Origin: Microglena sp. YARC
Lineage: Eukaryota; Chlorophyta; Chlorophyceae; Chlamydomonadales; Chlamydomonadaceae
DNA length: 64,000 bases
Direction of reading: 5' to 3'
Assembly: GCA_022414725.1 (NCBI GenBank)
Contig: CM039463.1
Coordinates: forward strand, 32,133,579-32,197,578
Both the position numbers and the translations under genes were made by a program. Under the pieces are notes generated by a model. The model worked only from the letters and a program-made list of their open reading frames with translations, was not told the DNA's origin and did not search any database. Within the stretch, counting starts at the first letter, position 1. Each line of letters opens with the position of its first letter. Shown piece after piece: positions 1 to 64,000 of the stretch.

Positions 1-821
1 TAGCACGTCAAGCTTGATTGAGCAGTAGGTGGGAGGAGAGGGGCATGCACAGATACTGGTGATGCGCCTGTATGCGGGGAGCGACAGGGACTTTGAAAGT
101 TAATTGAAAGTTTAAATTGGTTGTATCTGGTTTTATGGACGTAAATTTGTTCTGATTAAATTTTCATTATTTTTTTAATAAGATGTACGTGGTTTTGAAC
201 TAGACCTGAGCACAGCTATAGGACTTGTCTTTCAGGCTACAAACAGCAGCTGCTAGGTAGCTCCCTGAGCCAGTCACTGGGCAAAAGCCCAAGAATTCAA
301 CATAACTGGAAAGCTGATTCTGTCAGCTTCACAGTGCACTACTTTGCTTTGAGTTCGGATGGGTAGCAAGCCAGGGGCACCACCTTAAGCAATTAAGCAG
401 GGTCTGATTAGGTCTAACCCAGATTTGAAAGATGACGTCACTCTCACCGTTCCTGCATGTAGGTGGGGAGCCACTGAGAGAGGGTTCTTTTTATGAAAGG
501 GTTGGTTGTTTGGAGACAGTTCTCTGTAATGAAAGGGTTGTTTCGACACAGGGTTATTTTTAATGAAAGGGCTATTTTGAGACAGGGTTGATTTTACTGA
601 CAGTAAACAGTGTCCTTTAAGTAGCACCATGGCCTACTAGCAGCTTTTGGTTAATGAAAGGGTTATTTTGAGAGAGGGTTGATTGAACTGGAAGTAACCA
701 GTGTCTTAAAGTAGCACCATGGTGCTCCTAGCAGCCTTTGGGGTGCTACTAGCAGCTTTTGGGTCCCCCAAAGGAGATCTACAGTAGCACTCCCCAAATA
801 CCACGGCACGTTACGTATAGC
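1..821. other. Gene-free repeat-rich stretch
   Basis: No coding region is recognised here. Around 228-356 lies a fragment resembling the arm of the AGCAGCTTCTAGGCAGCTCC foldback family seen complete at 12665, 24741 and 29424. Between about 480 and 775 a segment of roughly 125 bp containing GAAAGGGTT and GTAGCACCATGG is present twice in direct orientation. If chlorophyll synthase continues leftwards, this stretch is part of its intron. Confidence 0.4.
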
Positions 822-992
822 TAGGGATCGGCAATATAATATCATATGATGCCGGCGGTCTGGCTAGGTAACTTTGGCCTGGGGCACCATATCATATGAT
901 ATCAAATCATATAATTTTTGTACGATATCATATAATTTTTGTACGATATCATACTCGTCTTTGGTCAACATCATATGATTTGACGTTCCCTA
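822..992. mobile_element. hAT-type MITE, ATCATATGAT family, copy 1
   Basis: A 171-bp AT-rich element starts TAGGGATCGGCAAT and ends with the imperfect inverted repeat ACGTTCCCTA. Its interior is dominated by the palindromic core ATCATATGAT. The flanking octamers CGTATAGC and TGTATAAC match at six of eight positions, as expected for an aged 8-bp hAT target-site duplication. Related copies are at 10133, 12468 and 36589. It has no coding capacity. Confidence 0.75.
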
Positions 993-1079
993 TGTATAAC
1001 TAGCACCTTCAATACAAGCTTCTCTATTCCGAGCTGCACTAACGACTTTTTTCATGACATTTCCTGCTGTCCCAGTTTT

Positions 1080-1975
1080 AAAATGTTTTTTTCACACCAG
1101 TTCCTCAGTGACACCAGCCTCCGACTCTCTAGCTTCTAAATTACGCTCGCTGCTGACGGCTGTTCCCATGGCTTTTATGCTGTGACGTTTTCTCTGCGAA
1201 TCTTTCTGTTGAACCAGTTTTTCTGCAACACCAGCCAACTCTCTAGCTCCTCCATTACCTTCGCTGCTGACGACTCTTCCATGGCATTTCATGCTGCACC
1301 AGTTTCTCGAAAACATTCACTGGTGTCCCATTTGCTCCGAGACACCAGCCGACTTCCTTGCTTCTCCACTATATTCGCTGCCGACAATTGTTTCCATGGC
1401 ATTTCATGCTGTACCAGTTTCTCGAAAACATTCACTAGTGTCCCATTTTCTCTTTAACACCAGCAGACTCTCTAGCTCCTCCATTACGTTTACTGCTCAC
1501 AATTTTTCCGCGGTATTTCATGCTGTACCAATTTCTCAAAAACATTCGCTGCTGTAACTGTTTCACCGTGACACCAGCCAACTTCCTAGCTTCTCTACAG
1601 TTCTCCATGACAGTTACTGCTCACGTCTTTTTCCATGGCATGTCATGCTGTACCAGATTCTCAAAAACATTTGATGCTGTACCATTTTCTCTGGGACACC
1701 AGCCGACTCTCTACCTTCTCCATAACATTCGCTGCGGACAACTTTTTCCATGGCATTCCATGCTGTTCCAGTTTTCCCATGACTTTTGCTATTGCACCAG
1801 TTTCTTTGCGACACCAGCCGATTTCTAGCTTCTCCACTACGTTCGCTGCTGACAATTGTTTCCATGGAAATTCATGCTGCACCAGGTTTTCAACGGCCTT
1901 CGCTGTTGTAACTGTTTCTCCATTACACCAGCCGACTTCCTAGCTTCTCCATTACATTTACTGCATCAAGTTCTT
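1080..1975. repeat. ~115-bp tandem repeat, about 8 copies
   Basis: A diverged tandem array in which each unit carries ACACCAGCC, a Tyr/Cys-neutral CTAGCTTCTCC stretch, TTCGCTGCTGAC and CCATGGCATTTCATGCTG. Short open frames on both strands are by-products of the repeat. Its origin is unknown. Because other arrays in this window derive from exon edges, this one may derive from an exon of a gene not recognised here. Confidence 0.75.
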
Positions 1976-2001
1976 CACAACTTGAGCACCAGGGGAGTAA
2001 C

Positions 2002-2032
<31 letters not shown>

Positions 2033-2630
2033 ACACGCCCCCCTATTAGTGATAAGCCCCACTGCAAACTACGGGGCTGACCCCCTCAACCTCACGCCTC
2101 ATAATAAGGCACACTATTTGCTTATTTATCACAAGCAGTTGTGCTAATTTCTTCATGCCACCTCTTCCGGCACCCTCCCCGCCCAGAATGCACCCTTGCA
2201 AGCAAAATAATGATTTATTTATTAACCTCCAATGATTATTTAAGTAATATTAATTTATGATTACAATTTCTCTTAAATGAAACAAAAAATGCTCTTCTTC
2301 ACAAGCAGGAGTGGGGATAAACTTTCAGCTGAGTGTGTCCAGTTGCGTTTTTTATTCCAGTATTCTGTAAGCAAGGTTGAGTTGCTACTTGGACTAACCA
2401 AGCCAGATTTCAGGAAAGTTGCATAGCCAACATCTGTAGCAAGAAGCGCTGCCGCTCTATAACGGGGTCCGGGAGGCACAGCCCCCCTGGATTTGTTTCA
2501 GGGGTCCTCAAGGTGTGTCCAGTTGCGTGCTCCAATTAAACCGGTTGGTCCATCCAATTGTGTGCCTGTCTCTTTTTTCACAATTCACAATTATTATGTA
2601 TTTAACATTTGTACTTATCGCTAATGCACT
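1976..2630. other. Gene-free stretch with poly-C/(CA)n tract
   Basis: A C homopolymer at about 2000-2018 runs directly into a short (CA)n tract. The rest is AT-rich and no gene, RNA or mobile element is recognisable. It probably lies in the large third intron of chlorophyll synthase. Confidence 0.4.
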
Positions 2631-2636
2631 AGACTT

Positions 2637-2835
2637 TGACTTGAGGGGATGGGGTAGTAGGGCTCGATGTTGAAATCAATCTCATCCTGTCACACCAGAA
2701 TCAAACTTTTGAACAGTTTCTTTTTATATTTATTTCAAACATAGATGCGTGAATTATATATACAGCTTCACCTGAGGGGATGGGGCGGTAGGGCTCGTTG
2801 ATTTAGTCAATCCCCCTGTCATACCAGTCACTCCA
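2637..2835 (-). pseudogene. Two decayed copies of the CHLG exon-3 3' edge
   Basis: Two segments, about 2769-2835 and 2637-2705, repeat the last ~65 bases of CHLG exon 3 together with its 5' splice site and some following intron. The nearer copy keeps the codons for NEPYRPIPSG and a GGTGAAG donor-like site but has an in-frame TAA in place of the alanine codon of EIDAIN. The farther copy is more diverged and its donor reads AAGTCAAAG. Both lie in the downstream intron in the gene's orientation, so they are partial tandem duplications of an exon edge and not functional exons. Confidence 0.85.
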
Positions 2836-2964
2836 GCCTTAGTCAAAACACTTTATTTTATTATTATTATTATTATTATCATCATCATTATTATTATTCA
2901 TTCTTACTATTTATTTCACATTTGTTCTCATGGCATATCCCTGCATATATCCACTAAAAATCAC

Positions 2965-3147
2965 CTGAGGGGATGGGGCGGTAGGGCTCGTTGATTGCGT
3001 CAATCTCCCTGTCATACCAGTCGTTGATTGTCTGAGTGTAGCCAGTCAGGAAGGGACCAGACATGACCATGCATGTCAGCAGCTGGCCGATCATGACGGG
3101 GTCGTTCCACACATAGTGGCCAGAAGCAGCAGCTCCACAGCCGACAC
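2965..3147 (-). CDS. CHLG: CHLG exon 3 (prenyl-diphosphate site)
   Basis: The exon opens after TTTGCAG and stops at CAG/GTGATT. It encodes the catalytic Asp-rich motif in INDWYDREIDAINEPYRP. Its 3' edge is duplicated twice downstream (2637-2835). Confidence 0.93.
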
Positions 3148-5166
3148 CTGCAAATATTGAAAATGACAAGTCCTAGTCAGCGTCGCAAGCGACGCGGAGA
3201 ATGGGCGGAGAGTGTTGGCTATCTGAGCGACAGGTGGCAACGGAATGGAGCGGAGCAGACCGAAGCCAGTTAGTTCCGGTGGTTGGCTGACGTGTCAGGC
3301 TTTGTCTCGTTCGTCGGTTTGACGGACAACCGACAACAAGGTGAATCTGGGGGGTCCCGCCCCCCAGAAGGGGGAGCACCGCCAAAAAATGTTCCGCCTT
3401 TTTTTCTATCACTGAATTGTACCTCAAGAACTTGAAGGCGGTAGGTGCGATAAAGCACATTTGGTTCCGTGCCTACAAAACCTGCCCAGAAAATTGAAAA
3501 TTGTTGCGCCTTGCCACGGGGCGTGAGGTTGAAGGAACCTCCCTGACTGCTTGCACTTGGGGAAGATTACTGTGGGTCTTGCTTTCATTGACCGCTCCTG
3601 CGCCTGAGCTCGGACTACTGCATAGCAGCACTACAAGGATTGCTAGAATATAGGATTTGTTAACACCCACATGGACTGCTAGGAGATGGGGTTTGCAAGG
3701 TAACATATACTGATCATATGGACTGATAGGAGATTGAGTGTGTTGACACCAACATGGATAATGTATGGAGACTGTTAACATACACATAGATAGATATAAG
3801 ATGAAGTTTGTTACCCTTCTTACTGCAGCTTACAGCTTTTTGCAGTTGTAAAAAAATTGGACCAGGTTACAGGACTCTGCGACGCTTCCCTGGAGGAATT
3901 GCCCAACCGACAGTGCTACAAATGAGCTGACAACTTGGGAGCTCTGGATGCCGAGGTCCAAGGCTGCCTGCTCCTCATACAGACCTGGTGGTGGTGAGCA
4001 TTCTGCAAAAAGCATCTGCTTCAGGAGCACCAAAGATCAGCGGCATGGATAAAATGGATGTATCGTAATGCAAGCATGTGATTACACCCTAATATTTTGA
4101 AGTCTTGAAAACTGTCAGGAAATTGAGGATAACAAAACCAATTTACTAACCACAAAAAAATTACAAAAGAAAACAACAAACCCAATTTATTACGATTACA
4201 CCCTAATACATGTGTATAATATTGTAATGCAAGCATGCGATAGACCAAATCCATGCCTGCACCGGAGCTCACCCCCAGGGGACACTCATCACAAAGATAA
4301 TGGAGGGATCCCCTCCACGGCTGCAATGGTGTTAGTGCCCCATCCTGTGGTACCTGTGTCCTGATAACTATATGCATTATGGTTGACTTACGGCACTAAG
4401 ACCCCACTATGGCTCATGGTCCAACCCCTCATGGCTGTACTTCAGTATTTCTGAAGTGGTTTTGATGTACCATCCTAAGGTTGCTCCGACCCCATGCCCA
4501 GTTGGTCATAGCTCATGAATTACAGCTCCCACCCATGGCCCATGGCTTTCTCAGTCACACCCATGACTGTACACCTGCAGTACTCACCCCAGATCAGAGG
4601 GACCCAAGTGACAGGCTTGGTCAGCTGCAGCCTAATCTTCCAGATGTCGGTCTCGAGGGCGGCACCTTTCATACCCAACAGCTGCCTGGCGCCACTTGCG
4701 GTATCTTTCTTCTCAAGATTGTTCTTGGCTCCGGCCTCCTGCTTGGTGGCAGCAACTGGACTGGCGATCTGTGAGCGCAATCCTACGATGCAGAAGCGCA
4801 GATAAATGCAAGGTCATCGAAAGCAAGCAAGAAGACGCCAGGTGGCTTGGCATAGGGAGCAGAGAGAGGAAGCAGCGTGGCATGGGCATGCGACAAGGGC
4901 GCAAGAAAGAAACGCGCACAGGCATGGGCATGGGCAATGTTGCATGGGCACGATGGCATGAGGTACGTGGTATATGGCGTGGAAAAGGGGGCATGGGAGG
5001 CGAGATCATTGGAGCGTGAGCAGGGAGCATGGGAGCAGGGACCATGGGAGGCATGAGCCGCGAGCTAGAAACTCGTACCATTGGTGCTACGGAAGGGTGC
5101 CACTCGCAATGGAGCGCAGGTCCTGCCAGAGGCTAGGGAGGTAACGGCTTGCTGCTTCAGCATCAT
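2965..5166 (-). CDS. CHLG: Chlorophyll synthase, 5' part (three exons)
   Basis: Chlorophyll synthase is a UbiA-superfamily prenyltransferase of the thylakoid membrane. It esterifies chlorophyllide with phytyl or geranylgeranyl diphosphate. Exon 1 (5079-5166) starts at a double Met and reads like a plastid transit peptide (MMLKQQAVTSLASGRT...). Exon 2 (4588-4782) carries the family-specific LLGMKGA, ETDIWKIRLQLTKPVTW and PLIWG. Exon 3 (2965-3147) continues CGAAASG and GYTQTINDWYDREID, which contains the NDxxDxxxD prenyl-diphosphate/Mg site, and ends in EPYRPIPSG. Both junctions are phase 1 with GT..AG borders, so the reading frame joins exactly. The remaining two thirds of the enzyme (further membrane helices) must lie left of base 2965, most likely beyond the window. 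The family call is firm; exon 1 is inferred from phase and composition. Confidence 0.92.
3165..3372 (+). repeat. Interspersed repeat R1, copy in CHLG intron 2
   Basis: This ~200-bp block contains GGCGGAGAGTGTTGGCTATC, GAGCGACAGGTGGCAACGG and GGTTGGCTGACGTGTCAG. Similar blocks occur on either strand at about 6950-7005, 7755-7812, 13965-14070, 33215-33370 and 43600-43795. No open frame or tRNA-type promoter boxes were seen. It is probably a non-coding transposon fragment. Confidence 0.6.
3490..3625 (-). repeat. Intronic sense-strand repeat R2, copy 1
   Basis: Read on the minus strand this segment contains GTCCGAGCTCAGGCGCAG, ACCCACAGTAA, GTGCAAGC and CCTCACGCCCCGTGGCAAGG. The same ~135-bp sequence occurs in two introns of the WaaA gene (15772-15905 and 23802-23935). 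All three copies are in the same orientation as their host gene. Confidence 0.7.
4588..4782 (-). CDS. CHLG: CHLG exon 2
   Basis: The exon follows a pyrimidine-rich acceptor ending CGTAG and ends before GTGAGT. It encodes the mature N-terminus and the first membrane entry segment KPVTWVPLIWG, typical of chlorophyll synthases. The following intron (3148-4587, 1,440 bp) contains interspersed repeats. Confidence 0.9.
5079..5166 (-). CDS. CHLG: CHLG exon 1 (transit peptide)
   Basis: The 88 bases encode 29 codons plus one base and begin with two consecutive Met codons. The peptide is rich in Ser, Thr, Arg and Ala, as expected for plastid import. The donor GTACGA at 5078 leaves phase 1, which matches the acceptor at 4783. 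The intron is 296 bp. Confidence 0.65.
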
Positions 5167-5394
5167 GATGTCCAGCTTGCAGATGGTGTGGGTGGCCCTG
5201 TAAGATGCTACGTCAAAGGTCTGCGAGATCAGGGCGTAGGGTATTGGCCCTGGCTGGAGCTTGGTTGTTCTCGTAGGTTACACTGGACAGGAAGTTATCT
5301 GAAATCCCCCGCGCCGCGGGGCCCGGTATCGGAAGTAGATTCCCGCCAGCTCGCATCTATCAGCTAGCGCCCAAATCACTGTTGCCTGTTTGCG
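5167..5394. promoter_or_regulatory. Probable bidirectional promoter interval
   Basis: Only 228 bp separate the CHLG start (minus strand) from the ATG at 5395 (plus strand). The interval is GC-rich and contains CGCGCCGCGGGGCCCGG. No TATA box is evident. A shared divergent promoter is inferred from geometry only. Confidence 0.4.
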
Positions 5395-5545
5395 ATGGCT
5401 ATGCAAGAAGCACCTAGGAAGCGAAGGAAATGGGACGATGGTCCAGCACCAGGAGCGACCAGGAGTAGGGATGGCTGGATCTCAAGCAGGCGTGGCGACT
5501 GCCGCGTTTGCTTAAAGCGTTTTAAGTCGATTTCGATTTTTCTAG
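5395..5545 (+). CDS. First-exon fragment with RKRRKWDD N-terminus
   Basis: An ATG-led frame begins MAMQEAPRKRRKWDDGPAPG. The basic-then-KWD pattern resembles N-termini of KH-domain splicing-associated proteins of the RIK/KHDC4 type. That similarity is only a short motif and no KH domain is visible downstream. A possible donor is CTAG/GTGGTT at 5546. After it come a poly-C tract and transposons, and no continuing exon could be recognised before 9 kb. It is either the first exon of a gene whose other exons I cannot see, or a remnant. It is divergent to CHLG with a 228-bp gap. Confidence 0.35.
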
Positions 5546-6174
5546 GTGGTTCCGGGGCTTACGGGCTCTTTTGGCCCCTACTTGAGCGTGCGGTATACGA
5601 GCAACTTCCTAGACCCCCCCCCCCCCCCCCCCCCCTGATGGTGATGTGAAAAGGGCCAAATTGGTTCCTAATAGGTTGGGGGAGCCTGATAGAGGTATAT
5701 GATTGTTCTACACACTGCGTGTTGCGTGACACACAGGTTTTTGAGGATCCGTAGACTCGTAGAGTCTCAGATGCATATCTTGAAAGCGGTTGCGTCTCAA
5801 GGTGAAGATTTTGGAGCCCCAGAATAGCCCTGATAGGAACCTCATACTCCTGAACCCTTACATTCGGCAAAATAGGGTTGGTTAAATAAAGTCGTGTCTG
5901 TTGGCTACTTGGCTTACTGGCTAAGAATAACTTGGTTGTTCATGGGGAGATAGGGAAAGGGGGGACTTAAAAAAATACCGAGATATTTAGAACCGAATGA
6001 CCTAATAGCACCGCAATCTATTCGCTAAGCTTAATATAAAGGGATGATAGGCCCAACCATGATCCCGTCACGCTTCAATGTTTTTTTGCTGCTATGCATA
6101 CCGTACGGTAAGGGGCTCAAGCTTAATTGCCAACCTCATCAGACGATCCCCCCAGATCCTGAGAGACCTACCAT
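5546..6174. other. Non-coding stretch with poly-C tract
   Basis: A C homopolymer of about 20 bases lies at 5615-5634. The rest has no recognisable coding, RNA or transposon signal. Confidence 0.4.
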
Positions 6175-6947
6175 TACGCGCCGTAAGTATTGGCAATATT
6201 AAGTATTGGCAAATGTCATTTCCCCCCTAAAAGTGGGTCTCAGAAAAGCATGGCAAAACTGACTTGGCAAAGGGGTCTATGGCTTTGACCGACTTAAGTT
6301 CAGATATTAAATTCAGTTGGCAAAGGGTATTTTTGCTTACATGTTATTGTTACATATCCTTGTTACATGTTCACCAAGTAGTCTGCCCAAGCTTGCTGTA
6401 AAACCATGTAACAATTCAAATCAGGAGCATTAAACTTGCTAGGGCTTGCCAGACCGGGACCTGCCAGACCGGCACATGGCTGCAGCCAGCCAAATTGCTG
6501 GCTGGATCCATGTAACCAAGTTTACGGTCAAGTACATGTTCACAAAGTAGTCTGCCCAAGCTTGCTGAAAATAAAACCATGTAGCAATTCAAATCAGGAA
6601 CATTTAACTTGCTTAGTAGACAGCTCGGTACGTACATGGCTCCAGCCAGCCAAAGTGCTGCAGCCATGTACAATGTAAACAATTATAGACTGTCATAAGG
6701 GGATGGGAATCTTGGACCCTTTGTTCTTAAGAGCTAAGAGTCATTTTTCAAGCACACGTGGAATTACATATGTGCCCATCTGGTCCATGATAGAGGTTAA
6801 AACATTCAAATCGGTGCAAACTGCAAAGTACCATAGTAACTGTAACTTGGCAAAAGCCAACCACCTGGAGTGGTCTCAAGCTGGACCTCTAATCCGGTTT
6901 GGCAAAGGGTAGTCTGCCAAACCGTTTGCCAATACTTAAGGCGCGTA
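6175..6947. mobile_element. Non-autonomous DNA transposon with 22-24 bp TIRs
   Basis: The ends are inverted repeats: TACGCGCC(G/T)TAAGTATTGG at 6175 and its complement ending at 6947, matching at 22 of 24 bases. A short direct echo TTAAGTATTGGCAAAT follows the left end at 6199. Inside, a ~180-bp segment containing AGTCTGCCCAAGCTTGCTG is duplicated (about 6365-6430 and 6535-6610). The motif TGGCAAAGG recurs throughout. There is no transposase frame. The superfamily is undetermined. Confidence 0.65.
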
Positions 6948-7970
6948 CGATAGTCCTGGGCGCTGCAAGTGACACGAAAGATTGGCGGAGAGTGTAGGTG
7001 TGGTCAAAAGTCTTCGGATTCTTCAAATAAATAAATCATAACATTGTTAAACCAAACAGGTACTACCGGTCTACCGGTATTCAATATGATTGCTCTTGTA
7101 ATGATTTATTTTATACATGGCCCGGCATGGGCCATCATATAATGTGAAGCCTTGATAAGGCAGATATCAACCAGCTGGTGATTTTTGTCAATTGGGTTAG
7201 TCAAGTAACATGGGGGTTAGGTAGTTAGGGCATGCCACAAGTCCCCTCTAGCTCACAAGGCACCCCCTCACCAAACTCCCTGTTGCATGCATGGATGTAT
7301 CTAAAAGCCCAGGCTACATAACATGGTGTGGTACCCTGATGTTGGTGTGTGCCGTGGGTACACATGCTCACTTGGATGCCTCTAGTCTCTATTTCCTAGC
7401 ACCCTACATGCGCACTTGGCGCCCTCAAGGCGTTCATGGGGTTCCATGCAAGGCTTGCATGGAACCCCATCCCCAAGAGGATTCGGATTTGAATGGGTAT
7501 TTCATGTAAATGCTCGCGGGGACTCGAATGCGGCGAAGTACAAAAACGGCCTAAGCCGCGTGGTTCATATCAAAAATACAAACTCTTCTATTGGACCTGG
7601 CTCGGATACTGGAGAAGATGAAGTGCAGCGCAGTAAGTTGGCGACGTGAATTCCCCAAATAGCCCAGTGTGGAAGGCGAGAGGTACGGAAAAGCTTGATA
7701 GGTAAATTATTTTTCGACAGCATCGGGACTTACTAGTTAAGAACAAGCCTAGCGTTATCGGAGCGACAGGTGACAACGGGTGGCAACGGAATCGAGCGGA
7801 CAGAAGCCGCGTGCGTGCCCGTGCATGCCCCCCCCTCATCCCCTCACCGCCCTCACCCAGCCCAGGGCCCTTACCTGGCACCTGCCTGGCACGTACAGGC
7901 GCGAACACGTTAGTTTCTCAGGCGGATATCGGCTATCCGGTGGCTCCAGAAGGGTCGTCGGTTGCAGTCG
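6948..7970. other. Repeat fragments, no gene recognised
   Basis: Fragments of repeat R1 occur at about 6950-7005 and 7755-7812. A 35-bp palindrome is at 7436-7470. Frames of 60-106 codons on both strands lack family features. Nothing else is supportable. Confidence 0.4.
7436..7470. repeat. 35-bp near-perfect palindrome
   Basis: Arms of 17 bases (ATGGGGTTCCATGCAAG and its complement) flank a single central base. It could form a cruciform or RNA hairpin. There is no flanking gene it obviously serves. Confidence 0.85.
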
Positions 7971-8752
7971 TTAGGGTGGATTTCCATAGGGCGTGGATGG
8001 GTGAAGTACTGGATGGGTCGCTAAATCGGTTTACTTTCGGTTACGCCTCGTGGATGGGTCATGGATGATTCGTGCATCCGTACGCAGTCGATCATCCAGT
8101 TCCCGCCAGTGGAAATGCGACATGGATGGTTCCGCAATGGCCGGGTGCCATAACTTGCGCTGGATCTATTGCTGCACGGCAACTTGTCGTCAGGGGAATG
8201 ATCGCCTGGCCATCCACTGTGGCTCAGGTGCCGAAGAATGTAAGGAAGAAGAATGTCTCGGTTTTTCTGTTTCTCGAACCAGATCTGACGCAATTCGAAA
8301 TCTTGGGAATTGAAACTAGCAGAGGGAGGTCACAGAGTTCGAGAGGTCAAACCAGAAGATGGAATTGAAATTAGCTGAGGGAGGCCGCAGATTTCGGGAG
8401 GTCAGACTGAGGAAGGTCGCAGATTTCGGGAGGTGAAACTAGCAGAGATAACTGGTATAGGCCACAGGGGTAGAGGCAGGTCGCTAGCAAGACCGGCGCC
8501 GGCCTGCGCCGGGATGCGCCGGAAAGTTTGCGACTCATCCAGACTCATCCAATCCACCCCTCGGTCGAAGGCATGGATGGATTTTGCCATCTGGATGGGT
8601 CTCGTGGATGGGTGTTTCGTCGGTACAATCCGTACAAATACGAATCATCCAGGGGCTCAGTGGAAATGTAAGGCCTGGATGGATCGTCGGTTGTTCGTAC
8701 TTTTCGACCCATCCAGACCCATCCACGGCCTATGGAAATCCACCCTTAGTCC
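7971..8752. mobile_element. Non-autonomous DNA transposon rich in GGATGGGT motifs
   Basis: The left end TTAGGGTGGATTTCCATAGG recurs inverted at the right end, with arms of about 33 bp and few mismatches. The interior carries many GGATGGGT/ATCCATCC motifs in both orientations near each end and no transposase. The TAGGG-type terminus resembles hAT elements, but a clear 8-bp duplication was not found. Frames up to 174 codons here are not protein-like. Confidence 0.65.
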
Positions 8753-9038
8753 AATGTATAGTAGGATTGAGTCAGGTGAGGTGGTTTTGAGGTGGGTAAC
8801 AGGTACAGTACAGAAATTGCGCCAAGGTAGGTACAGTACACACAATTTGAAAGCTTGTTTTGCGCCAAATTTGTTCAGGTGGCCATATTCTGTCTTCCAC
8901 TATCGCTTGTCCCGTCAAACAAATAACAACTGGAATGACCTTTGCTTATCGAAATAACATCGGATAGTCACGTCCCTGGAGAGATTTTAACAATAGTTCC
9001 CGTCGTGAGCTTTGTGCCTTCTAACGCGCACGTTGAAG
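8753..9038. other. 5' flank of the WaaA gene
   Basis: This is the interval between the transposon at 7971-8752 and the first WaaA ATG. An in-frame stop precedes that ATG at about 9006, which supports the chosen start. No TATA box or other regulatory motif is evident. Confidence 0.4.
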
Positions 9039-10425
9039 ATGCCAGGACTCTTCTACTCCTTGCTGGTGCGTTAATTTTGTAGATCCTAGCCAATCGAAAA
9101 ATATCTCGGGATATGGGTCTAACGCCTTCCATCTTACCACAGAATTCGCGGGCCATCTTCTCTACCGTGAAGATGCCTGTCGATTTGCTCATGGAGTCGA
9201 GGAACCGCATGCCGAATGTGGTGAGTTGCAACCGGCAGATTTGATCCCGAAAGGCGTGAACTGGCGCATGCCGCTGCGTTACTATTTCATCTGTCTCTTG
9301 CATCTTGCAGGTAAATCGATTCGGCTGGTCATTTGAGGATCGAACTGCAGGGCCATGTATATGGTTCCACCTCGCGGACCTGGGTGCGTGATGGATTTCC
9401 GGTTCATGCTTTTTGTGTCCATGGTTTTCGCATCTACTGGGCCCAATGCGATTTCTTGCCTCTTTTAGGTGAATGCCCGGCGTTGCTGCCAATCGCGTTC
9501 AAGAGCTTGCAGGTAAGACAGATCCGCCGTTCTTGGGCTAACCCTAGGCAGTGCCCACGAAATATCTCGCTAACACCGTCGTCTTCGACTGTCTACAGGA
9601 GTTCAACGAGAAAGTTGGTATCATCGTCACAGTAGCATGCCTGAAAGCATACGCCTTGGTCAGGCGGGCTCTTCCTTCAAGGGTAGGTTCCACAGCTCTC
9701 CACCAGGGCTCTCCACCATGTAGGGGTATATATCCACATATATGGGTATATTGAACAGCCTCTGAACCCCTCTCAAAATCAACCAGTGCAGGGTAACATA
9801 GATACCAGGTTATTTTGGCTTGGGCCGAGGGATATCTCTGGCAGCTGTCACCTGTCAGATCCCTGTCATGCTGCTACCGGAAAAATGTTGGGCCCTTCAA
9901 GGTTGCGACAGCATTTATCTTTCCAGCAGCCTGACAATTGGATTGGTATGCTGGGTTGGTATGCTGCTGTTGTTGGTTGGTGGCGATTCATCCAGGATCT
10001 GTTCATTGTGGGTGGCTCTGGGATTCAAGGTCTAGGAGATCTTGGGGGTTTGTATCAGGACAGTTGATCACATGGAAACCGGGAACGAAGAGTTTGCCAT
10101 AAATCCATGTTTGTCCCTGCGTTCGTCATGAGTAGGGACCGGCATATTATATGATGCTAAGCAAAGGCGAGTATGATATCATATGATATCAAACAAATTA
10201 CATCAAATGATGTTGTACATAAATTGTCACTTTAGCCTGGCCAGACTGCCGGCTTCATATGATATTGCCGTTCCCTAGTGATGAGACCTATGGAGGCGTG
10301 CAAGTTACATTTGTTCCGCATCTCTTGCATCCTCCCAGGTAATTGTGCTGCTAATGCCTCTGGACAATCCAGTTTCAGCTGCCCTTTTTATGAGGAAGTG
10401 GCGTCCTCAGGTCGGCATATTTATG
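9039..10425 (+). CDS. waaA: WaaA exons 1-6 (N-terminal GT30 domain)
   Basis: Six small exons of 27, 78, 73, 44, 84 and 87 bp are separated first by introns of 77-90 bp and then by one of 656 bp that contains a MITE. They encode a short N-terminus and the segment RFGW..IWFHLADLGECPALLP, in which the Glu occupies the GT30 catalytic-base position. Then come VGIIVTVACLKAYALV and VIVLLMPLDNP..KWRPQVGIFM, which correspond to the family's LVTTTT and APxDxPxxxxxFLxxWxP regions. The LVTTTT strand is poorly conserved. Confidence 0.75.
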
Positions 10426-11259
10426 GTAAGTTTTCTAGACAGCAGTACCGCAGCACTGAAAACCCTTAAGGATTGGCTACAAAAGGACTTAATATGGAAG
10501 ATAGAGAATTGAAGAGGGTGCAGGGATGATTTTTGACTTGGGCCCCGGCCCCAGATCATGGACCATAGTGTTAATGCCTAGGCCAGGCAAATGATAATTA
10601 AACAGACCCATACCAATGTACGTACCTACCCCATACTATCTTTGTGGCCCGTAATCTGGAAACAAGGTACACAGGTCATATGATCTTCCCCCCTGCCCCC
10701 CTGCCTTGATAATTTACCTGGAAGCAGGAGTAGAAAAATATTGGACCTGTCATCCCTAAAAAACCTGGGGACTGCCCCCCCTCCCCTCCAGGCACACCCC
10801 CCCCCCCCCCGCCCCCCCCCCACCCACAAATATAAATAAGAGGCACCGAAAGAGGCACGACTTGAAATTATATCTGGATTCTGGGTAGTCACACTAAGGC
10901 GCATCCTCAGAATTCCCAAACAGGGATTGTGTGATAGTAAAAATACTCACCCATATACCCACCCACCCACCCACATTACCCACCCATTCACCCACCCATA
11001 CCTACCCATCCATACCACCCATACTCACCCATGGACCCACCCATCTATCCATCCATCCATACCACCCATTCACCCACCCATACTCACCTATCCATACCCA
11101 TCCATATCCATATCCACCCACCCACCCACCCACCCTCACCCACCCCCGGGTCTTGAGTGGTGCCAATAAACTGCCCTTATCAACAATTTCTTAATGGTGG
11201 TCTCAGAATGTCATTTGGAGGTCTGAGTAAAAAATATAGCAAAACCCTTTAAGAGGGCT

Positions 11260-11309
<50 letters not shown>

Positions 11310-14204
11310 ACTAAAGTAAGGTGCTCAGAATGACCCAAAAAATTGCTCAAAATATCGCCATTAATCATGCCATTATAGTCCCATTATAAGAATAAATCGA
11401 TCGGATGAGTAAACATTTGGAGGCCTGGGCACCTCCTGCTGGAAGCTTTATCTATCTGAATTTGTTTGTGTTGTTGCCTGTTCGTTATCCTGCATGCTCC
11501 AGAAGTGACCTCATTTAATCTGCTCTCCACTTTCTCTCTGTCGGCGGTCATCTCCACAGGAGGCGCCCTTTGACACGAACTTGGTCTTGATAGCAGCCCA
11601 GTACAATGTACGTCTTGCCTTGCTTAATGCCCACATTGGGCCCCAGGACTTCTTGCAGTGGCATTCAAACCGCTCCAGCCGCAAACTTTTGAGCAATGTC
11701 CTTCAGTGCTTCTCACTAGTCGTCCCCCAGAGCGATCTGGACATGGCTTATCTGAGGATGTTTGGTGCTAGCATGCAGCAGATGCCTGGTTGGAGCTCAG
11801 CTCTCAGTCATGTTGCAGCCTTGGGATCCAACCTCTGGAATCATGAGGTGCCTGCAAAAGGCATTTTGGACCAAAGAAAATGTGAGACTTGTGTTATTTG
11901 ATCTGAATTTCTGGGAATCACTAGGAGGTATGAGAAGATTTACCTCTCTGGTGGGAAATGGGTGACACAACTCACTGTTCAAATGCACAGAAAAACCCTT
12001 ATCACTGAAACTGGTCAGATAGTTCAAAGTCAACTCCAATATGGAATCTCTCCCCCCCCCCCCCCCCCCCTCCCCTCCCTCTCTCCCTCTCTCCCTCTCT
12101 CTCTCTCTCTCTCTCAATTTCTGGTATCTACTTGCATTCAAACAGTGTGTGTCTCTGCACAGTGTGTGTGCCTATAGGCACACAAGTGTGAATACACCTC
12201 GTCCTGGTGTATGCAATTCCAACTTTCATCTTCTTGTCTGCCCCAGGTCTGAAAGGCCGAAAGGCTTGGTTGGCGGTGAACATAGATGCTGGTGAAGAGG
12301 ATATCTTGATCAGGTTGCACAAGCAGCTGTGCTCGCAAGGACAACATGCAAATCTGCTCACTGTCATCGCTCCGAAAGACTCTCACCGTTGCTTTGAGCT
12401 TTCAAAGACGATCCGTCGAGCAGGGCTAAGCGTGGAGCTGAGAAGTGACAAGCCGCTCTCTTGTAAGTAGGGAATGGCGATATGATGTCATTTCATCATA
12501 CAGTATGATACTGGCAGTCTGACTAGGCTAAAGTTACCATTTATATATAATATCATATGATGCAATTTGTATGATATCAAATGGTATTATACACTCCTCA
12601 GGGCAAAAATAATATGATGTGCCTGCTCTCTGGCAAGGCCACTCTCGATGAACCCGAACTTCAATGTTTTCCTTTTCGGCTACGAGCAGCAGCTTCTAGG
12701 AAGCTCCCCTGGCTGGCCAATCAGCCGAACTTAATGCAACCTAGTGCATCTTTAAGCTGATGTAATCAGCTTTCTAGCGCTGCTGAATTTTTGAGGCTTA
12801 GCCCAGTGGCTGGCTCAGGGAGCTGCCTAGAAGCTTCTGCTAGTAGCTGAAAAGAGAAACAGTGCTGAACTTAGTTACAACATACATGTCTCCGACCATG
12901 GAAATTCTCACTGTCTGGATCATCCAAAATATTGAAAGCATGATCAAAAATTACAAAAGTAAGGAAGGGCACTTTAGGTATCCAGCTCATTGCCAATGCC
13001 TGTTCCCTGGGACTTGATTCCCTGAACTATCCTCAGACTGGGTCAGGCAAGGTGTCCGTAATAGTAGTTTATGATGAGGAATGCGGGAGTTAGTCGTCTG
13101 CAACTTGCGTGGTGGGGATGCTGGTGGTTGCTGCAGATAGCCTCCAAATTCAATGCTCTCGTTTCCACTGCTGCTCAATATTACAGCACCTTAACTACGG
13201 CTCAAATATTTCTTATTTCAGATGCCTCGGACATCATGCTGCTATTTGAGCCCGCTCAGCTCAGCCTGTTATACCACGCTTGCCACTACTGCTCCATTAT
13301 CGCACCTTAACTACAGCCAAAATGTTTCTTATTTTCAGATGCCACGGACGTCCTGCTGCTAGATGAGCCCGCTCAGCTTGGCCTGTTCTACCACGCTTGT
13401 GAACTGGTCTACTATGGTGGCAGCATGCCCAGTAGCTGCAGCCCTACAGCCAAGTCGCTGTCAGATATGGCCAGTGCCGCAGTTGCGAGTTGCGCCCTGC
13501 TGGTAGGCTCCACAGTTGCTACAGAGGAGTTGGGTGGCCTCATTTGCGGCTTAAATGGTGCAGCTATTCATGCGTCCGAGGATGCAGCTGCTGCAGTCCA
13601 GCAATCGGGTAGGTGATCAGTTTGCCGATTGGCTCACACTAGTAATGTGGTGCTCTTATGTGGTGTCGAGTTTGTCGATCGGCCCACACTAGTTATTTGG
13701 TGTTTGTATGTGGTTTCAAGTTTGTCATTTGGCCCACACTAGTTATGTGGTGTTCTAATGTGGTGTCGAGTTCGTCAATCGGCTCAAACTAGCTATGCGG
13801 TGTTCTTATGTCTTGTCTGTGTTGAGTTTGTCGATCAGCTCACACCATCGACCAGATAGTTTACCTGGTTAGGGAGCAGCTTGTTCGCTAGCGAGTGGAC
13901 CAGCACATGGGCCAGCTTGCCAGGCAGCTGGTGGACTGTACATGTATGCAACAAATCCTATGCGCTTTTCTTGCAAACAATTGGCAGAGAGTGTAGACTA
14001 ACGGAGCGACAGCTGTCAGCGGAATCGAGTGCAGGGGACCAAAGCCAGGGTTTACGAGACAGTTAGGGCCAGAGTTACCTCGCTTCAAACGGACAAGCGC
14101 ACATCGCAGTTGTGGGGATCCAATTTCTACCTCCATTGCTTAGTCCTGTATCACTGAATCACTCACCTGCACTTCCTAATTCCCTCACTCTTGCACCAAT
14201 CACT

Positions 14205-14287
<83 letters not shown>

Positions 14288-17200
14288 ACACACACACACA
14301 CACTCCTGCCTCACTCACCTCCGCACACACACACCCTCATCCCTCACTCCTGCATCACACACCTCCGCCCACGCACTACTGCCTCACACTCCCACTCCTG
14401 CATCAATCACCTCGCCCCCATATCCTCAATCCCTCACATCTGCACCACTCACCTGCGCTCGCTTTGCAGGGCAATCCTTGGAGAATTCATCAGCTCAACC
14501 GTTCTCACATGTTGCGGGCACCAACGCAAGAGCAGGGGTCACAGGGCAACAGTCAGACAGCAGTGCTCACAAATCACCGAATGAGATCCACGCGCCTGTC
14601 AATCATGCGTTGCAGCAAGCATGGGAGTACTGCACCTGGACTAACCACGGGAGCAGGTGAGGTTATCTCTCTTGCTTTCCCTAAAACATGGTTATCAGGA
14701 ATATTTAGGGTTGTACGATTTCGAATATATATATCAACGATATCATATGATGTATCGTACAATATCGTACATAAGCATATGGTATATCGACCGATAATTT
14801 GGGGACCAGTATGTTATTGACATCCCTATGAACACTTGAAGGTATCATAGCAAACTTGTTGATGTGGATGAATTAATAGTAATGGAATTACGAGGATGTC
14901 TTGTCGGAGAGTCATACTGGTGGTGGGAGAAGTTGATCAAATCATCTTGGGAACCTGTATGAAGACTTCACCATTTGCGTGTTTTTATTTGTATTTAGGG
15001 TCATTGACAACATTGCTTTCTTGAACACACACGCACACAAAGTCATGTGCCAGGTTCCTTAGCTGCATGCACTCTATACTCTCCCCCCTCCCCCCCACCC
15101 CCCACGCCCACTCTCTACCACACCCCCAACCTCCCCTACTCACTCCATCCTCAGCCCCCAGCGCTAACCCCCCTCCCCTTCCCCTCCCCTCTCCCCCAGG
15201 CCTTCTAGTGCTCCCAACGCTGGGATAACTGCCCCTTGGACAGCAAACTCCTCTACAACAACCACTCCAGAGCGCACTAAGATGACGAGCGTGGGCTCAG
15301 TGATAGATCCTTATGGGGTGTGGTCCAACAGCCTCAGTGAAGACCGTGGGAGTCGCATGTGCAGTTTAGAGGACGGGTCACCTGGCCCTGCTTCTGAAGC
15401 TCGTCGTCCCAAAACAGATCTTTCAGAACTTCGCAACCCACTGGTACGTATGGGCACTGGAGTGGCCCTCATGCTTAGTAGTCATATTTACGAAGTGTGG
15501 TCCAACAGCCTCAGTGCAGACCGTGGGAGTTGCATGTGCAGTGTAGAGAACGGGTCACCTGGCCCTGCTTCAGAAGCTTGTCCTCCTAAAACAGATCTGT
15601 CAAAACTTTGCAACCCACCTATACGGATGGAAGTTGTGGTGGTGTGGGATATTACATCCACCCGCCTGCCTTGAACTGTTTCCTAATAAGTGGCCCTCGT
15701 GCAAAGTAGTTATTACCATATTTGGACCTGCCTCCTGGGAAGAAGTTGAGATCGTCCCTTTGCGGTGGCGCAATAATCCAAGCTCAGGCGCAGTAGCATT
15801 CTGCTAAACGAATAAGCCATTACAACTCTCCTCAGTGCAAGCGAACGGGAAGGTTCCTTCAGACTCACGCCCCGTGACAAGGCGTATGGATTTTCAAATT
15901 TATTATCATATTTGTGACGTGCTCAAGCGCTGTATGAGCCTTCAATCAGTAGTTGCAGTATCACATCACATCATCATATGCCCAAGCACTGTAAGAGACT
16001 GCATTCGTAATTGTACAAGTATCACATCACATCACATCATCATATGCCCAAGCACTGTAAGAGACTGCATTCGTAATTGTACAAGTATCACATCACATCA
16101 TCATACGCCCAAGCACTGTAAGAGACTGCATTTGTAATCGTATTATTATCTCATCACATCACATCACATCATCTACTGCCCAAGCGATGTAAGAGACTCA
16201 AATTGTGATCATATTAGTATCGCATCACATCATCATATGCCCAAGCACTGTAAGAGACTGCATTCGTAATTGTACAAGTATCACATCACATCACATCATC
16301 ATATGCCCAAGCACTGTAAGAGACTGCATTTGTAATCGTATTATTATCTCATCACATCACATCACATCATCTACTGCCCAAGCGATGTAAGAGACTCGAC
16401 TTGTGATCATATTAGTATCGCATCACATCATCATATGCCCAAGCACTGTAAGAGACTGCATTCGTAATTGTACAAGTATCACATCACATCACATCATCAT
16501 ACACCCAAGCACTGTAAAAGACTCTATTCGTAATCGTATTAGTATCGCATCACATCACATCATCATATGCCCAAGCACTGCAAGCGACTCCATTTGTAAT
16601 TGTATTAGTGTCACATCACATCATCATATGCCCAAGCAATGTAAGAGACTCCACTGGTAATCATATTAGTATCGCGTCACATCATCATATGCCCAAGCAC
16701 TGTAAGAGACTCCATTTGTAATCGTATTAATATCCATGGCATCATTATGTGACCAAGCACTGAAAGAGACTCCATTTGTAATCGTATTATCACGATTAAC
16801 AGTTATGATGACATCCCGCAAAACGCTAAGCTCTCGGGACTAGGGCTTGGGTAAACCTCCAATATGCACGAACGTGCACAAACATGCACGAACACGGCAG
16901 GTTGGGGTAGGTTTGTGCATGTTGGAGGTTTACCCAAGCCCTGGTTCCGAGAGCTTAGCGTTTCACGTTTCGTTAGGATGTCATGATAACTGTTAAACGT
17001 GATAATATCCATGGCATCATGATGTGACCAAGCAATTTGAGAGCCTTCATGTATAGTTGAAGTACTAGCCACATCATTAGGGTTCTGTCATTCATGTCCG
17101 CCTTGTTTCACTTATGTGGTTGCACCCTTTCTGGCTTCCCATATTGTATCACCCACCACCACCACCCACCACCATCCACCATCATCCACCACGACCCAGC

Positions 17201-20200
17201 ACCACCCACCACCACCACTATCCACCACCACCACCACCCAGCACCACCCAGCACCACCCAGCACCACCACCATCCACCAACCACCACCACCCACTTCTGT
17301 TGCGCAGCTGTTTATCTCACCCCCATCTTCTTGCACCAAGTCATCGGATGCTGGCACACAAACCAGCATAGCCGATCGGGTGGACGAGGATTACGCCGTC
17401 CTGCACGCTCAGGACTCCCCCGACCAATCTGTGTGTGACAGCGCCTACTGCCAGATGCTTGATGCGCACGCCAACGTGGTCACCACCTGGAAGCGTGAAA
17501 CTAGAGAGTCCTTCGGTGGTTGGGTGGTTGGGGACGACAACAGGCTTCGCAACCTTCGTGTGAGCCCTGCCAAGCGTGTGGACTTTTGCTCTTTTAGTGG
17601 AAGTGAAGGCACCCAGTCAAACTCATTGGACTCTCTTTCCAGAGGGCTATCCACCTTCCTGGTGGCTCCCCAGGGCACCCATTCTCCACCCCAGGGCACC
17701 AGCACCACCAGCACCCCAGGGCATACAGCCACCTTCCTGGTGGGATCCCCAGGAAGGGTGGTGTGCCCCAGCCCTGCTAAATCGCCCAGCCGCTTCGCCA
17801 GGTCTGACAGCAGCGGGGTCAACAGCCCCAGTCGATCTGCTCCTGCTCCCGCTCCCGGGAGTGAGCTCTCTGCACCAGTGGTCGCTTCTACTCAGCCTCC
17901 GCCCTTAGCTCAGCTACAGGCGGAGCTTCCGAGGAAGAATTCTCCGGATGCAGGCAGCCGCAAGACCCCACAGGCCCCCCTGTTAGCTTGCTCAGATGAC
18001 GACCCCACTGCTCACTTGCTCGAATCCCCCAAGGTTCCTGACCCCGCCATGGAGACCAGGGAGATAGAAGCCATGCAACACGGTGCGGAAGTTTCTCCTC
18101 CCTCTCAGCAAATCTCCCGTCGGACGTCCTCAAATGACATGGATGCCTGTGAGCAGACAGACCACGTCATCGGCTCTCTGCAGCACTACACCTTAGCTTC
18201 CTCTCTCCTTCGAGGCCGCCCCCCTGGACTACCAGCCAAGCTCCCTGCGGCTGGCAAGCTCACCACTGCTGCTCCCAAGCCTGAGCCTAAGGCTGACTGC
18301 CCCGCCGTCTCTTCCATCACTCTGTCGCCGAGGCGGCCTGTCTTTGCAAACCAGGACCTGGCTAGACCTGCCCTTCAGGACTCCCCTCTAGTCACTGAGA
18401 AGCCCTCATGGATGTGCCTGAACGCGAACGGCGACCTCCAGTCCGGTAGCTCCTCTACCTCTCCTGTGTCCCCAGACATGGACATGGGCGGGAGCCCTTT
18501 CGACCGGGAGCCCCTTCCACCAGGGGCAGGCCTCATCAGCCCGTGTGAGCAGCCTGAGCATCCAGTGCCTACCACGATGGCTCAGGCTGCAACTGGCCCT
18601 AACCTTGTTCAACTGGCCCTATCCCCGGGCGGCAAGAACAACACCATAGACATCACTCCACGAGAGTGCACGCTCTCTAACTTTGTAGTGGAGGGAGAGG
18701 AACTTGAGGAACGTCGAAACTCCTCGAATGCCCCCCCTAGCTCCACAAGGTCGAGGGATGCACAGTCTTGGTCTGGGGCGATGCCTTGCGAAAGCCTACT
18801 GCCCATTGCCACATCGTCCTCCTCAGGTTTGCCTGGGATGAGCCTCTCCCCAGACTCCTCCCTTAAGTGTGAGCCTATCAGTAGACAAGCCATAGCTCCT
18901 GACTCTCAGCTCTCCCATCTGTCTCGGATGTCGTCTATGGACCGCGGGCACTACTACGACAGTGCTGGAGCTCTTGAGGTGCCTGAAACGCCCAGATCTG
19001 GGATGGTATCCATGTCTCCCATGGCTCAAAACCCAGAATTCGACCGCCCTTGTCCCTTTAGCAACTCCCCTCGGAATCTGGTGGTCGAGACGAGGGCTCT
19101 GCGACGCTCACTGTCTCACCATGCCGGCCCTCAGGCCCAGCCACGCCACGCAGCACCTATCTTCAGCGCTCATGCTTCCCCAGCACGACGTCAGCCCGTC
19201 TTCAGTGGTGGTTCCACGTTGGGTCTGAACAGCGCCCTGCAGCAAGTAGAGGATGTGCCGGAGACTCCCAGGTCTTGCATGACAAACAACTCATTATTTG
19301 CAGTAGATACAGTCTTCGACCGACCTTGCCTGTCACCGGACCAGACAAGATCCAATCCTGCCAAAAGCACCGTCCCTACTCGTGGGTGGCTGCCCCCGGC
19401 GTCCCCGCGAAAGGACGTGGACTCAGTCTCCAGATGGCAGTTGGAGCAAAGCGCTCTGGCCGCCACTGATAGACTGTCTGGTCCAAATAGGTATGCCCTT
19501 GCACCCTCACCACAGAAGCTTAAATGCGTGGCACCAGCCCCCAAGCCTGCCGACTCCCTTGGGCTTCTCAGTGGCCTGGCACCCATCGCCACGTCCCCAG
19601 CACACAAGCGTAACACAAGCCAGGCTCTCCGCCCTGTTCCCAACGGCTCAAACAAAGCCTCAACTGGTGACAACAGCATCCCAGAGACTTCTAACATCGC
19701 CCTCATGATCTTGCAGCAGGCAGAGCAGAAAATGCCCCCTTCGCCCGTTCTCAAGATCCGCACCCTGCGGCCATCCCCTTCCGTGATTCCGGGAGATTCC
19801 CCCCAAATATCCCCCTTGCCAGTTGCTCCTCCCATCTTCCCTGCTACCCTGCATCATTCCCCAGGCAGGCTGGATGCTCCCCCCCTCTCCCCACGCAGAC
19901 TTATTGTGTCCATGTCCGTGCCGATCAACACTTGGGAAACAGCCTCTGGAGTCTGCCCAGACCCTGTCCAGCAACCCCCAAAGACAAGATTTTCCTTCGA
20001 CCTGGATACCCTAAACTTGAATGGTAATACTGTAACCAAGAGCCTGTCTGGCCCTCCATATATGGCGCAGGTCCCCTCCAACCTTCAGACGCCCAGCCAG
20101 CCTGGGTCCGACCAAGCACCCGTGCAGCCCCGCCCCTACCAGATGAGACCAGAGAAAAGTGGGCACAGGGAGATTGGGACTGCAATGCCCCCATTTCCAC

Positions 20201-23200
20201 ATCGTCTGTCATCTAGGAAATCTGTATCCTGGGGTGCTTCCAGTTTTGAGCATGCTTCTTCACCCTCTCCATGTTCTCAAAGAGCGGCATCTTCACACGA
20301 GTTGCGTTGCACCCCATCCTGCAATCTAGCTGCCCGATCAGACACAGGCAGTGACAGAGGCCACAGCGCTGACCTAAGTGCCGTGTCCCCTAGGAGGAGG
20401 GCCAACTCTAAGGGTAACCAGCGCCAAGAATGCAACAACGCACATCGTTGTCCGCCCTTTACTCAGGCAGACTCTAGGGAGATCGAGGCAACGGTGCCCA
20501 AATCGCCACGTCGTCTGTCTGCAGCCGAGCACGCTGCTACCACTGATGCGTCCAGCTTTGGATATGCGTCGAGCCAAGGGTCGGTTGTGAGCAGGCCGCA
20601 GTGGTCTTCAGCCGACAGTGGCTCCCTGGGGAGGAATAGGGAGAACGCGACATCGGTGCCCAAATCGCCACGTCGTCTGTCTGCAGCCGAGCACGCCGCA
20701 ACCACTGATGCGTCCAGCTTCGGATATGCGTCCAGGGAAGGTTCGGTTGTGAGCAGGCCGCAGTGGACTTCAGTTGACGGTGGCTCCCCGGGGAGGAATA
20801 GGGAGAACGCGACATCGGTGCCCAAATCGCCACGTTGTCTGTCTGCAGCTGAGCAAGCCGCAACCACTGATGCGTCCAGCTTTGGATATGTGTCCATGGA
20901 AGGGTCGGTTGTGAGCAGGCCGCAGTGGACTTTAGTCGATGGTGGCTCTCCAGGGAGGTGCAGGGAGAATGCGACAACGGTGCCCAAATCGCCACGTCGT
21001 CTGTCTGCAGCTGAGAACGCTGCAACCACTGATGCGTCCAGCTTCAAATCTATGTCTAGGGAAGGGTCGGTTGTGAGCAGGGTGCAGTGGACTCCAGTGG
21101 AGGGTGGCTCCACGGGGAGGTGTGTGGAGAACGCGACAACGGTGCCCAAATCGCCACGTCGTCTGTCTGCAGCTGAGAATGCTGCAACCACTGATGTGTC
21201 TAGCTTTGGATCTGTGTCCAGGGAAGGGTCCGTTGTGAGCAGGGTGCAGTGGACTCCAGTGGACGGTGGCTCCCCGGGGAAGTGTGTGGAGAACGCGACA
21301 ACGGTTCCCAAATCGCCGCGTCGACTGTCTGCATTCAAGCACGCGGCAACCACTGATGCATCCAGCTTTGGATCTGTGTCCAGGGAAGGGTCCGTTGTGA
21401 GCAGGCTGCAGTGGACTTCAATCGACAGTGGCTCTCCTGGAAGGTGTTTGGAGAACGCGACAACGGTGCCCAAATCGCCGCGTCATCTGTCTGCATTCGA
21501 GAACGCGGCCACCACTGACGCGTCCAGCTTTGGATCTGTTTCCAGGGAAGGTTCGGTTGTGAGCAGGCTGCAGATGACTTCAGTCGACGGTGGCTCCCCG
21601 GGGAGGAGTGGCCCCGGAGAGGTTCAGCCCTTATCTCCCCGACGTCTGTCGATGGATCACATATACTCGACGCTGAACCCCTTGGCGCAAAGCAAAAATG
21701 CCCAGGCCACCCCTGCCACCTTCCACTCGCCCCATAAAGAGCCTACTCATCTGCTCCCTCTCCCCCTAATGAACCCCGACGCACCCCAGCGGGAGCTGCA
21801 GACCATTCTGGGCTCCGCCAGCGGCTCGAGTAGGTTGTCACCAGGTGGGCAGAGCACCACTTGTTCTTCCACAGGCTCCCCCATTCGCCGGCCCACAACT
21901 GCCTCGGCCGACGGCCAGTCGAACGCCAAGCCTGCTTCTCTCCTGAAGAGGAACTCCTCGGTACAGGCACGCCGTAGTAGTGGTTCCAGCAATGAAGGCC
22001 CGGTTCTAGTACCTCTGGGAAAGGAAGCGGATGGCAATCCTACCGACACTGGAGCGCTCACTGGACGCCGTGAGCAAGTGTCGCAGAAGGACCCCCAGAC
22101 CCTGTCTGAATTTGTCCGACATGGACTCATGCTGGCAGCTCAGGAGGCTCAGAATGGTAGGTCCCGATCATTGGGAGCTATGGTGCTGTTTATGGGGTGT
22201 TCTCGTTTCCTAACTCCTACTTTGCTCATCAATATATCACAGCACACTTCGAATCAGGTTGCACTACGGTCATCACTATGTTCCGTTTTCATAGTTATTT
22301 TGGAAGTAGGCAAAGCCCATGCGCTGTTTCTTTTTGGGGCTATGTGTAGCAGCTTCGAGACAGCTCCCTTTATTCGTCCTTGGGCGAAACCTGATGCCAA
22401 CTAGTGCGTCTGAAAGCTGACATCACAGGCATTCTAATAAGCTGAAAGCTTTGGTATTGACCCGTGGCTGGCTAATAGAGCTATTACATGTAAGTTATAG
22501 TTGTATGTTAGTAACACTCCAGGGGGTAGCCAATTAAGCTGAAATGACGTCCCAACTGCAAATAATCAGGAGATCTGGAGGGCCTATTAAGCCAGACAAA
22601 TGGAACAAGCCATACACGCCCACCCTTGCTATCTAACCCCACCTCTACCATCTAATCCATGCCCGCCTGCACTGCCTGCGAACGAATGCAGGTTCCAAGT
22701 CTGCAAAGATGAATTCCCCGCCGGCCTCCCAAAACTCAGTGAGTCAGCCCCCCCCTTCACCACGCAAGGGAGGAGGTATCTCCCAGCCGCCTGTGCCCCA
22801 GCCTATATCATTGCCAGCAAAGGGGGCCGAAGACTCTGCTTCCCCTTCTAGCACCCCGCAGTCAGCCATCTCCCTCTCCAATGCTTTCCGACGGAAAAAC
22901 GTTATCAGTCCAAGCAAAGGACCCCACCGGAAGTTGTTCGGTGCTGACAGCAAGAACCCAGCCCCTGTCTCAGCAGGTCCAGCCCGGCTTGGAGATTATC
23001 CCATGCCCTTCGTTACCAAGGAATTGGCGCTGAAACCGTTGTTCAGTGTATCTGCACCTGCTGGCGCCGGCACGAAAGTCAGTAACGCAGCTTCAGCAGG
23101 ATCCTCCACCCTGGACACTCTCAACTTGATGTCTATCCAGGGCGCCGCGGTCATACCAGGACTGTCACGCGTCCCCTCCCCTGCAGACGCTCTCATTTCT

Positions 23201-26200
23201 TGCATGTCCCCTGCTCTTGTCGTCAGCTCGACAAAGCCCGCTGGTGAAGATGATGATGAGACCCCTGTCTCTTCTCCCAAGGCCTCTGCCAAGACCAGTC
23301 TCTTCTCTCCTTCCCCTCAGAAAGTCGTCGCCTACCCCTTGGCTAAGGCGCAAGAAATGGAACAACTGCAGGGGGTATTGCAGAAGCAGGTGCGACCAGC
23401 AGCACTGGCATACGACCAGCAAAAGCAGCTCGAGCAGATAGGTAGTGCTCAGGCACAGGCTCCAGCAAGCAACCCAGGTCCAGAGGTGCCCAACAGTGCC
23501 CTCATGCTCTTGGAAGCAACGATGAAGCCAGTCCAGGCACTTGGGGCAACCGCCGCCTTTAACCCCATCAAGACAGCTGTGTCGGGAGGCTTGTCGGATA
23601 CTAAACGCATGCTGCTTGCGATGAGCACCACCACCCGCGTGCCCCCCCCCGCACCTGCTGCCCCTGATCCACTGACCAGTTTCCTGAGTACCCTTCCACT
23701 GGTGAGGACAAAGAAGGCGCATGCAGGAGAAGTGCGAGTGGCCCCAGGATCTGCCGCAGTCCGATCCGTCACTAACACCGGAGGTGTAAGCCCACTTACA
23801 GGTGCGAGGTAGTCCGAGCTCAGGCGCATTAGTGGTCTGTTAAAGCAAAACCCACAGTAACCTCAGTGCAAGCGGACGGAAAGGTCTCTTCAACTTCACG
23901 CCCCATGGCAAGGTGTAACAACTTTTAATTTATGCCTCTACTCATGGCCTCCCCCAAGCTATTAAAAACCAATTTGTCCTTTGCTCACCAAAAGTCAAAT
24001 ATTGCTGCTTGCTGAAAAATCAAGGTCGACATTACTCATACATTGTTCATGATGGACAAACCAAACTTCACATCTAACTTTTTTTGTCTTGGGTCTCCTG
24101 GGACCCAGTGAGAGGTCCTTTAACCCTAAAAACCTTTACCCCCCACACACACACCCACCCCCAAAAATGTTTTTTTTATTATGACATCCACGGAAAAAAT
24201 GATGGCTCAGAATCGCCCGGAATCGCTCGCAAATTTGCAGCGGTCATCCCAACGATAATTGTGGTCACTGGTTGGTTCTTCATAGCTTTAGGGAGGCCTT
24301 GTGGCACAGGGCAAACACTACACCACAATGAACATAACCCTCCTTTATAAAGCCCCTCCCAGCCCCTCCTGACAATTCGTATTTCAACCGTCCCACTTAC
24401 AGGTCCATCAGCAGTGCCGGCCACAGCCTCAGCTGCATATACGCTGGCCAGGCTGGCAGCCTGTCCAATCCAACAGGCCCAAGTCTCAGCTGGTTATGGC
24501 TCCTATGCTGAGCTGGCAAGCATGTCCTCCCCATGCCCCTCAGCACAAGGGGGCATACCCGTGGGACCAGAGCATGTGGCAGCTGGAGCTGTTCAGAACA
24601 CACTGCATCTCCTGAAGATGCCTTTGTTTCCTCAGCATGGATCAGCCCATAGCCAGGGCGGCAGGAAGGTGGGCGCTGATGGGCACAGCCCACCCCACTG
24701 TTTCCAAGATGATTTGAAGTTTATCAAGGAGGTGGGTAGTGCTGATTCTTTTTGAGGCTATGCGTAGTAGCTTCTAGACAGCTTCTTTTATACATCCTTG
24801 GGTAAAACTTAGAACTAGCTAGTGCGACTGAAAGCTGACATGACAGGCAATATAATGCGGCTGAAAGCTTTGGTATTGACCCAGTGGCTGGCTAATGGTG
24901 CTGGCTGGAAGCTGCTATGTGCAGCCCCGGAAATAAACAGTGATGGGTAGTCCTGATGAAGGAGCGCTTAGCACACAAATATGTCATCTGCATAGGGCAC
25001 CAGGACAACAGACTCAAAGTTACCAATATCACCATCACATCCATATTCGTAGTTATGATGCTATATTATTTTTTGAAGTACTTTTTATGTACTTTTGATC
25101 ACTTTCCTGATCATAATCGTTAACATTTGCATTTTCTCTTCTAGCGCCTGCCTGTGCCCCAGAAACCGTCCTGCCCTCGCCTGATAGACCCCCTCCCCCC
25201 CCCCCCCCCCACACACACACATTCTCCTGCTTCTCTCAACACCACCAACACTATCATGCTTGATTGCGCAGTTGCAATGGATGGTGGGCAAGACGAGCTC
25301 CAGCGTGGAGAGTGTCCAATCCCTCTCCTCCAACGCCTCCTCTCCAACACATGCTCACCACTCATTGCTTGCCTTCTGCCTCCTCTCAACACCCACTCTC
25401 CTGCCTCTCTGAACACTCCCCTGCCTCTCTCAATACTCCTCTGTTTCTCTCAACACCACCAACACTACCATGCTTGATCGCGCAGTTGCAATCGATGGAG
25501 GGCAAGATGAGCTTGGAGACTGTCGAATCCCACTTCAACACATGCTCACCTCACATCGCCTGCACACTGCCTCATCTCAATACCCAATGTTAAGCTAGCT
25601 GCTTCCTCTCAACACCCAATCTCCAGCTCTGTTGCTCCTTTCTTGCGCAGTTGCAGTCGATGGTGGGTAAGATGAGCTCCAGTGTTGAGAGCACCAAATC
25701 CCTCTCCTCCGTCACCTCCTCTCCAACACTTGCTCACCACACATTGCCTACACACGTCCTCCTCTCGAACACCCACTCTCCTTCTTTCTTGGGCAGTTGC
25801 AGTCAATGAAAGGCAAGATGACCTCCAGCGATGACAGCATCAAATCCCTCTCCTCTGACGCCTCCTCTCCAATACATGCTCACCACACATTTCCTACACA
25901 CGTCCTCCTCTCGAACACCCACTCTCCTTTCTTGCGCAGTTGCAGTCAGTGAAGGGCAAGATGACCTCCAGCGATGACAGCATCAAATCCCTCTCCTCCG
26001 AAGCCTCCTCTCCAATACATGCTCACCACAAATTGCCTACACACCACCTCCTCTCTAACACCCACTCTCCTTCTTTCTTGCGCAGTTGCAGTCAATGAAG
26101 GGCAAGATGACCTCCAGCGATGACAGCATCAAATCCCTCTCCTCCGACGCATCCTCTCCAACACATGCCCACCACATATTTCCTGCACACTGCCTCCTCT

Positions 26201-28383
26201 CAAACACCCACTCTTTTGCTCCTCTTAACACTCTCCTGCTTCTTTCAACACCACCTACACTCTCCTTCTCTTTTCTGCAGTTGCAATCACTGGAAGGCAA
26301 GATGAGCTCCAGCGTCCAATCCCTCTCCTCCGACACCAAGCTTGGCATGGCCTCAATTCACCAAGAGCTCCAGAACATGAAGGAAGAAATGAAGGCGCTG
26401 ATGCAGACAGTGATATCCAGGCCACCTGTGATCTACTATGTCCAGAGTGGTGCTAGCTGGCCCGCCCCTACCCAGGCGACGGATGCAAGCACGCTACCAG
26501 ATGTCATTACCCCACCTTCAACCTTTGTCTCATCAGTCCCTCCCCCTTCAGCCTTCGATCCCACCTCGACCAGCCTCAACCACAGTCACACTCCGCCACA
26601 GTCACACGCACCACATAGATCTCAGTCACACGCACCACATGGACCACAGCCGCACTCATCAGCAGAGTCGTCACCTCTTGCCCTGGAGCGTGAGGCCAGC
26701 CTCACCATGTTTCGAAGCAATCCCATCCCCATGCCCTTGGATGAGGAGAGCCTCTCTATGGCTAAAAGTGACCCCACGCCCTCCATCCAGCGAGACGGCA
26801 GCTTCGACCTGGCAAGCCCCATGGGCACGCAGCCTCTCAAAGTGCCGTTTTATACCTCAAAGGAGACCTCGGGTAGTCTGTCGTACCTCCTAGGGGCCTC
26901 AGAACCGAGAAAGGGCAAGACTGAGAAGCCACGGCAGGCCTCTCCCCGCACCGCCCCCCCAGCTAGCAACGCTGCCATGGAGTCTGAATCCTTACCCAAC
27001 TCCTCAGTGAGGGATCCCTCATCCTCCCAAGGCCTTCACTCTCCCTTTGGCGGAAGCTCAGACTCCCCGAAAACGGACGGCGAGGATGGCCCGACCCAAT
27101 CAAGCCCATGGCCCCCCGTCGGAGTTATGATAGACCGGGAAGTAACACTGGCGCAACTGGGGAGCAACTCTGCAGCTCTCGTCTCACTCCCGTGCCTCAA
27201 CACTGGAAATGACTCACAACCGTGCCTCAACACTGGAGACGACTTACTCCCGTGCCTGTCCCCCATAGGCGACTGCATTGGGGAAAGCACCGGTGTGCAG
27301 TTCTTGGACTTGCCCAGGCCAGCTGAGATTGAAGCCTTTGGGAGCAGCTCGCAGCAGGCACCCATAGGGGTACCAGAGCCTTCACCGCAAAAGGCTGCAG
27401 GTGACAGCCTGCATGGTCCAAGGTGAGGCTCTAGGGATCTGTTTCCATGTTGTGCATACATGCTGGTCTTGACAACAGTAGAACACCTGGTGTAGGCAGA
27501 TGGTGGTACAACAGTAGAACACCTGGTGTAGGCGGATGGCGGTACAGCAGTAGAACACCTGGTGTAGGCGGATGGCGGTACAACAGTAGAACACCTGGTG
27601 TAGGCAGATGGTGGTACAACAGTAGAACACCTAGTATACGCGGATGGCAGTACAACAGTAGAACACCTGGTGTAGGCGGATGGCAGTACAGCAGTAGAAC
27701 ACCTGGTGTAGGCGGATGGCGGTACAGCAGTAGAACACCTGGTGTAGGCGGATGGCGGTACAAAAGTAGAACACCTGGTGTAGGCGGATGGCGGTATAAC
27801 AGTAGAACACCTAGTGTATGCGTATGGGGGTACAACAATAGGACACCTGGAGTAGGCGGATGGCGGTGTGGCCCAGGATGTTCCCCTTCTGGCATCGATG
27901 CTGTTGGGCGGTGCATTTACTTATCTTTGCCACATGCATGCTTGTTGGACCAATCCTCTCCTAGTCCCCTGCATGCAGCAGAAACCAGAGAGAGTGCATC
28001 ATCCCACCACTCCTCCCTCGCACCTTGACACCTTGCACCCTACCCCCCACCCCCACCCCACTCAGTCCCTCACCACTCCTCTTCCCCTTCCCCTTTGCAG
28101 CCGATATCGCGGAGAGTGCATCGTCCCGGCGTATCAACTTCCCCGAGGCTCCTGTGGCCCAGCAGTGTGGGTCGTCACTGAGGAAGAGGAATTGACGTTG
28201 GCAGTGAGCAAGCTGCTGTCAGATCCGATTGAGAGGAGGTCTAGGGGATATGCTGCAGCACAGGGGGCAGCCAAACTGGCCTCGAGTCTGGTGGAGAATG
28301 TGTGGAATGTGTTAGACAGGACAGTGATTACCCCGTCTATTGAAGACTTGATCAAGAGCAGCAGCAAGGGTGGCAGTGCATAG
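9039..28383 (+). CDS. waaA: GT30 Kdo transferase (WaaA/KdtA-like) with giant internal insertion
   Basis: Sixteen exons join in frame: 9039-9065, 9143-9220, 9311-9383, 9469-9512, 9599-9682, 10339-10425, 11560-11881, 12247-12462, 13339-13608, 14470-14656, 15200-15443, 17308-22156, 22692-23801, 24403-24731, 26281-27422, 28101-28383. All introns are GT..AG and every junction phase matches, giving about 3,114 codons. Exons 1-9 (~400 residues) follow the GT30 order: IWFHLADLGE with the catalytic-site Glu, the MPLDNPVSAALF and KWRPQVGIFM segments, LALLNAHI, WLAVNIDAGEED, LLLDEPAQLGLFYHACELV and YYGGS. The last exon supplies the typical C-terminal helices (VWVVTEEEELTLAVSKLLSD). GT30 enzymes move Kdo from CMP-Kdo and are usually ~430 residues. 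Here ~2,620 Ser/Pro-rich residues are inserted between them. Alternatively the middle exons belong to a nested gene, but phase continuity argues for one product. Confidence 0.72.
10133..10277. mobile_element. hAT-type MITE, ATCATATGAT family, copy 2
   Basis: A 145-bp element bounded by TAGGGACCGGCA and its complement TTGCCGTTCCCTA. Flanking octamers GTCATGAG and GTGATGAG match at seven of eight, a hAT-style target duplication. It lies in the intron before WaaA exon 6. Confidence 0.85.
10748..11295 (+). repeat. Composite minisatellite repeat, copy A
   Basis: The block starts CCTAAAAAACCTGGGGACTG before a poly-C tract and continues through CCTCAGAATTCCCAAACAGG and a (CCCAY)n minisatellite (about 10950-11145). 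It then runs GAGTGGTGCCAATAAACT, GGTGGTCTCAGAATGTCATT and a 34-bp poly-C tract (11262-11295). The same order of landmarks recurs at 42928 (plus) and 33130 (minus), so it is one interspersed element with an expandable core. Confidence 0.7.
11560..11881 (+). CDS. waaA: WaaA exon 7
   Basis: The exon starts after CTCCACAG and ends AAAT/GTGAGA in phase 1. It encodes LVLIAAQYNVRLALLNAHI, SLVVPQSDLDMAYLRMFGA and HVAALGS. These align with the inter-domain region of GT30 enzymes (VPVALVNARL, V.AQSE.DA.RL..LGA). Confidence 0.8.
12050..12116. repeat. Poly-C and (CT)n microsatellite
   Basis: A C run followed by CT dinucleotides in the intron before WaaA exon 8. It may extend the polypyrimidine character of that intron but lies about 130 bp from the acceptor. 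Confidence 0.9.
12247..12462 (+). CDS. waaA: WaaA exon 8
   Basis: The exon encodes KAWLAVNIDAGEED, LLTVIAPKDSHRC and ELSKTIRRAGLSVELRS, the start of the C-terminal Rossmann domain. The donor is T/GTAAGT, and its sixth base is the first base of an inserted MITE (12468). Confidence 0.85.
12468..12631. mobile_element. hAT-type MITE, ATCATATGAT family, copy 3
   Basis: The element begins TAGGGAATGGCGATATGATG immediately at the fifth intron base of a WaaA intron and ends near 12631 in a degenerate inverted end. It shares the GGCAGTCTGACTAGGCTAAAG core with the other copies. No clear target duplication is left. Confidence 0.6.
12665..12862. mobile_element. Foldback MITE, AGCAGCTTCTAG family
   Basis: About 45-bp inverted ends containing CTTTTCRGCTACNAGCAG and AGCTTCTAGGNAGCTCCC surround ~100 bp of unique sequence. 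GAACTT occurs at both flanks as a possible target duplication. Relatives are at 22334, 24741, 29424 and 36995. Confidence 0.75.
13160..13283 (+). pseudogene. Duplicate of the WaaA exon-9 5' edge
   Basis: A ~120-bp direct duplicate of the intron end, acceptor and first ~60 exon bases lies directly upstream of the real exon. It has its own TTATTTCAG/ATGCC acceptor in the same phase and encodes DASDIMLLFEPAQLSLLYHAC, but then runs into the next unit's intron part and a TAA. Use of this acceptor would truncate the protein. Confidence 0.88.
13339..13608 (+). CDS. waaA: WaaA exon 9
   Basis: The exon encodes DVLLLDEPAQLGLFYHACE, the YYGGS loop and a helix MASAAVASCALLVG, matching the GT30 GELGLFY..GGS..EAAAxGxAVL region. 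Immediately upstream a duplicate of its 5' edge exists (13160-13283). Downstream, the intron starts with a ~62-bp tandem repeat. Confidence 0.85.
13613..13850 (+). repeat. ~62-bp tandem repeat at intron start
   Basis: About four units containing GTCGATCGGCCCACACTAG and TATGTGGTGT begin within a few bases of the WaaA exon-9 donor. They appear to derive from the first bases of the intron. Confidence 0.75.
13965..14070 (+). repeat. Interspersed repeat R1, copy in WaaA intron
   Basis: It contains TTGGCAGAGAGTGTAGACTA, GAGCGACAG and TTACGAGACAGTTAG, matching the R1 block of 3165-3372 and its reverse copy at 43600. Confidence 0.6.
14206..14303. repeat. (CA)n microsatellite
   Basis: Almost uninterrupted CA dinucleotides for about 98 bp, followed by ACTCCTGC/CACTCACCTCC degenerate repeats to about 14455 in the intron before exon 10. 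Confidence 0.95.
14470..15443 (+). CDS. WaaA-chain exons 10-11, start of the insertion
   Basis: Exon 10 (14470-14656) and exon 11 (15200-15443) join in phase 2. They encode polar Ser/Asn/Thr-rich sequence without recognisable domain. Exon 11 includes VWSNSLSEDRGSRMCS. Its 3' edge is duplicated in the next intron (15485-15640). Confidence 0.6.
14706..14828. mobile_element. Possible small hAT-like MITE
   Basis: A 123-bp AT-rich block starts TAGGGTTGTACGAT and ends TTGACATCCCTA, an imperfect inverted pair resembling the 41434 element. The flanking octamers match only at five of eight positions. Confidence 0.4.
15485..15640 (+). pseudogene. Duplicate of the WaaA-chain exon-11 3' edge
   Basis: About 140 bp repeat the end of exon 11 (GTGTGGTCCAACAGCCTCAG to CGCAACCCA) in the downstream intron. 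The donor GTACGT of the real exon has become TATACG, so the copy lacks a 5' splice site. Confidence 0.88.
15772..15905 (+). repeat. Intronic sense-strand repeat R2, copy 2
   Basis: It contains AAGCTCAGGCGCAGTAG, CTCAGTGCAAGCGAACGGGA and CTCACGCCCCGTGACAAGGC, matching 3490-3625 (reverse) and 23802-23935. Confidence 0.75.
15955..16790 (+). repeat. ~62-bp tandem array, about 13 units
   Basis: Units consist of ATCACATCATCATATGCCCA, AGCACTGTAAGAGACT and TTGTAATCGTATTAGTATC. They sit in the 1.9-kb intron upstream of the giant exon and resume briefly after the hairpin at 16786-17007. No exon origin was recognised. Confidence 0.9.
16786..17007. mobile_element. Large foldback element (~85-100 bp arms)
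   Basis: The arms run TATTATCACGATTAACAG..AACGCTAAGCTCTCGG..CTTGGGTAAACCTCCAA and their complement, around a short loop with GCACGAAC/GTTCGTGC-type repeats. It interrupts the 62-bp array, so it inserted after the array formed. It would fold into a long hairpin in the pre-mRNA. Confidence 0.88.
17148..17290 (+). repeat. (CCA)n microsatellite before the giant exon
   Basis: A run of CCACCA/CCATCCACC triplets ends 17 bases before the giant-exon acceptor. It probably acts as the C-rich polypyrimidine region. Confidence 0.92.
17308..22156 (+). CDS. Giant 4.85-kb exon encoding Ser/Pro-rich disordered sequence
   Basis: A single 4,849-bp open exon follows the acceptor TGTTGCGCAG and ends at AATG/GTAGGT. 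It encodes about 1,616 residues rich in Ser, Pro, Ala, Thr and Arg, with dozens of SP and TP dipeptides followed by basic residues (KSPRRLS, LSPRR, SPSRF). These are typical of proline-directed kinase sites. A pair of ~30-residue repeats (VPETPRS...FDRPC) occurs near 18979 and 19255. Seven ~52-residue repeats occupy 20476-21612. No folded domain, signal peptide or membrane segment is apparent. Phase fits both neighbours (0 in, 1 out). Function is unknown; a phospho-regulated scaffold is a guess. Confidence 0.75.
20476..21612 (+). repeat. Seven ~156-bp coding repeats in the giant exon
   Basis: Each unit encodes about 52 residues with the order VPKSPRRLSA, TTDASSF, EGSVVSR and GGSPGR. Length is a multiple of three, so the frame is kept. 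Copies are ~85-90% alike by eye, indicating recent expansion or homogenisation. The KSPRRLS core is a plausible phosphorylation site repeated seven times. Confidence 0.95.
22334..22500. mobile_element. Foldback MITE, AGCAGCTTCTAG family (degenerate)
   Basis: It shares TATGTGTAGCAGCTTCGAGA, AGTGCGTCTGAAAGCTGACA and GGTATTGACCCGTGGCTGG with the copy at 24741. It lies in the intron after the giant exon. Confidence 0.6.
22692..24731 (+). CDS. WaaA-chain exons 13-14 (Ser/Pro-rich)
   Basis: Exon 13 (22692-23801) and exon 14 (24403-24731) join in phase 1. Exon 13 continues SP-rich disorder and contains PNSALMLLEA, echoing SNIALMILQQA of the giant exon, and DTLNLMS, echoing DTLNLNG. This suggests ancient internal duplication. 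Exon 14 is Ala/Gly-rich and ends KFIKE before GTGGGT. The intron between them is bounded by a perfect 13-bp direct repeat. Confidence 0.65.
23791..24404 (+). repeat. Intron bounded by perfect 13-bp direct repeats
   Basis: CCCACTTACAGGT occurs at 23791-23803 across the donor and at 24392-24404 across the acceptor of the 601-bp intron 23802-24402. Removing one repeat plus the intron leaves the coding frame intact. This is the geometry expected if the intron arose by insertion with target duplication. Confidence 0.7.
23802..23935 (+). repeat. Intronic sense-strand repeat R2, copy 3
   Basis: Starting at the donor itself, the intron reads AGTCCGAGCTCAGGCGCA, ACCCACAGTAACCTCAGTG and TTCACGCCCCATGGCAAGG. 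This is the same sequence family as 3490-3625 and 15772-15905, again in host-gene orientation. Confidence 0.75.
24741..24945. mobile_element. Foldback MITE, AGCAGCTTCTAG family
   Basis: The inverted ends contain GGCTATGCGTAGTAGCTTC and its diverged complement ending AAACAGTGA. Near-identical 13-mers TGGGTAGTGCTGA and TGGGTAGTCCTGA flank it (12 of 13 match), a possible target duplication that overlaps the donor of exon 14. Confidence 0.65.
25272..26200 (+). pseudogene. Six tandem copies of the exon-15 5' edge
   Basis: Copies begin after CAG at 25272, 25486, 25651, 25797, 25940 and 26086; the true exon begins at 26281. Each has a C/T-rich tract, an AG acceptor and exon sequence starting TTGCARTCRATG in phase 0, encoding LQSM.GKM..S followed by KSLSS. 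No convincing donors follow the copies, so they look like decoy acceptors and not a string of exons. Confidence 0.85.
26281..27422 (+). CDS. WaaA-chain exon 15 (coiled coil plus disorder)
   Basis: The exon begins LQSLEGKMSSSVQSLSSD and continues with a short predicted coiled coil (HQELQNMKEEMKALMQTV). It then turns Ser/Pro/His-rich, with three PCLNTG-type repeats near 27190-27250. Its 5' edge has six tandem copies upstream (25272-26200). The nearest copy (26086) is open through to this exon, so a start at 26086 is also possible. The exon ends phase 2 at CCAAG/GTGAGG. Confidence 0.65.
27465..27865 (+). repeat. 36-bp minisatellite, about 11 units
   Basis: The unit GTAGAACACCTGGTGTAGGC plus GGATGGCGGTACAACA repeats in the intron between exon 15 and the terminal exon. 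Its 12-codon periodicity yields open frames on both strands that are artefacts. Confidence 0.95.
28101..28383 (+). CDS. waaA: WaaA terminal exon
   Basis: This 283-bp exon follows CCCTTTGCAG and ends at TAG. It encodes VWVVTEEEELTLAVSKLLSD, an R..GYAAAQGAA helix and VENVWNVLD, which match the extreme C-terminus of plant and bacterial Kdo transferases. It restores the GT30 domain after the long insertion. Its 3' half plus stop region is duplicated just downstream. Confidence 0.82.
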
Positions 28384-28419
28384 TAGCTGTAGTTAAAGGC
28401 CTGTCCTGTTAATAGTCTA

Positions 28420-28560
28420 ATAGGGGATGCCGCAGCATGGGTGGCCGCCCAACTGGCTTTAGGCATGGTGGAGAATGTCGAGGACGGGACAGTGATCACC
28501 CCGTCTCTCAATGGCTTGATCAAGAACAGCTGCAAGGGTGGGAGTGCATATTAGCTCTAG
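28420..28560 (+). pseudogene. Duplicate of the WaaA terminal-exon 3' end
   Basis: About 140 bp repeat the last part of the terminal exon, from AGGGGATRYYGC through GTGGAGAATGT and ATCAAGARCAGC to the stop region. The copy has small deletions and lies 40 bp past the real stop. Confidence 0.88.
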
Positions 28561-28609
28561 TCCAGTGCTTGTCACACACATAGTGAATAGTTAGTCAGGT
28601 ACCATGTAC

Positions 28610-28890
28610 AGCAGTGCCGTGGTACAACCATCTGCATGTTGTGTTGTACCTTGGTGTGGTACAACCATCTGCACTGTGTGCCGTACATTGGGGTGGTGTG
28701 GGAGAATATTATGATTAGTACGCTCGCTACGGTACCACAGTGCCCCGGCAGAACCATCTGCACGGTGCGTTGTACCTTGGTGTGGTACAGCTATCTGCCC
28801 GGTGCATTGTACTTTGGTGTGGTGTGGTGGAATATTCTGATTGGTACGCTCGGTTCGCTACGCTCGGTACGCTCGCTACGGTACCACAGG
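28610..28890. repeat. Tandem duplication of ~140-bp GTGGTACAACCATCTGC units
   Basis: Motifs GGTACAACCATCTGC, TTGTACCTTGGTGTGG and GGAGAATATT..GATT recur in two larger and several smaller units. The end has a short TACGCTCGCTACG repeat. It is non-coding. Confidence 0.75.
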
Positions 28891-29423
28891 GTGAAGGGAA
28901 ATAAAATAAAGCAATACACTGTCTGCAGACGAAGCGCATTGAAGAATTCTGGTGTTGCTCCAAATAACACACTATCAGCAGACAAAGCTTAGTGAAGGAT
29001 TCTGGTGTTGATTCAAACACTCCCAGCAACGCATATCAATTTGTCTATGTGTCTGCTATCATTTCATGGTGTACCCGCCTCCAAATATATATGCATGATC
29101 ACATAGATATATGCATGTGATACACTACATATTTAATACCATGTTTAATACTATTTAATACTATTTAATAAACACACACTAACTAGGATGACCATGGCTG
29201 GCCCTGAGGCTGCTCGCCGTATGCGGTTAGAGTAAACATTGGTAGTATAAATGCTTCTCTCCCGCTGTCTATGAAGGTCAATCTTGGGCTGAAAAATCCC
29301 TTCAAATATTCTTGCATGCTCCACATAAGACTGATTTTCTTTTCCGGCTTCTCATGGGAGCTTCCCACCAGCTCCCATAGCCAGCCAATGGGTTAAACCA
29401 GTATCTAGTGAGGTCAATCTCAT
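28891..29423. other. Intergenic, no gene recognised
   Basis: A ~45-bp segment with GAATTCTGGTGTTG/GGATTCTGGTGTTG is duplicated near 28930-29010. The rest is AT-rich with TTTAATACTATTTAATA repeats. No gene is supported. Confidence 0.4.
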
Positions 29424-29612
29424 AGCTTTTCTTTTCAGCTACAAGTAGTAGCTTCTAGGCAGCTCCCTAAGCCTACCACTGGGTTAAGCCCCAAGGAAAG
29501 ATGATTGTGTCAGGTTCCAGGTGAACTGCGGTGCTCTATGTTTGCCTGGGTATTAATCCAGGAGAGGTGCGTAGAAGCTGCTGCTTGTAGCTGAGAAGCT
29601 ATGGTCAATCCT
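29424..29612. mobile_element. Foldback MITE, AGCAGCTTCTAG family (best preserved)
   Basis: The left arm ATAGCTTTTCTTTTCAGCTA through AGCTTCTAGGCAGC is mirrored by CTTCTAGC-like sequence ending GTAGCTGAGAAGCTAT. The loop is ~90 bp. There is no coding capacity. Confidence 0.8.
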
Positions 29613-29648
29613 AGACTGGAAATCCCTTTTAAAACCCTCTGCACGCAC

Positions 29649-29686
29649 AACAGGTGTTCAGGGTGTCAACACCGTGAACACCTGTT
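29649..29686. repeat. 38-bp palindrome
   Basis: Perfect 12-base arms AACAGGTGTTCA/TGAACACCTGTT enclose a further GGTGT..ACACC stem. It could be a cruciform, a protein-dimer site or a strong RNA hairpin. Confidence 0.85.
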
Positions 29687-29847
29687 TAACAACCTGAGCA
29701 GGTGCAGGCTGCCGTAGGGATAGCTCCCATTTCTGACATTAGAGGGCCCACTGCAGTGGCTCAATCGTTGATGATTCATGTGGAGAAACTATTTGGTCTA
29801 CAGTTCTTTTTACAAAATAAAGTGGCTGTTTGCTGATGTTCATTCGT

Positions 29848-30020
29848 TTCGAAGAATGGCTCAATGGTAGAGCTCGTTAAAATGATGAAGGTGCGGGGTT
29901 CGAATCCCTTGTGTGCTGAAGTGTCCACGGTCGCTGTCAACCGCCATGGTAGCTTTGTCAAGCTAGAGTAGCAGATCATTCTACTGTCGTAAGACGGGGC
30001 TACCTTAAAAGGTAGTGATA
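29848..30020 (+). mobile_element. tRNA-derived SINE, forward copy
   Basis: A tRNA-like head has box A TGGCTCAATGGTAGAGC and box B GGTTCGAATCCC. It is followed by the body GGTCGCTGTCAACCGCCATG and GTAGCTTTGTCAAGCT. The acceptor stem cannot form, so it is not a functional tRNA. Confidence 0.7.
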
Positions 30021-30027
30021 ACGCCTG

Positions 30028-30215
30028 GTGGGGCGTGGTGTTAAGGGAGCCCGTCGAACGCGGGTGGGTTGCGGTCCCCTACCTCAACTGTACAAGCTAC
30101 CATCGCGGTTGACGACGACCTGCAACGCCAAGAGCGACCGAAGGGGGAATCGAACCCCCGACACTCTTCATCCTCAAGCGATCTGGTCTACCACTAGACC
30201 ATTGTATATCACTGA
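30028..30215 (-). mobile_element. tRNA-derived SINE, reverse copy
   Basis: On the minus strand the head reads TGGTCTAGTGGTAGACC, then GGGGGTTCGATTCCCCC and CGGTCGCTC. The body GTCAACCGCGATGGTAGCTT runs to CACCACGCCCCACCA. It faces the forward copy body to body. A third copy is at 42045. Confidence 0.78.
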
Positions 30216-32251
30216 AATGGGCTGGCTCCTTAATACCATGCCCTACCAAGCGTTGTCAATACTTTTTCCTGATGGTTGGTAGCATACGTTTCTGCTAGCT
30301 GTTGCAGAAGCATTCCAAAATTGTGGTGCAGTTTTGGTGTGCAGAAGTTTACCCCAATGGTAGTTCAATTAGAGGTCACAAGATTGCGTTGGTTTTCAAT
30401 TACGGTACAAAATCCAGCTTCCCTATTAGGCTCCAAATGAGAAGCAGTTGTTTGCAGTCAACTCCAGGCTTTAAAAATAGTACTGCGTGCATGAGCCAGG
30501 AAGAGCATCTCATCACATGGCCATTTGTTGTGTTGTCACACTTGTTTGCAACTTGATCTTGAACTTCGTTACAGAGCTTCGGCCAGAAATTGAGCTGCTT
30601 GCCGTCTTCGGCAGTAAAAATAAACACCAGGAAAATGTAAATGCCAACCTGGGCAAACAAATCCTATCTTATGTTCTGTTTTTTTGCTTCTTCTCAGTTC
30701 TTCTGAGCGAAAAACTAATCATTCTCAGGGGGCCATTCAAGAAGTTGTTTTTCGACACCCATGCTATGAAGTTTTACTTTTTGCCCATACTCCCCCCCCC
30801 ACCACCACCACACACACACGCACACACGAAAGCATCTCCGGTTATAAGAGGTCGGCTGCAACTAGTGAATTTCAGTTTCATCTGCAGTTACGTTTTTTAC
30901 AAAATGAAGTTCCTAAATGACACCAGTCAGAGGAGTCTCATAAGATAACGGTGCACCAGTGTGGAGCCAAAGGGGCCTCAGGAAGTGAAACACCCCTCCA
31001 TCCACCCGACACCCGCATAAAGTACACTATTTGTCTAGCTTGGTCCAGCTACAGTAAAGCTACATTGGCGCTTGTGGCTAGGCTCCTGTTATTCGGCCTC
31101 AACACTGCTTGGGCCTTTGGCCGGAAGCCGCTTTTGGTTTTGTCCCTATAAGGCAAATGGATCATTCTCAACCCCTCTGTTATCAACAATGTGACTGCAT
31201 GTTTGTTGCATGTCTTGTACACCATCCAAAGCTCTTTACTTCAGCAGTCTGCTCCAAAACGATGAGGCTGACTCGGGCTTCCTGCTCTTTGAGCTTCCAA
31301 CTACTGACTGGAGTTGTTGTTGCTCGAGCTTCAAGTGCAGGGCTTTGTAGGTTGGATGAAGATTGGTCTTGTTGTTGGGAGGGCACTATACCGCGGCATT
31401 GTAGATGTTGCAAGTTGTCGTTGAGTGCTCTGGCGAGGAAGGCGCATCGGCTGGAGTTGTGGGCGATTTAGCCTGGGCTGCTCTAGCCTCGGCCTGAGCC
31501 CCGGCCCTGACCTTGACATTTATTTTCATCCGCTGCTGTAAACAAGCGCGGATTCCTGCTGCTTGAGCGTTCAACTGCTAACTCGGGTTGTTCTCGTCTC
31601 TTGTTGCGAAGGTCTTGGTGGCGTCCAGACTGGATGTACCTTCCAGTACATCCACCAATTACACCCTAGGTGTAACCGACCAACGACTGCAGATTCGTAA
31701 CGCTTTCGTCGAGGCATTTTCGATGGTGTGCAGCACGTTCGATTCTGGCCACAGACTAAGAAGTCGTGAAGACATTTTGAGATCGGCCTCGCCCCCCCCT
31801 CCTGCTGCGGGTCGGTATGCCAGCCTGTCAGGGCTGGGAATGGCCTGGCTTGTTACTTGTGTAGGTCAAATGGGTGACCTTCTCAACTTCTGCACGAAAT
31901 CCATCTGGGTAGAATATGCTGAGAGGGTGCACACTAGTGATTCGCAGCTTGGGTGGTGTTTCCATGATGAATAAGACTCCTGAAACATGATATTTGTGCC
32001 TATTTGGCATATTTTGGGGGAAAAAATACGATATCTCGTCTCATATGTATCACATCTGCCTTTTCTAGTCTGTATACGGTATTCCCAATACCGGTACAGA
32101 CCTTTTTAATTTCTGAACAGCATTAAATATGTTGGTGGTATGTTTTTAAGACGAGAATAAAAATTTTGCTCGAAAAAGTGTAAAAATAGCGGGGAAATAG
32201 TAACTTTATTTGTTTGTTTTTAGCTATGTTGAGGCCAACATTTAGACATTT
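30216..32251. other. Long stretch without a recognised gene
   Basis: Two frames look slightly protein-like. One is an 86-codon minus-strand frame at 30400-30660 with a hydrophobic start (GIYIFLVFIFTAEDG) preceded by TTTGCCCAG, so it could be an exon end. The other is a 128-codon plus-strand frame at 31588-31974. Neither matches a family I know. A minus-strand Ala/Arg-rich frame at 31386-31574 is transit-peptide-like. None is strong enough to call. Confidence 0.3.
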
Positions 32252-32344
32252 AGAACCAACCGGAACTGTGATGTTTTTTTTATACTCCACCACGAGGTTG
32301 TCAACTGACGATGTGCCGAAAAAATCCCAGTTCCGGTTGGTTCT
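32252..32344. repeat. Perfect 17-bp inverted repeat
   Basis: AGAACCAACCGGAACTG at 32252-32268 is mirrored exactly at 32328-32344 with a 59-bp loop. This suggests a small foldback element. Confidence 0.8.
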
Positions 32345-32753
32345 ACACCGGTATAGAAACATGCCAACTCACGTGGATCTACGTGGATACCAAAACACGT
32401 GGCCCTAGCTACCCCCTCCCCATTTTGGTGCCGACTGTCGTACCCCGCCCCCCCGGCCCGCCCCCCCCCCCCGGCCCGCCCCTCACCCGCACCCGGGCCC
32501 CTCACCTGGCACGAAGAGTGTTGTGCTTGGAGGCTAGCAAAACCCTAAACCCAAACGTACGACCCTCCTGGGGTCTCCAAACTGGAGTCCCGGTCGTCAA
32601 AACTCTCTAGTGCGAGTTTGTTGCGGATCCTCGATCATTGTCGGCCTCTGGATTAGCAACTAGAACGCCACCAGTTGCAGCAGCTGCAGTGGCCACTTCG
32701 CCAAATCTGACATTAGATTCCAATAACAACGCCAGTCGTTGAATAATCAGGAG

Positions 32754-32942
32754 ATGACTATGTCCAAGCGCAAGGAGGCCACCCTCTGCGACGCGCTTAG
32801 GGTGGTTCTTGAGAGGGACGCTAATCTCGATGCAGACGCCCATCTCCTGTGCTCCGAGAATCGACATATCTGCAGGCTTGTGTGCTCGAGTCTGCGCAAG
32901 GACGTGGAGGCGTACACGCGACGCCTGACGTTACAATTCAAG
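32754..32942 (+). CDS. LRR gene exon 1 (F-box-like)
   Basis: The exon starts at an ATG with a second Met two codons later and ends TTCAAG/GTTAGC in phase 0. The CRLVCSSLRKDVEAYTRRLT segment is the F-box-like part. Confidence 0.65.
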
Positions 32943-33155
32943 GTTAGCGACTGGGGCTGCTAAAGTGTTACACCTGAGGATCGGGCATGCTAATACTACA
33001 CATTAAGGCCCGAATCAGGAGGTGCCAACGCCTCAAATTTTTGCTCCATGCCTATCGATTTATTCTGATAATGGGGCTATAAGTGCATGGCAATTCATGA
33101 TGGATTCATGGCAATGTTTCTAGCAATTTTTAAAGTCATTCTGGGCATTTGGAGG

Positions 33156-33197
<42 letters not shown>

Positions 33198-36100
33198 CAG
33201 CCCCCAGGGTTTTGTTTTTTGGCAGAGCCGCCCCTCCTAGGGCGCGGGAGCCCCCAGGGTTACCCCGTTGTCTGCTCGTGCGTCCGACCACCGAAAAATT
33301 GAAGGCTGACACGTCAGCCAACTGTCTCATAACTAACTGGCTTCGGTCAGCTCAGCTTTTGTGTGTTCCCTTTCCGGTAGACAAGGGCAGTTCATTGGTA
33401 TCACTTAAGACCCGGGATGGGTGTATGGGTGGGTGAGGATTGTATGGGTGGTATGGAAGGGTGCATATGGGTTGGTTATGTGGGTGGGTGAATGGGTGGG
33501 ATGGATGGGTAATGTTGGTGGGTGTTTGAGTGGGTATGCATGGGTGGGTGAAAGGGTGGGTATTGGTGGGTGTATGGGTAGGTACATTACTTGGGCAACC
33601 CAAAGGGAGGGTGCAAAACTGAATGTTGACTATCAGTCTATCACACGATCCCTGTTTGGGAATTACTAGGATGCCATTGTGTACGCCATGGGTCTAGTGC
33701 TCAAAGCTATTGTCATGGATTAAAGCAACATGTCTCTTTCAACACAACACTGCTGTCTTAGCATGGACCCTATTAAGAGGGCCCGGTAGCTCAGATGGGC
33801 AGCAGCTTCTCCTAGGATAGATTGATGATCTCACTGCCACTTCATCTGTCTATTTATCGTTTGGACATGTGTGCTTGTGATCTGACCAAAGCTCAACAGC
33901 TGCTTATCTCACTACTTTGCATCTGTATCTTTGAATTCTCTGCTTCCTCATGTCGTTTGGTTTGTATGCCGTTCATCTCAGCAATGCACACGCACACATA
34001 CCACCCCAACACCATCATCAACATTGCTTTTGACTGCTGTCTTTTATCACTTGTAAGGTATTTTAATTATTTTTGTACCTTTGCCCTATAGCAGGATAGC
34101 CTGCTACTAGTCTAACTTGACATCTCGAGTATGTCTTTTCGATATGTCCCCTCTGTCTAGTTCCGTCTCATTGGTTTCGGAGCCAACAAAACAAAACCAG
34201 TGAGACAGAACGTATTACACACCAACTTAATGTTGATGCTTAGGTGCATGGTTGTTCTGGGGCTCTTACCCTTTATTCGAACTCGAACACCACTAGGACG
34301 CAACGCCAGCAGTGGGATTCAAACTCCCGTTGATTCGGCTACCAGGCGCAAGAACCAGTGTAACGGAACTAGACCGAGGGGACATATTGAAAAGATAGAC
34401 TCCAAATGTCAAGTTATACTAGTAGCAGGCTATCCTGCTACATGCTCTCAGTCCCACAGAGCTAGGTTTCACCAGATGTGCCCTTTTCTAGTTGCCCTGA
34501 ATCGGAACTAGACTGATGGGACATATCGAAAAGATGGACTCGAGTCAAGTCAAGTCAAGTTAGAGATGTCAAGTTAGACTAGTAGCAGGCTATCCTACTA
34601 CATGCCCCCTGTAACACAAATCACAATTTAACATTGCTTCCCTCCTACACCGACCACAGGCTGGCAGCAACCTATCCAAGTCCTTTGTGCGGTGTCCGCA
34701 ACTGAAGTGTGTGGTCGTTCATGGTGCGCCAGAGTACTTCCTGCTTCATTGGCAGTTTGATGGACCACCAAGCTCAGTAAAGTCTCTAGAATTACCGGGA
34801 GGATCTTTTGAAGATTTGAGATGGCTTAAATCCTGCCCTAATCTGCACACAATCAACCTATCCAAGTGCTGCCAACTCGTGGATGTGTCAGCTTTGGTTT
34901 CTTGCCCTTATCTACATACCATCAACCTGTCTGGGTGCTGTCAACTGGTGGATGTTCCAGCGTTGGGTTCTTGCCTTCATCTGCATACCATCAACTTGTC
35001 CAACTGCAACAAATTGGTGGATGTGACAGTTTTGGGTTATTGCCTTAATCTGCATACTATCAACCTGTCTAAGTGCTACAAGCTGGTGGATGTGTCAGGT
35101 TTGGGTTCTTGCCCTAATCTACATACCATCAACCTGTCTGGGTGCTGTCAACTGGTGGATGTGTCAGCTTTGGGTTCTTGCCCTAATCTGCATACCATTA
35201 ACCTGTCTATGTGCCGGGAACTGGTGGATGTGTCAGCTTTGGGTTCTTACCCTAATCTACATACCATCAACCTGTCTGGGTGCCACAGACTGGTGGATTT
35301 GCCAGCTTTGGGTTCTTGCCCTAATCTACATACCATCAACCTATATAGGTGCTACAGACTGGTGGATGTGCCAGCTTTGGGTTCTTGCCCTAATCTACAT
35401 ACCATCAACATGTCTGGGAGCCCCCGATTGGTGGATGTGTCAGCTTTGGGTTCTTGCCCTAATCTGCATACCATCAACCTATGTGTGTGCCCGGAGCTGG
35501 TAGATGTGTCAGCTTTGGGTTCTTGCCCTAATTTGCTTACCATCAACCTGTGTGGGTGCGAGAGACTGAAGGTTGTGACAGCTTTGGGTTCTTGCCCTAA
35601 TCTACATACCATCAACTTGTCTGAGTGCTACAGACTGGTGGATGTGTCAGCTTTGGGTTCTTGCCCTAATCTACATACCATCAACCTGTCCTGGTGCTGT
35701 CAACTGGTGGATGTTTCAGCTCTGAGCTCATGCTCCAAGCTGCATACTATCAACCTGTCCGAGTGTGGCAATTTGGGGGATGTGTCAGCTTTGAGCTCAT
35801 GCTCCAAGCTGCATACTGTCAGCCTCTCTAACTGCAGCTTACTCGTGGTGGTGTCAGCTTTGGGTTCTTGCCCTAATCTGCGTTCCGTCGACCTATCTAG
35901 GTGCTGCGAATTGGAGGATGTGACAGCTTTGGGTTCTTGCCCTAATCTGCATTCCGTCGACCTATCTAGATGCTGCGAACTGGAGGATGTGACAGCTTTG
36001 GGTTCTTGCCCCAATCTGCATACTATCAACCTGTCTAGGTGCCGCAAACTGGTGGACGTGTCAGCTTTGAGCTCATGCTCCAAGCTGCATACTATCAACC

Positions 36101-36324
36101 TATCTAGGTGCCGCAAACTGGTGGATGTGTTAGCTTTGAAGGCGTGCTCCAGTCTGCAACATGTTGACCTCTCATCATGCGCCTCACTTGTGGTTTTGCC
36201 AGAATTCGGCTCATGCTGCAATCTAATTGTTAGTGATGAAGATGCGGATGAGGAAGAAGATGAGGATGAGGATGACGATGTGAATGAGGAAGAAGATGAG
36301 GATGAGGACGAAGATGAGGATTGA
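32754..36324 (+). CDS. F-box-like / leucine-rich-repeat protein
   Basis: Two phase-0 exons, 32754-32942 and 34660-36324, give about 617 residues. Exon 1 begins MTMSKRKEATLCDALRVVLE and contains NRHICRLVCSSLRKDV, which resembles the second helix of an F-box. Exon 2 has some 18-20 tandem 24-residue repeats of the form SCPNLHTINLSxCxxLVDV(S)ALG, a cysteine-containing LRR class typical of F-box substrate receptors. The C-terminus after about 36230 is a run of Asp/Glu. A role as a substrate receptor in an SCF ubiquitin ligase is inferred. The 72-bp DNA units are nearly identical, pointing to recent homogenisation. The 1.7-kb intron carries repeat copies. The repeats and exon 2 are certain; exon 1 rests on phase and motif. 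Confidence 0.82.
33130..33680 (-). repeat. Composite minisatellite repeat, copy B (with R1)
   Basis: In reverse orientation to copies A and C it has a 40-bp poly-G tract (33157-33196), an R1 block (33215-33370) and a (GGGTGGGTGTAT)n minisatellite (33415-33585). It ends ATCACACGATCCCTGTTTGG, matching the CAGGGATTGTGTGAT landmark of copy A. It lies in the LRR gene intron. Confidence 0.7.
34091..34599. mobile_element. ~510-bp foldback element in LRR gene intron
   Basis: The left end GCAGGATAGCCTGCTACTAG and the following TCTAACTTGACATCT are repeated inverted at the right end. A further inverted match covers CTTTTCGATATGTCCC. An internal copy of the end is at 34405-34442. No transposase is encoded. 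Confidence 0.75.
34660..36324 (+). CDS. LRR gene exon 2
   Basis: The exon opens after GACCACAG with AGSNLSKSFVRCPQLKCVVV, leads into the LRR array and ends in the acidic tail and TGA. It is the only part containing the LRRs. Confidence 0.88.
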   Translation, partial: AGSNLSKSFVRCPQLKCVVVHGAPEYFLLHWQFDGPPSSVKSLELPGGSFEDLRWLKSCPNLHTINLSKCCQLVDVSALVSCPYLHTINLSGCCQLVDVPALGSCLHLHTINLSNCNKLVDVTVLGYCLNLHTINLSKCYKLVDVSGLGSCPNLHTINLSGCCQLVDVSALGSCPNLHTINLSMCRELVDVSALGSYPNLHTINLSGCHRLVDLPALGSCPNLHTINLYRCYRLVDVPALGSCPNLHTINMSGSPRLVDVSALGSCPNLHTINLCVCPELVDVSALGSCPNLLTINLCGCERLKVVTALGSCPNLHTINLSECYRLVDVSALGSCPNLHTINLSWCCQLVDVSALSSCSKLHTINLSECGNLGDVSALSSCSKLHTVSLSNCSLLVVVSALGSCPNLRSVDLSRCCELEDVTALGSCPNLHSVDLSRCCELEDVTALGSCPNLHTINLSRCRKLVDVSALSSCSKLHTINLSRCRKLVDVLALKACSSLQHVDLSSCASLVVLPEFGSCCNLIVSDEDADEEEDEDEDDDVNEEEDEDEDEDED

Positions 36325-36588
36325 AGGAGGTTCCCCTCAAGTTTGTAAGACCAATTAAACATTAACTTAAATGAACAAAAACCCAAACCTAAATTAACAA
36401 AAAACCAATCAGCTGAAAAGCTAAACTACATGTGGAATGGTTAGTGTTGGATGAATTAAAGGTTGATCAATTGTAGAAACTGTAGAAAAGAATGAGGATG
36501 AAAATTCAATAGTTTTTGGAGGTCCCATGTGTCGTCCCTTGCTGTCGTTGCAGCTCGGCGTGAATCCCAGAAACCACATAGCCGTATG
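36325..36588. other. LRR gene 3' flank
   Basis: AT-rich sequence after the stop codon contains AATTAAACATTAA and (AAACCCAAACCTAAATTAAC)-like stretches. No polyadenylation motif is clear. Confidence 0.35.
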
Positions 36589-36735
36589 TAGGGACAGGCA
36601 AATTATATGATACTGACCAAAGGCGAGTATGATAACATATGATATCATACAAATTGCATCATATGATACGGTATGTAAATGTTAACTTTAGCCTAGTCTT
36701 GCTGGCATCATTTGATATCATGTTGCCGTTCCCTA
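36589..36735. mobile_element. hAT-type MITE, ATCATATGAT family, copy 4
   Basis: A 147-bp element runs from TAGGGACAGGCAAATTATAT to GTTGCCGTTCCCTA. Flanking octamers GCCGTATG and GCCATATG match at seven of eight. Confidence 0.88.
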
Positions 36736-36899
36736 GCCATATGTAGACGCGACTAGAAACTCGGCGTAGACCTACGATATAGAGGTTTCAAATTATAAGG
36801 GTGCGCATGAACGTATACTGTTTGTTGAAGTTGAATTTCATGATTGCATGGTCTTTCAGCCAACAATGGGCTGCTCTCCCCTCTGTCTTCCATTTTCCG

Positions 36900-36900
<1 letters not shown>

Positions 36901-36937
<37 letters not shown>
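36901..36937. repeat. Poly-C tract
   Basis: An uninterrupted run of 37 C (read on the plus strand). Similar long C/G homopolymers are at 5615, 11262, 33157 and 42954. Confidence 0.95.
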
Positions 36938-36938
<1 letters not shown>

Positions 36939-36994
36939 TGCAATATCCACAGAAAGTAGGCAATTTCTGGTTAGTGCTAATGGTGAGGATAATT

Positions 36995-37140
36995 ACGTGT
37001 AGCAGTTTCAAGGCAGCTCTCCTGCCTATTTAGTCGTGGTGCGATTTCATGTCGTTTTTTGACCTAGTTAATTTGGAGCATCAGCTTCTAGGCAGCTTCT
37101 ATGACTGCCAATTCAGTCGTGGTGCAATTTTTGTTCCTTT
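36995..37140. mobile_element. Foldback MITE, AGCAGCTTCTAG family (diverged)
   Basis: Related direct segments GTGTAGCAGTTTCAAGGCAG and ATCAGCTTCTAGGCAGCTTC are each followed by TTAGTCGTGGTGC/TTCAGTCGTGGTGC. This is a rearranged or duplicated copy. Confidence 0.45.
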
Positions 37141-38330
37141 TTGGCTCCAAACATCGATAGGTCGAAGAACCGTGGCCTAGGTGGAATCGCATTTTCCGTG
37201 ATATGTTTCCATTTGAAGTTGGTGGTTAGCACAAGTGCAAGCAACTAGGCTGCCCCCATCAACCTCACATTGAAATTGAAATTGTTACATCCGTGTAATG
37301 CAGTCATTCACAGGACGTAAAATTAAGGACACCACTGCGAAAGCCGGAGCTAGCAGTAGTCACCGTTTTGAACCTCACACCTCGTAATAGGGCGTACTAT
37401 TTATATGTTTATGTTTTGCACTTTTAAGACTGGTTCTAGGGTTGTTTTGTTGTGCCAGCGTCTCAAGATTTTGAAACAGGCTGTGCTCGAAATGCAGATG
37501 TGGGAGTCTTTCTAAACAACCCTGGCTGGTGTTGTAGAGATTGAAACAACCCCAATAATACCGGTAGTAATGTACCACAACTTCTGATTTGTAACAGAAT
37601 GAAGCTACGGTAGCTATTGCACTCAAATGTCTGGGTATGGAAAAAACAAACATCCTTCAAACAAACTGCTATGTTGAGGATAGGTGTGCTTCAAGCCGCA
37701 TGTGTTAGCTATACTGTGGCCAGGGTGGAACAAACCGGTCGGTTCTCCGGTATTGGGGTTTTTCCTGGTCGGTTCACCGGAGCTCAAAAATCTGAGTTCC
37801 GTTTTCGCAGCAACTTTCTGAGAAGCCTGTCCGGTTTGCACCGACCAATTCTGAGCACGAGTTTAGGCCAGACCGACCGAAATTCGATCTCGAGTTCCGG
37901 TGTCCGACTCAGCTTAGTAGCTGACTAAGCTGAGTAGCTGTGTAGCTGACATAGTAACTCGAGCCTAGCAGCTTAACAACAGCTGGAACTTCAACTTCCT
38001 CAACTTCCCAACATTCAAACACCTGCCCTTCGAGAAGATGAAGACGGAACCCCTTTCTCCCACAGTAACCACCAATTCCCTCAGGGTTCAATTTGACAGC
38101 GAAATTTGAACTGAAAGCTATGGTTTTTAATCGACTGCTCAGCAATTCGTTCATTTGAGCATCTGCTCGACTGCCCCCCCCTTCGCCCTTGTCCTAGAGT
38201 CCATGACTGGCTCGTCGTGTCTGTTGAAGCGACAAAAGGTGCCGTTACCCCGCAACAGCTCCTCCTCGCCCTCGTCATTGAGTCGTTGACTGGCTCTTCG
38301 CCTTTGTTGGAGCTCCTTCTCCCCTTCAGG
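37141..38330. other. No gene recognised
   Basis: Near 37280 is a short retroelement tail (TGAAAT repeats plus GTTACATCCGTGTAATGC) like the insertion at 39962. A 60-codon minus-strand frame at 38151-38333 starting MPEGEKELQQRRRASQ is charged but matches no known family. The rest is unexplained. Confidence 0.35.
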
Positions 38331-38590
38331 CACATGGGTTTTACAGCATAGTGCGACCTATATTAGTCGATCAATGTTGAGTGCAATTTGTGGCCTGCTG
38401 GCTTAATTAAATTGATAACCAGGTGACCTAGTAGCTCAGCTATACTTCAAATGGGGCCGTTGTTAGGCACATGGGTTTTACAGCATAGTGCGACCTATAT
38501 CAGTCGATCAATGTTGAGTGCAATTTGTAGCCTGCTGGCCTAATTAAATTGATCGCAGGTGACCCAGGAGCTCAGCTTTACTTAAAATGT
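38331..38590. repeat. ~135-bp direct duplication
   Basis: A unit beginning GCACATGGGTTTTACAGCAT and containing TCGATCAATGTTGAGTGCAA is present twice, at 38331 and 38467, immediately upstream of the LINE. Confidence 0.9.
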
Positions 38591-39948
38591 TGTAGGGTTT
38601 GTAGGCTCCAAGTTCTAGAATATCACATCTTGCAATGAATGATGATTCCAATCTGCTGAGCCTAACAAGGCCACTACGGCAGATATCACAATTCATGATT
38701 GGACTGATTATTTTGCAGACCTCTTTGATGTGCAAGTAGGTATTGATCCAAGTCTGGATGCTAGGGACTTTGTCCCTCAAGCTGATGGACCTCAGATAGA
38801 GGCCGCACCAACGTGGTTATGTCAAGACTTTACCACCCAATAGGTGTTTTCTGTTCTCCAATCCCTACGGAAAAACTCCTCCCCCGGGGTAGATGGTATC
38901 CCTGCAGAATGGTACAGATTTGCCTCCCATGAGGCCAACTCCCGATTTGTACAAGCTATGACTAACCTGTTTAATCTCATCTGGAAGACCTCTTACCCTA
39001 GCCAATGGGCTGCAGCTGCCTTGGTACCCGTACCCAAATCCAAAGGCAGTGTTTATGACAAGGACAACTATCGAGGTCTTGCGGTGAGCAACTCCATAGG
39101 AAAGATCTTCTCCCTTTGCATGCTACGTAGACTAGATGATTGGTCAGAAGAATTCAACCTCAGAGCCGCTGGCCAATATGGATTTAGAAGTGGTAGGGGT
39201 ACTGCGGATGCATCATTCATTCTTAACCATATTGTAGATAAAATATATAGAGAAGAAAAAACCACTCTTTGTGGCTTTTGTCGATTTCAAGAAGGCTTAT
39301 GATTGGGTCAACAGAGACTTGCTATGGGATTGCTTAGCAAGGCTAGGAGTCAAAGACCCCTATCTTAGTATTCTGAAGTCCATGTATAATCATGTCGTTT
39401 TCCAAGTTCGCCTACATGGGGACATTGGATCCTCCTTTCCATCCCTTGTAGGAGTTGAACAAGGAGACCCCCTATCCCCACTCCTATTCGGTCTGTTCAT
39501 TGATAGAATTGAATCGTTCCTCCAATCCAAGCTCCCAAATGTAGGGGCTGAGCTTATGGGAAAGATTCTGCAATTGTTACTTTATGCTGATGACCTAGCT
39601 ATAATGGCAGAATCCCCGGCAGATATGCAAGCGATGCTTAACTGCCTGAGAGATTTCTGCGAGGCTACTAAGATGGCTGTGAATATAAAGAAAACTGAGA
39701 TTGTCGTTTTCAACAAGCAATTCTGTGATGAGGCCCGTATGGATCCTGATTACAAATTTGTCTATGATGGAGCACAGCTTTCTACAAAGTTATCTTTTAT
39801 CTACCTGGGATCCCTCTTTGTGGATGGTGACTCAAGCAATCGTGCAAAAGCTGCTTTTTCTAGGATGCTCGCTAAGGCCCAAAAGGCTCACCACATGCTC
39901 CGTAGGCGATGCCATACTATGGAGATATACAATATTGATATTCTCACC

Positions 39949-40011
39949 CACCTGTTTGATTGAAATTGAAATTGAAATTGTTACATCCGAGTAATGCGCA
40001 CCTGTTTGATT
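39949..40011. mobile_element. 37-bp retroelement tail with 13-bp target duplication
   Basis: CACCTGTTTGATT occurs at 39949-39961 and again at 39999-40011. Between them lie three TGAAAT repeats and GTTACATCCGAGTAATGCG. The insert looks like the extreme 3' end of a reverse-oriented retroelement truncated to a few dozen bases. A sister tail is near 37270. Confidence 0.8.
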
Positions 40012-40069
40012 CTCTTGTACAACCTATCCTAAATTTTGGCTGTGAGGTGTGGGCTCCTTCTATTCTGAA

Positions 40070-40134
40070 CAACACTTATCTCAACACTTATCTCAACACT
40101 TATCTCAACACTTATCTCAACACTTATCTCAAAT
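40070..40134 (+). repeat. 15-bp repeat, about 4-5 units, inside the LINE
   Basis: CAACACTTATCTCAA-type units are repeated head to tail, adding about 60 bp of NTYL repeats to the decayed LINE frame. Confidence 0.95.
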
Positions 40135-41433
40135 GACCATGCTTGTGAGAAATGGCATAGAGGTATACTTAAACAAATGTTGGGTGTTTGCCAATCTACT
40201 ACATCTAATATTATCATGGAAGAGCTGGGTAGAACCCCGTTGTGTTTTGCTTGGCTTAAACAAGCTTTGCGCTTCTGGAACAAGACCATAGATAAAGAAC
40301 CTGAGGATCTCATTAGAATGGCTCTTGAGGAATCTTTTGATTCCAACACTGGCTGGGTTCATGACTTACGTTGTGCTCTCCACAAGCTAGGATCCAGTGA
40401 AAAACTCAACATTTTGGAGGCTGTCGATGTCGAAGGTATTATGTCTGAAGTTGTTGAGTCATGGAGGTTTAAGTACCCAAGTGACACCAATGCAGTCAGA
40501 GACATCCCTGATGAGAGAAGGGTTGGCTTTAAACGCCTCCGATACCAGAAATGGTTCGCAGCCAATAGCAATGATGAGAATGGCTTGATTCCCTTTACAT
40601 CTGCCTTACATAAGCAGGATCAGATTCGTTCTATAGCACAGTTTAGAATGGGTTCCCATTGGCTGAACACAGAAAGAATGAGGGTGGTGGATAGAGCACA
40701 CATCCCTCGTTCAATGAGACACTGTCAAATGTGTGGGTTCCAAAAACCTGAGGATGAAATGCATATGTTTGAGTGCCCTTTTTATTATGATATTCGCCTC
40801 CGCTACCAGAAGCTGTTTACAGATATTTATAGGCATGTCCATGAGGATACCGACTTAACCGTATGGAATGTGGAATACTGCGATTCCACATTCAGAACCT
40901 TTATGAATGGAAATGGCACTAAGACTTTCTGGAGCAACCTAGCCGACTATCTTTCTACTTGTAGAAGAGCAAGACAGGAAGCCCTGGACTGCTTAGTGGC
41001 ACCGTAATTTATTATCCCTTTTTTTCTTTTCTTCTTGTGACTTCTCATTTGTTAGCTTCTTACCTCCGCCACTGTAAGTGGTTGAGATCTGGGTCCGGCT
41101 CTAGAAGGTTTAATACCTACGCCACCAAAACGGTGGTTGGGAGCTTGGTTTGTTTGTCCTCGACACACCCCTGATGTAATGGGGTTTTTTGCTTTGTGGG
41201 TGCTTTTTCTTTTTGTTTAAAGCACAGAGTCTCATACACCCTCGCGGTGTCAAGTAGACTTTAACATGTAATGTAATGCTATGTGTCTTATATTTAAAGA
41301 ACCCAAATACGAAATTTTGTAACACAAAGGCCCCAAAATGACCACCTAAAGTGTACCGGAAGTTTTAAAAACACAAGTGCGGCCGAAAAGGAAAAAAAGG
41401 GAAGGAAAAAAAAAGTGCGGTTTTAAAAATGGC

Positions 41434-41939
41434 TAGGGCTGTCAAGCTTTATATCGCCCGGTATTTATTTTACCGTGTACCGTACCATATGTCGTACGAT
41501 ATTAAAGTTGCAGCGTACGGTATTTTCGGGATTATCGTACGATATATCGTGTTTACTAAGTGATATTTTTTGCTAGTGTGGTCCTGTGGTCTACGAAAAT
41601 ATCTGACACTTCGGAGGTCGGCGGTTTGATTCTCGTCAGGAGCACCTGAGTCTGGGCCAGGGAATTCAGCATACCGCTTTATATCGTACCATATATCGCG
41701 ATATATCGTACGGTAATAGACCACGATATTAACGTGTTTTCTATCTCCCTCAGTATTGGTTCATTTGACTTGATTTTAAGTGTATGGACGTGTAAACGGT
41801 ATTTCCTGTTATATCCCCTTGGTCTTATACTGATTTCCCCAAGAAAGGGTATACAAATATCGTACGGTATCGATACCGTACGATATATAACGATATATCG
41901 TACGGTAATTGAAAATACCGTACGATATTGACAGCCCTA
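41434..41939. mobile_element. 506-bp hAT MITE with perfect 12-bp TIRs
   Basis: TAGGGCTGTCAA at 41434 and TTGACAGCCCTA ending at 41939 are exact complements and match the hAT terminal consensus. Flanking octamers AAAATGGC and AAAATTGC match at seven of eight. The interior is full of TATCGTACGATAT palindromes. It also holds a tRNA-like segment at about 41580-41648 (GGTCCTGTGGTCTA and GGTTTGATTCTCG as box A/B candidates). Confidence 0.88.
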
Positions 41940-42044
41940 AAAATTGCCCAAAACGTGTACCGTAGCTCTAAAATCAGAGTTCTTTTTTCACAGCAATTTC
42001 CAGGGAGGCCATTGTCCTACCCTGGCTGTGGCGCGCCTTTCAGT

Positions 42045-42225
42045 GATAGACATTAGTCTAGTGGTAGACCAAATCGCTTCGAGGATGAAGATTCGGGGGT
42101 TCGATTCCCCCTACGGTCGCTCTTATTTGTCAACCGCGATGGTAGCTGGTCCAGTTGGCGTAGAAGACCGCTCTCTACCCACGGGTTCCCTAAACACCAC
42201 GCCCCACCAATCGTGCATACAAACG
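42045..42225 (+). mobile_element. tRNA-derived SINE, third copy
   Basis: Head TAGTCTAGTGGTAGACC and GGGGGTTCGATTCCCCC, then CGGTCGCTC, GTCAACCGCGATGGTAGCTG and CACCACGCCCCACCA. It is about 85% like the reverse copy at 30028 by eye. Confidence 0.8.
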
Positions 42226-42927
42226 CTGGTGTGAATTAAGAAGAACTAGCAAGTCAATTACCGCAAATGGTGAAATGGAACGGGTCGATCCATGTTCTAA
42301 ATCCACGCTTTTACTCCGGTATTGACCTGGACAAGTCTTAAAAAAACAGATAGGAGACGTTAAATAAACCCAGCAAAACACTGCCGAGACAGGACAGCAG
42401 CACAGCCTGCCGACCATCAAATTTCCAACAGGAGGCAACATACAGGGCTATCGTGCGATAACACAGAGGAAAGTTTTCAGCCTCTTTCAAGGCGGCTTGT
42501 CGGAAATTTTGAACCTAGCAACACGTTCGAACCCCCGACCTGTTAGTCAAAGCTGGTACTCCTGTACCAACTAAGTCTGCGCCCACTATAGATACAACCG
42601 TTCTACGTGGATATACCATGTTTTGGGATTGTGGTTACTGGTTAGCCCAAGTGAAAGCAAATGGGCTGGGCCCCTCAACCTCAAGCCTTGTAACAAGGCG
42701 CACTACTTATTTATTTAAACCAGGATTTAAACTATGTTTCTAATATATCTTGGACCTGGACAAGTCTTTAAACTGAACTGGTTTTCGTGGGTATCGCAGA
42801 GGGGACTTGAATCGAATTGAAGACGCCGAGAACTTTCCTCTGTGCTGGTGATGAGCAGCCCAGAGTTGGCTGAAAAACATGTAACAATCCGGGAGGAGAA
42901 AAAAAAGATAGGTAACACACTCACACC
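42226..42927. other. No gene; one tRNA-like segment
   Basis: On the minus strand about 42500-42592 resembles a tRNA (TAGTTGGTACAGGAG and GGGGGTTCGAACG) but lacks a pairing acceptor stem, so it is likely another SINE head. No coding signal was recognised. Confidence 0.4.
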
Positions 42928-43610
42928 ATGCCTAAAAAACCTTGGGAGGGCTGCCCCCCCCCCCCCCCCCCCCCCCTTTAATAGAAATGACCCCCTTTAT
43001 GAAAACTTAGATATTGATTCTGGGGGTTTACAGTACGGCGCACATAATTGCATCCTCGGAATTCCTACATATGGATTGTGTGATAGTCAAAAATCAGTTC
43101 TGCACCCCCTCTGGGTTGAGTTGGGATGGGGTGGGGCTGGGGACATACCCCCCCACCCACCCCTACCCCCATACCCACTCACCCACCCATACTCACCCAT
43201 ATTACCCACCCATTCATCCACCCATATTATCAACACATGCCCATCCCAGCCATTCACCCACTCGTACTCTGGGCTGGGCTGGGCTGGGCTGGGGTTTGGG
43301 TTGGGGGTTGGGGTTTGGGGGTAAATACTTATTGCACGAGGTCCAAAGTGGTGCCAATCAACTACCTATATTACCCATCCATAGTATCAACGCATGTCCA
43401 GCCATTTACCCACTCATACTCCGGGCTGGGCTGGGCTGGGGTTTGGGGGGTTTGGGGGGGGGGGGGGGTAAATACTTATTGCACGAGGGCTAAAGTGGTG
43501 CCAATATACTATCCTCACCAAGGCATACTTATGAGTGGTCTCAGAATGTGATTTGGAGGTCTGAGTAAAAAGTTAGCAAAAAACAAAATGAGGGCCCATG
43601 GCCACCCCGT
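42928..43610 (+). repeat. Composite minisatellite repeat, copy C
   Basis: The order CCTAAAAAACCTTGGGAGGG, poly-C (42954-42976), CATCCTCGGAATTCCTACAT, GGATTGTGTGATAGTC, (CCCACCCATAY)n, GTGGTGCCAAT and GGTCTCAGAATGTGATTTGG matches copy A. A GGGCTGGGCTGGG run and a second GTGGTGCCAAT indicate an internal ~150-bp duplication. Confidence 0.75.
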
Positions 43611-43795
43611 TATCCATTTGTCCGACTGACCGTGCGACCACACGACGCCAACTGTCTCAACTAACTGTCTCGTAACTAACTGGCTCCGGTCTGCTGCACT
43701 CGATTCCGTTGCCACCTGTCGCTCAGATAGCCAACACTCTCCGCCATTTTTCTGCGCCGCTTACTCGCGACGCCGCCTAGGACTTGTTTCTTCCT
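43600..43795 (-). repeat. Interspersed repeat R1, reverse copy
   Basis: Reverse complement carries CAAGTCCTAGGCGGCGTCGC, GGCGGAGAGTGTTGGCTATC and GAGCGACAGGTGGCAACGG, the closest match to the copy at 3165. Confidence 0.7.
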
Positions 43796-44140
43796 AGAGT
43801 TGGCCTAGCCTGTCAGAAATAAAGATTACTAAGGGGTCACGAACGCACGAACCTCGTGGGAGCAACACAATGCCGTCATATTTGTGAACGAGGTCCAAGT
43901 TCAAGTTCATACTGTTATATTGGAGGATCATACTAAGTTCAAGTTCAAGCTCATATAGGTGGACGCAAGAACCCCCTGCTGCCTTCCAGCAGCAGGTCTC
44001 GAACTCCCGACCGTCGAAGCCATTGCGTTGGGGGCTGGACCATTAATCAACCCCGTCCAGCCTCAGGGGAAAAACCCTGTCCAATCCTGGCCTCCAGTTT
44101 GGCTAAACTAATGTAACACTGTCCATCAAGATGTTGGACC

Positions 44141-44204
<64 letters not shown>

Positions 44205-44600
44205 CACTCTTTATCTCTCTTGTTGATAAATCCGGGGTGAAGTTGACCTGGAGAAGTCGTTCAATTGTCGGTGTAGAGATCTGGACATGTCTGTAATCGG
44301 TCAGAATTCGATCCCTGTCACACCCTGGTTTCCGTGACTATCGCACGGGCGGAAGTCTTGTATTCTGGAGACCGTCCGACGCCGAATTACCGGCGTTTTG
44401 AACCTTCCAACAATTATTTTTGGTGAAGTTCCCTACAAGTTCTATCTACCTAGAGGTGACCGGCCCAAGTTCATTCATGTGCAGGTGTCGTGGGACGAAG
44501 GTCTCTGTCGATCGGCGTGGGAATGTGGTAATATACCTGGATGTTAACCTGCCACCTTGTCGAAGAATGCCACCCTCCCATAGGAAAGCCAAAGCCAGGT
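43796..44600. other. Gene-free; (CT)n/(TA)n microsatellite
   Basis: A (CT)n run followed by (TA)n occupies about 44142-44206. Minus-strand tRNA-like box B motifs occur near 44000 (GGGAGTTCGAGACC) and plus-strand ones near 44290. No gene is supported. Confidence 0.5.
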
Positions 44601-45060
44601 AACCCAGCAACAATTCACAGGAGGCCTTCCAACCAGGGTTGTCTGCTGGATTTGTCCTGCTGTGGTGTGACTTGTGGTGTGACGTGGTGTGACTTGTGGT
44701 GTGACTACCAACCAAGGGTGACTGCTAGATGTGTCCTGCTGTGGTGTGACTTGTGGAGTGACTTGTGGTGTGACTTGTGGTGTGACTTCCAACCAAGGGT
44801 GACTGCTGGATTTTTCCTGCTGTGGTGTGACTTGTGGTGCAACTTGTGGTGTGACGTGGTGTGACTTGTGGTGTGACTTCCAACCAAGGGTGACTGCTAG
44901 ATGTGTCCTGCTGTGGTGTAACTTGTGGTGTGACTTGTGGTGTGACTTCCAACCAAGGTTGACTGCTGGATTTGTCCTGCTGTGGTGTGACTTGTGGTGT
45001 GACTTCCAAGCTCAGGTTGACTGCTGGATTTCCAGCACATTTTGAAAGGTTGCAGCTGGA
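44600..45060. repeat. TGTGGTGTGACT tandem array
   Basis: Nested repeats of GACTTGTGGTGTGACTTCCA, ACCAAGGGTGACTGCTGGAT and TGTCCTGCTGTGG have periods of about 13 bp within larger 60-130 bp units. It lies on the 3' side of XPB. The shared GACTGCTGGAT suggests a link to the 187-bp satellite next to it. Confidence 0.85.
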
Positions 45061-45189
45061 TGTGTCCCGCTGGATGTCGAGCACAAAGAGTCATACTCAA
45101 AGAGGCTCGAGATACTCTGCCTGGGAGCGTCCTGCCATCGGCCCACAGCAGATAGGCCCTTTCCTCTTGTACCGTTCACTTCTTGCCCA

Positions 45190-48115
45190 GCAGCTTCATG
45201 CCATACGCCTGTAGTGGATTGCCGAACATACTTTTTCCCCTTGCACCATTCTCTTCTTCCCCAGCAGCTTCCTGCCGAAGGCTTGCCCCTTGTCGCCATG
45301 GTAGCCAGGCAAGGGTACCACCCCAGGGAAAGGTTTACCCCAGCCAACGACAGGCATTCATTTCCAATCTTGGGCGCCCCAATGCAAGGTTTCACTGCTT
45401 GCCTGCCAGTTTCCTGCTGAAGGCTTCGGCCTTGTCGCCGTGGTAGCCAGGCAAGGGTGCCACCCCAGGGAAAGGTTCACCCCAGGCAACCATAGGCATT
45501 CATTTCCAATCTTGGGCGCCCCATGCAAGGTTTCACTGCTTCCCCACCAGTTTCCTGCCCCAGGCCTGGGCCTGGTCGCTGTGGTATGTAGCCACCTTGG
45601 GCAGACACCTCAAGTGGATTGCTAGATATGACCTGTGCCCTTGGACCATTCACTTCTTACTCAGCAGCAGCCTGCCATACGCCTGAAGTGGACTGCTGGA
45701 TATGGCCTGTGCCCTTGCACCATTCACTTCTTCCCCAGCAGGCTGCCCAAGGTTTGGACCTGGTCGCTGTGGTCTCTACACTGCACAGACGCCTGAATTG
45801 GATAGCCAGATATGGCCTGTTTGCTTGCACCATTCAATTTTTACTCAGCAGCAACCTGCCATACGCCTGAAGTGGACTGCTGGATATGGCCTGTCCCCTT
45901 GCACCATTCACTTTTCACCCAGCAGTATCCTGCCCAAGGCTTGGGCCTGGTCGCCGTGGTCACTACCCTGCACAGACGCCTCAAGCGGATTGACAGCTAT
46001 GGTCTGTGCCCTTGCACCATTCACTTCTTACTCAGCAGCAACCTGCCATACGCCTGAAGTGCACTGCTGGATATGGCCTGTCCCCTTGCACCATTCACTT
46101 TTCACCCAGAAGTATCCTGCCCAAGGCTTGGGCCTGGTCGCCGTGGTCACTACCCTGCACAGACGCCTCAAGCGGATTGACAGCTATGGTCTGTGCCCTT
46201 GCACCATTCACTTCTTACTCAGCAGCAACCTGCCATACGCCTGAAGTGGACTGCTGGATATGGCCTGTCCCCTTGCACCATTCACTTTTCACCCAGCAGT
46301 ATCCTGCCCAAGGCTTGGGCCTGGTCGCCGTGGTCACTACCCTGCACAGACGCCACAAGCAGATTGACAGCTATGGCCTGTGCCCTTGCACCATTCACTT
46401 CTTACTCAGCAGCAACCTGCCATACGCCTGAAGTGGACTGCTGGATATGGCCTGTCCCCTTGCACCATTCACTTTTCACCCAGAAGTATCCTGCCCAAGG
46501 CTTGGGCCTGGTCGCCGTGGTCACTACCCTGCACAGACGCCTCAAGCAGATTGACAGCTATGGTCTGTGCCCTTGCACCATTCACTTCTTACTCAGCAGC
46601 AACCTGCCATACGCCTGAAGTGGACTGCTGGATATGGCCTGTCCCCTTGCACCATTCACTTATCACCCAGCAGTATCCTGCCCAAGGCTTGGGCCTGGTC
46701 GCCGTGGTCACTACCCTGCACAGACGCCTCAAGCGGATTGACAGCTATGGTCTGTGCCCTTGCACCATTCACTTCTTACTCAGCAGCAACCTGCCATACG
46801 CCTGAAGTGCACTGCTGGATATGGCCTGTCCCCTTGCACCATTCACTTATCACCCAGCAGTATCCTGCCCAAGGCTTGGGCCTGGTCGCCGTGGTCACTA
46901 CCCTGCACAGACGCCTCAAGCGGATTGACAGCTATGGTCTGTGCCTGCCACCATTCACTTCTTACTCAGCAGCAACCTGCCATACGCCTGAAGTGCACTG
47001 CTGGATATGGCCTGTCCCCTTGCACCATTCACTTTTCACCCAGAAGTATCCTGCCCAAGGCTTGGGCCTGGTCGCCGTGGTCACTACCCTGCACAGACGC
47101 CACAAGCGGATTGACAGCTATGGTCTGTGCCCTTGCACCATTCACTTCTTACTCAGCAGCAACCTGCCATACGCCTGAAGTGGACTGCTGGATTTGGCCT
47201 GCCCCCTTGCACCATTCACTTTTCACCCAGCAGTATCCTGCCCAAGGCTTGGGCCTGGTCGCCGTGGTCACTACCCTGCACAGACGCCTCAAGCGGATTG
47301 ACAGCTATGGCCTGTGCCCTTGCACCATTCACTTCTTACTCAGCAGCAACCTGCCATACGCCTGAAGTGGACTGCTGGATATGGCCTGTCCCCTTGCACC
47401 ATTCACTTATCACCCAGCAGTATCCTGCCCAAGGCTTGGGCCTGGTCGCCGTGGTCACTACCCTGCACAGACGCCTCAAGCGGATTGACAGCTATGGTCT
47501 GTGCCCTTGCACCATTCACTTCTTACTCAGCAGCAACCTGCCATACGCCTGAAGTGGACTGCTGGATATGGCCTGTCCCCTTGCACCATTCACTTATCAC
47601 CCAGCAGTATCCTGCCCAAGGCTTGGGCCTGGTCGCCGTGGTCACTACCCTGCACAGACGCCACAAGCAGATTGACAGCTATGGCCTGTGCCCTTGCACC
47701 ATTCACTTCTTACTCAGCAGCAACCTGCCATACGCCTGAAGTGGACTGCTGGATATGGCCTGTCCCCTTGCACCATTCACTTTTCACCCAGCAGTATCCT
47801 GCCCAAGGCTTGGGCCTGGTTGCCGTAGTCACAACCCTGCGCAGACGCCTCAAGCGGATTGCTAGATATGGCCTGGCCCCTTGCACCATTCCCTTCCTCC
47901 ACAGCAGTTTCCTGCCGAAAGCTTGGGCCTGGTCGCCGTGGTCACTACCCTGCACAGACACCTGAAGTGGATTGCTAGATATGGCCTGGCCCCTTGCACC
48001 ATTCCCTTCCTCCCCAGCAGCTTCCTGCCGAATGCTTGGGCCTTGTCGACGTGGTCACCACCCTGCACAGACGCTTGGAGTGGACAGCCAGATATGGCCT
48101 GGCCCCTTGCACCAT
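45190..48115 (-). repeat. 187-bp satellite derived from the XPB stop-codon end
   Basis: About 12 regular units (GCCTGAAGTGGACTGCTGG recurs at about 45681, 45869, 46056, 46243, 46430, 46617, 46804, 46990, 47177, 47364, 47551, 47738) are flanked by diverged units. On the minus strand each unit has CACGGCGACCAGGCCCAAGC, GGCAGGATACTGCTGGG and AAGTGAATGGTGCAAGGG. These correspond to the last ~17 XPB codons, the stop and the next bases. The unit is a dimer of two related halves. Long overlapping frames in it are artefacts. Confidence 0.9.
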
Positions 48116-48280
48116 TCACTTCTTCCCCAGCAGCTTCCTGCCAAAGGCTTGCGCCTTGTCGCCGTGGTAGCCAGCCTTGTTGGGCCTGCCACCAGATTTG
48201 TACTCCAGGTACCTGTACCCTCCAGGGGCACCAGATAGGGCTGACATGGATCCCAGTCCACGCCTCCCTTTGCGGGCCGC
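48116..48280 (-). CDS. ERCC3: XPB terminal exon
   Basis: The exon opens after TTTTGTGTAG with [17 protein letters not shown] and closes at TGA after LLGKK, giving 54 codons before the stop. It is the single copy with an intact acceptor and full tail; its 3' end seeds the satellite downstream. Confidence 0.88.
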   Translation of the reverse strand, partial: AARKGRRGLGSMSALSGAPGGYRYLEYKSGGRPNKAGYHGDKAQAFGRKLLGKK

Positions 48281-50947
48281 CTACACAAAAGATGCACATT
48301 AAAAAACAGTAAGTGGTTGTTCATTGAGCGATACAGGTGCACAGCACAAAGCAGTTGGGGGGTCTTTCATTGTGCATTTCACGTCCGCAGCATAAAACCT
48401 GTTCAATATTCAATGCACAGTATAAGGTTTGTTTAATACAAAATTACCTTCTTATATAAATGATACAAGTAGGAGTTCATTCGGCAGCGAAGGTGGAGAC
48501 TGGAACAGAGACAAGGCCGCCACATGGGCCCCCTCATTGTGGTGTCTTGTCTTTTGTCGTCTTTTATTATCTTTTGTTGTGTTGTGTTGTGTTGTATTGT
48601 CATTTGTTGTGTTGTTTTGTTTTCTATTGCGTTGTATTGTGTTGTGCTCTATTGTGTTGTGTTGTCTTGTGTTGTATTGTCTTTTGTTGTGTTTGTGTTT
48701 GTGTTGTGTTGTGTTGTATTGTGTTGTATTGTGTTGTGTAGCATTGTGTTGTACTGTGCTGTATTGTGTTGAATTGCTATGTATTGAGTTGTGTTGTGCT
48801 GTTATGCATTGCGTTGTCTTGTATGTCGTGTCGTATGTCGTATTGTGTCATATCGCATTGCATTGTGGTGTACTGCGTTGTATTGTATTGTGTTGTCTTG
48901 TGTTGTATTGCGATGTATAGAGTTGTTTGTGTTGTCTGGTATATGTTGTTGTATTGTGCTGTATTGTGCTGTATGTATTGTGTTGTATTGTTTCGTATTG
49001 TATGTATTGTCATGTGTGGTATTGTATCGTATTGTTTGTATTATACTGTTCTGTATTGTAATGCAATGTTACGTTTCACATTGTGGTACAGTGCACTACA
49101 TTTTTTTGAAAGAATGAAGAGCAAAGCGTCACCCAATGACCCACCACTGCTGAAGCCAAGCCACCTGCATCAGTTTCATCAATGCCACTCAACGCCAGCC
49201 TCATCCAGACTAGCTATTGATCAATGAATCAATGGGCTGAATAAATACTGCACCCAATTAGCCACCACTGCTGATGCCAAGCCACCTGCATCAGTTTCAT
49301 CAATGCCACTCAACGCCAGCCTCATCCAGACTAGCTATTGATCAATGAATCAATGGGCTGAATAAATACTGCACCCAATGACCCACCACTGCTGATGCCA
49401 AGCCACTTGCATCAGTATCATCAATGCCACTCAAGGCCAGACTCATCCAGACAAACTATTGATCAATGAAATAATGAACTGAATAAATATTGCACCCAAT
49501 TAGCCACCACTGCTGATGCCAAGCCACCTGCATCAGTATCATCAATGCCACTCAAGGCCAGACTCATCCAGACAAACTATTGATCAATGAAATAATGAAC
49601 TGAATAAATACTGCTGCCAATTAGCCACCACTGCTGATGCCAAGCCACCTGCATCAGTCTCATCAATACCACTCAATGCCAGCTTCATCCAGTCTAGCTA
49701 TCGACAATGAAACAATGAACTGAATAAATACCGCACCCAATGAGGCAATGACCCACCACTGCTGATGCCAAGCAACCTGCATCTGCACCGTCAATGCCAC
49801 TCAACGCCAGCCACATCCAGCCTAGCTATTGATCAATAACCAGTGAACAGTATAACTCACCCTAGCTGAAGCCAAGCCAACTGCATCTGCTTTGTCAATG
49901 GCCTCAACGCCAGCCTCATCCAGTCTAGCTATTGATAATAAAAAGCGAACTGAATATAATAAATTGTGATCTGGATATAATCAACAGTTGAACTGAATAT
50001 GAACCCACCACAGCTGGAGCCAAGCCACCTGCATCAGATTCATCAATGCCAGCCTCATCCAGTCTAGCTATTGATCAATTAACAGTGAACTGAATACAAC
50101 AAAGAGTGAAATGGATATAATCAACAGTGAACTGAATGACCCACCATAGCTGAAGCTAGGCCATCTGCATCGTATTCATCAATGCCACTCAACGCTAGCC
50201 TCATCCAGTCTAGCTATTGATCAATGAAACAACAAACTGAATATAATCAACAGTGAACTGAATGACCCACCATAGCTGAAGCTAGGCCATCTGCATCGGC
50301 ATCATCAATGGACTCAATGCCAGCCTCATCCAGTCCACGTTTAGAACTTCGTGACAGCAGGTCCAACTGCCCCCTCCTGGTTTATACATGATGATGGGAT
50401 GATGATGATGATGATGATGATGATCGGTAGTGGTGGTGGTGCGACAGCGACGGCGAAAATGATGGCGGTGCTGATGCTGATGCAGCTGCAGCTGCTGATG
50501 GTTGTGATGATGATGATGATGATGGTGGTTGTGATGATGATGATGGTGATGATGGTTGTGATAATGATGATGATGAATGATGATGATTGATGATGATGAT
50601 GATTGAATGATGATGATGATGATGATGGTTGTGATGAATGATGACGTGGTTGTGGTTGGTTGTTGACGTGATGATGATGATGATGATGATGATGATGCAA
50701 TGATTGATTGATATGATGATGATGATGATGATGGTGGTTGATGATGATATGATGATGATGATCATGATGATGATGATTGATGATGGTGGTTTGATGATGA
50801 TTGATGATGATGATGATGATGATGATGTGTTGTGATGATGATGACGGTGGTGTTGATTGATGATGATGATGATGATGATGATGAAATTGTGATGATTGAT
50901 TGATGGATGATGATGTTGATGATGATGATGATGCATGATGATGTTGT

Positions 50948-50981
<34 letters not shown>

Positions 50982-53900
50982 ATGATGATATGATGATGAT
51001 GATGATGATTTGTGATGAGTGATGAGTTGATGAATATAATGATGATGATAGTGTGCTGGTGACTGTGTGATGATGATGATGATGATATGATGATGATGAT
51101 GATGGTGATGATGCTGATGATGATGAGCCCTCGTGATGATGATCCCTTGGGTGATGATGATGGTGGTGATAATGATGATGATGATGATGATGATGACGAT
51201 GGCAGTGTTGCTGCTGCAGCTGGTGATGGTCGTTGATGTGATGGTGGTGTTGATTGGTGCTGCTGCTGCTGCTGATGCTGATGGCAGTGATGTTGATGCG
51301 CCCTCCCAGCAAAACACGAAGCATCAAGTCGCATCAAGAGGGCAGCAAGTGTAGAGGAGAAACCCCAGCTTGCCAAGCAACAATGTTTATAGCGAGGGAC
51401 TGCCACGTTGCTCGAATCTTGCGGAAGTATACATCGAATATGTATACTGGTATGGCGAATCTGGCGGAGGCACATATTGGTTATCAATCCAACATGACTA
51501 CAATCGGCCTGCAACAGTCAGCACTACAGAGAGGGCTACTACAGTCAGCACTACAGAGAGGGCTACTATAGCCAGCACTACAGAGAGGGATACTACAGTC
51601 AGCACTACAGAGAGGGCTACTACAGTCAGCACTACAGAGAGGGCTACTATAACCAGCACTACAGAGAGGGATACTACAGTCAGCACTACAGAGAGGGACA
51701 CTACAGTCAGCACCAAGCTGAAGCGCAGAGCCATGAGTCGAGAATATGAGAAGCAAGAGGAGACCAGCTTGCCTTAGCTTGCCAAGCAACATAGCAAGGG
51801 TCTGTCTAGCAGGTTCTTCATTAAGAGGAAAGTTGTAGGGCCATGTGTATCCACCCACATCAACCCCTGCTGTACTGCCCCCCACCAGTCAATATAACCC
51901 CCCCACCCCCACCCCACACACACACCAAGTGCATCTAGCCTGTGAGTTGAGAAGTGGTAGTGTGCCAGTTGGGATTCTTGTGCTGCATCCAACAAGTTGG
52001 TGATGACCTTAAAGCTGTAGCCTTGGTCAATCAGAAACTGCTGGCGCTTGGCTGAGTAGAACATTTCCTGCAGCATGAGATTCAAATTTTGAATTTTGAA
52101 CATTGCGATGTTCACATTTTGAATTAGGCCGGGTAGAACATTTCCTGCAGCAACAGACTCAAATTTTGAATTTTAAACACAAGTTGGTGATGACTTTGAA
52201 GCTGTAGCCCAAGTCAATCAGGAACTGCTAGTGCTTGGCCGAGTAGAACATTTCCTGCAGCAACAGATACAATTTTTGAATTTTAAACACTTGTGGTGAT
52301 GGACTTGAAGCTGTAGCCCTGGCCAATCAGGAACTGCTGGCGCTTGGCTGAGTAGAACATTTCCTACAGAAAGAGATTCAAATTTTGAATTTTAAACATT
52401 GTGGTGAAGACCTTGAAGCTGAAGCTGCAGCCCTGGCCAATCAGGAACTGCTGGAGCTTGGCTGAGTAGAACATTTCCTGTAGAAAGAGATCCGCATTTT
52501 GAATTTTAAACATTGTGGTGAAGACCTTGAAGCTGCAGCCCTGGCCAATCAGGAACTGCTGGAGCTTGGCTGAGTAGAACATTTCCTGTAGAAAGAGATC
52601 CAAAATTTTGAATTTTAACATTGTGGTGAAGACCTTGAAGCTGCAGCCCTGGCCAATCAGGAACTGCTGGAGCTTGGCTGAGTAGAACATTTCCTGTCGA
52701 AAGAGATCCGCATTTTGAATTTTAAAAAAACATTGTGGTGAAGACCTTGAAGCTGCAGCCCTGGCCAATCAGGAACTGCTGGAGCTTGGCTGAGTAGAAC
52801 ATTTCCTGTAGAAAGAGATCCGCATTTTTTGAATTTAACATTTGTGGTGAAGACCTTGAATCTGCAGCCCTGGCCAATCAGGAACTGCTGGAGCTTGGCT
52901 GAGTAGAACATTTCCTACAGAAAGAGATTCAAATTTTGAATTTTAAACATTGTGGTGAAGACCTTGAAGCTGCCCAAGCTGCAGCCCTGGCCAATCAGGA
53001 ACTGCTGGAGCTTGGCTGAGTAGAACATTTCCTGTAGAAAGAGATCCGCATTTTGAATTTTTAAACATTTGGTGAAGACCTTGAAGCTGCAGCCCTGGCC
53101 AATCAGGAACTGCTGGAGCTTGGCTGAGTAGAACATTTCCTACAGAAAGAGATTCAAATTTTGAATTTTAAACATTGTGGTGAAGACCTTGAAGCTGCAG
53201 CCCTGGCCAATCAGGAACTGCTGGAGCTTTGGCTGAGTAGAACATTTCCTGTAGAAAGAGATCCAAATTTTGAATTTTAAACATTGTGGTGAAGACCTTG
53301 AAGCTGCAGCCCTGGCCAATCAGGAACTGCTGGAGCTTGGCTGAGTAGAACATTTCCTACAGAAAGAGATTCAAATTTTGAATTTTAAACATTGTGGTGA
53401 AGACCTTGAAGCTGCAGCCCTGGCCAATCAGGAACTGCTGGAGCTTGGCTGAGTAGAACATTTCCTGTAGAAAGAGATTCCGCGCATTTTGAATTTTAAA
53501 CATTGTGGTGAAGACCTTGAAGCTGCAGCCCTGGCCAATCAGGAACTGCTGGAGCTTGGCTGAGTAGAACAACGAGAGATCCGCATCATTTTTTCATTTT
53601 GTGTGGGTGAAAGACCTTTGAAAGCTGCAGCCCTGTGCCAATCAGAACTGCTGGAGCTTGGCTGAGATAGAACATTTCCTACTATAAAGAGATCCGCATT
53701 TTGAATTTTAAACATTGTGGTGAATGACCTGAAGCTTGCAGCCCTGGCCAATCAGGAACGGCTGGAGCTTGGCAGAAACATTGAGATTTCAAATTTTTGA
53801 AATAAACAGAGACTTCGAAAGCCCTGGCCAATGGACTGCTGGAGCCTTTGGCAAATTTCCTGATATTTAAACATTGTGGTGAAGATATTTCCTGTAGAAG

Positions 53901-56900
53901 AGATCCCGCATTTTTGAATTATTTAATAAACATATGTGGGTGAAACTTGAAGCTGCAGTGGCCAATCGGAACTGCTGGAGCTTGGCCTGAGTAGAACATT
54001 TCTACAGAAAGAGATCAAAATTTTGAATTTTAAACATTGTAGGTGAAGACCTTGAAGCTGCAGCCCTGGCCAATCAGGAAACTGTTAGAAAGAATCCAAA
54101 TTTGCAGCTGGCCACATTGGGCTCGAAAGAGATCCGGAATTTTATGTGGTTGAAACTTGAATTTGCAGCCTGGCCAATCAGAAGAGAATTTTTGAAATTT
54201 TGAATTTTTAAACATTGTGGTGAAACATTGCAGCCCTGGTTGAAGACCTTGAAGCTGCAGCCTGGCCAATCAGCTGCTGAGCTTGGCTAGTTTAGAACAT
54301 GAAGCGCAGACTGCTGGAGCTTGGCTGAGAGCATCCGCATTTGAATTTAAACATTGTGGTGAAGACCTTGAAGCTGCAGCCCTGGCCAATCAGGAACTGC
54401 TGGAGCTTGGCTGAGTAGAACATTTCTACAGAAAGAGATTCAAATTTGATTTTAAACATTGTGGGTGAAGACCTTGAAGCTGCAGCCCTGGCCAATCAGG
54501 AACTGCTGGAGCTTGGCTAGAAATTTTCCTTGTAAGAAAGAGATCCCTTTTAAAACATGTGTGTGAAAGACCTTGAATCTGCAGATCAGGAACATTTCCT
54601 TGCTGAGTAGAATTTTGAAATTCTTAAACATTTTGAAGAAAGCTTGCCACTACAGAAAGAGAGTCAAATTTTGTTGTGAGACCTTGAAGCTGCAGCCCTG
54701 GCCAATCAGGAACTGCTGGAGCTTAGCTGAGTAGAACATTTCCTGTAGAAAAGAAGATCCGCATTTTGAATTTTAAACATTGTGTTGAAGACCTTGAAGC
54801 TGAGCCCTGGCAATCAGGAAAAAGCTGCTGGAGCATTGCTGAAGTAGAACATTTCCTACAGAAAAGATTCAAATTTTGAATTTTTAAACATGTGGTGAAG
54901 ACCTTGAAGCTGCAGCCCTGGCCAATCACGGAAAAAACTGCTGGAGCTTGGCTGAGTAGCAACATTTCATTTTTGAATTTTTAAACATGTGGTAGAAAGA
55001 GAAATCCTTGAGTAGCATTTTGATTCACAATTTTAAACATTGTGGTGAAGACTTGAAGTAAAACCTGCAGCCCTGGCCCAATCAGGAACTGCTGGAGCTT
55101 GGGCTGAGTAGAACATTTCCTACAGAAAGAGATTCAAATTTTGAATTTTTAAACATTTGTGGTGGAAGTGAAGCTGCACCTGGCCCAATCAGGAAAGCTT
55201 TGGCTGAGAGATTTCCTACAACAGGCAAATTGTGGTGAAAATTTGGGGAACATGGTGAGGCATTTCCTTAGCAGGATGAGAATTTTGAGTAAACATTTTT
55301 CCGAAAGAGATCTGCTGAGACCCCTGCCGCCAAGCTTTGCAGCCCTGGCCAGGATCATGGATTGGTGAGGTAGAGAGATCGCTTGAAACATGTGGTGAAG
55401 ACCTTGAAGCCGGCAGCCTCTTGAGTATCTGCAGAATTTCTACAGAAAGAGATTAAATTGAATTTAAACATTGTGGTGGGGAACTGCTGGAGCTTTTGGG
55501 CTTTGAGTAGTTTTGTAAGAAAGAGGGGTACGGTGTTGCTTTGGCCAATTGAAGAGCTTGGTGAGTAGAACATTTCCTGTCAAAGAGATCCGCATTTTGA
55601 ATTTTAAACATTGTGGTGAAGACTTTTTGAAGCTGCAGCCCTGGCCAATCAGGAACTCTGGAGCTGGTAGCTGAGATCCGCATTTTGAAAAACATTTTGA
55701 GCAGCCTTGGAATCGAAGCTTGGGCAGAACATTTTAGATTTAAATTTTTGAATTTTAAACATGATGTGGTGAAGACCTTGAAGCTGCAGGCCAATCAGGA
55801 ACTGCTGGAGCTTGGCCACATTTTCTGTTAGAAAGAGAATATTTTGAATTTTTAAACATGGTGGTGAGACCTTGCCAATCAGGGAAAAAGAGAACGCACA
55901 GCTTTGGCTGAAAGAGATTTTTCAAATTTTTGAATTTTTACATTTGGTGAAGACTTGAAAAATAAGAAAACTGCTGGGAGCTTGGCCTGGGTAGAACATT
56001 TCCTGATCCGCACCTGGCCAAGCCTTTCAGGAAAGCATTTTCCTTGCAATGTTTGAATTTTTAAACAGAAGACCTCTGAAGCTGCCAGCCCTCAGGCCAA
56101 TCAGGAACTGCTGGACCTGGTGTTGGGTAGCTCGTGATCCAAAGAATCAGGCTCCCAACTGCCCAATTCATCGAAGGCTTGGCTCACGAGCTAAGAAAAA
56201 GAGTCTGAATTTAAACATTTCTGCACAATCAGGAACTGCTGGAGCTTGGGCGATTTTCCTTGTGATTCCGCAAATGGTTTTAACATGTGGTGTAAGACCT
56301 TGAAGCTGCAGCCCTGGAATCACGCTGGAAGGCTTGGCTTGAGTAGAAATTGCATTGTGGTGAAGACCTTCTGCAAAGAAAAGCTGAAACAGCTGGCTTG
56401 AGTGATTCAATCCTTCCGCCAGATCTTCCAGGATTTTGAATTTTTTTAAACATTGTGGCTCATTGAAGCCAATCAGCCCTGGCCAATCAGGAACTGCGGA
56501 GCTGGCTGGCTAGGCAGCTTGCTGTAGGAAAGAGATCCTGTAGAAAGAGAATTTTGAATTTTTAAACATTGTGGTGAAGACCTTGAAGCTGCAGCCCTGG
56601 CCAATCAGGAACTGGAGTGCTTGCGCTAGTAGCTGGAGCAGAATTGACATCTTGAAATTCCTTAAAATGGTGTGACTTAAAGCCGGGCCCAGAAACTGCC
56701 AGAAGGAAAACTGCTGGAGCTTGGCCAGAGAACTGCTGCTGGAGCCTGTAGAAAGAGCATCCGCATTTAAACAAAAACATTGTTGGTGAAGACCTTTTGA
56801 AGCCTGCAGCCCTGGCCAATCAGGAACTGCTGGAGCTTGGTCTGAGTAGAACATTTCCTGGTACAGAAAAGAGATCCGCATTTTGAATTTTAAAACAATT

Positions 56901-57955
56901 GTGGTTGAAGACCTTGAAGCTGCAGCCCTGGCCAATCAGGAACTGCTGGAGCTTGGCTGAGTGAACATTTCCTGTAGAAAGAATCCGCATTTGAATTTTA
57001 AACATTGTGGTGATTGAAATCTGTGCCAGCCCTGGCCAATCAGACTGCTGGAGCCTGCTGAGAGAACATTTCCTGTTCAAGATCCGCATTTTGAATTTTT
57101 AACATTTTGAACGACCTTGAAGCTGCAGCCCTGGCCAATAAGGAAACTGCTGGAGCTTGGCTTAGCTAGAACATTTCCTGTAGAAAGCAGGAATCCGCAT
57201 TTTGATTTTAAACATTGTGGTTGAAACTTGAAGCCCTGCCAGCCCTGGCCAATCGAGGAACTGCTGGAGCCTTGGCTGAGTAGAACATTTCCTGTAGAAA
57301 GAGATTCAAATGTTGAATTTTAAACATTTATGGTTGAAGCTGAAGCCTGCAGCCCTGGCCAATCAGGAAACTGCTGGAGCCTTTGGCTGCAGTAGAAACA
57401 TTCTACAGAAAGAGATTCAAATTTGATTTTAAAGAGACTCTGAAGAGTACACTCTGAAGCTGCAGCCCTGCGCCAATCAGTGAACTGCCTGGAGCCTTGG
57501 CTGAGCTAGAACATTTTGGTACAGAAGAGATTCAAATTTTGGAATTTTTAAACAATTGTGGTCGAAGACCTTGACAATCAGCCCTGTCCACTGATCTACA
57601 GGTAGCACTGCTCAGGGCGTGTGCGAACTAGAGGACACTGTGTCCATATACACTCTCCTCTTCTCTGCTTCGTGGCTGTTAGTATTGCGGATGCTCCTGT
57701 CGCGCAGCCCTGCATCTCAACACTGCTGGAGGCTTGGGCCGTGAACTCTCAATACAGACAAATCCTAAGAGATCGGATATCACTCTTGAATTTTTCACCG
57801 AATTTATATTCTAGGCTCATTGAGAGCGTGAGCGCCGAGCGAGAGACCAATCAGCCCAGAAACTGTGGTTGGATGGAGCTTGGCTGTGAAAACATTTCCT
57901 GTAGAAAGAGACTCCGCATTTTGATTTTAAACATTGTTGGTGAAGACTTGAGAAA

Positions 57956-58023
<68 letters not shown>

Positions 58024-61000
58024 CAAGGAGACGAGAGAAGCCAATCAGCAAACACACCACCTAAAAAAAAATAAAAAAAAAAGAAACTGCAGCCCCTGGC
58101 CAATCCGGAACTGCTGGAGCTTCAGTAAGAAATTCCTACAGAAAGAGATTTCAAATTTTAATTTTAACTGGGGAGACCTTTAATCTGCCCAGCCCTGGCC
58201 AATTCAGGACTTGCTGGCTTGCGGGGATGAGAGAACATTTCAGAAGAGATTCAAATTTTGAATTTTACATTGTGGTGAAACTTTGAGCTGAGCCCTGGCC
58301 AATCATGGAACTGCTGGAGCTTGGCTGAGTGAATTTTAGAAAATCCGCCATTTTGAATTTTAAACATTGGTGAAGACCTGAAGCCTGCCCAAGCCCTGCA
58401 ATAGGAACTGCCGGAAGCTTGGCTGAGGGAACATTTCCTTACAGAAAGAGATTCAAATTTGAAATTTTAAACATTGTGGTAAGACCTTTGAACTGCCAGC
58501 CCTGGCCATCAGGAACTGCTGGAGCTGGCTGAGTAGAACATTTTCCTGTTAGAAAGAGTCCAAATTTTGAATTTTAAACATTGTGGTGAAGATTGAAGCT
58601 GCAGCCCTGCCAATCGAACTGCCTGCGAGCTTGCTGAGAGAACATACAGAAAGAAGCGCATTTTGAATTTTAAAACATTGTGGACCTTGAAGCCTGCAGC
58701 CGCTGGCCATCTGCAGCCAGGAACTGGCCAATCAGGAAGCTGTATTGGCTGAGTAGAACATTTTCCTGTCGGAAAGAGATTCCGCATTTTGAATTTTTAA
58801 ACATTGTGGTGAAGACCTTGAATCTGCAGCCCTGCGCCAATCAGGAAACTGCTGGAGTTGCTGAGTAGAAACATTTCCTGTGTAAAGCTTATCCGTAGAA
58901 TTTTAAACATTGTGGTGAGATTGAAGCTGCAGCGCCTGGCTGTCAGAACTGCTGGAGCTTGGCTGAGAGAAACATTCCTACAGGAAAAGAGATTCAAATT
59001 TTGAATTTTAAACATTGTGGTGAAGACCTTGAAGCTGCAGCTGGCCTGGCCTGAGATCTTTTGGCTGATGAGAAACATTTCTTGTAGAAAGAACAAATTT
59101 TGAATTTTAAACATTGGGTAGAGGACCGAGCGCAGCCCGGCCTCGGAACTGCGAGCTGAGTAGAACATTTCCTGTAGAAAGAGATCCGCATTTTGAATTT
59201 TAAACATTGTGGTGAAGACTTGAAGCTGCAGGCCCTGCCAAAGCTGGCGCAGCTTGGGCTGATAGAACATTTCTGAAAGGATTTCCAAATTTTTGAATTT
59301 TAAACCATGGGGTAAGAACTGCTGAAGGAGCCCTGGCCAATCAGGAACTGCTGGAGCTTGGCTGAGTAGAACATTTCCTACAGAAAGAGATTCAAATTTT
59401 GAATTTTAAACATTGTGGTGAAGACCTTGAAGCTGCAGCCCTGGCCAATCAGGAACTGCTGGAGCTTGGCTGAGTAGAACATTTCCTGTAGAAAGAGATT
59501 CAAATTTTGAATTTTAAACATTGTGGTGAAGACCTTGAAGCTGCAGCCCTGGCCAATCAGGAACTGCTGGAGCTTGGCTGAGTAGAACATTTCCTGTGGC
59601 AGAGAAGAGATTCCGCATTTTTTGAATTTTTAAACATTGTGGTGAAAGACCTGTGAAGCTGCAGCCCTGCGCCAATCAGGAACTGTGAGCTTGGCTGAGT
59701 AGAACATTTCCTACAGTAAAGAGATTCAAATTTGAAATTTAAAACATTGTGGTTTTGAAGACCTTGAAGCTTGCAAGCCCTGGCCAATTTCAGGAACTGC
59801 ATGGAGCTTGGCTGAGTAGAACATTTCCTTGTACAGAAAGAGATTCAAATTTTGAATTTTAAAACATTAAACATGTGTCGCTTGAAGACCTGAAGCTGCA
59901 GCCCTGGCCAATCAGGAACTGCTGGAGCTTGGCTGAGTAGAACATTTCCTGTAGAAAGAGATTCAAATTTGAATTTTTAAACATTGTGGTGAGACCTTGA
60001 AGCTGCAAGCGCCCTGGCCAATCAGGAACTGCTGGAGCTTCTGAGTAGAACATTTCCTGTAGAAAGAGATCCGCATTTGAATTTTAAACATTTTGTGAAG
60101 ACCTTGAATCTGCAGCCTGGCCAATCAGGAACTGCTGGAGCTTGGCTGAGTAGAACATTTCCTGTCGAAAGAGATCCGCATTTTGAATTTTAAACATTGT
60201 GGTGAAGACCTTGAAGCCTGCAGCCCTGGCCAATCAGGAAAACTGCTGGAGCTTGGCTGAGAGAACATTTCCTGTTAGAAAGAGATCCGCATTTTGAATT
60301 TTTAAACATTGTGGGTGAGACCTTGAAGCTGCACCTCTGCCAATCAGGAAACTGCTGAGAGCTTGCGCTGAGATAAAACATTTCCTACAGAAAGAGATTT
60401 CAAATTTTTGAATCTTTAAACATTGTTGGTGAAGAGACCTTGAAGCTGCTGCAGCCCTGGCCAGATCAGGAACGCTGAGCTTGGCTGAGTAGAACATTTC
60501 CTGTAGAAAGAGATCCCCATTTTGAATTTTAAACATTGTGGTGAAGACCTTGAAGCTGCAGCCCTGGCCAATCAGGAACTGCTGGAGCTTGGCTGAGTAG
60601 AACATTTCCTACAGCAAAAGAGAAGATTCAAATTTTGAATTTTTAAACTATTGTGGTGAAGACCTTGAAGCTGCAAGGCCCTGGCCAATCAGGAACTGCT
60701 GGAGCTTGGCTGAGCTAGAACATGTTCCTTGTAGAAAGAGATCCAATTTTGAATTTTAAACATTGGTGCGTGCTGAAGACCTTTGAAGCTGCACCCTGGC
60801 CAATCAGAACTGCTGGAGCCTGGCCTGAGTTAGAACATTCTACAGGAAAGAGATTCAAATTTTTGAAATTTTTAAACATTTGTGTGTGAAGACCTTTAAG
60901 CTGCAGCCCTGGCCAATCAGGAACTGCTGGAGCTTGGCTGAGTAGAACATTTCCCTGTAGAAGAGATCCAAATTTTGAATTTTTAAACATTGTGGTGAAG

Positions 61001-64000
61001 ACCTTGAATCTGCAGCCCTGGCCAATCAGAAACTGCTGAGCTTGGCTGAGTAGAACATTTCCTTGTCGAAAGAGAGATCCGCATTTTTGAATTTTAAAAC
61101 ATGTGTGGCGTGAAGACTTGAAGCTGCAGCCCTTGGCCAATCAGAATGCTGGAGCTTGGCTGAGCTAGACATTTCCTGTAGAAAGAGATCCGCATTTTGA
61201 ATTTTAATTTTAACAATTTGTGGTGGAAAAGACCTTAAAGCTGCCAGCCCTGCCAATCAGGAAACTTGCTGGAGCCTTGGCTGAGTAGAACATTTCCTAC
61301 AGAAAGAGATATCAAATTTTGAATTTTAAACATTGTGGGTGAAGACCTTGAAGCTGGCAGCCCTGCCGCCAATCAGGAACTGTGGAGCTTGGGCTGAGTA
61401 GAACATTTCCTTGTAGAAAGAGATCCGCGATTTTGAATTTTAAACATTGTGGTGAAGACTTGAAGCTGCAGCACCTGGCCAATCAGGAACTGCTGAAGCT
61501 TGGGCTGAGAGACATTTCCTACAGAAAGAGATTCAAAATTATTGATTTTAAAACATTGGGTTGAAGACCTTGAAGCTGGAGCCCCTGGCCAATCAGGAAC
61601 TGCTGGAGCTTGCTGAGTAGAACATTTCTTGTAGAAAGAGATCCGCATTTTGAATTTTAAACATTGTGGTGAGATGGCACCCTGGCCAATCAGGAAAGCT
61701 TGGGTGAGTAGAACATTTCCTACGATTTGCATTTTAAACAGAAAGATATTCAAATTTTGGAGAACATTTCCATACAGAAAGAGATTCAAATTTTGAATTT
61801 TATTGTTGGTGAGACACTGCAGCCCTGTGGTTGGGAAGAGCCTGAAGCTGCCCAGCCCTGCGCCAATGGCCTGCAGAAACTGCTGAGACCTTGCAGCCCG
61901 GCCAAATCAGGTCTGGAGTAGGAGAACAATTTCCGTGTAGAAAGAGATTCCCGCATTTGAATTTAAAAACATTTGGATGAAGACCTTGAAGCTGCAGCCC
62001 TGCCATCAGGAAACTGCGAGCTTGGCTGAGTACGCGAACAATTCCTACAGAAGAAGAGATTACAATTCTTGAAATTTTAAACATTGTGGCTGAAAGACTT
62101 GAAGCGTGCAGCCCTTGGCCAACAGGAACTTGCTGGAGCTTGGCTTGAGTTAGGAACATTTTCCTGTAGAAAGAGATCCGCATTTTCTTGAATTTTAAAC
62201 ATCTGTGAAGTAAGACCTTGAAGCTGCAGGCCCCAGGCCAATCGAGGAACTGCTGAGCTTGGCTGAGTTAGAACCATTCCTACAGAAAAAGAGATTCAAA
62301 TTTTGGACAATTTTATAAACAGTGTGGTGAAGGACCTTGAAGCTGCAGCCCTGGCAATCAGGAACTGCGGAGCTTGGCTGAGTAAAAGAACATTTTCGCT
62401 GTTAGAAAGAGATCCAAATTTTTGAATTTTAAACACTTGTTGTGAAGACCATGAGAATTCTGCAGCCCTGCAATCAGAACTGCTGCGAGCCTTGGACCTG
62501 AGTAGAACATTTCCTCGTCGAAGAATCCCGCATTTGAATTTTAAACGATTGTGGTGAAGACCTTGAAGCTGCAGCCCTGGCAATCAGGACACTGCTGGAG
62601 CTTGCTGAGATAGACAATTCCTGTAGATAATAGATCCGCCATTTGAATATTTAATACCAACTTGTGGTGAAAGTACCTTGAAGTGAAGCCCTGGTCAACA
62701 GGAACTGCTGGAGCTTGAGCTGCCAACGATAGAACCTTCACGTTACAGAGAAAGGAGATCTTTCAAATTTGAATTTTCAAACAACATTGTGTGAAGAACC
62801 TTTGAAGCTGAGCCTGCCAATCAGGAACTGCTGGAGCTTGGCTGGTAGTTAGAACATTTCTAGAAAGAGATCCGCATTTTGAATTTTAACATTGTGGTAA
62901 GGACCTTGAAGCTTGCACCTGGCAAATCAGGAAAAACTGCTGGAAGCTATGGCTGAGTAGAACATTTCCTACAGAAAGAGATTCAAATTTTGAATTTTAA
63001 ACATTGTGGTGAAGACCTTGAATCTGCAGCCCTGGCCAATCAGGAACTGCTGGAGCTTGGCTGAGTAGAACATTTCCTGTAGAAAGAGATCCGCATTTTG
63101 AATTTTAAACATTGTGGTGAAGACCTTGAAGCTGCAGCCCTGGCCAATCAGGATATGCTGGAGCTTGGCTGAGTAGAACATTTCCTACAGAAAATAGATT
63201 CAAATTTGAATTTTTAACATTGTGGTGAAACTTGAAGCTTGCAGCCCTGGCCCAATCACGAACTGCTGGAGCTTGGACTGGAGTAGAACATTTCCTGTAG
63301 AAGAGATCCGCATTTTGAAATTTTAAACATTGGTGGTGAAACCTGAGTGCAGCCCTGGCCCAATAGGAACTGCTTGGAAGCTTGGATGAGTAGAACAGTT
63401 TCCTACAGAAAGAGATTCAAATTTTGAATTTTAAACATTGGGTGAAGACCTTGAAGCTGCAGCCCTGGCCAATCAGGAAACTTGTGGAGCTTGGCTGAAG
63501 ATAGAACATTTCCTGTAGAAAGAGATTCCCATTTGATTTTAAACATTGTGTGTGAAGACCTTGAAGCTGCAGCCCTGGCCAATCAGGAACTGCTGGGCTT
63601 GGCTGATGTAAACATTTCCTACAGAAATAGATTCAAATTTTGAATTTCTAAACATTGTGGTGAAGACCTTAATCTGCAGCCTGGCAATCAGGAACTGCTG
63701 GACTTTGGCTGAGTAGAACATTTCCGTAGAAGAGATTCCGCATTTTGAATTTTAAACATTGTGGTGAAGACCTTGAAGCTGCAGCCGCTGGCCAATTCAG
63801 GAACTGCTGGAGCTTGGCTGAGTTAGAACATATTCCTGAGAAAGAGCTATCCGCATTTGAATTTAAACATTGTGGTGGAAGGACCTTGAATTCTGCAGCC
63901 TGGCCAATCAGGGAACTGGCTGGAGCTTGGCTGAGTAGAACATTTCCTTACAGAAGAGATTTCAAATTTTGAATTTTAACATTGTGGTGAGACTTGAGCT
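48116..64000 (-). CDS. ERCC3: XPB/ERCC3 TFIIH helicase, C-terminal three exons (partial)
   Basis: XPB is the 3'-5' DNA translocase of TFIIH, needed for promoter opening and nucleotide excision repair. Read right to left, exon A (about 51922-52067) encodes [20 protein letters not shown] and [10 protein letters not shown], a hallmark of eukaryotic XPB after helicase motif VI. Exon B (50271-50376) encodes an acidic stretch [18 protein letters not shown]. The terminal exon (48116-48280) encodes [26 protein letters not shown] and KLLGKK then TGA, matching the plant-like GSMSxMSG..YxEY tail. Phases agree if exon A ends inside the GT repeat at 51922. Helicase domains must lie beyond 64000. All three visible exons are accompanied by tandem copies of their edges. 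Confidence 0.9.
48536..49095. repeat. TTGTGTTGTATTG microsatellite
   Basis: About 560 bp of variants of TTGTGTTGTA lie in the last XPB intron. The Cys/Val/Leu-rich frames on the plus strand are artefacts. Confidence 0.95.
49130..50270 (-). repeat. ~120-bp array derived from the XPB exon-B 3' edge
   Basis: Nine copies (TCATCCAG-CTAGC motifs near 49200, 49321, 49440, 49561, 49685, 49805, 49915, 50051 and 50203) precede the true exon at 50323 when read left to right. On the minus strand each has CTGGATGAGGCTGGCRTTGA, a GATGCAGRTGGC segment and a GTGGTGGGTCATT-like donor. They lie in the downstream intron and carry frame-breaking changes. Confidence 0.87.
50271..50376 (-). CDS. ERCC3: XPB exon B (acidic linker)
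   Basis: Acceptor ATAAACCAG and donor ATG/GTGGGT bound a 106-bp exon, phase 2 in and 0 out. The acidic composition fits the poorly conserved linker between the helicase end and the C-terminal tail of XPB. Its 3' edge is repeated nine times downstream. Confidence 0.7.
50390..51300. repeat. ~900-bp (GAT)n microsatellite in XPB intron
   Basis: Interrupted GAT/ATG triplets fill most of the intron between exons A and B. His-, Ile- and Ser-rich frames of up to 328 codons on the minus strand are pure microsatellite translation. Confidence 0.97.
51508..51712. repeat. 27-bp minisatellite, about 8 units
   Basis: Units of CAGCACTACAGAGAGGGCTA plus CTACAGT repeat with a 9-codon period. The sequence AGCTTGCCAAGCAACA occurs on both sides (about 51368 and 51776). 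Confidence 0.92.
51922..52067 (-). CDS. ERCC3: XPB exon A
   Basis: The exon follows the acceptor CATGCTGCAG and reads [25 protein letters not shown]. The donor lies within a GTGTGTGTG run, so the exact end is ambiguous in steps of two bases; 51922 satisfies the phase of exon B. Confidence 0.88.
57590..57900. other. Non-repeat insert in the 108-bp array
   Basis: About 270-300 bp of sequence unrelated to the array (CTGATCTACAGGTAGCACTG to CGAGCGAGAGACC) interrupts it. No gene or element is recognised. An assembly chimera is possible. Confidence 0.55.
57957..58020. repeat. Poly-A run of about 64 bases
   Basis: An unbroken A homopolymer occurs in the noisiest part of the array, followed by A-rich sequence to about 58085. 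It may be a real poly-A insertion or a sequencing artefact. Confidence 0.9.

Follow-up and report, generated by a model that had tools for sequence, protein, structure and literature searches.

Short stretches of DNA appear to have been duplicated all along the genes of this alga, with splicing predicted at the innermost copy only; the polarity of the copies would then be a product of geometry, and we assign this reading a probability of about 0.65. If a tandem duplication spans an acceptor, the resulting order would be intron, acceptor with exon start, a second acceptor with exon start, and the rest of the exon, such that use of the last acceptor alone would leave the exon intact; at donors, the expected arrangement is the mirror image. 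Because only the innermost junction keeps the exon intact after a junction-spanning tandem duplication, copies of exon edges would come to lie on the intron side. The geometry of duplication is sufficient to explain polarity, and a mechanism acting at boundaries is therefore not required.

Amplified exon edges at three loci

Within the window (i.e., the whole 64-kb stretch of DNA analysed), eight exon edges have tandem copies, ranging from 1 to 113 each, in agreement with the initial annotation, which had counted at least eight edges with one to about 110 copies. The identities that it gave to the three genes are backed by PF01040 on two exons of CHLG, by a match to Pfam PF04413 with a score above the cut-off for WaaA, and by XPB chains of solved structures for XPB.

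The most extensive amplification occurs in XPB, which lies on the minus strand. The 5′ edge of its third-last exon (functional copy at 51940..52067, with a donor reading GC) is the seed of a 108-bp array of copies (52125..64000, minus strand) that continues past the window as far as coordinate 64959 and comprises 113 copies altogether; AG is retained in 89 of the 109 copies that cover it. The 3′ edge of the second-last exon (50271..50376, minus strand) is the seed of nine downstream copies of about 121 bp (49109..50205, minus strand, limits approximate), every one of which has GT (9/9). The terminal exon (48116..48280, minus strand, with the stop codon at 48116-48118) is amplified at an end without a splice site, and 30 downstream copies of this end occupy 45150..48053 (minus strand, lower limit approximate). 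Between two XPB exons there is also a 27-bp array that is confined to the intron (51514..51713, no strand assigned).

In CHLG, the functional copy of exon B (2965..3147, minus strand), with a NDWYDREIDAINEPYRPIPSG motif and a PF01040 match at window positions 2960-3130, has a 3′ edge that is the seed of two downstream copies (2639..2829, minus strand), one at 2768-2829 with 95% identity and the other at 2639-2698 with 80%. The intron between exons B and C contains a 114-bp array (1096..1964, no strand assigned) that exemplifies arrays without a tie to any placed exon: it has no match to CHLG exon B, and local copies of the edges of exon C were not found.

The WaaA exons are on the plus strand. 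One of them (13339..13608) has a single upstream copy of its 5′ edge at 13162..13282 (plus strand, 84% identity, AG intact). A second exon (26281..27422, plus strand) has no Pfam match, and it is assigned to WaaA because a similar stretch and the WaaA C-terminus are joined in the public protein P0001; six upstream copies of its 5′ edge, all with AG intact (6/6), lie at 25219..26148 (plus strand). The terminal exon (28101..28383, plus strand) has one copy of each end, i.e., a short upstream copy of its 5′ edge at 27990..28005 (plus strand), which matches at 15 of 16 nt and was equalled in 0 of 1000 shuffles, and a diverged downstream copy of its 3′ end at 28421..28561 (plus strand, 75% identity), which was missed by a stricter test.

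Polarity across the sampled junctions

We placed 75 splice junctions, in CHLG, WaaA and XPB and, outside the window, in seven CCT genes of the 568-Mb genome. The CCT genes were chosen for fitting in 10 kb, before inspection of their sequences, with the match table already hinting at a copy in L026; their loci hold 37 of the 64 matches in the CCT table. Among the matches listed for TCP1-alpha, chlorophytes rank highest, and the closest include Chlamydomonadales. The RNA polymerase family, with 123 matches that are mostly within long open frames, was left out of the sample, as was, before counting, the CCTd match at 39358262-39358420, which was classed as a copy. Also left out of the counts were three donors that were not determinable (those of CCTe exon 2, CCTf exon 2 and the XPB helicase exon) and CHLG exon A, which has no consistent donor. 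Some intervals counted as introns contain an unplaced short exon (CCTb, CCTc and perhaps CCTe, CCTf and CCTg).

We considered a junction covered if a direct repeat near by, on the same strand, spans it with 15 nt or more to either side. Such repeats, which contain both exon and intron sequence as expected of tandem duplication across the exon-intron boundary, were present at 27 of the 75 junctions. Acceptors had upstream copies at 16/40 and downstream copies at 0/40, and donors had downstream copies at 11/35 and upstream copies at 0/35, such that the two classes are alike in copy frequency and the strict polarity originally described, with 5′ edges copied upstream and 3′ edges downstream, holds at 27/27 covered junctions. 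The nearest copy is offset by 77-328 nt (217 nt or less in 25/27), and copy identities span 67 to 98%. For the window genes, the strict test, which also misses CHLG exon B and the short WaaA copy, returned no copy at 17 of 21 junctions.

The claim that several unrelated genes are affected can be extended past CHLG, WaaA and XPB to genes across the genome. Beyond the CCT loci, four UbiA-family genes have copies at 4/12 exon ends, all on the intron side, and a class I tRNA-synthetase fragment has intron-side copies at both of its acceptors (2/2).

A retro-copying step, as raised in the initial annotation, is disfavoured, in that the copies include intron sequence that has not been spliced out, and the other fetched loci contain none of the 27 junction-spanning segments. 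Retro-copies that are intronless or contain exon-exon joins are not supported, since the copies run on into the intron and tblastn copies stop within a few residues of the junctions, except for weak or extended hits. The same lack of recurrence among the fetched loci (0/27) gives no support to a dispersed element or introner, and intron gain by duplication left only a partial signature, at 2 of 34 introns.

Are exon boundaries preferred?

A possible alternative is that exon boundaries are hot spots, where tandem duplications start more often than elsewhere owing to a step linked to splicing or R-loops, or to the chromatin of exon ends; we regard this as rather unlikely, and the evidence is divided. 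Copies cover 36% of junctions (27/75) and 45% of the intron interior, and the 27 covered junctions compare with a mean of 34.3 (sd 4.5) for shifted junctions, against backgrounds that themselves include the edge arrays. Junctions are thus not above the intron interior, and the two rates remain close at each identity cut-off (0.27/0.24, 0.16/0.13, 0.08/0.08 and 0.05/0.03). When the expectation is instead based on those families that have no tie to a placed junction, the covered junction ends (26 of 68) outnumber the 15.2 expected (1.7-fold, P = 0.002), and this excess is 1.7- to 5.1-fold under identity cut-offs of 80 to 90. However, exon copies hold identity longer, which pushes the apparent excess in the same direction and would mimic a preference. 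Among the linked copy families in 34 introns, 30 of 55 are tied to no placed junction.

The initial annotation had suggested one mechanism acting at exon-intron boundaries for all the edges. The notion of one common, local DNA process, seen in unrelated genes across the genome, is supported, but polarity, being explicable without any boundary preference, does not demand that this process act at boundaries. The similarity of acceptors and donors likewise speaks against hot spots, and the 30 copies at the XPB stop-codon end, where there is no splice site, argue against the splicing-linked step that had been suggested, though among the six terminal exon ends the stricter test found no other to be amplified.

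Copies also extend into exons to a limited depth. Coverage of the exon interior declines with distance from the junction, from 36% at 20-39 nt to 27% (40-59 nt), 15% (60-79 nt), 6% (80-99 nt) and 0% (100 nt and beyond). The exon-side depth averages 64 nt vs. 80 nt expected from random breakpoints (P = 0.02), with three cases deeper than 100 nt where random breakpoints would give eight (P = 0.014). This narrowness favours hot spots, and it may arise through selection or through mechanism; overall, the process may modestly prefer exon edges. A constant exon depth of about 60 nt, which the window genes suggested, was dropped when the larger set proved to span 17-113 nt. Near-exact two-copy cases number 4 among 99 arrays (with L014 and L015, which overlap the window, left out).

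Under duplication all along genes, the reading that we prefer, some arrays would then have lengthened by slippage or unequal exchange, to as many as 113 copies at XPB. Because exon coverage drops to zero beyond 100 nt, we infer that duplications reaching deep into an exon, or spanning a whole exon, would have been removed by selection.

Decoy splice sites

That the copies would yield decoy splice sites, as anticipated in the initial annotation, is borne out by the retention of AG or GT in 87 of 102 decoys. These come from 27 junctions, a set that matches the 27 covered junctions except that it contains XPBa_D and misses CCTb_3A. In 13 of the 27 junction sets, at least one decoy scores as high as or higher than the true site under a matrix trained on true sites. 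The decoys thus stay armed, yet we predict that they are ignored through exon definition.

Use of the innermost site was deduced from conserved protein sequence, together with gene models whose evidence base is not stated. Public gene model P0008 is identical over 369 residues and spans five decoy-bearing junctions, and P0128 is identical over 443 aligned residues and spans four; both use the innermost sites. Model P0010 differs from the assigned donor at one decoy-bearing junction. The predicted use of innermost sites fits exon definition. All 34 measured intron intervals are at least 365 nt.

If the decoy arrays were splicing regulators, spacers or enhancers, the copies would be under selection. 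In line with this, AG and GT in decoys are retained at a rate about equal to, or slightly above, that of neighbouring positions. Nevertheless, this explanation is very improbable: copy identity is as variable as noted above, junction segments are not common even to the paralogues CCTc and CCTd, use of CCT decoys with an intact core would shift the frame or add a stop in 55/57 cases and so break the protein, and intron length is no different whether edge arrays are present or absent (P = 0.53). An assembly artefact of noisy long reads, to which the indel-rich parts of the XPB array might point, is scarcely credible, given that most copies are clearly distinct from one another, that six large contigs show the pattern, in genes unrelated to each other, and that exons match public proteins exactly, although those proteins may derive from the same assembly.

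More tentatively, and with somewhat less than even odds, junction-spanning tandem duplication could be a one-way ratchet that forms a main source of intron DNA, with splicing at the innermost pair so strict that even 113 decoys at one junction are neutral. Were this true, the genome would already provide a saturation test of exon definition in a unicellular organism.

Relation to known systems

Introners are intron sequences of repetitive origin that have been copied into many genes. The algal segments share the repetitive origin but, unlike introners, are confined to their own loci among those fetched.

Two precedents, in human ABCA7 and in a potato gene, each concern a single locus. The VNTR in intron 18 of human ABCA7 has a 25-bp unit that starts at the splice donor and is present in about 12 to 427 units; its length varies from person to person, with occasional use of a decoy donor (PMC5954066). 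As in the alga, this is a tandem array in the downstream intron with units carrying a copy of the donor (PMC5954066), and the decoys retaining AG or GT share with it a splice dinucleotide in the unit. ABCA7 involves one locus with units lacking exon sequence, whereas in the alga about one-third of examined junctions in one assembly have units that measure 77-328 bp and contain part of the exon. In potato RdRp, an intron was gained through tandem duplication (PMC4974935); there, too, the duplicated stretch crosses an intron-exon boundary and acceptor signals are inherited, but a new intron was formed, whereas the algal copies lie inside an existing intron. For long human introns, alternative splicing indicates that the splice-site pair nearest across the exon is preferred (PMC9225289). 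Similarly, the closest pair across the exon is the one left functional in 27/27 algal cases, although the human preference derives from splicing and the predicted algal one from DNA sequence and gene models.

Consequences for splicing and intron growth

Studies of how true sites are told apart from look-alikes usually rely on a few engineered duplications. The striking aspect of this alga is its tolerance of decoys, most of which keep AG or GT and which, in about half of the junction sets, include one that equals or outscores the true site. The 27 junctions offer some 100 natural decoys of matched sequence at known distances, which would allow the proximity rule to be tested in bulk by RNA reads. 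In genomes of this kind, gene finders and repeat maskers will encounter false exon ends in large numbers.

One route of intron growth, from the exon's own edge, is evident in these genes. Junction-anchored arrays account for 21% of 66.7 kb of intron DNA, and for 100% of one intron. In nine random 10-kb loci, arrays with a period of at least 20 fill 1 to 85% of the sequence.

Results

The initial annotation reported at least eight copied exon edges in CHLG, WaaA and XPB, and tandem repeat scans, three-frame readings and alignment of exons to the window (C2:32133579-32197578 of assembly G000; 568 Mb, 2390 contigs) confirmed eight. There are two copies at the 3' edge of CHLG exon B, one at the 5' edge of WaaA exon 13339-13608, six at the 5' edge of the WaaA-linked exon 26281-27422, and one at each end of the last WaaA exon (short at the 5' edge, diverged at the 3' end). 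XPB has 113 copies at the 5' edge of its third-last exon, nine at the 3' edge of its second-last exon and 30 at the 3' end of its terminal exon. The largest array extends beyond the window, up to coordinate 64959; its 105 matches within the window lie on a single strand, as do, among the matches listed, those outside. When 15 nt were required on both sides of a junction, 17 of the 21 window-gene junctions had no local copy, a strict test that overlooks the short WaaA copy and also the CHLG copies, because these contain only few intron bases.

Seven loci of the chaperonin (CCT) family, which has no connection with the finding, were fetched; they represent 37 of the 64 family matches. Phase, homology and the splice consensus served to place the junctions, apart from a few that were positioned manually; some others were left out. 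Local copies occur at 23 of 54 CCT junctions, and at 27 of 75 when the window genes are included. In this combined set, 16 of 40 acceptors are copied upstream and none downstream; 11 of 35 donors are copied downstream and none upstream. Genes vary, with no copies at the three junctions of CCTf. With edges that are approximate, copies were also found at 4 of 12 exon ends in four more UbiA-family genes (two with, two without) and at both acceptors of a class I tRNA-synthetase fragment, on the intron side in every case. In one UbiA-family exon (L017, C6:7540050-7543229), the edge array consists of 172-bp units that are 95-98% identical; it ranks with the youngest arrays in this analysis and is a good site for seeking length variation.

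Discussion

If exon edges were copied by a dispersed process, about half of the copies would be expected on the wrong side; none of the 27 covered junctions has any there, upholding the strict polarity first described (5' edges copied upstream, 3' edges downstream), and dispersed copying is not supported. None of the 27 junction-spanning segments recurs in the other fetched loci, where nine match by their exon part only or their intron part only. Polarity follows from tandem duplication itself, because after a junction-spanning event only one site adjoins the whole exon: Duplication across an acceptor yields two acceptors, with the whole exon following the downstream one only, and duplication across a donor is the mirror image.

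A mechanism acting at exon-intron boundaries had been suggested, and we used the remaining positions of the same genes as a control. Polarity does not require such a mechanism, and local duplications cover 36% of junctions versus 45% of intron-interior positions (n = 8966) and 14.5% of exon interiors. Within exons, coverage is 36% at a distance of 20-39 nt from the junction and declines to zero at 100 nt and beyond. Junctions shifted along their own genes gave a mean of 34.3 covered (sd 4.5) versus 27 observed, against a background that includes the edge arrays themselves. What speaks for the suggestion is an excess at junctions: With copies linked into families, 25 are anchored on a junction and 30 on none, and the unanchored families predict 15.2 of the 68 junction ends versus 26 observed (P = 0.002). 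At identity cut-offs from 80 to 90, junction and intron-interior coverage remain close, and covered junction ends exceed the expectation from unanchored families 1.7- to 5.1-fold. An exon-edge copy probably diverges freely on one branch only, and would thus be recognisable for longer and at higher identity, which would act in the same direction as the excess. Since the excess and this slower decay are inseparable here, duplication may have a modest preference for exon edges. Amplification does not depend on a splice site, because the 30 XPB copies lie at the stop-codon end, the sole one caught among six terminal ends tested. Arrays of period at least 20 make up 1 to 85% of nine random 10-kb samples.

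The most economical account is that local tandem duplication, mostly of 75-225-bp stretches, would occur throughout genes, that some arrays would then grow, and that junction-spanning arrays would survive because splice sites pair across the exon. All 34 measured intervals, counted as introns, are at least 365 nt; in human data, exon definition together with an exon-centric proximity rule holds above about 250 nt (PMC9225289). Copies constitute 49% of 66.7 kb of intron and junction-anchored arrays 21% (54% and 30% in CCT genes alone), and introns with and without junction-anchored arrays do not differ in length (P = 0.53). Intron positions seem to differ between the TCP1-alpha paralogues, one near residue 170 occurring in CCTc only and one near residue 324 in CCTd only; both introns (L025, L026) bear edge arrays, and any recent gain or loss is worth dating. 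Published work describes a donor-anchored array in intron 18 of human ABCA7 (PMC5954066) and a potato gene in which duplication across an intron-exon boundary gave rise to an intron (PMC4974935). No genome-wide case of exon-edge arrays was found in the literature searched, which is mainly non-subscription.

The copies do yield decoy splice sites, as first proposed: Around 27 junctions, of which 26 are among the 27 covered ones, 102 decoys lie at distances of up to 2.6 kb. The splice dinucleotide is intact in 87 of them (50 of 57 at acceptors, 37 of 45 at donors), about the same rate as at neighbouring sites. Scored with a matrix derived from the true sites themselves, a decoy equals or exceeds the true site in 7 of the 15 sets at acceptors and in 6 of the 12 at donors, and intact decoys score lower on average than true sites (8.3 versus 11.1 and 6.8 versus 8.8, respectively). 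If used, 55 of the 57 CCT decoys with an intact core would cause a frameshift or introduce a stop codon. Use of the innermost site agrees with two public gene models: P0008 is identical to spliced CCTd across 369 residues, and P0128 likewise equals CCTb in 443 aligned residues, except for a 31-residue exon missing from the CCTb placement. A contrary case is P0010, the CCTc model, which lacks about 20 residues at one decoy-bearing donor. Spliced CCTa (L023, near 6360-6410) runs out of frame past ELTPDILGP, reflecting either an indel in the assembly or damage to this copy.

Other features of the window and genome

Compared with window positions 26281-28383, the public protein P0001 matches the WaaA C-terminal part at 61 of 68 residues, unlike two similarly named CCT proteins, which match the genome exactly; the gene may have a second copy. 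The RNA polymerase Rpb2 domain PF00562 has 123 matches spread over all six large contigs and numerous small ones, and many of them span nearly the whole domain in a single open frame. Their number is far above nuclear and plastid need and looks like many endogenous giant-virus-like integrations. On the forward strand of the window, the large WaaA intron contains an open frame of 1787 codons (17041-22401) that has no Pfam match and includes a 162-bp repeat in seven copies; a leucine-rich-repeat open frame (34615-36321) has about 19 copies of a 69-bp unit, and a reverse transcriptase domain (PF00078) lies at 39238-39960.
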